DNA of 64,000 nucleotides, from the NCBI GenBank assembly GCA_023213315.1, contig JAKCPI010026439.1:92331-156330 (forward strand), in the 5' to 3' direction. Below the pieces are notes generated by a model. It was not told where the DNA came from. It did not search any database and saw nothing but the letters and a program-made list of their open reading frames with translations. Positions 1-64,000 of this stretch are shown here, one piece after another (the stretch's first letter is position 1; the number at the start of each line of letters is the position of its first letter). Both the position numbers and the translations under genes were made by a program. This DNA is from Euborellia annulipes. Taxonomy: Eukaryota; Arthropoda; Insecta; Dermaptera; Anisolabididae.

Positions 1-326
1 TAATATAATTAATTTTGTTGTGATCACCCTCAAGTTATTGAATAGGAGTTTAAAAATAACAAGAAGTAAAAATTTATCGTTTTTGTTATTTTATACGTAG
101 CTTACTTAATATAATAGAATTGAAAAGGCTTGATTTCATTTTAAAAAAGTTTCATTTTGATATAATCCATTTTTACTTTTTTTTTTTTTTTTTTTTTTTA
201 TAAACTTAACTCGTCAAGCAACCTGTTCAACGCAAATGGCGTTTTTATATAACATTATTCATTAGTTTCCCATTAATTCCACAAAAGTGGCCAAATTGTT
301 TTTTTTTCTCTCTTTAAAAATAAAAA

Positions 327-1342
327 TCTGGTGTGACTGGCGCACAGCACACAACTTTCTCTTACCCTTCGGTAAGAGAAAGTTGTGCACCGTGCTGGTC
401 ACACCAGATTTTTTTTGTCGAGATATATTTAGTTTCCCATAGCACCTTAGTTTCAAACTTGCATTTTAAATGTTGACTGCTTGAAATAAACTATGGTTAT
501 TTTTCAAAATTTTAATCTCATATTTGGACATTTTATACACAATATAGAATCGTAAATAAATACAAAATTTCATAAGAATTGGAAAAAAAATTTTAAATGC
601 GTAAAAAGTTCCAAAGGGGACCCCCTTTTGAATCGAAATTAACATACAAATCCCTATAGGAAATTAACATTAGGCCTATGAGAGAAGGCGGAGAGACAGG
701 CGATAATGTTTGCAAGTGAGAGAGAGAGAGTGATATATATGTTTTCTCCTAAGCAATTAAAGACACAAATAAAATAAAAATAAATGGGAATTTAAATAAT
801 AATTGATTTTTAATCTAATAAAAAGAAAAAGATTTAAATTCCGTTACCATGGCAACCAGTTCTATCTTTCCTATGAAGAACAAGAGTAAAGTGGTCTTCA
901 GAAGATTTCAACGGCAAAATGAGAATATACATTTTAAAGAGCATCTAAAAAGTAGTTGATTTATGAATTTTAAAAAAAAATCCTTGGAGGGAATTTTGAG
1001 AAAATCGAAAAAAACTGAAAAAGTACATCAGTAAAGTACTAGTACTTTTTGGCCGATTTTGTTCAAAAGCTTATTTTGAGATTCTTCAAAGGTACCTAAG
1101 TTAAATATAAAATTTCAATCCGGTAGCTCAACTCCTTCATGCTAAAAATCTGTCCACACATACAGACACACGCACACACACACATACATACATACACACA
1201 CACAGACCAATTTGCGGGACCCACTTTTTTGGACTCAGGGGACCTCAAAACATGTATATCCATCAAAATCTCGACATCGAATTTTTGACATGATCGCAAT
1301 ACTTTCTCTCCTATATATTTCATATATAGGGTACGAGAAAGT
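327..1342 (+). mobile_element. RepA copy with unrelated internal segment
   Basis: 5' hairpin at 327-412 and 3' hairpin ending at 1,342 are intact; GTTACCATGGCAACC is at 843-857 and the CA tract at 1,155-1,203. Bases of roughly 440-840 do not match the other copies and look like an insertion or replacement. Confidence 0.75.
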
Positions 1343-1720
1343 AAAAAGGAAGCTAATTCACAATTTGTCAATGGATTTTAATAATTCTAGGTGCAATCGC
1401 AATCAAAGCAATCGACCTCCTAGCACTGAAATTATATTTAATTCAGAGAAGGAAAATTGTCTCCCTTATCGTTCCTTTCTCAAAATTTCAAACACTTTTG
1501 CTAACATAAGTTTGAATTGGACAACGTTTTGAATAATCAACCAATCATACAGCCAATTTACCGTGGATCTTATTAAATCTAACATGTTCAGGTTTCACTC
1601 ACTCTAAGTTTCACTGCTTGTTAGATTATTCTTCATCCTAAGCGAAAAAAAATACAGTTGAATACTAATTAATTTATTTAAATGGGGGGAAATGTCTTCA
1701 AATAAAACAAAAATTATTAA

Positions 1721-1975
1721 GGAATAAAGAAAAGAGTGATTGCAGCTTTTTCGTTTATTAGGCGCTTCAAGCCGACGTTTCGGTCAGATATTCGACCATC
1801 CTCAGGACTACAATAAATAACGAGTTCTGTTCTGCAAAATTATTTCCAACTGTATACTCACTCGTTCCTTAATGTTATTTATTGTAGTCCTGAGGATGAT
1901 CGCATATCTGACCGAAACGTCGGCGGTGCCTAATAAACGAAATAAATATAGTTTAATTCACTCTTTTCTTTATTA
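1721..1975. repeat. Fold-back element
   Basis: Arms run inwards from GAATAAAGAAAAGAGTGA and CACTCTTTTCTTTATTAC, with CCGACGTTTCGGTC in the left and GACCGAAACGTCGGC in the right. Hammerhead-like motifs at 1,770-1,809 (minus) and 1,889-1,921 (plus). Confidence 0.9.
1770..1809 (-). ncRNA. Hammerhead-like motif
   Basis: Outer helix AGTC/GGCT (one G-T pair), CTGAGGA, T, stem GGTC/GACC, GAAACGTC. Confidence 0.4.
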
Positions 1976-2014
1976 CTGCAAGATCAACTCAGGCTTCCAC
2001 ATCATTCTAAAAAA

Positions 2015-2771
2015 TCCGGTGTGACTGGTCGCACAGCACACAACTTTTTCTTACCTCCGGTAATCGAAAGTTGTGTTCTGTGCTTGTCCCACCAGATTTT
2101 TTGTGTCGACATGTATTCACTTTCGGACAGTAGGGTACGTTCGTTTTTCAAGATGTAAAATTTATAAGTATAATATGAAAATATTTATATTTTGTTACCA
2201 TGACAACCATTTCTCCTATCTTTTCTATGGAGTACTAGAGCAAAGTGGTCTTCAGAAGATTTCAATGACAAAATGAGAATATACATTTTAAAGAGCATCT
2301 AAAAAATAATTTATTTTTGAATTTTAATCAAAATAGTTGGAGCGAATTTTGGGAAAATCGAAAAAAAAAACTGAAAAAGTGCATCAGTAAAATACTAGTA
2401 TTCTTTGGCTGATTTTGTTCAAAGGCTTCGTGTCAAGTCCCAGGGGGTGCCTAAGTTAAATATAAAATTTCAACATCCTAGCTTATTTCATGCTTTAAAT
2501 TGAACCCAGACACACATACACAAACAGACAGCAGACCATGTCGCGAAAACCACTTTTTTGGATTCAAAACGTGTATATGGAACCACAATAGATTTATTTT
2601 TAATACGACAGTTACAGTCTAAAGTCTTAAATGGCCTGAGTTGCCGAAAAGACTAAAAAAAATAAATAAATAAAATAAATAAAACGTGTATATCCGTCAA
2701 AATCTCGACATCGACATGAATTCAATAGTTTCTCTCTATATATTGACATATATATAGAGATAAGAGAATGT
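2015..2771 (+). mobile_element. RepA copy interrupted by a SINE fragment
   Basis: Both terminal hairpins are present. A 102-bp SINE fragment splits the AACGTGTATATCC motif at 2,579-2,680. Confidence 0.8.
2579..2680 (+). mobile_element. 5'-truncated SINE-1 with 13-bp target duplication
   Basis: The SINE 3' part (AAATGGCCTGAGTTGCCGAA, then an A/T-rich tail) is flanked by AAAACGTGTATAT at 2,566-2,578 and 2,681-2,693. Target duplication plus tail indicates retroposition. Confidence 0.8.
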
Positions 2772-3288
2772 AAAATTTTCTTTATGTTAGATAGGACTTG
2801 TCCTCCTAAATGCAATTTCTTCTCCTCCATCGAAAATCGTATTTGGTCAACACAATAGATTGTTGCCACCCTTCCCGGATTGCCCTCCCAGTGCGGGCTT
2901 TATGAGTGTGGACATTCCGAATTGCGTTGATTCGACAAGAAAATATCGCAAATGATGGGCATGGGATCTTGGGACTGTGAAATTACTCTCCCAACACACT
3001 GACAATTCTCATCAATTATATGCATGTAATTAGACTACAAAATTCCATAATAAATTTAATTTAGATTAAACAACTAATGGTTTCTGCTCTTTATGAAAAC
3101 ATTTGGTTCCCGTGGGTCTTGCTATATGATATGGATACATTTTTCACCTGGTCTGTTATAAATTTGATATTATTAGAATTTAGAATGGACGAGGATGCCC
3201 GAGGGATTTAGTGTAAATACGCAATTTCTGCTTTTCTTAAGCATAATTTTTCAATAGCTTCTTTTGAATATTTTCTTATTGCTAATTG

Positions 3289-3481
3289 AACCCTGTTACG
3301 CTTTAGTGTGTCAAACGCCATCTACCGAGTTTTGAGAGTTTTGCTAGTAACATTAAATATAACTTTTTTTAGGATATATTTCATAAAAAATACTATTAAT
3401 TATAGCATTTGAAACAATATTCCGTGCTTAACTTAATTTTGAATTTTTTGGTCTTTGACACACCATTGCATAACAGGGTCC
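3289..3481. mobile_element. MITE B, uninterrupted copy
   Basis: About 193 bp between ACCCTGTTACGCTTTAGTG and the complementary CACCATTGCATAACAGGGTC. No coding capacity. It is the empty-site relative of 56,430-57,349. Confidence 0.75.
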
Positions 3482-4180
3482 AATTAATCAAGTTCCTACT
3501 GATTTTTATTCACCTTCAAGAATTAATTGAGCCTATTCCTTATTCAATTCTTCTAGCCAATACTTTAGTCTTATTATTATTTAGAGTCCTCATTTGACGC
3601 CAAAGAGTAGTCCAAGCTAAGAGTTGTGTTATTTTCATTAATTCTTTTTTATCAAACTTCTCTCCTCTTCTCATCCAGCTCTCATTATTATGCACCAAGG
3701 CATTTGTGATTTTCCTTTGATTCATAATTGCAAAACTCACAAAATACGGAAATGCCTATATAAAAGGGAAAAAGTAATGAGAGCTCTTGGGAAAAAAGTA
3801 TTTATTTACTTTATTTATTCCTTGTTTTTTTTTCTAATAATTTAAAGATGATCTCCCTCCCTCCCTCGTGGTCGAGAACTTAGAGGTGATGACATGTCAA
3901 TATTGATAATCTTAAAGTCAAGGGTTCGGATCTTGTGAATATTTATTTAAATCATTTGGATAGCAAATGATATAAATAAATGCGCCTGAATAATTTGAAT
4001 CTTTACTAAAATATTTGTGTATCGTTTAAGGCAGTGTTTTCCAGATAAAATTAAATTTTATGCTTTAAAGCTGCACTTATTTTGGATTTTCTAGATTTTT
4101 TTAAGGTGTTCCTCTTCAAAAATATGCAGATAATTGAAATACATAGAAGACAATGTAGAGGAAGGCCGTAATACAGATTA

Positions 4181-4479
4181 AAGACGAAATGAAACAAGAC
4201 TTCTATTGGCCCGAATTATTTATTTTTTCTCTGTCGGCGTTTCTGGGACTAAACGTCACCCATCTTCAGGACAAAGGTGTTAAAAAATTCTTTTCTCTGC
4301 CCTCTTCAGTTGTTAGACTGTAAGTATACCTTATACTATACAGATTCATCTGCTTGTATGCAGGGAAAATAATTTTTTAACACCTTTGTCCTGAAGAAGG
4401 GTGACGTTTAGTCCCAGAAACGTCGACAGAGGAAAAATAAATAATTCGGGCCGATAGAAGTCTTGTTTCATTTCGTCTT
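4181..4479. repeat. Fold-back element, about 115-bp arms
   Basis: Left arm AAGACGAAATGAAACAAGAC, right arm ending GTCTTGTTTCATTTCGTCTT. Hammerhead-like motif in the right arm at 4,387-4,428: TGTC/GACA outer helix, CTGAAGA, GGG/CCC, GAAACGTC. Confidence 0.93.
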
Positions 4480-5700
4480 GAAATACCTAGATATATAAAG
4501 TTTCAATCGGAGTTGATTTAGTGGTGCAAAACTCGGTTAAAAATTTAAAAATCTCGAATTTTTTTTTCAGTTTTTTTAAATTTTGGACACTCTTAATAGA
4601 ATTTATAACATCCTTGAATGCAAAACACATATATTTACGATATTGTATAGTTCTTTAGCTTTCGAAAAAGCATTAATTCGTACAAATCTGTTAATTATTA
4701 ACGAAATTATGAAAAAAAAGTCAGGTAAAAAAAACGTTGGCTGCCTATCTCATAGGCGCTTTGCTCACTCCAAAACTAGAGCTCATAACTCAACTCAACT
4801 CTATCTCAACTTTGAACTATTTATAAACTATTTAGGGGGGGGGAAGTGATAAATTATCTCTGAATGTTTTCATGTTTAAAGACTTATTATTTTGGCCAAT
4901 TTCTTTAACTTAATCTAAAGATTAAAATTAATTTATTTCAAAAATAATCATCATCATCAATTCCCTTTACAGATTTAACATTTTCCTTTATCTTATTAAA
5001 ATAAAACCATCTTTATTTCTCCCTTATTTGGTTAGGTATTAAAAGATGATTTAATGTCTCCCCAGAGAGCAACCCATCATATAATTACTAGTAGTATGGC
5101 ATCTAACACGGTTAGTAAAAAGCCCTCCCTGTCTCATTCATTATCAACGAATCATCTTTTAAATTAACTGAAAAGTTAATTACACACCAATTATTAATTT
5201 AATTAAATGGAATATGAAAGGATTTAAAGAAAACAATTTTAAGACGAACTAGAAGAAAGATTACCTATCACCACCACATTCAACTCTAATGAGTCCACAC
5301 TTCTCTCAATAGACTACGATAGAGAGACTTCTCTCATCTCTGTATAGTAGATAAAAAATTCATATTCACAAGGTCGTGTGGTAGTGTTTTTTTTTTTTGT
5401 CTTTTTCGGCATCTATGGCCATTTAGACCCCATCCTTATTTATTTCAAATGATTTGTAGTCAAATCAAATGAAATAAATTTTTCAGAATAGGTTGCATTT
5501 TAGTAATAGAAAGATACTCTAGAGCAGTGGTTTCCAAACTTTATGTTACAAAGCTTTCCTTAAAAATATTTAATCATATGACGCCTCCCCCTCCCCTCCC
5601 CCATTTTGTAAAATAATACAAAAACCAAAATTTTGTATGCTAAAAAATATAAATTTATATTAAAGCGGAGTCAAAAAAAAATTCCTAGTTATATGCATTC

Positions 5701-5940
5701 AAAATTATTGTGACGTTTCGGCCTTCTTAAGAGCCGGAGGCGAGAATAAATGCAAAAAAAATAAATTTTAATTTCAAAATTAAAATTGTCATTTTTCAAC
5801 CAAAATTTTCATTCAAAATTAAAATTGTTATTTTTCAACCAAAATTTTCATTCAAAGTTAAAATTTCATTTATTCTCACTTCCGGCCCTGAAGATGGCCT
5901 AGTCTAGTGGCCTAAACGTCACAATAAAAGAAATAATTTT
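5701..5940. repeat. Fold-back element, diverged
   Basis: AAAATTATTGTGACGTTTCG at the left; CGTCACAATAAAAGAAATAA at the right. The core CTGAAGATGGCC in the right arm has lost the G of GAAA. Confidence 0.8.
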
Positions 5941-6419
5941 GGCTGAGTTTGGTAAATTGCTCGCTGTGGCTAATAATATTCGCGCCTCCCCTTAGACTAG
6001 TCCGCGCCTCACACTGTTACCTGAAACAACCTAATTACTGCCTAATATTTCTGCTGACTGTCCTGGGACACAAAACCAATATAGAATGAACTGGACACTT
6101 ATCGAATATATTTACGAATGAGACAGACGGATTCTATTCCATTCAAGGGAATAGCTAGAAAAGCATGAAAGTTAAATAAACCATGGTATTAACAGAAACA
6201 ACATAAATAAATGTAATTTTTTTCATTCTATAGGCTATCCTTTATGTATTAATAGAACACAAACATGTATACATGTATGAATCTTGTTTCTCATGTAAGG
6301 TTTATGTTAACTTAATTCAACACCACTAATTTCCATCCTAATATTGATTTTAAATAATATAAACGCGACACACACACACATAGATGCATACTCATAGAAA
6401 ATATTTTTTTTAATAAAGA

Positions 6420-6540
6420 ATTGCCCTCGGGGCTTGGTGTAGGGGTTAGCGTGCTAACCTCGTATACCAAAAGTCGCGGGTCCCCAGGCAGTCCGATGAT
6501 TTTACTTAAGCCATTTGGATAGCAAATGGAAAAAGTCATC
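6420..6540 (+). mobile_element. SINE-1 head
   Basis: tRNA-like head with CGGGGCTTGGTGTAGGGG, then CGCGGGTCCCCAGGCAGTCC and AAGCCATTTGGATAGC. Confidence 0.75.
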
Positions 6541-6590
6541 AGTAAAGTACTAGTACTTTTTGGTCGATTTTGTTCAAGAGGTTATTTTCA
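6535..6590 (+). repeat. RepA internal scrap
   Basis: CAGTAAAGTACTAGTACTTT followed by GGTCGATTTTGTTCAAG, joined to the end of a SINE-1. Confidence 0.55.
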
Positions 6591-6603
6591 CCCCTTGGGG
6601 TAA

Positions 6604-6780
6604 TATTTAGACACAATATATTAAAAATATTGTTCTACGACGACGTTTCAGAATTTGAACCCTGCGCACCATCAGGACAAAATTCAAATATCCGACCTAT
6701 GGCAGTTATTTGTTCTGTAGATGGCTAGCGATGAGTCTCCGAAACGTCGTTGACAGAGAATAAACATCTTGGGTCTAAAT
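6604..6780. repeat. Fold-back element, diverged
   Basis: ATTTAGACACAATAT at the left, CATCTTGGGTCTAAAT at the right, with GACGTTTCAG and CGAAACGTCG between. The hammerhead-like core is damaged. Confidence 0.75.
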
Positions 6781-6919
6781 CTATTTTTTTAACTACATTC
6801 AAAAGACTTCAATATAAATGATATAATAATTGTAGGGAAGGCAGATCTGCAGCCAGGAGAATACTTCTCCTAACTTCCTTACAATTAATATATAACATCC
6901 ATTTTACAGTTTTATTAAA

Positions 6920-7150
6920 TTAGATAGGCCTTGCTCAGGGGCCCACATTTTGTGGGTACGTGGATGGCGACCACGAGCTACCCGAGCTGGGACTGGCAGT
7001 CCTTCTGTTCTTTACATGTCTGTCGCTTCCTTCTTCCTTTTTCAACAGGCGTCAGACCGTGCGACGGCCTATTCTATTTCTTCCGGTCGCGAAAAACCCT
7101 TTCGGCCGACCCCGCATTGCGGGAATAAGGCCAAGAAAGAAGGAGATTAA
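6920..7150 (+). repeat. Unclassified GC-richer repeat
   Basis: GTGGGTACGTGGATGGC, GCTACCCGAGCTGGGAC, CAGGCGTCAGACCGTG, GGAATAAGGCCAAGA. A diverged copy is at 45,712-45,935 (GTGAGTACGTGGCTACC, TTACCCGAGCTAAGG, GGATAAGACCAAGA). Open in three frames by composition only, so the apparent ORFs are not called. Confidence 0.6.
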
Positions 7151-7619
7151 ATTATATAGGCCTATTTAATTAATTTTTAAAGGAGACGTTCAATTCTATG
7201 ATAGGTTGTCTCATCATTTGGGATTTATTTTGTGAAAAAAATTTATCGTTTTTAAATCAATTTAAGATAATGAATCTTAAAAATTTGGTTTCACTCTCTC
7301 TAGTAGAGAAAAAAAAATTAAAAAGAATTGAATAGTCTTAACCTAAAAGTGCCTCGACACTTGCGATATAGAAAGGGAGAGAAAATGCCGGGTGGCCGGT
7401 TGGCCCTTTTTATGAACAGAATACCTTAAAGAAGTTGTGGTGAATACTTTGCAATATCAGTTTTTTTTTTTTTTTTTTTGAATGAACATCCTGGTTGCTG
7501 CCTCTCCCTCTTGTCCACAACATAAACGTCGTTCTTATCAGCTGTTTCACCTTTTATCCCTCTTCTGCCCTTTTTTGTAATATTCCACTTGTATTTTCTA
7601 TCATGTATATTTATCAATT

Positions 7620-7765
7620 CTCTTTTTACTCTCTCTTATCTATATACATATGTAATATATGGTGAGAAAGTATTGCGATCATGTCAAAAATTCGATGTCG
7701 AGATTTTGATGGAAATACAAGAGATCCCCTGAGTCCAAAAAAGTTAGTCTCACAAATTGGTCTGT
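7620..7765 (-). repeat. RepA 3' end fragment
   Basis: ACTCTCTCTTATC...GGTGAGAAAGTATTGCGATC, then the TCAAAAATTCGATGTCGAGA block. Confidence 0.7.
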
Positions 7766-8177
7766 ATTCAGTTTTCGCCGCGAGGAGGGGGGGGGGGGGT
7801 TACTTACGTTTATTTTCGAAATTCTTTTTTTTTCTATATTCGTTGATTTTTTCGAAACTTTGCCTGTCTACATTTCGTTTTTTTGGGACTACGTTTATTT
7901 TTTCGTTTATATTTCGAGATTTTTGCTTGCTACTCAATTAGTTTTTGAAATTTTTTAACCCTTCAAATTATATAATCATCTTTGAAGGAGGTATATAGCT
8001 GAGTGTTGATAATCAAATAGGAAGAATAAAATGAGCAAACAGCTAGTTATATTTCAATTTATTAATAAACCAGGGCCGACGTTTTATATAATCATCAAAA
8101 ATTTAAAACCTTTGGCTTTAGACAGGAGAAGGAGCAGGTGCAGCAAAAAAAAGCCTTCGTTTAATACCATTTAATAA

Positions 8178-8212
8178 GACGTTTCGGGTGAATTTCATCG
8201 ACCCATCTTCAG
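8178..8212 (-). ncRNA. Hammerhead-like motif in a single arm
   Basis: CTGAAGA, T, stem GGGT/ACCC, GAAACGTC. No partner arm found; a truncated scrap CCGACGTTTT is at 8,077. Confidence 0.35.
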
Positions 8213-8892
8213 TCCTTCCTACATAAGAAATACATATGACATTACAAATTAGTTAGAATATTTGGATAACAATACACTTACAAAATTGTTAAAAGTCCCA
8301 ATATCATATTTGTGTATCATATGTCCTGGCGATGTGGGATTTATTTAGTGGCTTTATCCTTCATAAAATAAGTGAATGATTTCCATTACAATATTTTAGC
8401 CAATAATAAATAAAATAGAACAATTTTATAATTAATTCAAACCAATTAGAAACTGTCAAAAAAGGCAGCGCGAGAGACAAAAGATCCTTTTCTTTATGCT
8501 TTGTTTTCCATATATTTCAAATGTTAAATATCAAAAGAACTTTTTTTCTGCAACTTTTGCTTTATGAATATTGATGAGAATAAAAGTGAGGTCAAAATGA
8601 AAGGGGCCAAATAAAAAGAATCTGTCTCAACTGACTTTGAAATTCTCTTAATATTCTAATAAATAAATTATTTATTATTCCTCTTCATATTTTACTTAAA
8701 AAAATATAGATTGAAATGATAATATTAAAAGTTTTTCTGTCCAAAGGGGTGAGAGGCCTGAGTCCCTCTGGGACTACTACTGCTTAGGACAATGATAATA
8801 TATTACCCAATCTGTGAAAATTTTTAATCAAAGCCCCTGAAAAATAATTACTATTCCGGTCAAACGGGGATAGCGTTCGAATATATAGGCCC

Positions 8893-9060
8893 TACTTTTT
8901 TTTTTAAATTGTTTTAAGATCTTTGGCATCTAAGGCCATTTAAACCCCCATCCCTATTTATTTCAAATGATTGGTGGCCAATTCAAATGAAATAAATTTT
9001 TCTCGCTTCGGACGGGAAGCTAACCCGAGATCTTACAGCTAATGTCTTCTCTGTGAGCCT
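8893..9060 (-). mobile_element. SINE-2 copy (minus)
   Basis: Plus strand shows GGCATCTAAGGCCATTTAAA, CAAATGATTGGTGGCCAATT and CGGACGGGAAGCTAACCCGA. Related fragments: 5,392-5,490, 10,884-10,990 and 12,268-12,370. Confidence 0.7.
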
Positions 9061-9761
9061 ATATAAAATAATGATTGAAATAACCTCTACTTTTTTTTTT
9101 TTTTTAAATGGCTAAAGATCAAATTGATATCGAATTTTTAAATAAGTGGTATTAAAAATTCAATCCTAAGGCACTTGATTTAAAAACAAAAAAAACAAAA
9201 AAAATGAATAAATAAATAAACAGAAATGACATATGATAGGATGAAAGTATTGATTTTATTTCTCTAATCTTTTCCTCCCCCCCTCTCTCTCTCTTTTTTT
9301 ATTTATTTTATTTTGATTATTTTTAAAGTTGATATGAGAGATGAATTGTAAATTGAAGCCCTCAAAAATCCATCAAACACAGAGAGAGACAATGGGCTTT
9401 AGGTCGGGAGAGATTTTCTTTCTCTATTTGGATAAATATGTTGTGTGTGAAAATGCCTCTCTGTCCGTGTGCCAATGTGTTTGTGTCAATATATTAATAT
9501 TGACAGTGACATGGCGATATTAACACAAAAGAAAAAAAAAAAAAAAAAAAAAAAAAAACGTGAAATCAGTAAATATAGGGTATCTTTAGCCCCTTTTTCG
9601 AGCGTTTATTGTACATAGGGTTATTGTGAAAAAAAAAAAAGAAAAGGGAAGCAGAGAAAATTGAAAATCCTGAGTGGAATAACTAAAGCTTCAAGTTCTT
9701 TCGGAAAAATGAAAAGCTTTGGAATATCATTTTGTATTTATTTTATATGAAATTCGCTCAG

Positions 9762-9965
9762 GAGCAACCGGACCCTCGACCTGTAGGTCAGTAATGGTGC
9801 ATTGGACAGCACGCCTATGCCCCAGAAAGGCTGGAGATCCTGGGTTCGATTCCTGGGGGGCAAGGGGCGTTTGGCCTCGCCAATAAATAACACTCACAGC
9901 TTTACTAGTTATATATCTCTATGACTGAAGTCCGAAAAGAATCGAGATGTTTTGAATACTAATAT
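9762..9965 (+). mobile_element. SINE-3 copy
   Basis: GGTGCATTGGACAGCACGCC, GGTTCGATTCCTGGG, CCAATAAATAACACTCACAG and the 3' ATCGAGATGTTTTGAATAC end. Confidence 0.78.
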
Positions 9966-10247
9966 CTGATTCAAATATATAAATCAGGGGCGTATAAAGA
10001 CATTTTTTCGGGGGGGGGGGGGGCTGAATTCAGCCACTTTCTGTAGCTTTTATTTTTTTTTAAAGAAACTAGATTATTCCACTCCGCGAAAAAAATTTTT
10101 TCCCGTTCATGAAAATCATTTTACCTTTTTTTTTAGAGACACAGAATTTTTGCCGCCCCTCTTCAGAAATTATTTTTTGCGGAACCTAAGTTTTCCGCCT
10201 GGCGAAAAAAATTTTTATATCTTGAATTCTAATATATCAGTGTAAAC

Positions 10248-10351
10248 TAAATATATCTCGACACAAAAAAATCTGATGTGACAAGCACCGAACACAACAT
10301 TAAATTGCCAAAGGTGAGAGAAAGTTGTGTTGTGCGACCAGTCACACCAGA
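10248..10351 (-). repeat. RepA 5' hairpin alone
   Basis: Only the long hairpin and the GTGTCGAGATATATTTAGTT that follows it; the rest is absent. Confidence 0.75.
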
Positions 10352-11445
10352 TTTTTATTTATAGGAACCTCATAGACATTTCTGATTCATGCCCGCTTGC
10401 GGGGGGTTCACCTAATAACCACTATTTGACTAACATTATACATATTAACAAAATTACATTTAAGCCCTTTAGAGCTTTTTTTTTAAGTCAACAAAGTTTG
10501 ACGTTATCTACTTTCTTTATAAACAAAAAAAAAAAAATGTGCGACATTTTTTTTTTTTTAATTTAAAATATCATTTGATTGATTATAATAGAATTCATAT
10601 AACGTCTTTTTAAATAATTTTAAATCTTACTCATTAAATATTGAAACTACTCTTTCCTCAATATGGCTGTTTAGTTGATAACCTTCCAATTATGACAAAA
10701 TGATTAATGATTTACATCAATCATGCAAATACAAATACGATTGAAGCTCTACGTGTCCTTTTCAATATTGTCACCTTTTCCCTAAATTCAATTCAACCAT
10801 CTATATAATTGTGGAGTGTCCAACTGTCTGTCATACCAGGGGAACGAAACCCTCCAAAGACGGGTGGCGCGGATAGTTTAATTTTGTTTGTTTAAGCCTT
10901 TCGGTAGGCCTTTTACCTTTGATCCATATTTATTTCTATTGTCGCTCTTTATCGCTTGGGACGGGAAGCGAACTCGGGATCCCAAGAACTCTCTAAGTTT
11001 CTAGTCATAATAAATTATTATAATTTCTTTTTATTAAATAATAAATCTAAAATTATTTTTATTATATAGAGATTTACAATATTTTTATTTATCAATCAAC
11101 AAAATATTTCGTTTTTGTCTCAACAATTTTTATCTCTTATTGTTGACTGCTGGATTGTTGGAGATGTGGCTAGCCTCCCCCCTCCACTGGTCAGCGCTCA
11201 GCTTTCAAGAGCGCCGACGGTCGCCGTTAGGTATAAGGATTGTGTGTATAAGAGGAGTTTTATTTATTATTTTATTATCCTAAAGGCATAAGAGGAGTTG
11301 TTTATTAACTATCTTGGCGATCTATCTCTATTTTTACTTCTATTTTAATTTTAATACACACAATCCTTATTAGTCAGGATTCCCAATAAATCTAGGAGAC
11401 AAATAATACAAATCTCTGCGCTTACGTCATTCTTATATAATTATG

Positions 11446-12252
11446 GGGATTTAGGTCTTCGTATGTTGGAGTTCTCTGACGTTCTGTGGTGATTTAGGAA
11501 TTGGCTCTAACTGGCATAAGATGTTGCTTGTTCCTTCCTCATTGTTTCCCAAATAACGTAGCGATTATGTGGACTTCGCATATGTTAGTAAGGCAGAGAG
11601 GATCAATTCGCATTTGACCAATGTCCAAGAGGACTAGGAGAGTTCTTCTATCTTATGTTTGTTTCTTTCGCGCATTTGGGAGAAAGGGCGTTTTTCTCTT
11701 TCTCAGAAGCCCTGTGCTGAGTTCTGGGCCTTGGTTGTTTCAGGACAGGGAAGGGAGTTAATGTTCAAAATGTTAGGATGTCGTTAGCTTTTAGAGTTCT
11801 TTTTTCAGCAAGCATCTTGAACAACGTCTTTCTGTTTCTGAGATGAGCAATCAAGGGGGTTCTTCAGTATCTTGTATTTACCTGGCTTCCATCGTAACTC
11901 GAGAATGCATATCAGATCAATTGTCTCTGCTCTATTTTAGCTCGATAGTAAATGACATTGATTAGGCAGGTGGGCGGAGAATAATTGATCTGTAATTTGT
12001 GTTTGTTTGAGTTAATGTGTGTGTGTGTGTGTGTTTAATCTCCTCTTAAATTTTCTTTGGGTTGGTGGGCGTGTTTTTCCTCGTTTCGTTTCCCAATTGA
12101 TATAATGAAAGCTTACCTACTTTCCGGGAGTGTCCGCGTTTCGCGACCGTCTCAAGAAAGAATAGGAACTGCATTTTAGAATTAGATGGCCGATCCGGTC
12201 ACAGATATTGTGGGATTAGGTTTGTTTTTAGAATTAAGATCTCTTTGAACAT
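11446..12252 (+). pseudogene. Relic of a non-LTR retrotransposon 3' end (tentative)
   Basis: Less AT-rich than its surroundings. One frame near 11,452 reads GDLGLRMLEFSDVLW before stops, similar to the G(G/D)LGLR.L motif after the reverse transcriptase of many LINEs; another near 12,110 reads TFRECPRFATVSRKN, similar to their C-terminal zinc knuckle. The frames are broken by many stops and shifts. Recognition is by short motifs only. The (GT)n tract at 12,019-12,036 lies inside. Confidence 0.4.
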
Positions 12253-13194
12253 TCATTCATTTTTGCATAAATAAATTAAATCCTAAGGCCATTTATGCCC
12301 CATTCCCGTTGATTTTAAATGATTGGTAACCAATTCAATTGAAATAATTTTTCTCGCTTGGGATAAGACCCCTTTCTCCTAATATTAGCTATAGAATAGG
12401 AAAAGGTTAATTTGTAAAGAGGAAAACATAACGAAAGTCATTTCTATAAGGTAAACATGTTAACAATTATTTAATAAATTCAAGGGTTACAAAAATTGTA
12501 CATTGATTACAAATATTATCAGTGTATAACTAGACATTTATTTATTTAAATATTATTGAATATAAATAACTCTTTCCATTCAAAATTCTTTGCAAAATCA
12601 ACAATGGAATTGTTATTTTTTTTAATCTTCAATACTGTAGGTAAATAATAAAAGTGAAAAAAATGAAGATAACGTTAAAAAAATTAAAACGAATCGACTT
12701 TATTTTTCATATAAACAAATTTTAAAGGGTGAAAAATAGAATTATAAAAAAAGAGAATTGGTGGAATTTCTTAATCGTTATTAAGATATCATATCTTTTA
12801 ATGCCGTATTTGGAGTGAGTGCTATGCAAATTCGTTACGCTTTTATAAAAAGTTTTTTCAATAGAAATTTATTCAATATTACCTCTTCTTAAATATATAT
12901 AGGGTCTATGTAGTATTTTGATATTTCATGTTAAGAAATTGATTATCCTGATAAATTAGGACGACGATGCTAAAACGTGTGCGATTGATTGACTCTTTGA
13001 GTCGACATTTGGTATAATTTACTTTTTTATTTGGCCCACCATGCAAGTCAGTTTTTTATTTGCCATCTCTATTTTACGCTAATTGATTTAGTTGTTAAAG
13101 GAGAGGGTGAAACTTTTGGTTTAGTTTGTTCAATCCAGCGCTCTGCTAAGTCTTCATTCTTTAAATCTTGCTAAAAAAATAACAGCTTGGCCTA

Positions 13195-13990
13195 CTCTGG
13201 CCTCTGACGTAATCACTCAAGAAAACCAAAATTTGCTGGGTTTCTGTACACGTGAGCTTGTCACTATTTTAATTAGAAGGGATACCGAGTGGAGGGAATG
13301 TAGCGTTTTGAAGGGAACTTGCTCTAGCGTTCGTAAAGAAGTTTCTCTTCAAGAATGAAAAATATTTTAGTTGGTCGCAGATAGATTTTTTTAAAGGGAA
13401 ATGGATGGAATGCGAATTTTCGATTATTTCTCCTACTCTGTTGAAGTAATCGAAAATTCGCCTTCTATTTGTTTCATTTTTACTTTTTAAAAATCCACCT
13501 GCGACTAACGAAAATAATTTTCATTGTTAGTAGATGGCCGTAAGGATGATCAATTATATTATAAGGACATCGGCCAAAAAAATGAATACTTTTGCGTATT
13601 ATCCGTTTATTTGTAGATATTTCGGTTCTAATGGATTATGAAAATTGCATTCATGGATACGCAGCTGTTTTGTCATATTGGATGGGAAGAGTTAACGATT
13701 TGCAAAACATCTGTTGATTGTACTGAGGATGATTCTATACCATTAGAATCGAAATATCTACAAATAAACGGATAACACGCAAAAGTATTCTTTTTTTTGG
13801 CCGATGTCCTTATAATATAATTAATAATTTTCATTTTTGAAGTGAAACTTCTTTATGAACAGTAGAAGAAGCTCCCCTCTAAACGCTACATTCTCTCCAC
13901 TCGGTGGCCTTTCTAATTAAAATAGTGAGGAGCTCACGTGTTCAGAAAGCCAGCAAATTTTGGGTTTCTTGAGTAATTACGTCATCTGTT
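13195..13990. repeat. Large imperfect palindrome, about 800 bp
   Basis: Outer arms 13,195-13,375 and 13,825-13,990 (TCACTATTTTAATTAGAAGG vs CTTTCTAATTAAAATAGTGA). Inside are an inner fold-back 13,555-13,820 (ATAAGGACATCGGCC both ways) and a 25-bp-arm hairpin at 13,408-13,462. Confidence 0.85.
13718..13763 (+). ncRNA. Hammerhead-like motif, well formed
   Basis: Outer helix TTGTA/TACAA (5 bp), CTGAGGA, T, stem GATTCT/AGAATC (6 bp), GAAATATC. The mirror arm near 13,617-13,650 has lost the CTGANGA part. Confidence 0.45.
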
Positions 13991-13999
13991 TACAAGAAA

Positions 14000-15012
14000 A
14001 ATTCGGCTATTTACGCAACTACAACTAAACTCGAAAAATCACAATCGATGGTCTACGCATTGAACCAATTTCCTAATTTGACTGAGAATTTTGCGTAAGA
14101 AACGAATAGAATCTGAAACGGATGGATTTATTTTTGTTTGGTAGCTAACCCAAATGACCAGTTTTCGATTAATTACGATCTTGAGCGAGTCATTCTCACT
14201 TGTTAAATCTCTAGAAATATACAACTTAAGAAATATTAATGGGTTATCTACCAAGCAAAATAAATCGCAATGGTGTTATATCCCCTTTTTTATCGACTAA
14301 TAAATAATCTCAATTTCTACCATTTTATATATAAAATTAATTCGTCTATGAAATTAACCTCAAGTAGATCACCAGATTAAATAATTTCACTCTTGTTTTT
14401 TTTATCATCTCTTCGGCTCTTCAATTTTTATTATCATCTTTTCATAATTCAATAACCAATCGCTAATTTATTTACCTGGCACATTGGACTCAAATCTAGA
14501 ATTGTTAATAAATTCATCTAAATAGAATGCAAATGTGATCTAAACATTCAGCATAATTAATTTTTGTTTAACTGACATTGAACATTAAACACATTGGAGA
14601 TCGTTCGAATATCGAAATATTTAACAAGAAAATTAATTACTATTGAATAAGAAGATATATTTTTAAATGCAAATCGAAAATTACACCCAATTTGTGGCGA
14701 CTAGTACTTTCAGGCAGACTGAAGAATGTGAAGGAAAAAAAGTAAAGTGTATTTATAAGAATAAATGATCAAAATCTGAATAAAGGCAAAAGCTAAGGCA
14801 ATTTTTGATGATTTTGAAAATTATTTTACAAACGATCTATCTTTCTTTAGGAGATAAAAATTCGATATACAACCATTCTATTCAAAAATATAAAAACATC
14901 TGCATTCCAGCCAATTCTAGAAAACTCCACACTAAAAGATTTCACATTCATAACTCGTATTTATTAGCTATTTTATTAAGATTTTGGTCAAATTTTCTTA
15001 AAAATACATGTA
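14000..15012. other. AT-rich stretch, nothing recognised
   Basis: No repeat family, splice-compatible coding or RNA gene seen; the open frames here are short and have no familiar motif. Confidence 0.5.
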
Positions 15013-15016
15013 TTAA

Positions 15017-15400
15017 GGTGCGCGTCTTGGGGTGCTGATTTTGAGTTTCCAGCGGCCACAATTTTGAAGTTATCGACCTCAAATTTTTTTAAATTAAAGC
15101 TATTTAAAATATCTACAACTTATAGAAGCCCTTTTTTTGATTTTCGAAATTCTTTTTCATATTAATCACATTAAATAAAAGATATTTAAAACAATCGGTC
15201 TATATCTTATAGATAGTTAATTAGTAATCATTGTGTTAAAAAAAATAATTAATTTTTTGCTTTTAATTAATTTGCTGGAACCTTTCAAATGTAATGGAAT
15301 AAAACCCTTATTTCCCTATGGGTAGAACTAACGCCATCTCTTGCCCCCTTGAGTAACCAGCTTTTGAATCGTCTACTAACAGTTTTTCGAGACGCGCACC
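15017..15400. mobile_element. TTAA-flanked MITE (piggyBac-like)
   Basis: Inverted ends GGTGCGCGTCTTGG and CGAGACGCGCACC with TTAA directly outside both (15,013-15,016 and 15,401-15,404). A TTAA duplication is the mark of piggyBac transposition. 384 bp, no transposase. Confidence 0.75.
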
Positions 15401-15582
15401 TTAACCCAACAGGAAGTTATTAGACAAGTTCTAGAGCATATTGAATTCCCACTTTTTCGAAAAGTCATTATTATTGGTTCTATTTTGTTTAAAAAATTCA
15501 TCTAGGCTATATGAACCGAATCAATTTTTGTAAAGAAATTTATAATTGATGAGTAAAGAAAAAAGAATAGCAGCTAGTTATA

Positions 15583-15960
15583 TATTTCGTTTAACCCACA
15601 TAGCAACGTTTCGATCTTGTTTAAGACCATCTTCAGGGGTTGAAAAGTGGAACATGGCTGTGGCTGATATGTTGAATAGAGAAGAGTATGCAGCCAATAA
15701 TTGAGCCTCTAATTAATAATAATTAAACACTCTTTATTCAGAACCTTTCGGCCGGGATCAACCCTGCCATCTTCAGCCTTCAAAGAGCATATTCAAAATT
15801 TTATACAAAAAATAGAATTGTCGTTGTTTTTTTGTTCAAGAATTTGAATATGCTCTTTGAAGGCTGAAGATGGCAGGGTTTAATTATTAAATAGAGACTC
15901 AATTAATGGCTGCATGCTCTTTCCTATTCAACATCTTCAGGGGTGTCAGCATACAAATCA
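15583..15960. repeat. Two nested fold-back elements
   Basis: An outer pair split by an inner fold-back (15,687-15,920) with GCAGCCAATAATTGAG and CTCAATTAATGGCTGC arms. Hammerhead-like cores on the minus strand at 15,606-15,636 (GGTCTT/AAGATC) and 15,745-15,778 (GGC-GGG/CCC-GCC). Confidence 0.8.
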
Positions 15961-15969
15961 CCATTCAAT

Positions 15970-17120
15970 CATTTTCGGATGGGAGGAATTCTAGTTTCTA
16001 ATCTCTTTACATATATAATTGTATGTATGTAAGAAAAAAAATATATTCCCACCCCCCTCCCCAGTGCGCTCCAAATGGTCCGATGTTTGCCAAAAGCTTT
16101 TCAGTCCTTGGGCTTTACTTCTAGTTTATGTATGCGAAATTTGAATAAATAGTTTTTGCGTTTTCTTTGACGAAAAAAGTTACCACAGACAGATATAATT
16201 CCAAAAACTATTTAAATGGGTTCTAAGGACCTCAAAGCCCAGGCTTAAGTTCAATTTCAATTTTTTACGATTAGCCTACATTAACTTTACCTACCCAATC
16301 TTCGGTTGATGGACAAAGTTAAAAAATTGTTTCGATTCGATTCATATTTAGAATCAACTAAAATAATCACTTGTTGGGATAAAGTGGCATTCCATAGCAG
16401 AACTTGTCCAGAAACGTTCATTAATTTATTCATATTTTACGTAGTTTTTAAAATTCCGTTTTTTTATTCGATTTTTAATGCCCGTTTGCATATAATAACA
16501 AAAAGTCTTAATAAATAATACAAATCAGAATCGAATTTTTTTTTTTAAATAATTAATCTCTTTCATAAAAATTTTCACTTCACTAAATATAAGCATTCTA
16601 TCTATCTATATATTTATCATTAAAATTATATAACTTTATATATATTTTTATATAAATACAATAATTAATTTATTAACAAGTTTATGCATTGCATTTGAGT
16701 ATTCTTTTAAGGAATTATTTTTTACAAATAAAACAAAAAAATAAATAAAAAAATACTATCATATTTAAAAACAAAATCTGGTCAGAGGAAATTTTTTTTT
16801 GCAAAATATTTTTTTTTTTTTTTAATCTAAATCCTAACTCAATCTTTACGATTGTTATCACAAATTTTGGCATTTGGACTGTGGTTTGTGGATCAATAAA
16901 TACTTTTTGTACTATAAAAATAAATATTTAAAGGAAGAAATTATAAGACAAAAAGTAATTTTTTTTTAAATTGAACCATTTAAGAAGCCAGAATGAATAA
17001 GTCCACGTTTTGAATTTCATGTAAAAATACTTAAATGGAATCTTTTGTCCGTATCCAGAAATGTTACTAAGAAAATCTTGACTTGAGCAAGATGTTTGAA
17101 TGATAATAAATATCCAAATA
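15970..17120. other. AT-rich stretch, nothing recognised
   Basis: Homopolymer and TATA-rich DNA; no gene or clear element. Confidence 0.5.
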
Positions 17121-17123
17121 ATA

Positions 17124-17818
17124 CACTTGTTATGGTATTATTTATTAAAAATTAACACTTAATTCTTATTTAGAAGCGAGTAAACAACTTGTTCAGCTCT
17201 ATTCTCTAAAAATTAGACGTTAAAACTTAACATCATAAATTGGAATAACTGGAGGTTGTAAGAGGATCCAATTGAGAATCATAAATTGGGTGTTAAAAAG
17301 TAGTCTTCTCTAAGGCAAGTTTTAACAGCGACGTTAACATTTTACATTTCAGCAGCAGCTGTTAACGATTCATATAGCTATGTTTTCTGATTGTTCGTGT
17401 TTTTTACACTCCTCGATGACCTCTAGCGTTTGCGCATTAATAACTTGATTTATTATTCTCAATCTCGTAGGCCTATCTGACACCCAGCGTTAAAAAATGC
17501 TATTCTCTAAACCAACATTAACAAGTTGCATTTATCTCAAAACTATCAAAATCATAACCTTACTTTTTGGTAAAGACACCTTTTTGATGCATTAAACACG
17601 GCGTTAAAATATTAAAGGCATCCCCTAGGCATGATATTAATTTTTAACACTTTTGACTAAATGTTTTCGCTTTGGAGTTAAAGTTTTTGCTCACAAAATA
17701 GCAATTTGAAGCAAGGAGATGTTAAAATGAATTAACGCTGAAAATTTAACGTTTTTTCTTAACGAATAGACCTGGTTAAGTGTTAATTTTTTAAAATCTT
17801 GAAACTTATTACCGAGTG
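17124..17818. mobile_element. TA-flanked MITE, 695 bp
   Basis: Imperfect inverted ends of about 45 bp (CACTTGTTATGGTA... with AAAAATTAACACTTAA; the other end reads back as CACTCGGTAATAAGTTTCAA then AAAATTAACACTTAA), with TA on both sides. Many short GTTAAAA/TTTTAAC repeats inside. Confidence 0.7.
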
Positions 17819-18218
17819 TAATATTTATATATTTAATTTACAAAATGTTTCAACCAGAGCCTAGATACACAATATACCTGCTATTCATTACGATACATGT
17901 GATCCAACCACATTTTAATAGCCACTAAAATTTGATAAATTTTATTACTCAAGAGATAAAACGTGGCATTAACATTTTCCGGGCACTCTTCTTATTTTCT
18001 CTGAACTTGGACGTTTTGACTCTTGAATGGCTCAATTATTAAAAGTTCATTTTTATCGTTTTGCTCAAGTTAAAAAAAAAGAAAGAATAATAATAAAATA
18101 CAAATAAAAAATTATTATTATAATAATTTTTCAATTAAAATACCTATATATAAAAAAAAAATTAAAATATTTAATAGTTCTATTTTTGTTTAGTTTTTGT
18201 TTTCAAAGGCTTTTGTTA

Positions 18219-18224
18219 TTTATT
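18219..18224 (-). terminator. Possible poly(A) signal of the SLC4 gene
   Basis: AATAAA on the minus strand about 50 nt after the TAA stop. In such AT-rich DNA the hexamer is common, so only its position gives support. Confidence 0.4.
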
Positions 18225-18275
18225 CTCTAAATGAAATTTGAATCTTAATCACAGATTCATGAATATATTAGTGTG

Positions 18276-18369
18276 TTAGAGTGCTGTAACGGCACCTCCT
18301 GAGGGAGTCTCCCCTTCTCCGGGAGTTGTAGGGGCTAAATTTCCATCTTCATTCTTACTTATTTTCGCA
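18276..18369 (-). CDS. Ndae1: SLC4 exon U (terminal exon, PDZ-ligand tail)
   Basis: 94 nt after a polypyrimidine tract ending TTTTTCAG. Its phase fits exon T exactly (AG+T gives Ser). Encodes [16 protein letters not shown], a Gly/Glu-rich stretch, then GGAVTAL and TAA. The terminal V-T-A-L fits a class I PDZ ligand (S/T-x-hydrophobic), as at the end of some vertebrate Na+/HCO3- cotransporters. Recognised by splice fit and composition, so slightly less certain than the core exons. Confidence 0.75.
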
Positions 18370-21300
18370 CTGAAAAAAAAAATATATATTTGAAATTTAA
18401 GAACAATATAACATAAATTAAAATGCAAAATATTTTTTGAAATAGAAAATTGTCATTTTGAATAGAGCCAACTAACAACGCCTGCTCGTCCATGCAACCC
18501 GCAATACCGCAATTAGAGCCCGAACGTTAAGTTATTTCAAACCAAGCCTTGATTTCATACGATATAATTAATTTAATTGCTTTAAACGCTAAAGTCACAC
18601 ATCACTTCCCTTCCTCTTATCTCTTCTACCATGCATATTCATAAAATTCGGTTAAGTTCAGTGGCGTCATTTCTTGGGGGGAAGAGGCAAATTCTTAAAA
18701 TTTCCTTACAAATAGGTACTCAAATTTGGCCAAAAGATATTTAATTTAATTAATTGTTTAATTTTGTACAGTTTATATACTCGTAGATATATTTTGAAAT
18801 ATTTTATTTAGAATAATATAAAATTAAAAAAAAATCAGAGCCCTTGGTGGAGGGGGAAATGCCCCCCTCTCCTTCCAAATGACGCCACTGGTTAAGTTTG
18901 CCTCGACAAAGAACTTCCCCAGCAAAATTTTTTTATATTCATATTAATCAATCAATTAATTGCTCAAAAAATTTTAAAAATTTTTTATTCCTCTTTTTTT
19001 TAATTTTTATTACAAAGTTATTCATTATATTATACTTAAATTATTCAGTCTCTTATAAATCTAAATTACTGAATTTTCGTTTTATTGTTAACAAGTGAGA
19101 TTTGCTGGAACTTCTCTTTTATCTTCAAATTCTATATTTTTTTATCTAAAAAAAAATATATTTTTTTTATTTTTATTATGATTAAAAAAAAAAAGATAAA
19201 TCATTTGTTCAATTAGAAATGACGGCGCCAGCTTATTCTCAGTGAGTGAGCAGGAGTAGGGCAAACTTACCAACAGGGGGGGGGGGTAATATACATAGGG
19301 CCTATAGGCTATATCAACACAGAAACAAAAACAATTATGGGGGCAGATGCCATTTTCGTGACATTCCCCTCCCCCCAGACCCCCGTTGCGCCGATTATGA
19401 GAGATTTATTAATAATCGGTATGATTTTAATATAAATATCTCTAGTTAAAAAGCCGAAATACTAGTAAAATAAATTTCAAACTAAACAAATGATAACGAT
19501 AATATCATTATTTAAAAAAAATATAGGTTACAAATTACTTCTCAACATAACTCGCTCTCTTTTATATACAGTATGTATTCTTTTTTCTAGTGCTCTACGG
19601 GGCAAAGTGTCGCAGAGCAAATAAATAAATTTTATTCATTTATTCATTCTCTTCACTCCTTTCGAATTTTAGTAATTACTTTTTTCAAAAATGAAATTTT
19701 TGTTTGTTTATTTTTTACTTTCTCTTACCTATATTTGTAATATATAGAGAGAAAGTATTGTTATTATTTTTTAAATTCTACATCTTTAATTACTCACCTA
19801 ATAATTCCTTGTTGTGTTTGTATAAGCGTAGTTTGAGGCTGTTGTTGTTGTTGTTGTTGTTCTTTCTGCGTTTGAGTTGTTGAAGAATCTAATTGACGCC
19901 ATATTGAAGTCTTATTCATTTCTTCAGTAATATTAATTGAACTCAGAGGGATTTTTATCACATTGCCATTGGTAAGAGGGATTTGTAAATTGCCGCCAGT
20001 TTTTCGCATCTCTAGGCCTTTCTCTTCCTGTAAAATTAAAATAAGTTTTTTTTTTATAAGAACCGGCCATAAAACTTTGATAGTATTTGCATCAGAATTT
20101 ATATATTAAAATTCGTCTTTTTAACTGGGCAAAGTTATTTCGGCTCACGCCATTTTCTTCAAAAATAACAAAGTATTGAATTGTGTTAGGATGTCCCAAT
20201 CTTTTTTGGGACACTCAAGGACTCACATCTGACAAGTAGTAGTAGGTCTACTATCCGATCTTAGACTTGCACTTCCTTTCTTTTATGCTAGTCTTTTATC
20301 TTGTTTACTTATAAAACGCTGGGAGTTACTTAATTTTCGCAGGATGTTAGAGCAAGAATAAATAAATATTTTTTTTGGTCAGGATTTTAATGGCAGATTT
20401 TTTTTTAGTTATCGTCAAATCAAACCTAAAAAGATAAAATTCGAAACTGGGAAAATATTTTTTTAATACAGCCGTCACCAAAAAAATATTTTATATTCTT
20501 TCATCCTTACAAAAACAGTAACTTCCTGCAAAATTAAATTAATTAACTTCCAGATTTATTTATTAATAGTAAATCCTTATGGTGCTGTATTCATAGAAAA
20601 AAATACAAACTACATAGGGATAAATAAAATTCCCTACAAATTTAAACAATTTAGTGTCGTCAGGCAATTTTATCTAAAACGCGTATATTTTTATACATTT
20701 ATGTTAAAGCCTTTATAAAAAATATATCATTTAAATTGAAAGAAGGGGACGAGAGCCTTCCCAGGAGACAGCAGCCAGGGAAATAAAAAAACTTTATATT
20801 CTGTTGTCGACGTTTCGATAGCTAGTCGCACTCATCTTCAAGGCACGCAGAATTGTGCGACTAGCTCTCGAAACGTCGGCTACAGAATATAAAGTTGTTT
20901 ATTTCCCCTGGCTGCTGACCCTTTCTTCTAATTGAATATCTAAAGCCGTTAAACTCCAGAAATTTTATATCATTTAATCTCCCCCAACCATCTTTTGAAA
21001 AATTTTAAGAACAATCGAATGATAATATCACACTTTATGAAACTTTCGATTTGATCGAACAACTTGTATAAAAAAAAGAAAAAATATAAATACAAATTTT
21101 ATTAATTATAAAGTACAAAGAAGTGAACATTACACGTTACAAATTTTTTTTTTTTAACACTGGGAAAAGATTTTTAATTTACTAAAAACATTAAGCTTTA
21201 TAATTTGGGTTCATAAATAACACCTTGTTAGACTCAAAATCACCAATCTATAATTAATAAAATAGACTTAATTTTTATAATAATCTAATATCAATATTGA

Positions 21301-24300
21301 AAAAATAAATTTCGAAAAACTTACATCTCCAATATTCCCATTGGCATTCGTCAGATCTGCATCCGTCCGTGTTGTATGTTCAGGCATAACATCATCGAGA
21401 ATTTTAAGCTCTCTTCGTGTAAAAATAAGATCAAGAGCCTTTCGCACTCCGATCATAACAACAAGCTAAAAATATCAGAGAAGAGAGTTTTTTAACTTAA
21501 TTTAATTAATAAATTACTGTTAAATTTTCTTACCATTAATGGAAAAAATATACTTGTAATTTTAAAGGATTTTATAGCCCATAAGCCAATAAGACAGGCT
21601 AATTGAATTCCAGTAAAAAGGTGAACTCTCCAAAGAGGAACCTTAAATAAAATGAAATTACGATTTATTTTGGATTACATAAAGCCTATTTGGGATGTTT
21701 ACCTGTCTGAGATACATATAATCAGGCTGATATTTAACTGGCATAAAGATAAGAAGAAGCCGATGAAATAATTGCAACCCTTGGAGGGATGCCACCCCCA
21801 TGTATAAGAAAACTCCAAAAAGGACGGGCATTGGGATTCGCTTAAGAACTGGAGTTAAGCAAACGGATAATCCTATTGTGACGAAAATCGCCACATGAGT
21901 AACTCGCTGTTCTCTGAAAAATAAATAATTTCCATTAAATTGAGTTGGTTTGATATCCTAGCTCCTTAAACTAATTGTGCAAAGGGCCCTCTGATTTTGA
22001 AATTAAATAAATCGAAAAGAATGAAACTATGTCCCACAGAACCCGTTCATTAAAAGTGTTCAAGGAAGGAGTTGTGACAAAATTTTAAACTCTATCATTA
22101 ATGTTTGAGATTATGCTCTTTTTAAATAATTAACAACTTTTGAACACTTTCTGTTTTGTCACAATCTCCGTTAACTTGGTTATTTTCTAAGAAACACCCC
22201 ATATATTTTTGCTTCATTAGAATTGTATAATGCACTTGATGTATAAAATCGACCGGTTCTAAGTTTACTTGTAAATTTATTCCATTTTTAAAAATTAATA
22301 ATTAATAATTACACTACTCATCCCAGCCTACTATTTAATCTGCTAATAATAATTAAACTCTAGTTTGGAAAATATACAAGTTGATGGTGATTATGGCAAA
22401 ACAGAAAGTGTCCAAAAGTAGTTAATAATTTAAATCAATGAAGTTAGTAGCTGTTTGTTTATACATCACGAAAAGGGGCAACATCAGTCCATCAAAATTG
22501 TTTAGGTTTGGATGGAATAATAAAATTTTCTCGAAACTCCTCATTAATTTGTGAAAATTTTTATAATTTTAGCTTCTCCTGTTTCTTTTTCTGTTGAAGT
22601 TAATAATTTATTTAAAACAAGCATATTCCAAAACATAAATATGCCAAAGTTTAAAATTTTCTCACAACTACTTCCTTGAAAACTTTATTTTTGTTATTAA
22701 TTATTTATTAAAAATATAAATACTGTACAACGTTTCGACTGCTTATTCTGCAGCCATTCTCAAGTACTCACAGTATTTGAGAACGACTGCAGAAAAAGCA
22801 GTCGAAACGTTGTACAGTATTTATATTTTTAATAAATAATTAATAACAAAAATGTGGTCTATAATAAAAAATTCTTCTAATAATAATAATAATTCAAACC
22901 TTAATTTCAAAGCTTTAATAAACACATTCGTGTTAAATACACGCTGTCATAGTTGCGTCATTTCAACTTATCCTGGGGGGGGGGGAGGAGGCAATTTTTT
23001 TTCTTGAGTGGGGGCAAATTTTTTTTTTCTTAAAATTTATTTACAAATAGGTACTCAAATTTGGCCAAAAGATATTTAATTTAATTATTTGTTTTATTTT
23101 GCACAGTTTTATATACACGTAGAAATATTTCGAAATAATATAAAATTAAAAAAAAAAATATCAGAGCCCTTGGCAAATGCCTCCCCCTCCCCCCCCAAAT
23201 GACGTCCCCGAGCTGTCACCTTAAAGACGCAGTATTATAATTAATACACTATCTTACCGAACTCCTAAAAATCGCGGTTTCTCCCCGGGCGCGGCGCATT
23301 CACTTTCTAGTTTCAAAGAATTCACATGATTAATTGATAATACGGTGGCTGCTACGAACCACGGAAGACCCATTATCGAACAGATCACAATCAGAATTGC
23401 CAAAACAAACAGGTCCAGATGATAACCACAGCCTTTCTAAACATTCCAAAATTATATTTTCAAAATTAATTATTAAAATCAAATTACAAAAAAAAAAAAA
23501 AAAAAAAAAAGAAATACCTTTAGTTTATTTTCCGACCTATTAACAATAACAGCTGTAATTTGTTGATCCATAAATATTAATATAGTACCAAGGAGTGCAG
23601 GGATTAAAGCAAGGGGCAAGGTCCATAGGGGGTTACGGGAACTAGGAATTATGATCCAGCCTCTATCCGGCCTTGTTGGTTTAAATTCGGATGGTACCTA
23701 TAAAAAGAAATTATTTTAAATGATAATAGTTAAACACAAAACAAATAATAACAAAATCCTACCTCTAATTTAGGGGTTTCAATGCCTATATAAAAATCTA
23801 AAAATGTCATTGTAAATATTGCAATTATAACTGCAAAATCACTGATAAAACGCCGAACCTGAAAAAATAATAGCAATTGAAATATATTTTCTTGACATTT
23901 GGCTTGACATGACTACTTACACTAGCGGGGAAAAATAACGAATTTTTAAAGTCCTTAAGAAGTATTGATATAATAAAGGTTCCACAGAAGAGAAGCAAAG
24001 ACATGAGGAAGACATCGGCTACCGGAGGATTGCATGATGGGCCATTGGGTGCTATTGGTGAAGCCCAAACGCCTTTATTCGACTGGAAAATAATAAATAA
24101 ATATATTTTGTTGTTTGTTGAGTTGTTAACTTAAATTCCAATTGACTTACCAAACAATCTTCTAACCCCAAAGCGGTCCAATTCCGGCTGAGTCGTTCCG
24201 GGTCCAGCAGAATTAGATCTTTTGTTGAATTTAAAGTTGTCCCTTCCAGTTCATTGGCTGTTTCGGGTGGGAGGCAAAGGCATCCATCGAGAATAGCCGG

Positions 24301-27300
24301 CCGCATCATCGGATATTTATCCGATATGTGTACCACATTTTCTACTGCCTGAAAATTATTATTATATTGTTATTAAAATGTTTTGTCTAGTTGAAAATAT
24401 CATTATTTTTTTTATAAGCTTATATATATAACAAGTAAAAAAGCATTTAAAAAATAAATTAATTTCTTGAAATGCTTTTCAATAGTGAAATTTTCAAATT
24501 CAAAAATTTTTATGGACATTTTAGTGCTTATTTATTTTCCCAGACTCCCACTAATTATTTTAACTGCTAAATCACTTCCGATTTCATAGGCGCTGGAACT
24601 GGGGGGGGGGGAGCAAGGGTACATTGCCCCCCCCCGGCATCCTATAAGAGGGGGCAGAGGGGGACAATATGTCTTCTTTTATTTCATTTATTTTTAAAAA
24701 TATAAGGGCCTACATTTTTACTTTTGAAAAATAAAATTTTTTGCCTATGTATTTCTAATTTCTAAAAACATTTTATATTGAATTAAAAGAAGAAAATTAA
24801 AAATATTTATTTCCTTCAAATTGTATAAATATAGCCTAAAAAAATTTTTGATAAAATCACTAGCAAATTTTTTAAAATTTTAATTTTATTAAAATTGTGA
24901 TTTTATTTAAAATTTTTAAAGCTTTATAATAGATTTGTTTTTGTTTTATACTATTTGAACATATTAAATTATTTTAATTTTCTAGAAAAAAAATTTTTGC
25001 CCCCCCACCCCCCCCCCTGATTCAAATTCGTTCCGACGCCGCTGTCCGATTTAGGGGAACAAAGTGTGATAGACAGACAAACAATTAATTCTATTTTTCA
25101 GTATATATATAAAAGAAATTTATCATTTTACTTTGCCCCCCCCCCCTCCCCCTCCCCTCCCTCCAATTGATAGAATTTGTGTTTTTTGTGAAAATTGTTC
25201 TGGAAAGCAATTTAAGTTTTTTAAACTCTTGCATAATATTTCGTTATGTTTAATTAATTATGATTCTTTGATTTTGTTTGTTGATTTTAATCAAAACCAA
25301 ATGAAAAAATAATTTTCAACATTTCATTGAGACGTTTCGAGAGAAATTTATTTTTTCATTTTCAGTCCTTCATTATTGTATAAGGTCCCGGAGTTAATCA
25401 GAAGGACACAATACAGTATAATATATTTATCTTCACTCACTCACATAGGCCCTACATACACTCTATCGAATTTTGGTCATTGGATTTATTATATTAATAT
25501 CTTTTGCCAATATGACCATGGAGGATCAATATATTGACAATGGCTTGGCCCTGAGGATGGTCCAATATGCGACCGAAACGTCGGCCCTGGCACATTAATT
25601 AATAATAAATAAATTGAAAAAACTACTAGCCGCTTGCTAATTGGAGAAATCCAGATCCCTTTAATCTACATATTATCAGCTATACACCTCCGTCAAATAG
25701 GTATCTTGTGTACAAAAGGGCGTGCCGTTCTCTTATCTATGATTATCAAAATTTAGTGTTATCTACTTTTAGATCTACTCTGCATGTCGAGTTTTATCCT
25801 AGGTCTAATTTTCGCATTATGAACGTAGATAACATTCATGATACATAACATCGATGGATAAAATAGAAAAAAAAATTCTACCCTGTACCGGTTAAAATAA
25901 GATATTTTTGAATAAAAATCGCCCAACAGGTGGAATCGAACCACTATGCCGTTAGGCATCTACAGGTTTGAAGCCTGCACTCCGGACCACCGAAGTTCAG
26001 TTGGGCACAAATTATTATCCATTCGCCTTATATATACTGGTCTTAACAAAGCAAAATACTCTCCTAGATTTTTCAATATTTTTCATTCTCAGAAATTTCT
26101 TTTCAATTATTTTTTTAAATCCTTCTAATTATTGAATAAAATATTATTAATAGCACATTTTAAATAAAACCTTTTTTTCAAAAAATTTATAAATTAAGAA
26201 AAATTAAATTAAAAATGAATTTATTAATTTAAAAAATGCATAACCTCAATCTTGGTTAAATAAATGAACAAAATATAACCTCTTTGGTCCAAAATTATTC
26301 TTTAACCTTAAATCAACTTAATAAGTGCTTATGAATGGGCCCGGCGAGGGAGGGGAGGGGGCGGTGTGGGGTAAATTTGATTTTTGTTTCCAGTCACCTT
26401 GAGGCCAAAGTTTTGAAACTTAGCAGAAATATTCTCTTAAATACAAGCTGAGAAACATTGATTGAATATATCAATAATTTAAATAAAAAAAAAATACATA
26501 TTTACTTTGCATATGAAAATGAAAGCGATTAAGGTAGCAAAATTTTCTTCCGTAAATCGCGTTATGTAACAAACGAGTGCGCTTGCATCCACAGCCACCA
26601 AAATGATAAGAATTACTCCTATCCAAATACCAATCCATAATCGAAATGATAAATAGTCCCATTTGAACCATCTGAAATAAATAAAAACATGAGATAAAAA
26701 CTATCCAAACAATTCTGATAAGCTAAGTTCAAGTTTAAAAGTATTTACATCCCAGATATAATATCATAATAGAACAGCTTTCAATGATAAAAATTAAATA
26801 ATAATAACAGTGGCGTAGCGAGCTTAATTCGCGCCCGGGGCACAATACCTTTTTAGCGTCCCCCCCCCCCCCATTAGAAAACCATATAATATTATATGTA
26901 AAATATACTCGCAAATTAATAAATAAAGTCATAGGCTCAAGCTAGGCTTTAAATTTGAGACAAAATTATGCAGTAATTTTTTGTTTTGCGGACCATTTGG
27001 CGCCCCTTTGTGAGTAGCGCCCGGGGCATGATGAACCCCTTCCCCCCCCTTCGCTACGCCACTGAATAATAATACATGTCTGAGAAAGAATTTACGAAAC
27101 CATGTGAGGCTGACTGCAGAGTATGAATAATAAAGCTAGCTTATTTTTATTTATTTAATAAATTATTTTTGTAATGTTAGAGAATTTTTGTGCCCTTCTC
27201 TGGTCACAATGAATTTGATATCTTAAAGAGGTTTATGATAAAATCTCCAATTGAATGGAAATATTTCAATTAGCTGTAAAAAGCCAGTTTGAACTTTGTG

Positions 27301-30300
27301 GTACTATGAAATCAGTAGACAAACGCTACTTTTTTAAGTTTTTGTTAGTCTTAAATTTCACAATGACTTATTTTTCATGTAACTCTTGGGATTAAAAAAA
27401 ATAATTTTTTTTACAAAAACATTTGCGATACGCATACATACAGACAAGGATATAAACAAACCAATTATTTTTTTACTCAGAAAATCTCATTAATTAATTT
27501 TTTTAATTACATTATAAATATCAATAACACCTGTTTTGAAATTTCGACTTTTGAGTGATTACCAAAATAAAAATAATTCTTAAAAGTAACTAAAGTTTTG
27601 AAGATCGTAACAAGGGAAAAGAAAAAAAATACCATGCCAGCAGAATAGAAATTAATTTATATTTCCTGGTCGACATTTCGGTTACACGTCACGACCTTCC
27701 TTTCTCCAAAGTTTTTGTTATTAGAGTTTACACTCATTAGTGCGATATAGAAATTAATTAGCATCCTTTAGCTCTACTCGTTAAAAACCAGCAGAAGAAT
27801 GCTAATTAGTTTGACTGCATCGTATTAATATATAATATAAGGCATTTCTAAATCTCTCTAATGCATACAAACTACTAATAACAATTTACCAAGACTTTAA
27901 GGAATGCTTCCGAAACGTCGAACAGGAAATTAATTTCTATTCTACTCTTAACTTTTTTTAGCCTTGTTAAACATAATTATAATTAATCTATCATAATTTT
28001 CATTTTCCTCTCCTTGAATTAAAGATTGATTTTAAAATATAATATTATTAATATTAGGTCTATAATGATAAAAAAACATACTCGCAGATATCGAACATAA
28101 TATTCTCAAACACAAGTACAGGACCAGTTGATCCAAGAATTGTCAATGGCTGCCCTGAGAAAAGTCCATAACCCAATCCGCATACGAATCCGGAAATCAG
28201 AGATTCCATAGCTGCCATATTCTGATCAGTAGCCTGACCAAGAAGACCTCCAAATGTAATGATTGGTGATAGACAGGCGAAGTATAAAAAAATCCAAGAA
28301 GCTACACTTTGGAGTGAACACGCATCTCGGATATCAGACCAATACCTGGAAAATAAATAAATGATTTACTTTCTTGTGTTTAAATTGATCCACCCACTGT
28401 AGTGATCTGATGATCCCTAGGATTTTACTGGGGATTTCTTGAATTCTTTTGAAAAATCTGATGTGATTGACCGCAGTATACAACTTTCGAATATCAATGT
28501 TAAGAAAAAGTTGAGTGATATACTGTCACATCAGATTTTTTTATGTGTAGATATATTGAAGAGTGGGTACTAAAAAATTTTAATCGCAATAATTTCTATA
28601 TATTATTAATACATTTATAGGCAAGAGAAAGTAAAAAAAAACACATAAACATTACCAAGGAACTTTTCTTTGAATATCATTGACCAATCCTCCGAAACAT
28701 TTTCCACTTCTTGTAAGTCCCGACTCTTGACGTCGTTTTTCTTCTTCAATTTGTTCGTCTTCATTCGCCGAAGGCGTTTTCTTTTCGGGTCGCCGCCTTT
28801 GTTCCTAAAAATTATTTTCAAATAAAAAAAAAATTCTTCTAAAGAATTTCCATTATTTAATACTTGTGAAGGAATAGCCGGAGGAGGTTCAATCCTTATA
28901 CTAGGATCCCACTCGCCAGGTGGCAATACTGTCACGGAATCAAGAAATTCATCCACAGCCGTTAAAATATGATGCCGGTTTTTCGCACGATATGCAATTT
29001 CAGTGAATACTTCATCGGTCATTATAGTCGCCATAGCTCTTCCTACTTCGTGAAAAGAAGCGCCAGGTTTAATTGTGTTTGTACATTTAGGAGATTTATT
29101 GTGACCATTTGAATTTAAATCCGGAGGATCTAAAGTTGTTGTTGTTTTATCATCAATCACAGTCGATGATTCATTTAGATTTCCATTTGGATATTGAGAA
29201 TGTTCTCCCTTTAAAATAAAAAAAATCAAATAATATTTTGGAATTTGACATTGAAATATTAAGATACTTACAGATGGACCTAATAAGAGGAAAATGAATC
29301 TTGTTGGTACAGGAACTTCAGCTAAATCACCTAAAGGAACCGCTTCTTTTAATCTTATTAAAACACACAAACACTTTTCCAAAAAATCAACTTCACCAAC
29401 TAAAATATTGCTGGCTTCTGCACCAGCAGGAATTTTACGCATCAAATGAGTATTTGCCTGTGAACAAAAAGAGAAATTTAGTGGGCGGAATTTCTGAATA
29501 ATGAATCAATAATGGTTTTAAATATTTTTGAAAAATAAACTGCCATTTCTTTCAATTAGTTAGAATTAAAGTAAACATACAGTAATCGCAAATTGCTGGA
29601 GTTCTACTCAAACCCAACCGCTATCTGGCAGTAGCCATCTACCGGCACCCCAAGAATTCATATCATTTTCTATATCTAACTCCTCTTTCTACGTTTGTTT
29701 CTAACTAGTGAACTAATCCTTATTTGTGGTTCCACCCGTTTCCTTTTATCCGAACTCTTCTAAACTAGAGAGGATGTCCTAGTTTGAGGAGGGACTCCCT
29801 CAACTCGACTCCTTTCTTTACGTCCCTTGCAGAGGACGGGATGTCACAGCAACTCCCTCTCCTAGTATAAGCTTATTACAATCTCACCTTATGATATCCT
29901 TCCGTATCGAGATGTCCACCTGAACTGTTTCCATTTCTTAAGGAATGTCCGCTGACCGTTCTTTTCATTCCTAAAAAATAACAACTTTATATTATATTCA
30001 ATCATTTTTTAGTTTCAAAAATATTATAGCTATATTCCTAAAAAAAATATAAATTTCTATTATTTTCATATTTCTAACTTTCGAAAAATTTCTAATATTT
30101 TTTGTTTTTGTTTTATTTGTTCTAAAAGCGGTTATTTATAACTATTTATTAGATTAACTAAAAATTTTAAAACAAAATTTAACTCAAAAATGGAATTTTT
30201 TTTTGGAAATTTTTGAAAATTTAATAAAACCTCAACATGCAAACTCTTTAAATCATTTAAAGATAGAATAGTAAGAAGAGTAAGGAAGGAAGGTTACCAG

Positions 30301-31254
30301 GAGAATGGAGTTTAATTAAAGGAGTGACGGACACTGTGCCATCGGAGGCGCTAGGACATCCGGGAAGATCCTGTTTAACTCCAAGGATTTTTACCCTCAT
30401 CAGAGATTCATTTTTGTATGGTCTTGGATAGGATCGCATTTCAGTACCATTGGTCAATAGAGACACTTAATAATATAAAAAAAAATCACACACATACACA
30501 ACTTCAATAATTCATTCGTGCATTTGTGTAAACTAAATTAAAGTTAAAACAAAAGCCACAAATCATGCTCGCAAGATAGAGATTAGACATGCAGACTAGA
30601 TTTCTTTAATGATTCCTTAAATTCCGCCTACATCCTAAAATAGATTTTTTTCTTTTTTTTTTTTTTTTTAATCGAATACCTGTAAAATTTCAGATCACTG
30701 GCCAAATCATCCGATTGTTATAACTAAGAAAATGAGAAACCAAAATTATTTTCAAAAAAATCTGGTGTGACTGTCGCACAGCACACAACTTTCTCTTACC
30801 TTCGGTAATCGAAAGTTGTGTTCTGTGCTTGTCACACCAGATTTTTTGTGTCGACATATATTTAGTTTCCGCCAATATATTAGAATTAAAGATGTCAAAT
30901 TTATAAACATGGGAAAATATTTATATTTTGTTACCATGGCAACCATTTCTCCTATCTTCTCTATGAAGCACAAGAGTAAAGTGTGCTTCAAACAATTTTG
31001 AGAGCAAAACGAGAATATACATTTGAAAGAGCATCTAAAAAATAATTGATTTTTGAATTTTAATCAAAATCGTTAGAGCGAATTTTGAGAAAATCGAAAA
31101 AAACTGAAAAAGTACATCAGTAAAGTACTAGTACTCTTTGGCCGATTTTGATTAAAAGCTTATTTTTCCGGTCCCGGGGGGTGTTTAACTTAAATATAAA
31201 ATTTCAACCTCGTAGCTCAATTCCTTCATGCTTAAAATTGAACACACACACACA

Positions 31255-31293
<39 letters not shown>

Positions 31294-34200
31294 ACACACA
31301 GACAGACCATGTCGCGAAAACCACTTTTTTGGATTCAGGGGACCTCAAAACGTATATATCCATCAAAATCTCGACATCGAATTTTTGACATGAAACCAAT
31401 ACTTTCTCTCTATATATATATTACATATATACATAGGTAAGAGAAAGTAAAATATTTTATGTAATTAAGTCTCAAAAAATACCCAGACTATTAGTGATTT
31501 GTTAATTTATCTGTCGCTGTAGGAAATTTTGAAACCAAATCTTAAGTACCCCACTGAGGAGCGAAAAGAAGCTTTCAAATAAAATCGGCCAAAAAGTACT
31601 AGTACTTTTATTGAGGTGCTTTTTCAGTTTTTTCGAATTTCTCAAAATACCTCTCTAACAATTTTAGATGCTCTTAAAATGAATATTTGCATTTTGCCCA
31701 CAAAATTGTTGGAAGGACAATATACTCTTGTACTTCATAGGAAAGATAAGAGAAATGGTTGCTATGGTAACAAAATATTATATAAACAAGCGGTAAAGCC
31801 CTCTTTCGGCGAGCAATTGCAAAATTTTAGTTTTAAATTTCCCTCTCTAACTCCGCTTCCTCTCGCTCTAACTAATCAGCGAGAGAGAGTGGTAAACAGG
31901 TGACAAAACGGAAGTGAGTGGCTATCGCTTTATATATAAATATGATATTTCCCCACGTTTATGACTGGAGTCCCGGGTTCGCTTCCCGTCCAAAGCGAGA
32001 ATAATTTATTTCATTTGAATTGGCTATCAATCATTTGAAATAAATAGGGATGGGGTCTTAATGGCCGAAAAAGACCTTAAACAAATCTAAAAAAATATAC
32101 CGTACTGTCGGAAGCTAAATATATATGACGACACAAAAAATCTGGTGTGACAAACACAGAACACAACTTTCAATTACCGAAAGTAAGAGAAAGTTGAATA
32201 CTGTGCGACCAGTCACACCAGATTTTTTTTCTTTGACTGGCATAAGCAGATATATCGTGGTAGATACAATAAATATTTATTAAAACAAAATACAGTAGAG
32301 TCTTGCTAATCCGGCCTAAACGAGACCGGCCCTATGCCGCATTCTAAAAATGCCGGATTACCCGAATCATTCAATTTAATGCAAAATTTAATATTTATTC
32401 TTGACTGTTATGTTAGTTTGTTTACTTAAATTGTCGCTTTTTTGAAGCAATAACCCGAATAAGTGGCTATTCAACAAGTCGGATTATCCGCTATGCCGGA
32501 CTAGCGAAGTCCGGATTAGCAAGATTTAGCAACATTTTTAAAATAAGTGAGGAGCTGTATACGGTTATAAATTGTTTGAAACGATTTGTCGGAAAAATTG
32601 CCGTAGGCTATGTGATTAAGAAAGCTCCCTGACTAGGCGCAAACCCGCCGAAGTCAGGCCGCGCGGCTAGCCTAAATATGCAATTTTAATTTGCAAGAAA
32701 TACTAGCGTTATAATGTATAGAATTTATCATCAAAGCGATATCTCGTTAGAGGCAGGTTGTTTCAAAACGCCTCTGTGTTGTGGATCGTATGCAAATTTA
32801 GTCGGAATTTTAGTTATTGGATAGCTTATTAATTAGAAGGTGTTTGAAACTCGAATTTCCTTGCATCTCGGATTAGATTATGCAATCTGATAAATCTGTC
32901 GATTATAGTATAGAGCTGATTATATTGTATACGACGTATATGATAAAATCGTATAAAATGATTTTTATAGCCATTTAGTATTTGAATAGAGTATATAATT
33001 TTCTATCACTAAAAACAAAAAAATAAATAAAATGTACTAAGAAAATACACATCAAGTATTTTCTTGATTCAAAGTTTAAAAATTATTTTTTATTGTACAG
33101 GGCGCGACGCGGGAACTTACTTATTTTAAAGAAATGATAAAATTCATGTCAAAAATTCGATGTCGAAATGTTGATGGATATACACGTTTTGAGGTTTCCT
33201 GAGTCCAAAAAAGTGGTTTTCGCGACATGTTTTAGTAGGTTGAAATTTTATATTTAAGTTCGGCACCCCCCCCCCCCTGGAACGAGAAAATAAGCTTTCA
33301 ATCATAATGGGCCAAAAAGTACTAGTACTTTACTGATGTACTTTTTCAGTTTTTTTCGATTTTTTCAAAATTCGCTCCAACGATTTTTTTTTAATTCAAA
33401 AATCAATTATTTTTTAGATTCTCTTTAAAATGTATATTCTCATTTTGTCATTGAAATCTTCTGAGGACCACTTTACTCTTGTAACCATAGAAAAAATAGA
33501 AATGGTTGCCATGGTAACAAAATATAAATATTTTCCCATACTACAGTATAGTATTTTTTTTATTTTTTTTAAAAACATTCACACTTCTTTTTTCATTCAC
33601 ACTCACACTCACACACACATCCCCACTGTCTCTTCGGCAACTCGGGCCATACAAGACATCTACGATAACCGTTATTGGTTTAATATACAGTATAGTACCT
33701 ACTGTCGGAAACTAAATATATCTCAACATAAAAAATCTGGTGTGACAAGCACAGTACACAACTTTCTCTTGCCGAAGGGTAAGTGAAAGTTGTGTGCTGT
33801 GCGACCAGCCACACCAGATTTTTTAAAATAAGGAAGTTCCCGCGCCGCACCCTATATAATGAGTTTTTTCTTAAATTTAGAATCTTCCGCCAAAATATTT
33901 GTATATTTGTGAATGTTTGGTGAATTTTTTTTCTTTTTTTGTGGATTCTTTGTCCTAATTTTTGTTTGGCAACATGTAATTTGATTAACCAAAATTTTTT
34001 TCCAATAAATAATCGGGGTATTTTTAACTTGAAACCAAATTACACCTTTTTTAGGCATGTTTTACATAACAATTTACTCGAATTATTTGAAATAAGGGAT
34101 ACCACTGTACATAAAATTTCGTGTTTTTTTTTTCTATATCTAAATAGGATTATTTTATTACAATAGAGAAAACAAGCCAATTTATTGTAGGCACATACAA

Positions 34201-37200
34201 TTACATATCTTGAAGGAAATGAAGACTAGAGAAATAGAAAAAACGAAGAAAAAAATAATTTTCATAACCTATGAAAATTATTTTATTATATAAATAAAAA
34301 ATAATAAGAAAGTGTCGGAAGAAAGTACAAAATGCAGGCTTGAAGGCTGTAACGACAACAACAAATCAATGTACGTCAAGAGATGGAAATTACAAACAAG
34401 ACGAGACATCTATAAAAATTAAATAAATAAATAAATAAATAAAGGGCTGGTGGATGAATGAAAGTATGAATGAAATGAATTTGAGATATGCGAGTATGTT
34501 TTTTTGTTTTTTTTTTGTCATTGATGATTATGATATTGTCATAAGAACTCTAACGATTTACTCTTCCGTTTAATTTTTATTTTAACTAATAATTTTATCT
34601 AGAACGAGAATAACTATTTCTAATTTTACGAAGGAGAGCCAATAATATTTAGAATTTTAGATCAAATAATATTGGGTATTCAAGCAAATATTCTCTTTTA
34701 CCGATTTGGCACTAACTTCCCAGAATTAAATAAAATAAACTGGGGTACAATTGCATTTGACTTTCTTTTGAAAATATTGCATTCATGTCAAAAATTCGTT
34801 GTCGACATTTTGATGGACATACACGTTTTGAGGTTCCCTTAATCCAAAAAAAGTGAGTGCCGCAAAATGGTCTCTCTATTTGTAAACAAAATATCTCTAT
34901 TTGAAGTGTAGGAAGATTTATTGCGGTTTTTTAACCAAGGTGTTATGGTTCAAGAAAAACAATAAAAACAATGGTTTATTGTTGTCTGCTTTATTTTAGG
35001 TCTGGCGACTGGCTAGCATCAGTTTCGGTAGTCCGAACTACCATCATCAGGCCTGCAAAATACATTTTATCTTTAATTTACTTATATTATAATACTACAT
35101 AAGTTTGTCGTTACAATGATTGTACTTTATGTCAATTTAAACTATTAAAACATATTATACATTTCTCAAGATTTTTAATTTTTTTATTTTTTATTATAAA
35201 TAATTACCTGAATAAAGCTCAAATCCATTGTATAATATGTTTTAATAGTTTAAATTGACATAAAGTACAATCATTGTAACGACAAACTTATGTAATATTA
35301 TAATATAAGTAAATTAAAGATAAAATGTATTTTGCAGGCCTGATGATGGTAGTTCGGACTACCGAAACTGATGCTAGCCAGTCGCCAGACCTAAAATAAA
35401 GCAGACAACAATAAACCATTGTTTTTATTGTTTTTCTTGAACCATAACACCTTGGTTAAAAAACCGCAATAAATCTTCCTACACTTCAAATAGTTATTAT
35501 AATTGCGCTAATCCAACAAAAAAATATCTCTAGATCGAAAAGAGCTAGGAGATTGAAGTTTGAAAATAACTATTTCTAGTTTTAGGTTAAGTTGGCACAA
35601 GACATGAAGTTTTTGAACAAAATGGGCCAAAGCTTGCCGATATTTGCAGCAAGCGGTGCTCGAAATAAAATTGTGTTACATCTTCGGGAACGTAATCTTA
35701 TTCACTTAACCACTCACTCTTTTCTTTTTGGGAAAATAAAATTTTTTAAGATAATAAATTTGGGAGATGAGTTTGTGTTTGATTGGGCAAAAATTGCGCC
35801 CCCTGAAGTCGACGCTTTCGCAGGGGGCGGACTCGGCGAAAGCGTGGAGATCCTGGTTCGACTCCAGTGGGCGCAATTTTTCCCAATCAAACTCATCTCG
35901 CAAATTTGTTATCTTAAATCTGGCATTACAATCTATTTGAGCGTTGTTTGAATAGAATTCAATCTCTTTTCAAACAAAGCTCTACCTAGTCAAAATTTTT
36001 TAAGATTCAAGAAAATTACAATTAATAATTTCTGGGACCAAATATCTAGTGTTCGCATCCCGTCCCAGGGGAGAAATTTATTTCAATTTAGTAGCCAAAT
36101 CAAAAAATGAGGGACGATGTATAAATGGCCTCAGATGCCGAAAAATACTTAAAAAAAAATCTAATAAATAATAGTGCTCACTTAGAGCGAGCGTTCGTTA
36201 CAAGCTCTCAGTCATTACGTAATTTGCTTATATTTATTTTTGAAAATGGAAATAAATTCCTAAGTGATTGCAATCATTTTTAAAAATTTATCATCGATAA
36301 TTATTGACTCTTCCTCGTATTTTCGCACATCTATGAAATTCAAGAACGACTATATTTTTATCAAGCGGCAAAAATTTTTGAATTTTTGTTTCGTTTATTT
36401 ACAAAAGAACAAAAAAATATTAATACATCCCTAATTACGATTTCTTAAATCAAATATGTTCTTACAGGGATTTTAATTTAAAAATCTCACGAGAATTTTT
36501 TAGTACACCGATAAAATTTTAAAAAGAGCATAAAATTGCCACATAAAAGAAAAAACCCATTGAACTACTTTACTCAAGATTTACTAGTCAGCCCCTTCTC
36601 ACCTCCAGCAACTAGTAGAAAAAATCAATATTTAAATTTTTATTGAAAGTTTTCGCCCGATAAAAATACTAGTGTTCAGGAGCGATGAATAAAAAGGGAA
36701 TGCTATGTTGCAAATGCATGTATGGGCGGACCTGGCACCGCGAGGAAGGGCCCCCCGCCCTTGGACTCCTTTGAAGTTCCCAATGGAGATCCCTCTGTTG
36801 CTTGAGGAGAACTTCCACCTCCTCGATTTGACGGCGACTTCTCTGCCTCTTGAAGACCTAAGAGACGCTCTCTTTACTTGTTATTTTACTTTATATTATA
36901 TTATATATACAATATATTAAATAAACATTCATTAAGCAAAGAAAAACAAAGCCTGACCCACAACTTCATGCATGCATCCAAAAGAGAAGTTGTATTAATA
37001 GAAAAAGAAAGAAAATAGAAACAAGAAGAATTTTTTTTTTCCTTTTAAAATATAATCAAATATTTTCTATTACACTGTAACACGTTTGCCTTAAATTCCC
37101 TGAGTTTGTTTGCTTTTGGATTATTAATGAATGATTATTAAGGGCATTTTAACAAACGGGAACAAGTATTGAATTACAAATAGATTGTCTAAAATCACAT

Positions 37201-40200
37201 TCGGTTGTATTTTATTGTTAAACGCAATTTACCTTTCTTACAGTAGGGTTGAAAAAATATCTTGGCTTGAATTTTTACACTTCATTAAAATTATTTTTGC
37301 AGGGGGGCCTGGCAAAAGAGAAGAGCAACAGCACCAAGATTGGTGATGTTAAGCAATAATAATAATAATGACAAAGTAGGACTGAATTTCGGCTGGTTGG
37401 TCCAGAGAATCAAGCGTGTGGAACGTACTCCGGTTGCTATAGGGTCATAGACTGTGATCAGATGGTCTTTATCCATTCGAACGTTAAGAAAATAAAAGCT
37501 ATTGTGTTGTGAGGGTTGGCAGTGTTCTGACTGATTCGGCGTTGAAGTGAATTCTGGTTCATTTTTTATTGAAATTGTTGCACTTATAACTCTATAATTT
37601 TAATTGTCTTTGTTTTTTTGTTTTTTTAACCACCTATTTTATTTTATTTTATTGTAAATACATAGTAAACTAGGTGTGACCCGTATTTAATCAAATAAAT
37701 AGATAAATAAATAAAAATATTATATAATAAACTAGTTACTTCTGCAGCCGAAAAAGGAAAATTAAATAATTTTTTTTATTTTTAAATTTAATATAACTTA
37801 TATAGTCTTGATAATCCGGCCTAAACGGGAACGGCCCTAAGCCGAATTGCCGGGTGCCCAAAACATTTAATATATTGCAAAATTACATATTCATCTCTCG
37901 AAAAAATCTGTAATAACACATTGTTTTCTGAAATTACCAATTTTTTGCTACAATAACCCGAAGAAATGGCTTTTCAACACTCCGGATTAGCCGGTATGCT
38001 GGAGTATCAAAGTACGGATTAACAAGACTCTACTGTATTGTTTACCCGTATCTTTAAAAGTGGGACTGAAGCAAAAAATTTAAAGCTTGGAGATGAGCAG
38101 CAGCAGCCTTTATGATAATATAAATGATTTTATCCCATTCTTAAGAATTTAATGTTTCGGCAACAAATCAGATTTATCACAAAAAATAATTTGGCCACAT
38201 TTAGCTTCAAATGCATGCTTTTGTAAGTGATGTGATTTCTATTCCCTGGAAGATAACAATTTTTTGCCGAAACGTTATACTCATTCAGATAAAATAAAAA
38301 TAATTTTTATTAAAATAAAAGTTTTGCTTTTTATAAAATTTAATCGGGAAAGTTTTTTTTATAAAAATAACATGAGTGGGACTCCTAGATCGAGATCTAA
38401 TAAATGTTATACTTTGCCATTTCAAATAGGTATAAATTTTAGTTTGTTCTAATCAAGTTTAACAATAAAACAAAGTTTTGAATGTGATTTTAAACTAGAT
38501 TAACAACTGAGAATTTTTCTTTATTACATAGTTATTAATATTTCATTTCATCCATCATCATTGTTATTAAATTATTCACTTAGAAAAAAAAAAATAAATA
38601 AAAAGACTTTAGTTACTTAGTAAAAACTACATGTTATGCCTGCCTAGTAATTAATGAGGCAAAAGTGCTTTTTAAATTGATAAATGTTTATCGCCATTCT
38701 GAAAGATTTAAATAATAACAAAGAAAACAAAAAGACGAATTCTTACTTTTTGTTGAGGAATGACTCCTGCCGATTTCCGCAATCGACCGAATTAATGGCA
38801 AGTGTCTTGCATGTAAAGGGTGTCGTTCATGTAAATGACGATGACGTCGTAAAAGTGCCTGGCGTACTTGTGCCACAACACCGAGCTAAAAAGGGCAGAG
38901 CAAATCATTAACTTGACAAAAAGAAAAAAAAAACAACTTAACCATATGGAATTAATACGATGAATATTAAATATATTCACTGAGAAGAAATTTTTTACGT
39001 TATTTAAAAATGTCCAGGAAGTTTGGCATTCATTTATTTCTCAAATTCATAAATTATGAGAATATTATTTAGATAAGATAATAAAAAAAGAAAAAATAGG
39101 AGGAAGAAGAGTAAACGAGTTGATATGGATCAATGTTCCGTTAACAAAATTATTCTGATTTCGACTCTTTAAACAACGATAATCAATTGATACAGGGTGT
39201 TACCCAAAGGGCACTCTGATTTTAAAATCAAACCCAAAAATACTGATCGATAGAAGAATGGAACAAAAGTTATGAATATTTTGAAAGGTGTAAAAAAAAA
39301 CTGATAAAGAAATTTCGAAATTAGAAACAAATGTTGCCAATAGATGACTTCATCCACTTCCTTCGATACACCAACATACTTTCAAGTTTCAAACTGATCA
39401 CCCTTAACTGGACTAGAGGTAGAACTCCATCTGTTTCGAATCTATTGTTCCAAATTTTTACACCTCTCAAAATTAACATATTTTTTGTTTCATTCTTTTA
39501 TCGATCTTTGTTTTCAAGTTACAGTAGATTCTTGCTAATCCTATACTGGATTCTGAAAATGCCGGTTTGCCCGAAACCTAAAATTTATACTTAATACTAT
39601 TATCTTGCATACATATTTATCTCTTGAAAAAATCTGTAATGATCCTTTGTTTTCTTAAATTTCCCTTTTCAACCCGCCGGATTAGCAGGTTTGCAGGAGT
39701 ATCGAAGTCCGGATTAGCAAGACTCTACTGTATTTAATTTTAAAAAGGCAGAAAATCCTTTTGATGGACACCTTGTATAAATTATATCTGGAAATATTAT
39801 ATGAAATTACCTTATCAACCTGCGCTTCTGGTAGTTGTCCTGCCTGAATCAAGGCCTCAATAGCCAAATCAGCCACCTGCTCCAATGTAGTGGCTTCGAG
39901 ATCAAAAAGTAATACTGCTTTCAAAAGAAGGCTTCGAAGTTCCAAGAGTGAATGTAGAGACAAAGCAGCTACGTGGGGTTTACTCCAACGATGTCCTCCC
40001 TCCTCTACATCCTCTTCAAATTTTATCCACCTGGCAAATAATAATTTCCTTTTTTAAACAAAAACCAAAGACCAATCTCTTAGAAAATGCCGACATTATT
40101 TATTTTTTGACTATCCTTTTACCAATATTCTCCAGATTGTTAATTAATTATATTTCTTTTTAATTGAAGGCTCTCAATCGAATTCATAGAATTATTTCAT

Positions 40201-41316
40201 TTCACTCGAGTTCATAGAAATATAATTATCTTTTCTAAGAGCTCTCAAATTAAGCTTATTTTAGCTTCATTAAAATTAAAATACAAACTGCAATTTATAA
40301 AAGAAAGCCTTTGAAAGTGTTTGATATTTATTTTATAGAAATAAACATTTATTGAATAATTCTGCCGCTAGCATTTTTTTTTTTTAAATTGCGACATTAC
40401 TGTATGATTTCATGGGATTCTTCTTTGAAATTGGCATACGGATTTAAGAAACTTCCTATTTATTAATTAATTTCTGATTGATTGGTTTGTGAGAGGCCAT
40501 TAGAAGATTAAGCATAATATAATTTTGATATTACCTGGCAGTTTCTTGCCATTCCACTGTACACCCATCAGAAACCAGCTCTCCTAGTTCGGAAAAGACG
40601 GGTCTGGGCTCTATAGTTCCATCAGCAATCTCCTCACCAAGGATGAATTGAACCCTTTGTGATGGTGGAAGCCCAGGCCCAGGCCCTGAGCCTAAAGACC
40701 CAGGCCGCCATGCTCTCCCCAAGTTGGAACAATCTGAAAAAGAACAAAATAGGCTAGCTATATAAAATTTTATTGCTAGTATTTAAAATATTTTCATCCC
40801 CCAGAGAGGGGCTCTCCTGTAAATTGAATCTTCCCGCCCCCCCCCCCCCGCCCCCCCTTTATTGAATTGGCTACCAATCAATTTAAATAAATAGGGACGG
40901 GGTCTAAATGGCCTACGATGCCGAAAAAAACCTTAAATATAAAAAAAAACTGCCCCACCGACAAAATTGCATTAATCCGTCCCTGGTTGGAGCAAGTACT
41001 CAGTACTACTGCAGAATAAGCAGTCGAAACGTTGTACAGTATTTATATTTTTAATAAATAATTAATTACAAAATGTTCTCTATAATTAAAAACTCCCATA
41101 ATAATAATATTACAATCACTTTTTATTACTCGAAGGAAAAATATAATATTTAGAAGATTATTATCATGTCAATTAATGATAAATGTTAATATTTTTCTTA
41201 GTTTTTTTGTTAACCGTTGGCTCTAGTACATTTTAATCTGTAAAAGTGAGAAACAGAAACTGGTGACTAGAATTATCTTTCATTAATAAAAATTGATTTT
41301 GTTTTTGTATCCTAGT

Positions 41317-41349
<33 letters not shown>

Positions 41350-44300
41350 TATTAAAGGAATTTAAATAATATTATTTCTCCCCCATAAGACAATATATTT
41401 AAACAATTTGAGAGATGAGGCGAATTTAAAATATCTTATTTATTTTTTAGCCCTCCTAATATGAAATATTTTTCTAATTTGTTCTAGAAAGATGAACGAT
41501 TTTGAAAATGCTGCGAGGCTCTTTCTTGATGCCACTTTGTTCGCCTTTGGAAATGACTGGCATCTAGTCTGCCTCTGCCTGCTTCTAGACTGCCTCTGCC
41601 TGCTTCTAGACTGCCTCTGCCTGCTTCTAGACTGCCTCTGCCTGCATCTAGTCTGCCTCTGCCTGCATCTAGTCTTCATTAGACGAGGATTCTTTTAAAA
41701 AATTTTGGTGAGTTATTTTCTTCCACTAAGAATCAATCATAGATTTTTAAGTACTTTAAATAAACAAATGAATCAATCGAAAAAGCTGACGAAAGCGCAT
41801 TTGAGTGTTTTTCTTTAAAGTAAAAAATATTTTCCAAATATAATCTATGATCATATGTAGGCCAATGTTGTTATCACTTTGTTCTAAAACTTCATAAAAT
41901 TACGTTGTACTGTACATTAGCATGTTACAGCAACTGTCATTTCTCATCTTATTTCCCTTTCAAAATAGATGCCTTCCATGACAGGTCCAATTAATATTAA
42001 AATGATCAATCCTGAAGGCAGCTAATTCACTCTGAAATTTTGACATATTACATTAGCATAAAATAATTTTATTTCTTTTTGGGTATTAAACGATATTATG
42101 ATATTAAATGATAAAAACTTAATATGATATAATTCTGGAGATTGGTAAAATTTGAATAGAACTTATTGACTCTTATTAAAGAGCTTTCGTCAATTGGTAT
42201 AAATAAATTTGCTGGATAACAGGTATCGTAATTAAAATATCAAGTATCGTCTAAATATGTGATCTCAAAGGCTGAAAAGACTTTGAAAAAGAGCTCTAGC
42301 CTCTTATACCAAAAAAAGTCGGACAAATTGGTGTGGATGTTTATAAGAATTCGGAGACATAAAACTAGAAGATGGATTTGATAATTAATTAAAAACAACT
42401 TTGCGAGTTTCTCGTTATCTAAACGTTTGATGAGCGCAAAAACTCTTTTCTACTGTATGACGAAAGTTTTTATATTAAATTTCAATTTGATTTCGCCATC
42501 GATTTTCAAGTTTTCTCTACTAGATATATTGAATGACAAAAGCAACCGACGTTAAATCGAAATTAAATTTCTTTTTTTGAAATTAGTCATTACTAATTCA
42601 ATTTATTTGATAGGAAGTTGCTAAGAATTTGCTCCCTTAATTTATCAGCACACATATTTAAAATGTTCCCACCAAATAACCAGCAAGACTCCTGAAACGT
42701 AGGCGATATAGTCTTTCTTTATTTCGCATAATGAAAAAGGGAAGCGTTTAGACTTCTAACTTCCCTATTTTTTTTTTTTGTTATAAAAAACACTCACACT
42801 TTTTCTCATTCACTCTCACATTCACGCACACATTGACACAGTCTTTTCGGCAACTTATGCCATTTAAGACTTTGACGATAACCTTTATTTAATAATATAT
42901 ATTTATTTGGGGTCCAGACATTCTTATTTAAGCCATTTGGTATCCAAAATAAAATCGGACTGCCTGGGGTCCGAACCCGCGACGTTTGGTATACGAGGTT
43001 AGCACGCTAACCTCTACACCAAGCCCCGAGGGCTAACTCCCCTATGAAGTATATGAGAAAAGTGAGCTTCAAACAATTTTGTCTACAAAATGAGCATAGG
43101 CGCCGACTCCATGGGGCTCAAGGGGCTCGAGCTCCCCTAATGTTGAGGGAAGATGGGCCCAGCCTCCCCCCCCCCCAGGGAAAAACGCTTCACTATCATT
43201 CAGAGCAAAATCTTAAAACACTTAATCCGTACCCCCTGCGTCAATCATACTTAGGCCTCCCTAATAATTTTTAAAAGTCGGCGCCCATGAAAATGAGAAT
43301 ATACATTTTCAAGAAGATCTAAAAAATAATTGATTTTTGAATTTTAATCAAAATCTTAAGATCAAATTTTGAGAAAATAAAAAAAAAACTGGAAAAGTGC
43401 ATCAGTAAAGCACTATTACTTTTTGGCCGATTTGATTGAAATCCCTTGAGATGCTTACGACATCGATACTTAGCAAAATAATATAAATTTCAAGGGAAAT
43501 ATAAAAAAATATGAATTAAACGAAATAACTCAAAAACGAAACAACTCTTGAAATTCCATTACATACTTAAACTATCACAAACATCGCAAGGAATATCAAT
43601 CAAATTGATCAAAGAATACCGTACTTGACTGATGTACTTTTTCAGTTTTTATTTTATTTTCCCACAATTGGTTTTTGTTTAAAATTCATAAATCAATTAT
43701 TTTTTAGATACTCTAAAATATATATAGGTGTACTCTTTTTTTGTTTGAAGCACACTTTCCTCTTGCACTTCATAGAAAAGATAGGACTAAAAATATTTTT
43801 CTACGTTTATAAATTTTCCATTTGAATTGTAATGTGCTGCTTGAAACTAATCATATTTACTGGAGGTAAAAGAAAGTTGTATGCTGGGCGATCACTCACA
43901 CCATATTTTTTTAATCTGACATCTAAATTTTATATTATAATTTTATTCAGTATAAATAATCATGCAATATATTCATTAAACACTATTTTTTAAAACTTTT
44001 TAAGAATAATAAATCAACTTTTATAAGAAAGTTAAACTTGAGTAGAAACTCTTAAAAAGAAAAGCGCAATAAATAATTTAAGTTTAATTGATCCCAAGAT
44101 TTACCTTCCATTTCTTGTCTGTCTAAAGTTAATGAAATTTTATTGACTTAAAACATCTCCATTATTTTCTCTAGACTTTTATGAGAAACTCCTGTGTCAC
44201 ATTTTTCGAGCTTTGGAACTTAAATTTTCGGTACAGTCGACGCTGCAAATGCCTGATGTGCTCGAGAGTGGAGCCTTGAGCTTAGGCAACCGAAATGCTT

Positions 44301-47300
44301 AGCTATCGGAATTTTCAACTTAAAAGTAGATTTTCCCCTTCAGTTGCATTAAAAAAAGATGATTTATTTATTTTAAAAATATTGGTTTGGTTGATTAAGC
44401 TCTCGAGCAAATCAGGCACTTGTGGCGCTGACTCTGCTACTTAGGGTGTGCATTGGGGTGTTTCATTCGCTGTCACACTGAAATATTGTTCCAAGCATCG
44501 ACAAAAAAGTTCCTCGAAGTTTCAGACCTTAATTTTAATTTTAAGTATTTTATCTCGAACATTGAATTTTTCCCATTGAAATAACATGTAAATCATTGTA
44601 TTTTTGGAAATCGTTATAGCTCAGTTCGGTTTCGGCTTTCATTGCGACTTCTCGGTAGTGTATTAGACACTCTTTAAAATGTCCAGTATTATTTTATTGT
44701 TACTTGAACCGTTTCGTAGGTGTCGGCCTCGAAATACCTATTTCCATGAAATTGTCATATTAACTTTGTTATTAACAAAACGGCTGAAGATACAATAAAA
44801 AACGTAAGGAAAAACTTGCAGGAAATTAGATTTTCTACAAAAAATGTCCTATAAAGTATTTAGCTCAAGTGTGTTATTCACAATATATATATTCAGTTTA
44901 ATATATTGAAGATTGAAAAATTATTTCTTAAATTCATTGTACTGAATATATCTTGTGAATAATGCACTTGAGCTAAATATTTCATAAAGTAGAAAATTAA
45001 TTTCCTGCAAGTTTTTTCTTACGTTTTTTATTTTATTTTCTGCCGTTTTGTTAATAACAAAGAAAATATAACAATTTTCATGAAAATTCCTGTAGATGCC
45101 CCCCCCCCTTTCATAACGACGCTTTCTTATCTTTGTCTCTAAAACAGGGGGAAATCTACGCCCTTTACTCCCCTTGCTTAGGCTCTACTATAATTGTATT
45201 TCGTACAAAATATTTGCTTTCATTTATGGACAAATAACATTTTTTATACTATTATATTATTTTAATATCAATTCAGCTATTTAATAGAATTGATTTATTC
45301 CTTATCAATTTTTTTCTATTAGGCCTATTGCTCCATTTGTGTTTCCTTTTTATTTTTATTCCATGCCGGGTATATTTCCTGCATTCATATCAAACTCTAT
45401 TAAGTTATTTTCCTCTTTTGCATTTGCAAGTTTCTTGTTTCTTCTTAAATTGATATTTTTATAAAAAAATTCTCATTCATTTTAATAATCAAATAGAATT
45501 TTTTAGCTGCTTCTACTGGAATTTCATATTCTTCATCTCTCTCTCTCTCTCTCTCTGAGTCTTTGATACACCTTTAGTAATTTTGAAATAATTATCTCCC
45601 ATATAAATATGGAAAAATTTATATAAAAATAAACAAACTATGTCCAGCAAAAGACGAATGGAGTTTTTTTCGGGCGAATATTTATTGAAGATCATTCTCA
45701 TATGATTAGTATACTCAGGGGCTGACTTACTAGTGAGTACGTGGCTACCTAGATTTACCCGAGCTAAGGCTGACATTTTGTCCCTCTCCTATTTGTCAGC
45801 CTTTTTTTACCCTTTTTCATATCAAGCATCAGGCCGTGAGATGGGTCGGCTTGTTTTTCTTTCGATCTCATTTTTTTATAAATTAATTTTGAGGACCCAC
45901 ATAGGGATAAGACCAAGATAGAAGCCTAATATAATTAGTAATATAAATAGAGGGTAGCAGCAAATAATAAATAGCCGCTATAGATTTTTGACATTTCGGT
46001 TCCATGTTTGAACCATCTTCAGAGCTGGCAAAAATTCTTTATTATGGTGAATTTTATACATTTTTAGATTATTATCATGGAACCGAAAAGTCAGCTGTAG
46101 CTGTACAAATAAAATAAATCCAAACTATAGCTGCAATTTCTTGTTACCACCCTCTATTAATATTACATCACGGCTATACAATTGCGTTTTACGAAACGTA
46201 GCTTGTGTTTTCATTTAATAAATATAATTGGCCTGAAAAAGCTCCATTTTGCCATAATAATTAACAGCATCTACAGAATTAAGTGATATTAGAGCAAATT
46301 TAATTTCTAATTGAGCAGATAATATGATTATAGTTTGGTTTCGTTATTGTTTCCAGTCAATTTGCAGTTTACTCTTTTTATGAAAAGAGAAGAAGAAAAG
46401 CTTCAATTTTCTTCCAGCCCTCACAAATGCTAAGTAGAGTGGCGACCTTAAAAATAAAGGAACTCTGCTGACTTTCAAATGGATTTAATAGTTTTTCACA
46501 TATAAGAGAGTCAAGCAGTAATATCAGTAACAATAAAATTTCATTTGTGTCTGGGTTTATTGTCACATGAGGTAAAAAAAAAAAAAATCTTATTTTAAAT
46601 AAGATTACAAAACGTTTAAGTTTATAAAACGTTAATAAATAAACATAATTAAATTCTTTAATACAAATTTAAACAAATTTTATTTCAAAGTTTCGGGTCA
46701 CTTACCGTTCATTCTTCAGAACGGAAAGGAATGTTTCTGAATATAAAAATTTCATTATATTTATTATAATAGATGAATGGAGATATCAGCCAAATTGTAA
46801 TGCTCGAGGTTCTATAAAACTCCCAGAATAAGACGTTTCGGGCTGAATTTATTGGCCATCTTCAGTTATTGGACATTACTAGGGACCGGATTCTTAGGTT
46901 TTCACCTTTTTCTTTCCTTGAATCCAAACGCGAAATGGACAAATTACTTTTTCGACTTATGTATTCTGGAGTTGTTTAACCAAATATTGAAAAACCTAAA
47001 TGGGTTCGGGTCACCTAAAATCACCTAAATTAGAAAACTCGTCTACCGAGATTTTTTTTTTAAATTTATTGGTGCTTTTAGATTGAGAAAAAAAATTTTT
47101 ATTTTTATTTATTTCATTTTATCTACTTCCAGAATTATTTAATTTTCTTATATAATGTTTTAGGTACCTGTATTATATTTTTTAAAATTAAAAAAAAAAA
47201 ATATATAATTAAAATAATATTTTTTTACAAATTTCTGTACATATTTAAAATTAATTAAAACTTTTTTTCTCCCCAAATGCGTTTTATTGGTCGAAAACCT

Positions 47301-47934
47301 AAAAAAAAAAATCTATTTTGGGTGTTACAAAAACCTAAAAACGAGTCGAATCGAACCTAAAAATCCGGTCCCTAGACATTACACACTTAATGCAAAGTGC
47401 ACATGTGATTGAACCTGGAGCATTCCAATTTGCGTGATATCTCCATCCCTCTATTATAATAACCTCACAGCCACAACTTGAAGCAATTAAAAATTTCGTT
47501 GTCATATCCCATAAAAAAAACTCCCAAGACAGCCCCGGAACTAGGAGATGTGTTAGGAGGGGCAAAATTTAATTCGCCTGCCCAAAGACGAGGGGTTTTT
47601 GTAGAAAAAAGGTAAATTGGTCATTTGGCACATCACTACTCGAATTGTAGGCTTTTTAGTTAAATCACTTGCTTACTATTATGCTACTTGATTGTTGGTT
47701 TCATACCTTCTTCCTGTATGGTATCCATCTCATCCCGTCGTCGTTGATTTTCTTCTTCGGCGGCGGCGATCTCCTCGGCTGTATTTGAGAGCGGTGTGGG
47801 TGTGACACTTGGCTCCTGGGAATGATGCCCACCCGTCATTTGTGCACTCTGATTGGGTCGGTGTCTTCGATGATGTGATCTTCGCTTTACTCCAGGCAAA
47901 TGTACGCCCACGTAGACGGTGTGCGCGCGATGTC
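18276..47934 (-). CDS. Ndae1: SLC4-family Na+-driven bicarbonate transporter (Ndae1/NBC-like), 21 exons, 5' end missing
   Basis: Plasma-membrane transporter of the SLC4 family; relatives move HCO3-/CO3(2-) with Na+ (some exchanging Cl-) to regulate cell pH. I assembled 21 exons by eye; every junction is GT-AG and every phase matches, giving 3,746 nt (about 1,247 residues plus stop), close to the 1,000-1,250 usual for Na+-coupled members. Seen in order: basic segment ([11 protein letters not shown]), cytoplasmic-domain motifs ([69 protein letters not shown]), FGGL entry to the membrane domain, [68 protein letters not shown], and a tail ending VTAL. Best family match is Ndae1/NBC/NDCBE rather than AE; the exact ion coupling cannot be read from sequence. 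The first exon was not found, so the start is unknown. Coordinates include introns. Confidence 0.95.
18659..18890. mobile_element. hAT-type MITE, 232 bp
   Basis: Inverted ends CAGTGGCGTCATTT and AAATGACGCCACTG, flanked by GTTAAGTT (18,651-18,658 and 18,891-18,898). A degraded relative with the same interior (AAATAGGTACTCAAATTTGG) is at 22,950-23,210. Confidence 0.87.
18900..19700. other. Last SLC4 intron
   Basis: Between exons T and U. Contains a G-tract element around 19,221-19,400 of uncertain class and otherwise AT-rich sequence. Confidence 0.5.
19712..19763 (-). repeat. RepA terminal hairpin fragment
   Basis: ACTTTCTCTTACCTATA...TATAGAGAGAAAGT only. A similar scrap is at 51,260-51,300. 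Confidence 0.55.
19798..20027 (-). CDS. Ndae1: SLC4 exon T (cytoplasmic tail)
   Basis: 230 nt, acceptor TTTTACAG, donor AG/GTGAGT. Encodes [35 protein letters not shown] and a seven-Gln run followed by [14 protein letters not shown]. If the donor is not used, the frame reaches TGA at 19,794-19,796 and the protein ends in IIR. Confidence 0.92.
20764..20919. repeat. Fold-back element in the SLC4 tail intron
   Basis: Arms AGACAGCAGCCAGGG and CCCTGGCTGCTG, with GTCGACGTTTCGATAGC and GCTCTCGAAACGTCGGC inside. The core CTTGAAGATGA has one inserted T. Confidence 0.88.
21325..21465 (-). CDS. Ndae1: SLC4 exon S (end of membrane domain)
   Basis: 141 nt, acceptor TTTTTAG, donor GAT/GTAAGT. Encodes [20 protein letters not shown] and ILDDVMPE, the usual exit from the membrane domain (RK..D..FT.REL..LDD.MPE), then a hydrophilic tail. 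Confidence 0.96.
21534..21641 (-). CDS. Ndae1: SLC4 exon R
   Basis: 108 nt, acceptor ATTTAAG, donor ATG/GTAAGA, phase 0-0. Encodes [20 protein letters not shown] and ends ITSIFFPLM, matching the family pattern P..(K/R)VH.FT.IQL.CL..LW..K. Confidence 0.96.
21703..21913 (-). CDS. Ndae1: SLC4 exon Q
   Basis: 211 nt, acceptor TTTTCAG, donor CAG/GTAAAC. Its first A completes Arg. Encodes [39 protein letters not shown] and [11 protein letters not shown], conserved late membrane segments. Confidence 0.98.
22050..22700. repeat. Nested inverted repeats in an SLC4 intron
   Basis: GTGTTCAAGGAAGGAGTTGT vs CACAACTACTTCCTTGAAAA, with an inner pair TTTTGAACACTTTCTGTTTT vs AAAACAGAAAGTGTCCAAAA. Looks like an older fold-back; no ORF. 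Confidence 0.6.
22690..22851. repeat. Fold-back element, about 70-bp arms
   Basis: TTGTTATTAATTATTTATTA at the left, TAATAAATAATTAATAACAA-like at the right. Cores with stem GGCTGC/GCAGTC (minus, 22,729-22,764). One arm of the same family is at 41,010-41,085. Confidence 0.92.
22950..23210. mobile_element. Degraded relative of the 18.7-kb MITE
   Basis: Shares AAATAGGTACTCAAATTTGG and CAGAGCCCTTGG with 18,659-18,890. Ends are diverged (TTGCGTCATTT, AAATGACGTCCCC). Lies about 50 nt from the 3' end of SLC4 exon P. Confidence 0.7.
23258..23436 (-). CDS. Ndae1: SLC4 exon P
   Basis: 179 nt, acceptor TGTTTAG, donor CG/GTAAGA. Encodes [40 protein letters not shown] and [16 protein letters not shown]. 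Textbook Na+-coupled SLC4 sequence. Confidence 0.97.
23518..23697 (-). CDS. Ndae1: SLC4 exon O
   Basis: 180 nt, acceptor TTTATAG, donor AAG/GTATTT. Encodes [18 protein letters not shown] and [20 protein letters not shown]. The FMDQQIT...NR stretch is diagnostic of SLC4 membrane domains. Confidence 0.97.
23763..23858 (-). CDS. Ndae1: SLC4 exon N
   Basis: 96 nt, acceptor TTTTTCAG, donor GAG/GTAGGA. Encodes [20 protein letters not shown] and ends IGIETPKLE; RxxISDFAV is a strong family motif. Confidence 0.95.
23921..24082 (-). CDS. Ndae1: SLC4 exon M
   Basis: 162 nt, acceptor TTTCCAG, donor AGT/GTAAGT, phase 0-0. Encodes the end of the extracellular loop with the fourth Cys ([13 protein letters not shown]), then the next transmembrane helix [16 protein letters not shown] and [12 protein letters not shown]. 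Confidence 0.94.
24151..24348 (-). CDS. Ndae1: SLC4 exon L (extracellular loop)
   Basis: 198 nt, acceptor TTTTCAG, donor TTG/GTAAGT, phase 0-0. Begins [13 protein letters not shown] and encodes most of the large extracellular loop. It has three cysteines (CLC and DC) and two N-glycosylation sequons (NST, NWT). The paired lysines that bind stilbene inhibitors in vertebrate relatives are not visible at the start of this exon. Confidence 0.9.
24587..25045. mobile_element. C/G-tract MITE, hAT-like
   Basis: TAGGCGCTGGAACTG and a G-tract at one end, a C-tract and TTCGTTCCGACGCCGCTG at the other. AT-rich centre, no ORF. Confidence 0.5.
25547..25586 (+). ncRNA. Hammerhead-like motif
   Basis: Outer helix GGCC/GGCC, CTGAGGA, T, stem GGTC/GACC, GAAACGTC. 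A degraded partner on the minus strand is near 25,330-25,367. Confidence 0.42.
25914..25918 (-). terminator. Pol III T-run terminator of tRNA-Sec
   Basis: TTTTT begins 2 nt after the 3' end of the tRNA on the transcribed strand. Confidence 0.75.
25921..26006 (-). tRNA. tRNA-Sec-TCA: tRNA-Sec (anticodon TCA)
   Basis: An 86-nt selenocysteine tRNA. The acceptor stem is 9 bp (GCCCAACTG with CTGTTGGGC, carrying the typical T-T mismatch at pair 8) with a 4-bp T stem (GTGG/CCAC), the eukaryotic 9/4 form. The anticodon arm GCAGGCTTCAAACCTGT shows TCA, the long variable arm is TGCC/GGCA, and the T loop is TTCGATT. A TATA element lies 22-30 nt upstream (26,028-26,036) and a T5 terminator begins 2 nt downstream, as expected for this TATA-driven Pol III gene. 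It sits on the same strand in the SLC4 intron between exons K and L. It implies the organism still makes selenoproteins, which many insects do not. Confidence 0.97.
26028..26036 (-). promoter_or_regulatory. TATA box of tRNA-Sec
   Basis: TATATATAA on the minus strand 22-30 nt before the tRNA. Animal tRNA-Sec genes use an upstream TATA box and PSE instead of an internal A box. I did not identify the PSE with confidence. Confidence 0.6.
26506..26671 (-). CDS. Ndae1: SLC4 exon K
   Basis: 166 nt, acceptor TTTCAG, donor AAA/GTAAAT. Encodes [40 protein letters not shown] and then IFICK. DASxLVxYxTRFTEE is a family signature. Confidence 0.96.
26808..27064. mobile_element. hAT-type MITE, 257 bp
   Basis: Inverted ends CAGTGGCGTAGCGAGC and its near complement TTCGCTACGCCACTG, flanked by the 8-bp duplication AATAATAA on both sides. 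The 8-bp duplication is typical of hAT transposons. No ORF. A partial relative starts at 48,992. Confidence 0.85.
27640..27952. repeat. Fold-back element, diverged
   Basis: AGAATAGAAATTAATTTATA with GTCGACATTTCGGTT at the left; CCGAAACGTCGAACAGG and AAATTAATTTCTATTCTAC at the right. Lies in the SLC4 intron between exons K and J. Confidence 0.8.
28082..28345 (-). CDS. Ndae1: SLC4 exon J (first membrane spans)
   Basis: 264 nt, acceptor TTTCCAG, donor GA/GTATGT. Its first G completes Trp from exon I. Encodes [35 protein letters not shown] and [17 protein letters not shown], the first transmembrane segments of the SLC4 fold including the substrate-site loop. Confidence 0.97.
28457..28632 (+). 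mobile_element. Internally deleted RepA beside SLC4 exon I
   Basis: Keeps the 5' hairpin (CTGATGTGA...TCACATCAG) and the 3' GAGAAAGT end but little else, 176 bp. Ends 24 nt from the exon I donor, in the intron. Confidence 0.75.
28656..28804 (-). CDS. Ndae1: SLC4 exon I
   Basis: 149 nt, acceptor TTTTTAG, donor TTG/GTAATG, phase 0 in, 2 out. Read in the spliced frame it gives an acidic/basic linker, then [18 protein letters not shown], the conserved entry to the membrane domain. A longer open frame across this region is in a different frame and is a shadow. A RepA copy ends 24 nt past the donor. Confidence 0.93.
28864..29208 (-). CDS. Ndae1: SLC4 exon H, with an inserted Asn/Thr-rich loop
   Basis: 345 nt, acceptor TTTTAAAG, donor CAA/GTATTA, phase 0-0. 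The 3' two thirds encode [17 protein letters not shown] and [16 protein letters not shown], as expected. The 5' third encodes about 45 residues rich in Asn, Thr, Ser and Pro that sit between LLGP and the HE(I/V)GR motif, which in typical family members are only about 7 residues apart. Confidence 0.93.
29272..29457 (-). CDS. Ndae1: SLC4 exon G
   Basis: 186 nt, acceptor TTCACAG, donor TCT/GTAAGT, phase 0-0. Encodes [20 protein letters not shown] and [19 protein letters not shown], among the best conserved stretches of the SLC4 cytoplasmic domain. Confidence 0.97.
29888..29970 (-). CDS. Ndae1: SLC4 exon F (variable linker)
   Basis: 83 nt, acceptor TTTTTTAG, donor AAG/GTGAGA. Completes Gly from exon E and encodes [20 protein letters not shown] and a short tail; Ser/Gly-rich with a basic RTVS site of the kind kinases prefer (inference). 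Phase 1 in, 0 out. Confidence 0.78.
30298..30465 (-). CDS. Ndae1: SLC4 exon E (variable linker)
   Basis: 168 nt, acceptor TTATTAAG, donor CTG/GTAACC. Joined to exon D the split codon becomes Met: [12 protein letters not shown]..., ending LIKLHSPG. Not strongly conserved; it lies in the linker between the two halves of the cytoplasmic domain. It has phase 1 at both ends, so it could be skipped in frame. Confidence 0.72.
30761..31448 (+). mobile_element. RepA, near full-length copy
   Basis: Same order of parts as 56,588-57,254, with a long (CA)n tract at about 31,243-31,305. Lies in the SLC4 intron between exons E and D, antisense to the gene. Confidence 0.85.
31240..31306. repeat. (CA)n microsatellite inside RepA
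   Basis: ACAC tracts with GACA interruptions. The same place in other RepA copies is also CA-rich, so the tract comes with the element. Confidence 0.9.
31555..32222 (-). mobile_element. RepA copy (minus) split by SINE-2
   Basis: The 5' hairpin is at 32,137-32,222 and the body from about 31,790 down to 31,555. An unrelated segment plus a SINE-2 lies between about 31,790 and 32,095. The 3' end is missing. Confidence 0.7.
31966..32085 (+). mobile_element. SINE-2 copy
   Basis: CCCGGGTTCGCTTCCCGTCC, TTTGAATTGGCTATCAATC and AAATAGGGATGGGGTC. Inserted in a minus-strand RepA. Confidence 0.7.
32293..32528. mobile_element. Tigger/pogo-type MITE, degraded right end
   Basis: CAGTAGAGTCTTGCTAATCC at the left; GTCCGGATTAGCAAGA at the right. 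Confidence 0.8.
33145..33818 (-). mobile_element. RepA copy (minus)
   Basis: The 5' hairpin is intact at 33,736-33,818; the 3' hairpin is lost. It contains a nested SINE at 33,554-33,685. Confidence 0.8.
33554..33685 (-). mobile_element. 5'-truncated SINE-1 nested in RepA
   Basis: 3' part of SINE-1 with GTGTGAGTGTGAGTG-type tail and an A-run, flanked by a 12-bp duplication TACAGTATAGTA (33,542-33,553 and 33,686-33,697). Confidence 0.82.
34779..34880 (-). repeat. RepA 3' end fragment next to the 34.9-kb palindrome
   Basis: TCAAAAATTCGTTGTCGACA and ACACGTTTTGAGGTTCCC identify it; the palindrome starts directly after. Confidence 0.65.
34897..35493. repeat. Near-perfect fold-back, 264-bp arms
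   Basis: Left arm 34,897-35,160, right arm 35,230-35,493, loop 69 bp. The arms are almost identical, so the element is young or was recently converted. Each arm carries a hammerhead-like core. No ORF. Confidence 0.95.
35338..35369 (+). ncRNA. Hammerhead-like motif
   Basis: CTGATGA, T, stem GGTAG/CTACC closing the loop TTCGGA, then GAAAC. A mirror copy is on the minus strand at 35,021-35,046. Function not shown. Confidence 0.4.
35735..35930. repeat. GC-rich inverted repeat with a tRNA-like 3' half
   Basis: GATGAGTTTGTGTTTGATTG and CAATCAAACTCATC arms. The centre reads GCGCCCC ... GGTTCGACTCCAGTGGGCGC, which looks like a tRNA T arm and acceptor strand, but no complete cloverleaf with an anticodon arm forms. 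Probably a tRNA-derived repeat. Confidence 0.6.
36045..36165 (+). mobile_element. SINE-2 copy
   Basis: GTTCGCATCCCGTCCCAGGG followed by a diverged body ending GGCCTCAGATGCCGAAAAA. Confidence 0.62.
36680..36731. other. Flank of the candidate cassette exon
   Basis: Less AT-rich than the surrounding intron; nothing recognised apart from the possible donor at its border. Confidence 0.3.
36732..36857 (-). CDS. Candidate SLC4 cassette exon between D and E
   Basis: A GC-rich 126-nt block open in the required frame, with acceptor CTCTTAG and donor CCAG/GTCCGC. It takes 2 nt to complete exon D's split codon (giving Ser) and leaves 1 nt that fits exon E (giving Val), so it can be included or skipped without changing frame. 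It would add a Ser/Gly/Pro-rich 42-residue linker (such as [12 protein letters not shown]) in the region where SLC4 proteins carry variable, phosphorylated insertions. Against it: the polypyrimidine tract is weak and the other minus frames are also largely open, so it could instead be a repeat fragment. Confidence 0.4.
37280..37600. other. Unclassified low-repeat segment in intron D-E
   Basis: Balanced base composition and few homopolymers around 37,380-37,560. Followed by an AATAAATAGATAAATAAATA tail near 37,697, which would fit a retroposed fragment on the plus strand. No family recognised. Confidence 0.3.
37803..38035. mobile_element. Tigger/pogo-type MITE
   Basis: TAGTCTTGATAATCCGGCC at the left and GGATTAACAAGACTCTACTG at the right. 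Confidence 0.8.
38747..38885 (-). CDS. Ndae1: SLC4 exon D
   Basis: 139 nt, acceptor TTTTTAG, donor AAA/GTAAGA, phase 0 in and 1 out. Encodes [17 protein letters not shown] and [17 protein letters not shown], matching the VREALLKRHHH...PLVRSFADIG block of the family. Confidence 0.93.
39191..39778. mobile_element. MITE with ACAGGGTGTTACCC ends, hosting a Tigger MITE
   Basis: Left end TACAGGGTGTTACCCAAAGG, right end GATGGACACCTTGTAT; the Tigger-type MITE sits near its right end. A fragment of the same family (GGGCCCTCTGATTTTGAAAT) is at 21,985-22,075. It lies in the SLC4 intron between exons C and D. Confidence 0.65.
39522..39730. mobile_element. Tigger/pogo-type MITE, 209 bp
   Basis: Ends CAGTAGATTCTTGCTAATCC and GGATTAGCAAGACTCTACTG with TA on both sides, the pattern of pogo/Tigger elements. 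Relatives: 32,293-32,528 and 37,803-38,035. Confidence 0.85.
39811..40030 (-). CDS. Ndae1: SLC4 exon C
   Basis: 220 nt, acceptor TTGCCAG, donor AAG/GTAATT; its first G completes Arg from exon B. Encodes [20 protein letters not shown] and then [13 protein letters not shown], core of the cytoplasmic dimerising domain. A transposon-derived MITE ends about 30 nt past the donor. Confidence 0.95.
40535..40733 (-). CDS. Ndae1: SLC4 exon B
   Basis: 199 nt, acceptor TTTTCAG, donor CAG/GTAATA. With exon A it forms a GAT codon. Encodes a Gly/Pro-rich stretch, then [12 protein letters not shown] and ending EWQETAR, the start of the SLC4 cytoplasmic domain. Confidence 0.93.
40850..40960 (+). mobile_element. 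SINE-2 3' half
   Basis: GGCTACCAATCAATTTAAAT, AAATAGGGACGGGGTCTAAA, GATGCCGAAAAAAACC. A sister copy with the same following sequence is at 48,705-48,840, so both may be parts of a larger repeat. Confidence 0.65.
41561..41677. repeat. 21-bp minisatellite, about 5.5 units
   Basis: Unit CTAGACTGCCTCTGCCTGCT (plus one base), with an A/T variant near each unit start. Since 21 is a multiple of 3 it stays open in several frames, which explains the repetitive ORFs there. Sits in the SLC4 intron between exons B and A. Confidence 0.95.
42769..43032 (-). mobile_element. SINE-1, near full-length tRNA-derived copy
   Basis: Starts with a tRNA-like head: A box TTGGTGTAGAGGTTAGCG and B box GGGTTCGGACCCC. 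The body follows (AAATGGCATAAGTTGCCGAA), then a (GTGTGAG)n-like tract and an A-run. It is flanked by a 13-bp duplication CTAACTTCCCTAT (42,756-42,768) and CTAACTCCCCTAT (43,033-43,045) with one difference. No ORF. Confidence 0.85.
43046..43445 (+). mobile_element. 5'-truncated RepA interrupted by a hAT-type MITE
   Basis: Matches RepA from CCTATGAAGTA to the GGCCGATTT region, split at AAAATGAG by the element at 43,095-43,289. Confidence 0.7.
43095..43289. mobile_element. hAT-type MITE in RepA, 195 bp
   Basis: Inverted ends CATAGGCGCCGACT and AGTCGGCGCCCATG, flanked by AAAATGAG (43,087-43,094 and 43,290-43,297). Confidence 0.87.
43617..43912 (-). mobile_element. Degenerate RepA copy (minus)
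   Basis: Carries TGTACTTTTTCAGT, CTTGCACTTCATAG and half of the 5' hairpin. Together with the previous copy it makes an inverted pair. Confidence 0.6.
44743..45082. repeat. Fold-back element without the hammerhead core
   Basis: TGTTATTAACAAAACGGC and GCCGTTTTGTTAATAACA arms of about 150 bp; AAAACTTGCAGGAAATTA and TAATTTCCTGCAAGTTTT inside. Confidence 0.88.
45712..45935 (+). repeat. Second copy of the 6.9-kb repeat
   Basis: Same order of short matches as 6,920-7,150, more diverged. Confidence 0.55.
45944..46160. repeat. Fold-back element
   Basis: AATAGAGGGTAGCAGCAA at the left, GTTACCACCCTCTATTAA at the right. Hammerhead-like core on the minus strand at 45,990-46,022: CTGAAGA, T, GGTTC/GAACC, GAAATGTC. 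Confidence 0.82.
46765..47465. repeat. Fold-back element split by a hAT MITE
   Basis: GGAGATATCAGCCAAATTG at the left, CAATTTGCGTGATATCTCC at the right. Core on the minus strand at 46,827-46,870: outer helix AATAA/TTATT, CTGAAGA, T, GGC.../...GCC, GAAACGTC. Confidence 0.82.
46880..47374. mobile_element. hAT-type MITE, 495 bp
   Basis: Inverted ends TAGGGACCGGATT and AATCCGGTCCCTA, flanked by GACATTAC (46,872-46,879 and 47,375-47,382). It interrupts a fold-back element whose arms resume at 47,383. Confidence 0.87.
47707..47934 (-). CDS. Ndae1: SLC4 exon A (most 5' exon found)
   Basis: Acceptor TTTTCAG, donor AAG/GTATGA; 228 nt. It enters with 2 nt of a split codon and leaves with 1 nt. Encodes [20 protein letters not shown], then a His/Arg-rich and Glu-rich stretch ending MDTIQEE. 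The HR..YVGVHLP.....RSHRR block is diagnostic for the N-terminus of Na+-coupled SLC4 proteins, where it is known as a regulatory segment. An upstream exon must supply the first base of the split codon. Confidence 0.92.
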
Positions 47935-49465
47935 CTGAAAATCACACACACACACACAAATGAAATGCTATGAATATTCAAATTCGAATTAATTAAAGGG
48001 TCTGATCAAGATTGATGGATGGTTTCTCGATTAAAGGGCCGCTTTCAAGTTCCCTTCATACACAAATATAAAAACCTTCGACAAAATTATTAATTATGAG
48101 TGAATATAAAAGATAAATAACAATTTTACTCTCCTTTTTTTTAACTAGAGGGTATAATCTCAATTACGAAATTTATTCTTCCTGTTATTGACTTTGTAAT
48201 TTAATCATTTATTTTGAGACGGGGTTAACTCAAAAAGGGAAAGAACTGTTTATAAAAAAGAGCGCGCATATTTTAATATTATGCTCAATTGGTTACGCAT
48301 ATTTTAACAAAGCTTTTAAACCAAACAATTCATTTATCATCTTATTGAATATCGTTTCGTAATATTTAAAGTTTCGACCGCTGGCACTTGTTGAAACATT
48401 TTGTAAATTAAAATATGCAAATAAAAACACTTTTTCGTGAAAATTGTTTGAAGTAGGCTACACTTTACTGATGTAGTATTTCAGATTTTTCAAATTCATT
48501 TTCAGGCTATTTGTTTCAAATTATTTATTGATTTATAATCAATTTTATTTATATACTTAATATTGTTTCACTTTGTGGTTGTTTCAGGGACCGATTAAAG
48601 GGGGGGGGGGGGCGGTGAGGGCGATCGCCCCCCCCCCCCCGAGAAGAAATTCGAAAAGTTATAAAAACTAGTAATCTAAAGAAATTATGTTTTCCGCTCA
48701 TTAATTTCAATTGAATTTGTTACCAATCAATTTAAATAAATAGGAAAGGGGTCTAAATGGCCACAGATGCCGACAAAGTCCTTAAATAAAAAAAAAATAA
48801 AAAAAACCGCCCCCCCCCCGACAAAATTGCATTAATCCGCCATTGGGTTGTTTATGTTTTATTAAGGTGGTAGAGTTGCAGGAATTTTTTTATTTTTTTT
48901 ATTTTAACGTTTTGAGTCTCTCGTCACTCCTTCTACAGAACCAACAAGTTGACAAGTATTTTATATAGACAAAATAAAGAAACTAGTGCAGTGGCGTAGT
49001 GAGCTTAACTCGCGCCCGGGGCACAATACCTTTTTAGCGCCCCCCGACCCATTCGAAAACCATATGAACATTATACACTGGTGTATATAGAACTTTTTTC
49101 GGGGGGCCCGAACTCAAAAATTTTCCTGCCTGGGGAAAATTTTTTCCTCTGCTGTTAAATTCATTTTACCTTTTTTTTTTTTAGGGAGGCTAAATTTTGA
49201 GGAATTTTTTCCCCTTCCTGGTGAAAAATTTTATTTTTTTTGCGGAACCAAATTTTCCCGTCACGCGGAAAATATTTTTCCCGGATCTTTATAGATCTCC
49301 ATAGATCTCTAAATGGGCTAATGGAAAAATAAAAGAAGAATAAAACTGGATTTGTAAGGGAGAGATTTTAACCTGGAAGTTAACACGTAGATCCTATTGG
49401 TCTTGTTCAGGAGTATTAATTATGTAATTAATGTAGAAAATGGCTGTGTAGAATTCACTAACAGG
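47935..49465. other. Region upstream of exon A, no exon found
   Basis: Contains a C/G-tract repeat around 48,600-48,840 and the start of a hAT-type MITE at 48,992. I looked for a minus-strand exon ending one base into a codon and saw no convincing candidate here or up to 62 kb. Confidence 0.5.
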
Positions 49466-49906
49466 AATGCAGCCAGGTAGGGAGCCTCTATTATTAAATC
49501 AAACTCCGTTGTTGCAAAACGTTTCGGCCAGTTTTATTGTGCCATCTTCAGTTGCATAAGCTAAACAAAAAATTATTTACATTGACATTATTTAACTCTC
49601 AATCACTCACATAATATATATTTATTTGCATTGTTATTTTATACATAGTCTATTGTATAACTGAATTATGAACAGACGATTAACAACTCTATTTGCTAAA
49701 AAAAACTGTAAGTTTTAATAATGTTAAAATTTTTTTTTTTTAATTTTTAAATCAAATATTTAGTTAAATAAAGTCAATGTAATTAATTTTTTGTTTAGCA
49801 TATGCAATTGAAGATGGCATAATAAAATTAGCCGAAACGTTTTCTAACAAAAGAGTTTGATTTAATAATAGAGACTCTCTTCCTGGCTGCGTTCCGTTTC
49901 ATTCCT
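49466..49906. repeat. Fold-back element, about 150-bp arms
   Basis: GGAATGCAGCCAGG and CCTGGCTGCGTTCC ends. Left core (minus, 49,519-49,551): GCAA/TTGC outer helix, CTGAAGA, GGC/GCC, GAAACGTT. Confidence 0.88.
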
Positions 49907-50221
49907 GATATTAATTATATTTAAAGAATCCGGTCCTGCCTCTCGTACCGAGTCAGTTGAGGGCCTGGGGCGTCAAAGAAGAGGGGGGCCTATATACATT
50001 TTGTACCAGAGGTGAATATTGAATTTTTCGGAAGGGGGGGGGGGGCGAACTCTCAAAGGCAAATTTTCATAAAACTTTTTTTTTATCTAAATTTTTTTGT
50101 TTTCACCTGAGCCCTGGACCCTCTCAAAGACATACATTTGGGGGCCTATGCCGGCTTGGGGTCTGGGGGTACGCCTCTGCTGCCTCTCAAAGGAAAAAAT
50201 ATGAAATATTTAAAAAATAAA

Positions 50222-51066
50222 GAGAATAATAGAAACAGTCTCTTCTTCTCTCATCAAATCAAATTATTGCAAATATTTCGGTTCCTATACATGGGCCTTC
50301 CTCAGTGCATTTATGAATTTTTGAGAGAAATTGTTAAAGATAAAAAATAATAGAGAAAATTAGAAAGCATGGGCTTCAGGTCAGTCACACGAAACCCATT
50401 CGCTCTCAAAAATTCATAAATGCACTGAGCATAGGCGTAGTCACGGGGGGGATTTGGGGGTTCAAACCCCCCCCCCCCATTGGACCTAAGCCATGACTAG
50501 ATATTTAAGCTCTATAATACAAAAAATATAATAACTTTCTCTAGCTTAAAAAAATAAAATAAAATAATTTTAGTAAAGGAAACGTAAAAAATTCGAGAAA
50601 ATTGAGAATTTTCCCATTGAAAAGAATTGATTTTTGTCTTGCTTTTATAAAAAATTAAAGCCTGCTTAAAATTGATTAAATCCCTCAAATGAAAAATAAT
50701 AAAAATTATTATATAAACAAATTTATTAATATTTTTTACTTAAAGATATCTAATATTTATTTCTGAAACAATAGAAACAGATAGACAGAAACTTTGATAA
50801 GATCGTTGAATTTTTAATTGGCTGAAACGAGTTGAATGAAAAATTGCGGCACTTAAAGAGGGGCCTGAGTGCCTAGTTATATATTTCATTAGACGCCATA
50901 TACTGCATATCGGGAGAGGAGGGGAGAGAAATCACCCTGAAACCCCCATCAAAAATTTCTGGCTACGCCTATGGCACTGAGGAAGGCCCATGTATAGGAG
51001 CCGAAATATTTGCAATAAAATGAAGTGATGAAGTGATGAGAGAGAAGAAGAGGCTGATTTGATTCT
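50222..51066. repeat. Fold-back element split by a hAT MITE
   Basis: TCTTCTTCTCTCATCA at the left, TGATGAGAGAGAAGAAGA at the right. Cores CTGAGGA, A, GGCC...GGNNCC, GAAATATTT in both arms. Confidence 0.85.
50430..50973. mobile_element. hAT-type MITE inside a fold-back element, 544 bp
   Basis: Inverted ends CATAGGCGTAG and CTACGCCTATG, flanked by GCACTGAG (50,422-50,429 and 50,974-50,981). It splits one arm of the 50.2-51.1 kb fold-back within the hammerhead-like core. Confidence 0.87.
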
Positions 51067-52005
51067 CCTTATCTCCCCAATCTGCGATTCCCAGCTTTGT
51101 ACAATTACTGTATTTAAAAAATATTATAAATGAAAATATTTAATTTTAAAATTAAACTTTTATTTTTGGTAGTGGTGGATGTATTATTATACAGCACAAG
51201 AACAATCTTTCATTAAAAGAAAAATAAATTTTAAAATAAGACCAAATAATTAGATTATTTTTACTTTCTCTTACTCTATATATGAAATATGAAGTATTTT
51301 TATTAAAAAATTTGAGCTTGTGCATACAAATTTCTACTTTACTAAGTATTTATATAAATAAGCGGTTTATTCTAAAAACATGTTAGTTTCAAATGATTTA
51401 ACGTTTAGCTACTTACAGTAATAACGAGAGAGATCCATTAAATAATATTACTAATACTGGCCACTCACTATTTATTCCTCAAGCGCTTACTAGAGCCAAC
51501 TAGCTGCATGTGATTAAAACCGAACAAGCAAGTTTGTTTGAGTCTTATCATCAACATTCAAAGGGAGAGTCAATATTTGACTCATATGTTGATAGATATT
51601 TAATTGTACTCGTGAGGAGAAGTACTTTGGACTCAAATTGACTAACCCCCTTCCCAAACCATTCATAAGCCCTTTTTTCTTTAACACGAAATAAAATATA
51701 AAGAAAAAAAAACATTTTTTTTTCTTTTAATTAAAATTCTAAAGAATTCAGTAATCAAATTCCTTTTCAAGAATTTTTAATTACTATGTACTGAATAATC
51801 AACATCTATGATTCATTCAACTCTTTAATCAATTCAAGAAAAGAAGATAATTTGATATATAATTTAAAATTTCTTGATGAAAAGCCAAAAAAAAAAATTC
51901 GTCTTCTCAAATATAGAATGAATTTATCTCATTTCAAATGCATGTTAGCTGACTTGTGTTGGCCAATTGAGATTAATTACACTGGTAGGGCCTGTGTATG
52001 AAACA

Positions 52006-52493
52006 TCTGGTGTGACTGATCGCACAGCATATTTTTTTTTTAGTTTCCGTCGATATATTAAAATTCAACATGTAAAATTTATAATATTTTGACCGAGAAA
52101 AAGAACAACGTCTACTATTGAACAAGATTGTTATCACCGGTCCAGCATCATCATATATTTATAAACATGGGTTAATATTTATATTTTGTTACCATGGCAA
52201 ACATTTTTCCTATCTTCCCTATGAAGTACAAGAGTAAAGAGTGCTTCAAACAATTTTTTGAGGGCAAAATGAAAATATACAAGAGCATCTAAAAAATAAT
52301 TGATTTTTGAATTTTAATTAATATCGTGGTTCTTGAGATATTTTGTTTGACACCGACAGATAGACCATGTCGCGAAATCCACTTTTTTGAACTCAGGGGA
52401 CCTCAAAACGTGTATATCCGTCAAAATCTCGACATCGAATTTTTGACTTGAATCCAATACTTTTATCATATATATATATATGTAGGAGAAAGT
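52006..52493 (+). mobile_element. RepA copy with damaged 5' hairpin
   Basis: Starts TCTGGTGTGACTGATCGCACAG but the returning arm of the hairpin is deleted. GTTACCATGGCAAAC, TCTCGACATCGAATTTTTGA and the 3' end are present. Confidence 0.75.
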
Positions 52494-52806
52494 AACAAAA
52501 CTGAAAGAGTTTTTTTGACTGTTTCATGCAGTTTTTTAATCTCTGAAAATGGGAAAAATATATAAAACATTCCATCACTTCAGGTTCGAGGCAAAAAATT
52601 ATCCAACTCGATTACAATTTTATTTATACCATTTCGTAACCAAATGATTTAGATAAATATTCATCGGACTGCCGGGGATCATAACCCCCGCCCCGAGGCT
52701 TTAAAACCATCAATATTGACATTTCTCAACTGCTCCAGCGAGGGGCTCTGGGGACAATTTGCCAATGGATAAAAAAAAGTTGAGTTCATAATCCTTAGTT
52801 TAAGAC

Positions 52807-53120
52807 AGCGTTTTCCAAACTGTGAGGCGCGGACTAGTCCAAGGGGAGGCGCGAATATTGGCCACCAGGATCAATTTTCCAAATGATTGCTAGTTTTATA
52901 AATAAAATAATAAAATTTAGAAGATTCTGGGACGGAGTTTTTAATTTAAATAATAAATATGAATAAAGAAAAAAAATATTTTTATATAAATTTATATTTT
53001 TTAGTGTAAAAAATTTTTGTTTTTGTATTATTTTATTAAATAGGTGGGGGGGGGGGGGGTCATACGATTAAATATTATTAAGTGAGGCGTTGTAACATAA
53101 AGTTTGGAAACCCCTGGCCT
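52807..53120. mobile_element. hAT-like MITE with TTTCCAAACT ends
   Basis: Ends GCGTTTTCCAAACTGTGAGG and AAAGTTTGGAAACCCCTGG. A relative broken by other repeats spans about 5,525-6,025 (CAGTGGTTTCCAAACTTTAT, and GGCGCGGACTAGTC on the opposite strand). Target duplication not clear. Confidence 0.65.
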
Positions 53121-53339
53121 AAAGTAAGACTCATTCTAGAAAATTATACTATGTGTAAAACCCAAAGGAGAATCCAGGGATGTTTTTCAGGGGGAGAGGG
53201 TTTTAATTTTTTTCTGACTAGACGGGAAGCTCGCCCGAAGACGATAGCATTTTTAATTATTTTATTTATTTGAATTAGGGGTTGAAAAATTGAAAAAATG
53301 TTTTTTAAATTTTTTTTTAGGCTGGCAGAAAAAAAGCCG

Positions 53340-53359
53340 GCCCCAAAAAAAAGGGGAAA

Positions 53360-53396
<37 letters not shown>

Positions 53397-53432
53397 AAGG
53401 GGGGGTTTTTTAAAAAAAAAAAAAAAAATTTA
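53340..53432. repeat. Poly-G tract with flanking A and G runs
   Basis: An uninterrupted run of about 37 G (53,359-53,395), then AAA, more G, T and A runs. Either a real homopolymer or an assembly/sequencing artefact. Confidence 0.9.
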
Positions 53433-53689
53433 TTTTAGCTAATTCGAAGCCAAATAAATAGAAAACATTCAAAAAATAGCGTTGATTATTATTTTATAAT
53501 ATTAAGGGTTGATTAGGAGTGATGAAGGGTTGATTATTTAAGAAGGGCCTTGGAATATTCCAAATCACTTGTTGACATTCTTTTCCAGTTCTAAATATAG
53601 TTAGATTAGACCAAAAGGTATTTTTTTACTTTTAATAAAAAGGGAATTGTTATTTTCATTTATTTTTATTCCTATACAAACAGAGAGAG

Positions 53690-53845
53690 ACAAGTCTATC
53701 TCTCGTTCAGTCGAGTGCGTGGCCGAGTTGCAGGCGCTGCTCGCTTTTTTGTGTTTAAAGTGAATCAAAGTGAATAATTAATATAGTGTAACCCACCCTG
53801 ACCTCACCGTCAACCAGCACACCCTCTTGAGAGTCTTATTAAAGG
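53690..53845 (+). promoter_or_regulatory. Possible transcription start and 5' UTR exon
   Basis: TTCAGTCGAGTGCGTGGCC resembles an arthropod initiator (TCAGT), followed by GC-richer sequence and a possible donor AAAG/GTAATT at about 53,844. It could be the 5' end of an unseen plus-strand gene or of a retroelement. No coding sequence follows that I can recognise. Confidence 0.25.
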
Positions 53846-54029
53846 TAATTATTATGCATTTTATCGTTAAAAAAAATGATAGAAACAAATAATTTGACTG
53901 CGAAAAACGATTCTTTTGAATATGAAAATAAATATTTTGTATTTCACGAAGGGTAGAGAGAGAATATAAGCTGTTGAAAGGGGGTGGGGGAATGTAGGTG
54001 TCATTGAAAAAAAAAATTAGTTCAGGCAT

Positions 54030-54142
54030 TTCTATTTAAGCCATTTGGTATCCATTTCGGACTGCCAGGGGTCCGAACCCGTCGCGGGTTCTGTATAGAA
54101 GGTAGGCCCACTACCAACTACACCAAGCCTGAGGGCATTTTT
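54030..54142 (-). mobile_element. SINE-1 head (minus)
   Basis: Minus strand reads CCCTCAGGCTTGGTGTAG, then GGGTTCGGACCCCTGGCAG. Confidence 0.72.
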
Positions 54143-54230
54143 TTTATCTTTCCTTAATTCACCATTATTTACCATTATATTCTTTCTATATGGCCTATAT
54201 TTTTGTTAATCAAATTTCCTTAATATAATA

Positions 54231-54526
54231 TGAGGATGGTTACAAGGGCAGCAAGGCGAAAAATAAAACAAAAATCTATTTTTTGTCGACGTTTCGAGTG
54301 CCGATCGCACTCTTCATCAGGACAACCGACCGATTTCGACCTCGAAATACTAGAGTCTTCAAGTAAATGTAAAAATGGTTAAAACGTTGCTATACTGCCA
54401 TGTCAAACGACCTGACGAATTGACATCATTTTTGTCCTGATGAAGAGTGCGATCGGCACTCGAAACGTCGACAAAAAATAGATTTTTGTTTTATTTTTCG
54501 CTTGCTGCCCTTGTAACCATCCTCAT
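54231..54526. repeat. Fold-back element, about 95-bp arms
   Basis: Left arm from GAGGATGGTTACAAGGGCAG, right arm ending CTGCCCTTGTAACCATCCTC. Both arms carry a well-formed hammerhead-like core. Confidence 0.93.
54429..54477 (+). ncRNA. Hammerhead-like motif, best formed
   Basis: Outer helix TTTTTGTC (54,429-54,436) pairs with GACAAAAA (54,470-54,477), 8 bp. Core CTGATGA, A, stem GAGTGC/GCACTC (6 bp), then GAAACGTC. Order and invariant bases match a type I hammerhead with a tiny helix III, but one extra base sits before stem II. Mirror copy at 54,283-54,325 on the minus strand. Confidence 0.5.
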
Positions 54527-55098
54527 TCCTTAATATACTTTTACACAGGGGTGGATTAAGGGTTCAAAATTAAAATAAAATAATTTCAAAATAAAATAAA
54601 AATTAAAATAATTATTTATAAATGTATTCAAATTATTTTGAGAGTAATTTCGGGGTGAAGGCTCGCTATTTCCTTAAGAGATGGGGGGGGGGAGGGGGGA
54701 GGTATGAAGGCATTAACCAATTAATGTCCCATCCCCTAAAATGCACAAAGATATTAATGTTTTTTAATACTTTTACTAAAAAATAAGTGCAACCCGTTTG
54801 AGTTAAAATTTATATTCAATATTTATCAAATAGCATAGTGGGGTAGAAACATTTTAATGTCATTCTAAAATTTCTTATTACTGGGGGGAATTAATTTTTG
54901 AAGATTTCGAAACTCTCATAAACAGATAATAATAACACTGGGCAACTTAGGAACCTATCGAATCCCCTGCAGAATTTTGTAGGGATTTTTTCATTAGATA
55001 GAAAAGTAAGATATGATTAGTCCACTTAGAATTTTACTGGGGTGAGTTACCGCATCTTTTTGTATATAGAACTAATCTCAATTCGGATTTGAATTTTT

Positions 55099-55325
55099 AC
55101 TTTCTCTTACCTCTATATATGTTAATATATATAGAGAGAGAGTCATGTCAAAAGTTTTATGTCGAGATTTTGATGGATATACACGTTTTGAGGTCCCCTG
55201 AATCCAAAAAGTGGTTTTCGCGACATGCTCTATCTGTGTGTATGTTTGGGTTCAATTTAAAGCATGAAGGAATTGAGCTAGGATGTTGAAATTTTATATT
55301 TAAATTAGGCACCCCCCGTGAAAAT
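55099..55325 (-). mobile_element. RepA 3' third (minus)
   Basis: 3' hairpin (ACTTTCTCTTACC...GAGAGAGAGT), AAATCTCGACAT region and GTCGCGAAAACCAC; truncated inwards. Confidence 0.75.
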
Positions 55326-56429
55326 AAGATTTGAGAAAAATATTTTTCTTCAGGAATGAAAGTTAGAAAAAACGAAGCCAGAATTTTTTCTTTAGATACA
55401 AGGAAGGAAGCAGGAGCAGCCAAAAATTAAAGCCTCCGATTTTATTACAATTATCGAGACGTTTCGAGAAAACATTCTCACTGAACAAGTCAATGAATAA
55501 CACCCATAAAGAAAATACATAATAAATGTATTGTGCCTGTGATACCTACATTTTTCGCTTATTTAAATTAATAAATACTTGGCTATATGTCCTTCATAAT
55601 TACCTCTTGGGCCAACATTATGATATATATAATTCCTTATTTATAAATAATGCATATAAAATATTTTTTAATAAAAACAAGGAAATATGAAGTTTTGATC
55701 TTTGATAAAAACATCACAAGATAATAATATTTTTTTTACCAAATCAAATATTTACTTTCTTTTTATTAAAGATAAAATTAATTTTTAATTATACATATTT
55801 TGAATTATTTTTTTTTTTTTTTTTATTTATTTTTAGATTTCTGCTTTTCATCATTTCATATGATACAAAAATGAAATATAGCTTTTTTGTTTGTCTATTC
55901 TTAACGAAAAAATATTTAGTATTAATATATAAACTAAAAACAATAAAAGCAAATAGACCAGAGAGTTTTCAAATTATCCAGCTTCACGTTATCTACGTGT
56001 ATTTATTTATATAAAAGCTTATTTAAATTCTTAATTTAATATACAGGCTGTATAACTCAATAAATTTTGATTAATTTCGCTGACATTCCGTCAAACATCA
56101 CGAGACTCGGATACGATTTCGAGAGTTTTATTTATGTCTAGCACAAACTAAATCTGCTCTTAGTATACGAATTATTTACATACTTTTTTGATCTGACGTT
56201 GAGTTTAATTTTTTTTTCCTTTGCCTTTCCTCTGATGATAATCGAAATTTTTAACTTTGGTCATTAACAAATTTTGAAAATGTGTCTGTAGCATATAGGC
56301 CTGTGTCGTTATTAAATATTATAGCATCGTTTAAATATCTATATGGCCTCAGATGCCGAAACGGCTTTTAAAAAATCTAGACATCGAATTTTTGACATCA
56401 TCGCAATACTTTCTATATATTTCATATAT

Positions 56430-57349
56430 GGACCCTGTTATGCAATGGTGTGTCAAAGACCAAACATCGAGTTTTGAGAAAATCAACATTAAAGTTTTTT
56501 GTTTTCATTGGATTATATATAATTTTTCTTGACAATTGTGCAAGTAACATTAAATATAAATTTTTTTAGAACATATTTCATAAAAAATCTGGTGTGACTG
56601 GCGCACAGCACACAACTTTCTCTTACCTTCGGTAATCGAAAGTTGTGTTCTGTGCTTGTCACACCAGATTTTTTGTGTCGACATATATTTAGTTCCCGAC
56701 AGTACGGAACATTTGAATTCAGATGTAAAATTTATAAGTATGGGAAAATATTTATATTTTGTTACCATGGCAACCATTTCTCCTATCTTCCCTATGAAAT
56801 ACAAGAGTAAAGTGGTCTTCAGAAGATTTCAATCACAAAATAAGAATATACATTTTAAAGAGCATCTAAAAAATAATTGATTTTTGAATTTTTAAAAAAA
56901 TCGTTGGAGCAAATTTTGAGAAAATCGAAAAAAACTGAAAAAGTACATCAGTAAAGTACTAGTACTCTTTGGCCGATTTTGATTAAAAGCTTATTTTTCC
57001 GGTCCCGGGGGTGTTTAACTTAAATATAAAATTTCAACCTCCTAGCTCAATTCCTTCATGCTTAAAATTGAACACACACACACCCACACACCCACACACC
57101 CACAGACAGACCATGTCGCGAAAACCACTTTTTTGGATTCAGGGGACCTCAAAACGTGTATATCCATCAAAATCTCGACATCGAATTTTTGACATGAATC
57201 CAATACTTTCTCTCTATATATATATATTACATATATACATAGGTAAGAGAAAGTAAAAATACTATTAATTAAAGCATTTTAAACAATATTCCGTGCTTAA
57301 CTCAATTTTGAATTTTTGGTCTTTGACACACCATTGCGTAACAGGGTCC
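56430..57349. mobile_element. MITE B hosting the RepA copy
   Basis: Terminal inverted repeats GGACCCTGTTATGCAATGG and its complement at 57,330-57,349. The body is that of 3,289-3,481, split by RepA. It is itself inserted in the TA-rich 3' hairpin of another, truncated RepA (56,375-56,429 and 57,350-57,372), making a three-level nest. Confidence 0.8.
56588..57254 (+). mobile_element. RepA, complete copy with readable boundaries
   Basis: Best copy of the commonest repeat here (about 667 bp, no ORF). Order: a 5' hairpin of about 40 bp stem (TCTGGTGTGAC...GTCACACCAGA with ACTTTCTCTTACC near the tip), GTGTCGACATATATTTAGTT, GTTACCATGGCAACC, the palindrome AGTACTAGTACT, a CA-rich tract, CATGTCGCGAAAACCAC, TCTCGACATCGAATTTTTGA, and a 3' hairpin with arms ACTTTCTC and GAGAAAGT. 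It interrupts a MITE whose uninterrupted relative at 3,289-3,481 gives the empty site: A6 then TACTATT. The insertion is therefore either between A and T without duplication, or with a duplicated A5. Class unknown: a Helitron-like or retroposed origin are both possible. Confidence 0.85.
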
Positions 57350-57469
57350 ATATAGGGTAAGAGAAAGTAAAAAATTCTAAATTGATCTCATGTTATTAAA
57401 ATTGAGAACATATGTTAATCCCTATAAACACAAAAAAAATTTTTTTTTTTTTTTAAATCGTCAACCATC

Positions 57470-57660
57470 TCTTTTCGTCGCGGGTTCGGACCCAGGCAGT
57501 CCGATGATTTTATTTAAGCCATTTGGATACCAGATGGCTTAAATAGAAATGCCTGAACCCACAATAGATAATATATATTACAACGGTTATCGTCAAAGTC
57601 TTAAATGGCCTAAGTTGCCGAAAAGACTGTGTGAATGTGTGTGTGAGTGTGAGTGTAAAA
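57470..57660 (+). mobile_element. SINE-1, 5'-truncated
   Basis: CGCGGGTTCGGACCCAGGCA, CGGTTATCGTCAAAGTC, AAATGGCCTAAGTTGCCGAA and a GTGTGAGTGTGAGTG tract. Confidence 0.75.
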
Positions 57661-58019
57661 AAAAACATCTCTTTTAAAATTTAATTTTTTTTTGGATTTT
57701 TCATTTTTTTCGTTTTTTTCGACATCTGAATTAAAACGATACGTAAAAATACTATTTTCAATACGAGTGATCCAGGTACATTTATTTAGATCAATTGAAA
57801 TCCTTTTGATTTAAATCAATTTTCACCGGACTAACTCGCACACACCCCTTGACTTTAAGGCTAGCAATAATACATTGTCATTCCCGCCTTCGGCGAGCAA
57901 ATGCATCGAATATATTCTTGCTCACTGTTTGGAAATTTTGCCATAGTAATGTTAAGGATTGAAGATGGACTAAGTAAGAAATATTATTCAAAACGTCTCT
58001 CCTTCAGCATTTGTTTTTT

Positions 58020-58150
58020 TTTTTGCTTCTCAAAGGGAAACACCGATGCCCTGGATGGACTGGAGATCCTGGGTTCGATTTCCTAGGGTCATGGGATCAA
58101 CAAATAAACATACACACAACCTTGTTAAATATATCTATGGCTAGTCAGAT
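58020..58150 (+). mobile_element. SINE-3 fragment
   Basis: GGAGATCCTGGGTTCGATTT and AACAAATAAACATACACAC, degraded. Confidence 0.55.
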
Positions 58151-58784
58151 CTCTAAAACTAATTTTTTTTTTTTATTTAAATAACCCATAAATAATAATT
58201 TAATTTAAAGGGTTTAGAGGGAATTGAAAACCAGAAGATTAGTGGTTCAAAGTCAAACACTCACAGCTCTCCAAATTCAGATTCAATCCCTTGATATTTC
58301 TCTCTTTACTTATCTCTCAATCTCTAGATTTTCGCTACCCCCACCTCACCACAACGCCCATACTCACGGATCGACTTATCGATTAGGCTATTTTAACAAT
58401 TAAATCGTGTGAATATATCTACCGGTTCGCCTTCCAAATGCATATTCAGTTGGAAAATCCATTGTTGTCAAATTGTAAATGGAATTTGTGGCCTAGTTCA
58501 AATCCATGGATAGATATTAGATAGAAAGAACCTATGAAGAATTTTCCCTTTTTTTTCCTCTCTTGATTTTTTTATTTTTTTTATTTTTTTTTTTATTTTC
58601 ATAAACAATGAAAATTCATGGCTATTGCTTTGATACGTATACAAATGTCTCGGTTTTCATTTATTTGTTCAGGTTGATACATTTCGACCTCATACATCTG
58701 AAAAATCATAAACATTATTTATATAGCAGAATTAACTATCTATCTTCAATCTAAATACTAGGTATATATTTTATATATTTGAAT

Positions 58785-59105
58785 TAGATATTAGAATTCA
58801 AAACATCTCGATTCTTTTCGGACTTATCTAAGTCATAAAGATATATATCTAACAAAGCTGTGAGTGTTATTTATTGGTGAGGCCAAACATCCCATGGCCC
58901 CTTGGAATCGAACCCAGGATCTCCAGCCTTTCCGGGGCATAGGCGTGCTGTCCATTTCACCAGGCCACCGGACCCTCGACCTGGTGGCCTGGTGCAATGG
59001 ACAGCACGACTATGCCCCGGAAAGGCTGGAGATCCTGGGTTTGATTCCCGGGGGTAATGGGATGTTTGGCCTCACCAATAAATAACACTCACAGCTTTGT
59101 TAGCT
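58785..59105. mobile_element. SINE-3 head-to-head dimer
   Basis: Two copies of a second tRNA-derived SINE meet at their heads near 58,976. The plus copy starts GGTGGCCTGGTGCAATGG (A-box-like), has GGTTTGATTCC (B-box-like), then CACCAATAAATAACACTCAC. The minus copy mirrors it and runs further, into ATCGAGATGTTTTGAATTC. Confidence 0.8.
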
Positions 59106-59555
59106 AAATACTAGAGTATATATGGGCTTTTCTCTGCTAATTGGAAAATCGCTCTCCCAGGCTAATTTTATATAATACATCTTATTATTACTGAATAATA
59201 AGTATTAGTAAAGACAATATATTAGCTATTCTTGGAATCCAATTGCTTATATTGTAATATTCAATTAAATGATCTTCAAACCCCTCAATGCACAGTCCCC
59301 TGTCGTGTCCCATTTCTAAAATTATAAATCTTTTGACAAATATTTTTTTTAGTATTATTATTTTCTGATTAATACTTGAATACAGTTAGCATCTTTATAA
59401 AATACAATCATATGTTTAAAATAACAATTTAATTTAAAAAACAATTGTCGAATGTTGTCCTCACTTTTTTTGAACAGTCCCCTGTTACACTGACACCACA
59501 CTATGCCTGTTGTCTTTAGGATCCCACTTGAAACCTCAAGCATTAAACATCTAGA

Positions 59556-59750
59556 TCAGCGGTTCTTAACCTTTTCAGAAATCGGCACCCTTTGGAGTCT
59601 TAAAATAACAAACAAAACAAAAAAAAGTTTCTCACTTTCACATTTCAAGTTGTTGATCTGTTGCGTAGAGAAAGTAAAATGATAAGATTTCAATAAATCG
59701 ACTCGTACCACTCAAAATGCTTTCTCGCTCCCCTGGTTAAGAACTGCTAA
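59556..59750. mobile_element. hAT-like MITE, about 195 bp
   Basis: Ends CAGCGGTTCTTAACC and GGTTAAGAACTGCT; the imperfect flanks ATCTAGAT and ACCTAGAG are compatible with an eroded 8-bp duplication. Confidence 0.65.
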
Positions 59751-59969
59751 CCTAGAGCAATGCAATAAGAAATATTTGAGAAGTAAAGATTAAGCGCATG
59801 AAAGGAAACCCTTTTATATAGAAAACTATATGTAGGTAATATAAATAAACTTGCATCTAGTAACATATAAAAGGTTTTCACGCCATTGGAATAAATATAC
59901 AGTATAATTTTCGAAATAAATAATAAAGACGAGCAGTCTCTGGTTTCTTATTGAATTTTAAGCCGTTTC

Positions 59970-60115
59970 AAGCCCTCGGGCTTTAATAGCGCGCTGGCCA
60001 ATTGTGCCGAGGGTTGCGGGTTCGCATCCCGCTACAATTTATTTCTCCTTTGGCTACCAATCCAATTGAAATAAATAGAGACTAGGTGGCTGAAACAGAC
60101 ATTAATTAAAAAAAA
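59970..60115 (+). mobile_element. SINE-2 copy with tRNA-like head
   Basis: GCGCGCTGGCCAATTG, GGGTTGCGGGTTCGCATCCC, GGCTACCAATCCAATTGAAA and TAAATAGAGACTAGGTGGC. Confidence 0.68.
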
Positions 60116-61149
60116 GACGTATCGGGTCAAATTTATTGTTATTTCATCTGTCGTTGTTTCATTGCATAATGCCTAAAGTTAGATATTTTCTACTTAAACT
60201 GAGTTTAGTTTTTTATAGAAGCCTTTACATTATTTTTATTTTATTTCTGATGATTTGCTTGTGGGATGCATTAAATATGCACCAAAAACTACAATCTTTT
60301 CTATAATCTAATTTCGAAATTCAATTTAAAAGTCTCCCCCGTTTTGTTGTCATTTTGTTTTTAATAGATTTTGTTGGTTTCCCTAAAACGTGTTTTGTTT
60401 AACATATTAAGGGAATGTCAAAAATAAAAAAAAAGATCGGAATATTTGATAAATGGTATCAGAAGAAATTTGCATATACCTGATGGTCGTTTATTAAATA
60501 TTAAAAGAATAAAAATACTCACATATTCTGGGATGTTGGGTTTCCTTTCAAGAGAAACATTCATATACATGTAAATATTGACATGTCACTATCATGTAAA
60601 TATTTACTTTTTTTAAGATAATTTTTTTTCGTTTAAGGTTTTTTCAGCATTTGAGAACATTTTGTTAATTGGTAGCCATTTTATTTGGGATGAGTTTTTG
60701 TCATTTGGGATGAGAAGCAAATCCTGGACCTCTAGCTTTATTCAATTGAAAAATAAATAGCAAGATGGTCTAAATGCTCTCAGATGACAAAAAAAAGCAA
60801 GTCCCTGACTTTTAGAACAGAGATGAAGGTCTCACTTCATGTTTCAATGGTCATTTGTGACTTTACAATTAAATTTCTTTGCCTATTTTTATTAAAAAAG
60901 CTGATAAATAAATAATTTTTTTTCGTGAAATAATTATTTGATTGCACGTGAATTGTGGTTCAGAAAGAAGTCTTGTACCTAAGGTCCAAGGTACATTTCC
61001 CATCCCAAGCGGGAAAAATTTATCTTTCTTTCCATTCTTCAGTAGACATCTCGGATCAATGAGTTTTGCCATATTAGCCAGAATTGTCTATCAATTATAC
61101 GTCGTAACAATTAGCCGCGATGCTCCAAGAATTTGTTTTGGTCCCTTTT

Positions 61150-61282
61150 ACTTTCTCTTACCTCTTTATATATATAAATATATATGTCGACACAAAAAAT
61201 CTGGTGCGACAAGCACAGAACACAACTTTCTTTTGCCGAAGGGTATGAGAAAGTATTTTGCTGTGCGATCAGTCACACCAGA
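61150..61282 (-). mobile_element. Minimal RepA: two hairpins fused
   Basis: 133 bp holding the complete 5' hairpin, GTGTCGACATATATA, and the 3' AGGTAAGAGAAAGT end, with the whole centre deleted. Shows that short forms with both ends exist. Confidence 0.78.
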
Positions 61283-61692
61283 TTTTTATTAATAGGTTTG
61301 AGATACTTCGTTTAAATTGTGTTTTCAAGTAGTAGCACTATTTTTTTTTTTTTAGAAATTTCAAGCTATGGTACATTAGATTTTCTACCATACTTTAGTT
61401 TTCCTATTCGGTTGTTCTTTTTTCAAATGCGATAGGCCAAAGTTGTCCAGGCTCTGATATCTCACTCAATTGATCTTTCCAATTTTATAATATCTCTGCT
61501 GCTGTTGTTAACATTTTTGTTTTCTTTGGATTTTAAGCCTCTTTCTTGCTTTTTCTTATTTTTTTTCTCTAAATATTGGACAGAGAACAAAATAATATCA
61601 TTGGCAAAGTAAAGGAGATCATAATATAATACACAAGTAAAGTCTTAATTATTACTGTAGGTCTATAATTTTATTTTCAAAAAAAAAAAAAA

Positions 61693-62324
61693 TCTGGTGT
61701 GACTGGCGCACAGCACACAACTTTCCCTTACCTTCGGTAATCTAAAGTTGTGTACTGTCTTGTCACACCAGATTTTTTTGTGTAGACATGTATTTAGTTT
61801 CCGACAGTACGGTACATTCTATTTTCAAGATGTACAATTTATAAGTTTGGCAAAAATATTTATATTTTGTTACCATGGCAACCATTTCTCCTATCTTTTC
61901 TATGGAGTACAAGAGTAAAGTGGTCTTCAGAAAATTTCAATGACAAAATGAGAATATACGTCTTAAAGCGAATCTAAAAAATAATTGATTTTTGAAAATA
62001 AAAAAAAAATCGTTGGAGCAAATTTAGAGAAAATCGAAAAAAACTGAAAAAGTGCATCAGTAAAGTACTAGTACTCTTTGGTCGATTTTGTTCAAAAGCT
62101 TCGTGTCACGCCCCATGGGGGTGCCTAACTTAAATATAAAATTTCAACCTCCTAGCTCTTTCCTTTCTTGAGATATTTTGTTCACAGGCGCACACACACA
62201 CAGACAGACAGACCATGTCGCGAAAACCACTTTTTTGGATTCAGGGGACCTCAAAACGTGTATATCCATCAAAATCTCGACATCGAATTTTTGACATGAA
62301 TCCAATACTTTCTCTCTATATATA
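61693..62324 (+). mobile_element. RepA copy cut by the Tc1 palindrome
   Basis: Complete from the 5' hairpin to the start of the 3' hairpin, where the Tc1-derived palindrome is inserted at TA. Confidence 0.82.
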
Positions 62325-62726
62325 CAGTGCCTGACAAAACTAAAGCAACTGAGTCGGAATGTTCAGGTTTTCATCTTTTAAGCGGTTACTACTCCGTTCG
62401 TTTATAATGGATTATAATGATTGAGGGGTCTCTGAATTCTCTGAAGAATTCTTAATAAAATGACGTACTATACATGATATATTTTTATTTATTTCAAAAA
62501 TTGGAAACAAAAATCTACAAAAAGAAAAAAATAAGGAGAAAAGCGGATTGACAAAACTAAAGCAACTCAAGTGATTGAATGTATAAAATGGGAAAATTTC
62601 TTATTATTATTAATTAATTTCTTAATATTTTGTAATAAATCCATTGTAGTCGATGACAGCCTGTCATCTGAGGGGCATTGAAGAAATTAAACTGTGATAA
62701 AAGTACAGTAATCGACAACAATCAAC

Positions 62727-63195
62727 GTGGCTCGCACAAAATGTCGCGATTATTTTAAAATCAATATTATTGATGAATTTTTAAGTAGAATATCCCAAAA
62801 TGATATTACCACAAAATATTCCATTAATAAATTCATTATTTCTCGATGGATAAAAAAATATAAAGAGAAAGGAACTGTGAAAACAGTTCATGCGGGTGGG
62901 AGATCCCGAAAAACATCGCCGTGAACTGACGCTATGAGTGTAAGGGAAGTTAAAAGAATGCCAGCAATTAATCCCAGAGAGGTTGTAAATGACCTCAAAT
63001 GATCATTTCTCCACAGATGCAGGCCGAAGAGCAAGAGAAGCATGGTCTTAGTGCTACGCAACCTGCAGAAAAGCCCTAGATCCAGAGAGGAACATCGGCG
63101 GGCTAGGCTAAAATTTGCCAAGGAGCATTTGAATTGATCTCTGACAAGTTGGAGGACGGTACTTTTCTCTGATGAGTGCAAATTTAATTCCTATT
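62727..63195 (+). pseudogene. Tc1-like transposase, N-terminal half, broken
   Basis: Codons from 62,727 give ARTKCRDYFKINIIDEFLS and a paired-type helix-turn-helix (KFIISRWIKKYKEKGTVKT) with the GGRSRKTSP linker typical of Tc1 transposases. The usual start ATG is GTG. A TGA interrupts at 62,922, a second in-frame TGA follows near 62,999, a frameshift lies near 63,010-63,060, and a third TGA replaces the usual Trp at 63,135. In the spacer VLFSDECKF carries the first catalytic Asp (codon at 63,171). Everything beyond is missing. A degraded mirror copy lies on the minus strand of the right arm. Cannot encode an active enzyme. Confidence 0.85.
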
Positions 63196-63199
63196 CAGT

Positions 63200-63994
63200 T
63201 CAATTCAAATGCTCCTTGGCAAATTTTAGCCTAGCCCGCCGATGTTCCTCTCTGATCTAGGGCTTTTCTGCAGGTTGCGTAGCACTAAGACCATGCTTCT
63301 CTTGCTCTTCGGCCTGCATCTGTGGAGAAATGATCATTTGAGGTCATTTACAACTTCTCTGGGATTAATTGCTGGCATTCTTTAACTTCCCTTACACTCA
63401 TAGCGTCAGTTCACGGCGATGTTTTTTCAGGATGCTCCCACCCGCATGAACTGTTTTCACGGTTCCTTTCTCTTTATATTTTTTTATCCATCGAAAGTAA
63501 TGAATTTATTAATGGAGATATTTTGTGGTAATATCATTTTGGGATATTCTGCTAAAAATTCATCAATAAATTGATTTTAAAATAATCGCGACCTGTGCGA
63601 GCCGATGTTGTCGATTACTGCTTATCACGGTTTAATTTCTTCAGTGCCCCTCAGATGACAGGCTGTCATCGACTACAATGGATTTATTACAAAATGTTAA
63701 GAAATTAATTAATAATAATAAGAAATTTTCCCATTTTATACATTCAATCACTTGAGTTGCTTTAGTTTTGTCAATCCTCTTTCTTCTTATTTTTTCTTTT
63801 TGTGGATTTTTGTTTCCAATTTTTGAAATAAATAAAAATATATCATGTATATTACGTCATTTTATTAAGAATTCTTCAGAGGAATTCAGAGACCCCTCAA
63901 TCATCATAATCCATTATAAACAGACGGAGTATTAACCGCCCAAAGATGAAACCCGTATTCCGACTTAGTTGCTTTAGTTTTGTCGGAAGCACTA
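63200..63994 (-). pseudogene. Inverted duplicate of the Tc1 5' half
   Basis: Near-exact reverse complement of 62,325-63,137 with scattered substitutions and small indels. Read on the minus strand it repeats the terminal repeat, the helix-turn-helix region and the EEHRRARLKFAKEHLN stretch. It has its own indels in the coding part. Confidence 0.88.
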
Positions 63995-64000
63995 TATATA

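Follow-up and report, generated by a model that had tools for sequence, protein, structure and literature searches.

The 64,000-nt stretch of DNA analyzed here (the window) contains a genuine family of hammerhead-like motifs, comprising 21 cores in 14 families when degenerate and partner copies are counted in, close to the roughly 20 sites given in the original prediction. On our best reading, the motif belongs to the hammerhead kind already known from Penelope-like elements (PLEs), and its interesting part is the head-to-head layout. The sites are likely to be minimal type I hammerhead motifs near the 3′ end of solo PLE pseudo-LTR remnants.

Across the window, CTGANGA matches 49 times against 17.55 +/- 4.29 expected, and at least seven of the 49 matches fall in unrelated repeats (901, 2255, 33461, 56822 and 61930; 62441 and 63879). 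A strict motif (CTGANGA, then 0-3 bases, a Watson-Crick stem of at least 4, and GAAA) picks out 10 sites, compared with a mean of 0.07 and a maximum of 1 in 100 shuffles; a looser motif scan of the window gives 16. Each of the seven stems and each of the five flank pairings given earlier for these sites is present, one of the stems (GGTCTT/AAGATC at 15,606) with a single G·U wobble. Weak sites 46719 and 25365 were excluded from the 14 families, which are not all independent because 1805 and 25551 have 36 nt in common, and 8212 and 46865 have 42. No counts were taken from the MAFFT alignment, which places 35340 wrongly, or from a pattern scan of genome contigs, whose matches lay mostly near chance, though loci from it entered the pooled set. 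The elements and sites are as follows (elements and duplications carry no strand of their own; cores are given with theirs):

54230-54526: head-to-head element with cores at 54288-54320 (-) and 54437-54469 (+); the + arm has a stem I of 8 bp and a stem II of 6 bp, and between -5 and +90 relative to the core start the arms are 95/96 identical
54216-54227 (left) and 54526-54537 (right): 12-bp target duplication, TTCCTTAATATA
34897-35493: near-perfect palindrome with 1 nt between its arms and cores at 35019-35050 (-) and 35340-35371 (+); the homology extends as far as +154, helix III is decayed (ACTG), and stem I and the GCYGM box are missing
1720-1977: head-to-head element with cores at 1774-1805 (-) and 1890-1921 (+)
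4178-4482: head-to-head element with cores at 4236-4269 (-, stub ACGC) and 4391-4424 (+, stub ACGT); an extra T (left) or A (right) stands opposite an A on the other strand
13546-13828: head-to-head element with a core at 13723-13758 (+), a degenerate left core, stub ATAT and a stem II of 7 bp
15669-15934: head-to-head element with a core at 15742-15776 (-); of the core in the right arm (15864, +), just the 5′ half is left
15605-15636, minus strand: hammerhead-like site, inverted partner not found
49464-49895: head-to-head element with cores at 49518-49551 (-) and 49808-49841 (+, TTGA replacing CTGA)
50217-51072: head-to-head element with cores at 50272-50305 (-) and 50977-51010 (+), 671 bp apart; stub ATAT
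46761-47462: core at 46832-46865 (-) with an inverted partner, whose tail is at 47408-47462 (55 nt, 87%) and upstream piece at 47354-47375; the partner core is apparently deleted
45938-46166: core at 45990-46022 (-) with a doubtful partner, a possible tail at 46136-46166 (31 nt, 81%) that 48 of 1000 random places match equally well
5720-5920: core at 5888-5920 (+, TAAA replacing GAAA) with a doubtful, decayed partner at 5720-5755 (36 nt, 83%, at the core) that has lost its tail
8178-8212, minus strand: hammerhead-like site, inverted partner not found
25551-25582, plus strand: hammerhead-like site inside an SLC4-like gene span, stem I GGCC/GGCC, 26 nt from A9 to C17, inverted partner not found

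The hammerhead core C3-U-G-A-N-G-A9 plus G12-A-A is present, and both of its flanking stems covary. Because some sites in the 14-family table had been found via their pairing, which biases it, a set picked on the core alone served as the unbiased test. It holds 27 rows at 25 different positions, and 22 rows were left for covariation after removing one arm from each of five inverted pairs. In this core-only set, stem II forms 52 of 88 Watson-Crick pairs compared with 29.4 when partners are swapped, and stem I forms 59 of 110 compared with 33.0; none of 5000 swaps reached the observed pairing of either stem. Among the 14 families, pair 1 of stem I is C-G in five, A-T in five, G-C and T-A in one each and something else in two, and pair 2 of stem II is G-C in 11, A-T in two and G-T in one. 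GAAA is kept in 13 of these families, which were chosen on the core, and is TAAA in 5888.

Helix III is reduced to a stub. In 11 of the 14 families a palindromic ANNT (ACGT in nine, ATAT in two) replaces it and leaves no room for the helix in cis. Because ACGT lacks a loop, helix III is impossible in the monomer and the fit is that of a dimer, in which the 11 stubs could pair between copies. A helix cut down to a palindrome is what one expects if cleavage requires a dimer; one-strand and two-strand folds of the copy at 54,429 did not tell the two forms apart. An NUH cleavage site is present in sequence, with U16.1 kept in 13 of 14 families (35340 is the exception; the left arm 4269 also lacks it) and H17 being C in nine, T in four, A in one and never G. 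A9 and C17 lie 26 nt apart in four families and 27-30 nt apart in the other ten, so these copies give no support to a reading frame kept from the ATG. Some copies have decayed, such as the 35-kb family, which has lost stem I and helix III symmetry, and 5888 with its altered GAAA. The sites had been proposed as type I hammerheads with a minimal helix III: the core, the covarying stems I and II and H17 fit that description, and the helix itself cannot form in a single copy. Together with the palindromic remnant of helix III, these features support, at the level of sequence, a PLE-like minimal type I hammerhead.

In a type I hammerhead stem II would begin immediately after A9, but a single base is added there in 9 of the 10 strict sites. 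The original prediction regarded this base as non-canonical. That view did not hold: in two samples of three-stem (I, II and III) hammerheads from viral contigs, 33 of 52 and 5 of 56 have a U at this position, which shows that hammerheads vary naturally in having a U between A9 and stem II. The insertions noted from PMC3088659 lie behind A6, behind 13 and close to C3; an insertion behind A9 is not among them. The covariance-model check called for in the original prediction was made with Rfam, which with an E cutoff of 10 matched no hammerhead in the window, nor in two stretches of 70 and 66 bases that each surround a good copy, and the model was weak on control sites. In six viral contigs with 16 motif sites, it listed two of the 10 sites without the extra base, both below gathering, and none of the six with it. 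At gathering it found none in 12 loci; no fewer than four of these (L061, L079, L096 and L040) hold three-stem hammerheads. Since only 2 of 16 control sites were listed, we do not count the null result in the window against hammerheads, and because none of the six extra-base sites and two of the 10 others were listed, hammerhead counts resting on the Rfam model alone may be low. Rfam also gave matches below gathering to the microRNA families MIR5649, MIR5185 and MIR6136, mostly on the inverted repeats; we rejected these as genes and take them as matches to hairpins.

The motifs had further been placed inside fold-back elements, and this is firm for nine of the 14 families and doubtful for two (5888 and 46022), all of them tail-out, while no inverted partner was found in the window for 8212, 15636 and 25551. 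PLE pseudo-LTRs stand direct or head-to-head with a common tail, and the head-to-head arms observed here share one. A GCYGM tail box, first noticed by eye in the same data later used for the count, lies 54-82 nt past the core start in 13 of 14 families (10.9% of random stretches, 3/14 upstream), and AATAAA, which often precedes the box in the tail, occurs at +30 to +80 in eight of 14 (12.3% of random stretches, 2/14 upstream).

The closeness of the motif to this conserved tail, often with AATAAA, would also suit a conserved hairpin of another function, such as reverse-transcriptase binding, priming or forming the transcript end, with the hammerhead core ancestral or structural and non-catalytic. 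Hammerhead-dead mutants of an Anolis PLE still insert in vitro (PMC11167929), as this alternative would have it. Yet H17 in all 14 families and U16.1 in 13 are what a cleaving ribozyme needs, and the wild-type Anolis hammerhead does cleave when its protein is present (PMC11167929). We consider a non-catalytic hairpin rather unlikely, while giving it appreciable weight.

The ends of the arms bear on how the elements moved. Arm homology extends to +86 to +96 in five of seven aligned pairs, and its inner limit lies at -3, -5, -16 or -46 or runs through the center. These inner limits depend on scoring, and looser BLAST crosses the center in more pairs. Outer ends are almost constant in most pairs, and inner ends are variable. 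A clear target duplication flanks one of eight pairs, the 12-bp one at 54 kb, whose length was reached by none of 3000 random flank pairs; at the other seven, duplications are no better than random. As inverted-repeat elements of about 260-860 bp, the pairs resemble MITEs, in which a subterminal hairpin would mimic a hammerhead and the arms would be terminal inverted repeats moved cut-and-paste by a transposase. Terminal inverted repeats with a constant target duplication are not what we found, however: the duplication is not constant, no common terminal sequence is seen beyond the internal GCYGM box, and the variable inner ends with mostly fixed outer ends do not suit such elements. Moreover, stem I is built from the flanks on either side of the hairpin and covaries, which counts against MITEs because a simple subterminal hairpin predicts no such covariation. 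We judge this origin very improbable.

Metazoan non-LTR retrozymes, which spread as small circular RNAs excised by type I hammerheads carried in repeats of 150-450 bp (PMC7229834) and for which PLEs are named likely candidates to complete mobilization (PMC7761336), are likewise a highly doubtful source: tandem repeats of that kind are expected but were not found in the window, where no homologous direct tandem of motif sites appears at E 1e-4, the same-strand neighbors 15636/15776 and 46719/46865 are not homologous at that threshold, and helix III is absent as in the described PLE motifs. Because the homologous pairs are head-to-head and not tandem, retrozyme is the weaker label, and we put both it and the MITE reading lower than the PLE reading.

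If the sites are PLE remnants, a PLE elsewhere in the genome would have mobilized them. A simple motif scan of the window returned no PLE reverse transcriptase or GIY-YIG motif, and a Pfam scan covered ten stretches. No coding part was found in the window copies, most of which have diverged, and the copies are probably inert. In the mechanism we propose, RNA transcribed through tandem pseudo-LTRs would be cleaved after NUH once two motifs pair via ACGU or AUAU, and new copies would arise when target-primed reverse transcription begins in the tail. A head-to-head pair may stem from a single insertion event, through cDNA priming by both target strands or through self-priming. The PLE reading predicts that the start of a PLE ORF carries CTGANGATG and the same stems.

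A more speculative extension is that the palindromic stub (ACGU/AUAU) is kept since it joins two pseudo-LTR RNAs, that this dimer is the insertion substrate, and that one event leaves two head-to-head copies, with both nicked target strands priming, one per RNA. We think this improbable, but if it is true, a single mechanism would underlie hammerhead dimerization and the fold-back architecture, and the core would in part be a dimer-linkage structure. The protein of PAc (Poseidon, from Anolis carolinensis), a predicted dimer, both cleaves and extends the two strands (PMC11167929). We did not meet the idea of insertion from an RNA dimer in the literature surveyed, the nearest two reports lying outside that scope.

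One review (PMC7761336) regards minimal PLE and Terminon hammerheads as still a mystery in their activity and role. The window supplies 14 families in 64 kb whose common plan is readable: a palindromic stub, a tail box and a head-to-head arrangement. This makes two questions testable, namely whether dimers are the working form of the motif and whether both target strands prime PLE insertion.

Among known systems, IMG/VR viral-contig loci such as L061, L079, L096 and L025 have the same core and extra base as the window sites, but they lie in viral contigs and have a full helix III, whereas the window sites lie in an animal genome with at most a palindromic stub. The minimal PLE hammerheads (Cervera & de la Pena 2014; Lunse et al. 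2017) are of the same type I with helix III missing, are thought to act as dimers (PMC7761336, PMC6155905, PMC6466107), and are dispersed in non-coding animal DNA and PLE pseudo-LTRs as the window sites are, except that the window copies have no PLE ORF attached. In PAc, the hammerhead sits at the junction of pseudo-LTR and ORF, and an internal start of reverse transcription defines the tail (PMC11167929). If its ATG is A9-U-G, the spacing, taken from the description, matches four of the 14 window families (PMC11167929). Unlike the window copies, PAc is autonomous and forms tandem repeats; its ribozyme needed protein to cleave (PMC11167929). In Penelope of Adineta vaga, inverted pseudo-LTRs of about 200 bp, with target duplications of 8-10 bp or none and an optional 31-bp tail, most often border captured DNA or an ORF, complete or truncated (PMC3846280), while no coding part was found in the window pairs. 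These Adineta families resemble the window in their mostly head-to-head pseudo-LTRs, their junction palindromes, their optional tail and a target duplication that is sometimes absent (PMC3846280).

The CTGANGA core of the hammerhead-like motif occurs 49 times in the window versus 17.55 expected, with at least 7 of these occurrences in other repeats. When a Watson-Crick stem of 4 bp or more is also required, the full motif is present at 10 sites versus 0.07 in 100 shuffles, which upholds the observation behind the original prediction; all of the stems and flank pairs that it quoted are found in the sequence, and its hammerhead interpretation is largely correct. A relaxed scan of the window gives 16 sites, and motifs and elements of this kind are already known. 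The surrounding animal DNA (28-36% G+C in 2-kb steps) also contains the following features:

21658-40053 (about 21.7-40.1 kb), reverse strand: exons of an SLC4-type sodium bicarbonate transporter, from Pfam matches and PDB relatives
25921-26006, reverse strand: selenocysteine tRNA gene (79.5 bits), within the SLC4-like gene span
41563-41672: 5.2 tandem copies of a 21-bp unit (96% alike)
62439-63881: probable remnant of a DNA transposon, with ends in inverted orientation (92 nt, 98%) and an ORF of the helix-turn-helix kind (PF13518)
862-1072, 2216-2426, 30952-31162, 43236-43446, 56783-56993 and 61891-62101: the six listed copies (at least 60% alike) of a separate interspersed repeat family

The SLC4-like gene matched Pfam Band_3_cyto or HCO3_cotransp in six of ten stretches scanned and had PDB relatives for one; its span includes the hammerhead-like sites at 25.5 and 35 kb. 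An inverted repeat (62953-63383) is nested in the probable transposon remnant. Several copies of the six-copy family carry the stretch CTTCTGAAGACC, which inflates the CTGANGA count.

Covariation was examined in an unbiased set picked by the core alone (27 rows covering 25 different CTGANGA positions), reduced to 22 rows by removing one arm of each of five inverted pairs. This set contains plain non-hammerheads, among them an unrelated repeat present in four copies (901, 2255, 33461 and 61930). Watson-Crick pairs form at 52 of 88 stem II positions and 59 of 110 stem I positions, versus means of 29.4 and 33.0 when 3' strands are swapped among the sites; none of 5000 swaps reached the observed pairing of either stem. 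In the 14 families into which the sites fall, a set partly chosen by pairing and hence biased, the counts are 49/56 for stem II and 44/70 for stem I (0/10000 swaps), and the first pair of stem I is C-G, A-T, G-C or T-A in 12. The families are not wholly independent, as those with cores at 1805 and 25551 have 36 nt in common around the core, and those at 8212 and 46865 have 42 nt.

In nine of the 10 full-motif sites, a single base lies between CTGANGA and the stem; the tenth is the left copy of the 4.2-kb pair, whose T is able to pair with an A. Across the 14 families this extra base is T in 11 and A in three, and the distance from A9 to the cleavage-site base C17 is 26 nt in four and 27-30 nt in ten. 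The original prediction regarded the extra base as not canonical, yet three-stem hammerheads of viral contigs show it too, making it a natural variant. In one sample, fetched with the 5' side of stem I fixed as CCGC and the extra base left free, the loci listed comprised 102 newly met viral loci with 52 hammerheads bearing stems I, II and III (T 33, G 1, none 18; with 18 older loci listed again, T 48, G 3, none 18). A second, fetched with GGTTAA, gave 56 hammerheads in the 118 viral loci listed (T 5, none 51); both sets are samples rather than totals. Hammerheads of the IMG/VR contigs L061, L079, L096, L025, L054 and L252, often several per contig, have a U separating A9 from stem II. T-type sites in the window read CTGANG-ATG, and the T may be the U of an ancestral start codon of a Penelope-like element (PLE).

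The Rfam search proposed in the original prediction returned no hammerhead match in the window, Hammerhead_1 staying silent. This silence says little, since among 16 visible motif sites in six viral contigs (the extra base is absent from 10 and present in 6) the model listed two of the 10 (29.2 and 26.8 bits; gathering score 34) and none of the 6.

In place of helix III, GAA is followed by a tetrameric stub: ACGT in nine families, ATAT in two, and AGGT, ACTG and ATGT in one each (ACGC in the left 4.2-kb arm), with C (9), T (4) or A (1) as the next base. A tetramer gives no loop, so helix III is impossible within one molecule. Judged by their sequence, the self-complementary ACGU and AUAU could instead form helix III between two molecules. 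Reviews describe PLE hammerheads as lacking helix III (PMC6155905, PMC7761336), and one raises cleavage via dimeric motifs as a possibility (PMC7761336).

Self-comparison of the window revealed eight homologous inverted pairs, at 1.8, 4.2, 13.7, 15.8, 35, 49, 50 and 54 kb, and a ninth at 46.9 kb (55 nt, 87%) whose partner core is deleted. Two more are doubtful: one at 5.9 kb (36 nt, 83%, located at the core, with the partner's tail missing) and one at 46.0 kb (31 nt, 81%, a score equalled at 48 of 1000 random places). Partners thus number nine firm and two doubtful, and no inverted partner was found in the window for three of the 14 families. The motifs point outward in 11 of 11 pairs, the nine firm ones being the basis of the layout argument; close homologous direct or tail-to-tail pairs were not seen in the self-comparison, and the same-strand neighbors 15636/15776 and 46719/46865 are not homologous. 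A second, outer inverted repeat (13205-13366/13823-13984; 162 nt, 87%) flanks the 13.7-kb pair and overlaps its right end.

Outer homology stops at +86 to +96 from the core start in five of seven aligned pairs; it extends as far as +154 in the 35-kb pair, and a deletion cuts the right core of the 15.8-kb pair. Inner limits, as scored in that alignment, fall at -3, -5, -16 or -46, or run through the center. Reverse transcription that always began at one point and gave products truncated at the 5' end would leave this trace, an outer end that hardly moves and inner ends that vary. Within the tail of 13 of the 14 families, GCYGM lies 54-82 nt past the start of the core, compared with 10.9% of random 80-nt window stretches and 3/14 matching upstream stretches, a count that somewhat overstates the surprise because the box was first spotted by eye; it may be a reverse-transcription start mark or a protein-binding site. 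AATAAA lies at +30 to +80 in eight of 14 families (random, 12.3%; upstream, 2/14). The 54-kb element has a 12-bp target duplication, TTCCTTAATATA; the best in the other seven pairs is 0 to 5 bp, the random level.

The best account of the motif, its covariation, the stub symmetry, the tail and the pair layout, all directly observed, is that these elements are solo head-to-head remnants of PLE pseudo-LTRs (terminal repeats) that bear, close to the 3' end, a minimal hammerhead of the dimer type. The hammerhead would cleave, and copies would have been mobilized by a PLE elsewhere; insertion would proceed from both strands or via self-priming. A simple motif scan of the window found no RT or GIY-YIG motif. 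How the palindromic stub may relate to the head-to-head layout is a point worth pursuing. Rotifer Penelope elements are described as having inverted, mostly head-to-head pseudo-LTRs with palindromic junctions, target duplications of 8-10 bp or none, an optional tail and a proposed self-priming (PMC3846280). The PLE protein of Anolis carolinensis is described as cleaving and extending both strands (PMC11167929), which would yield the head-to-head layout directly.
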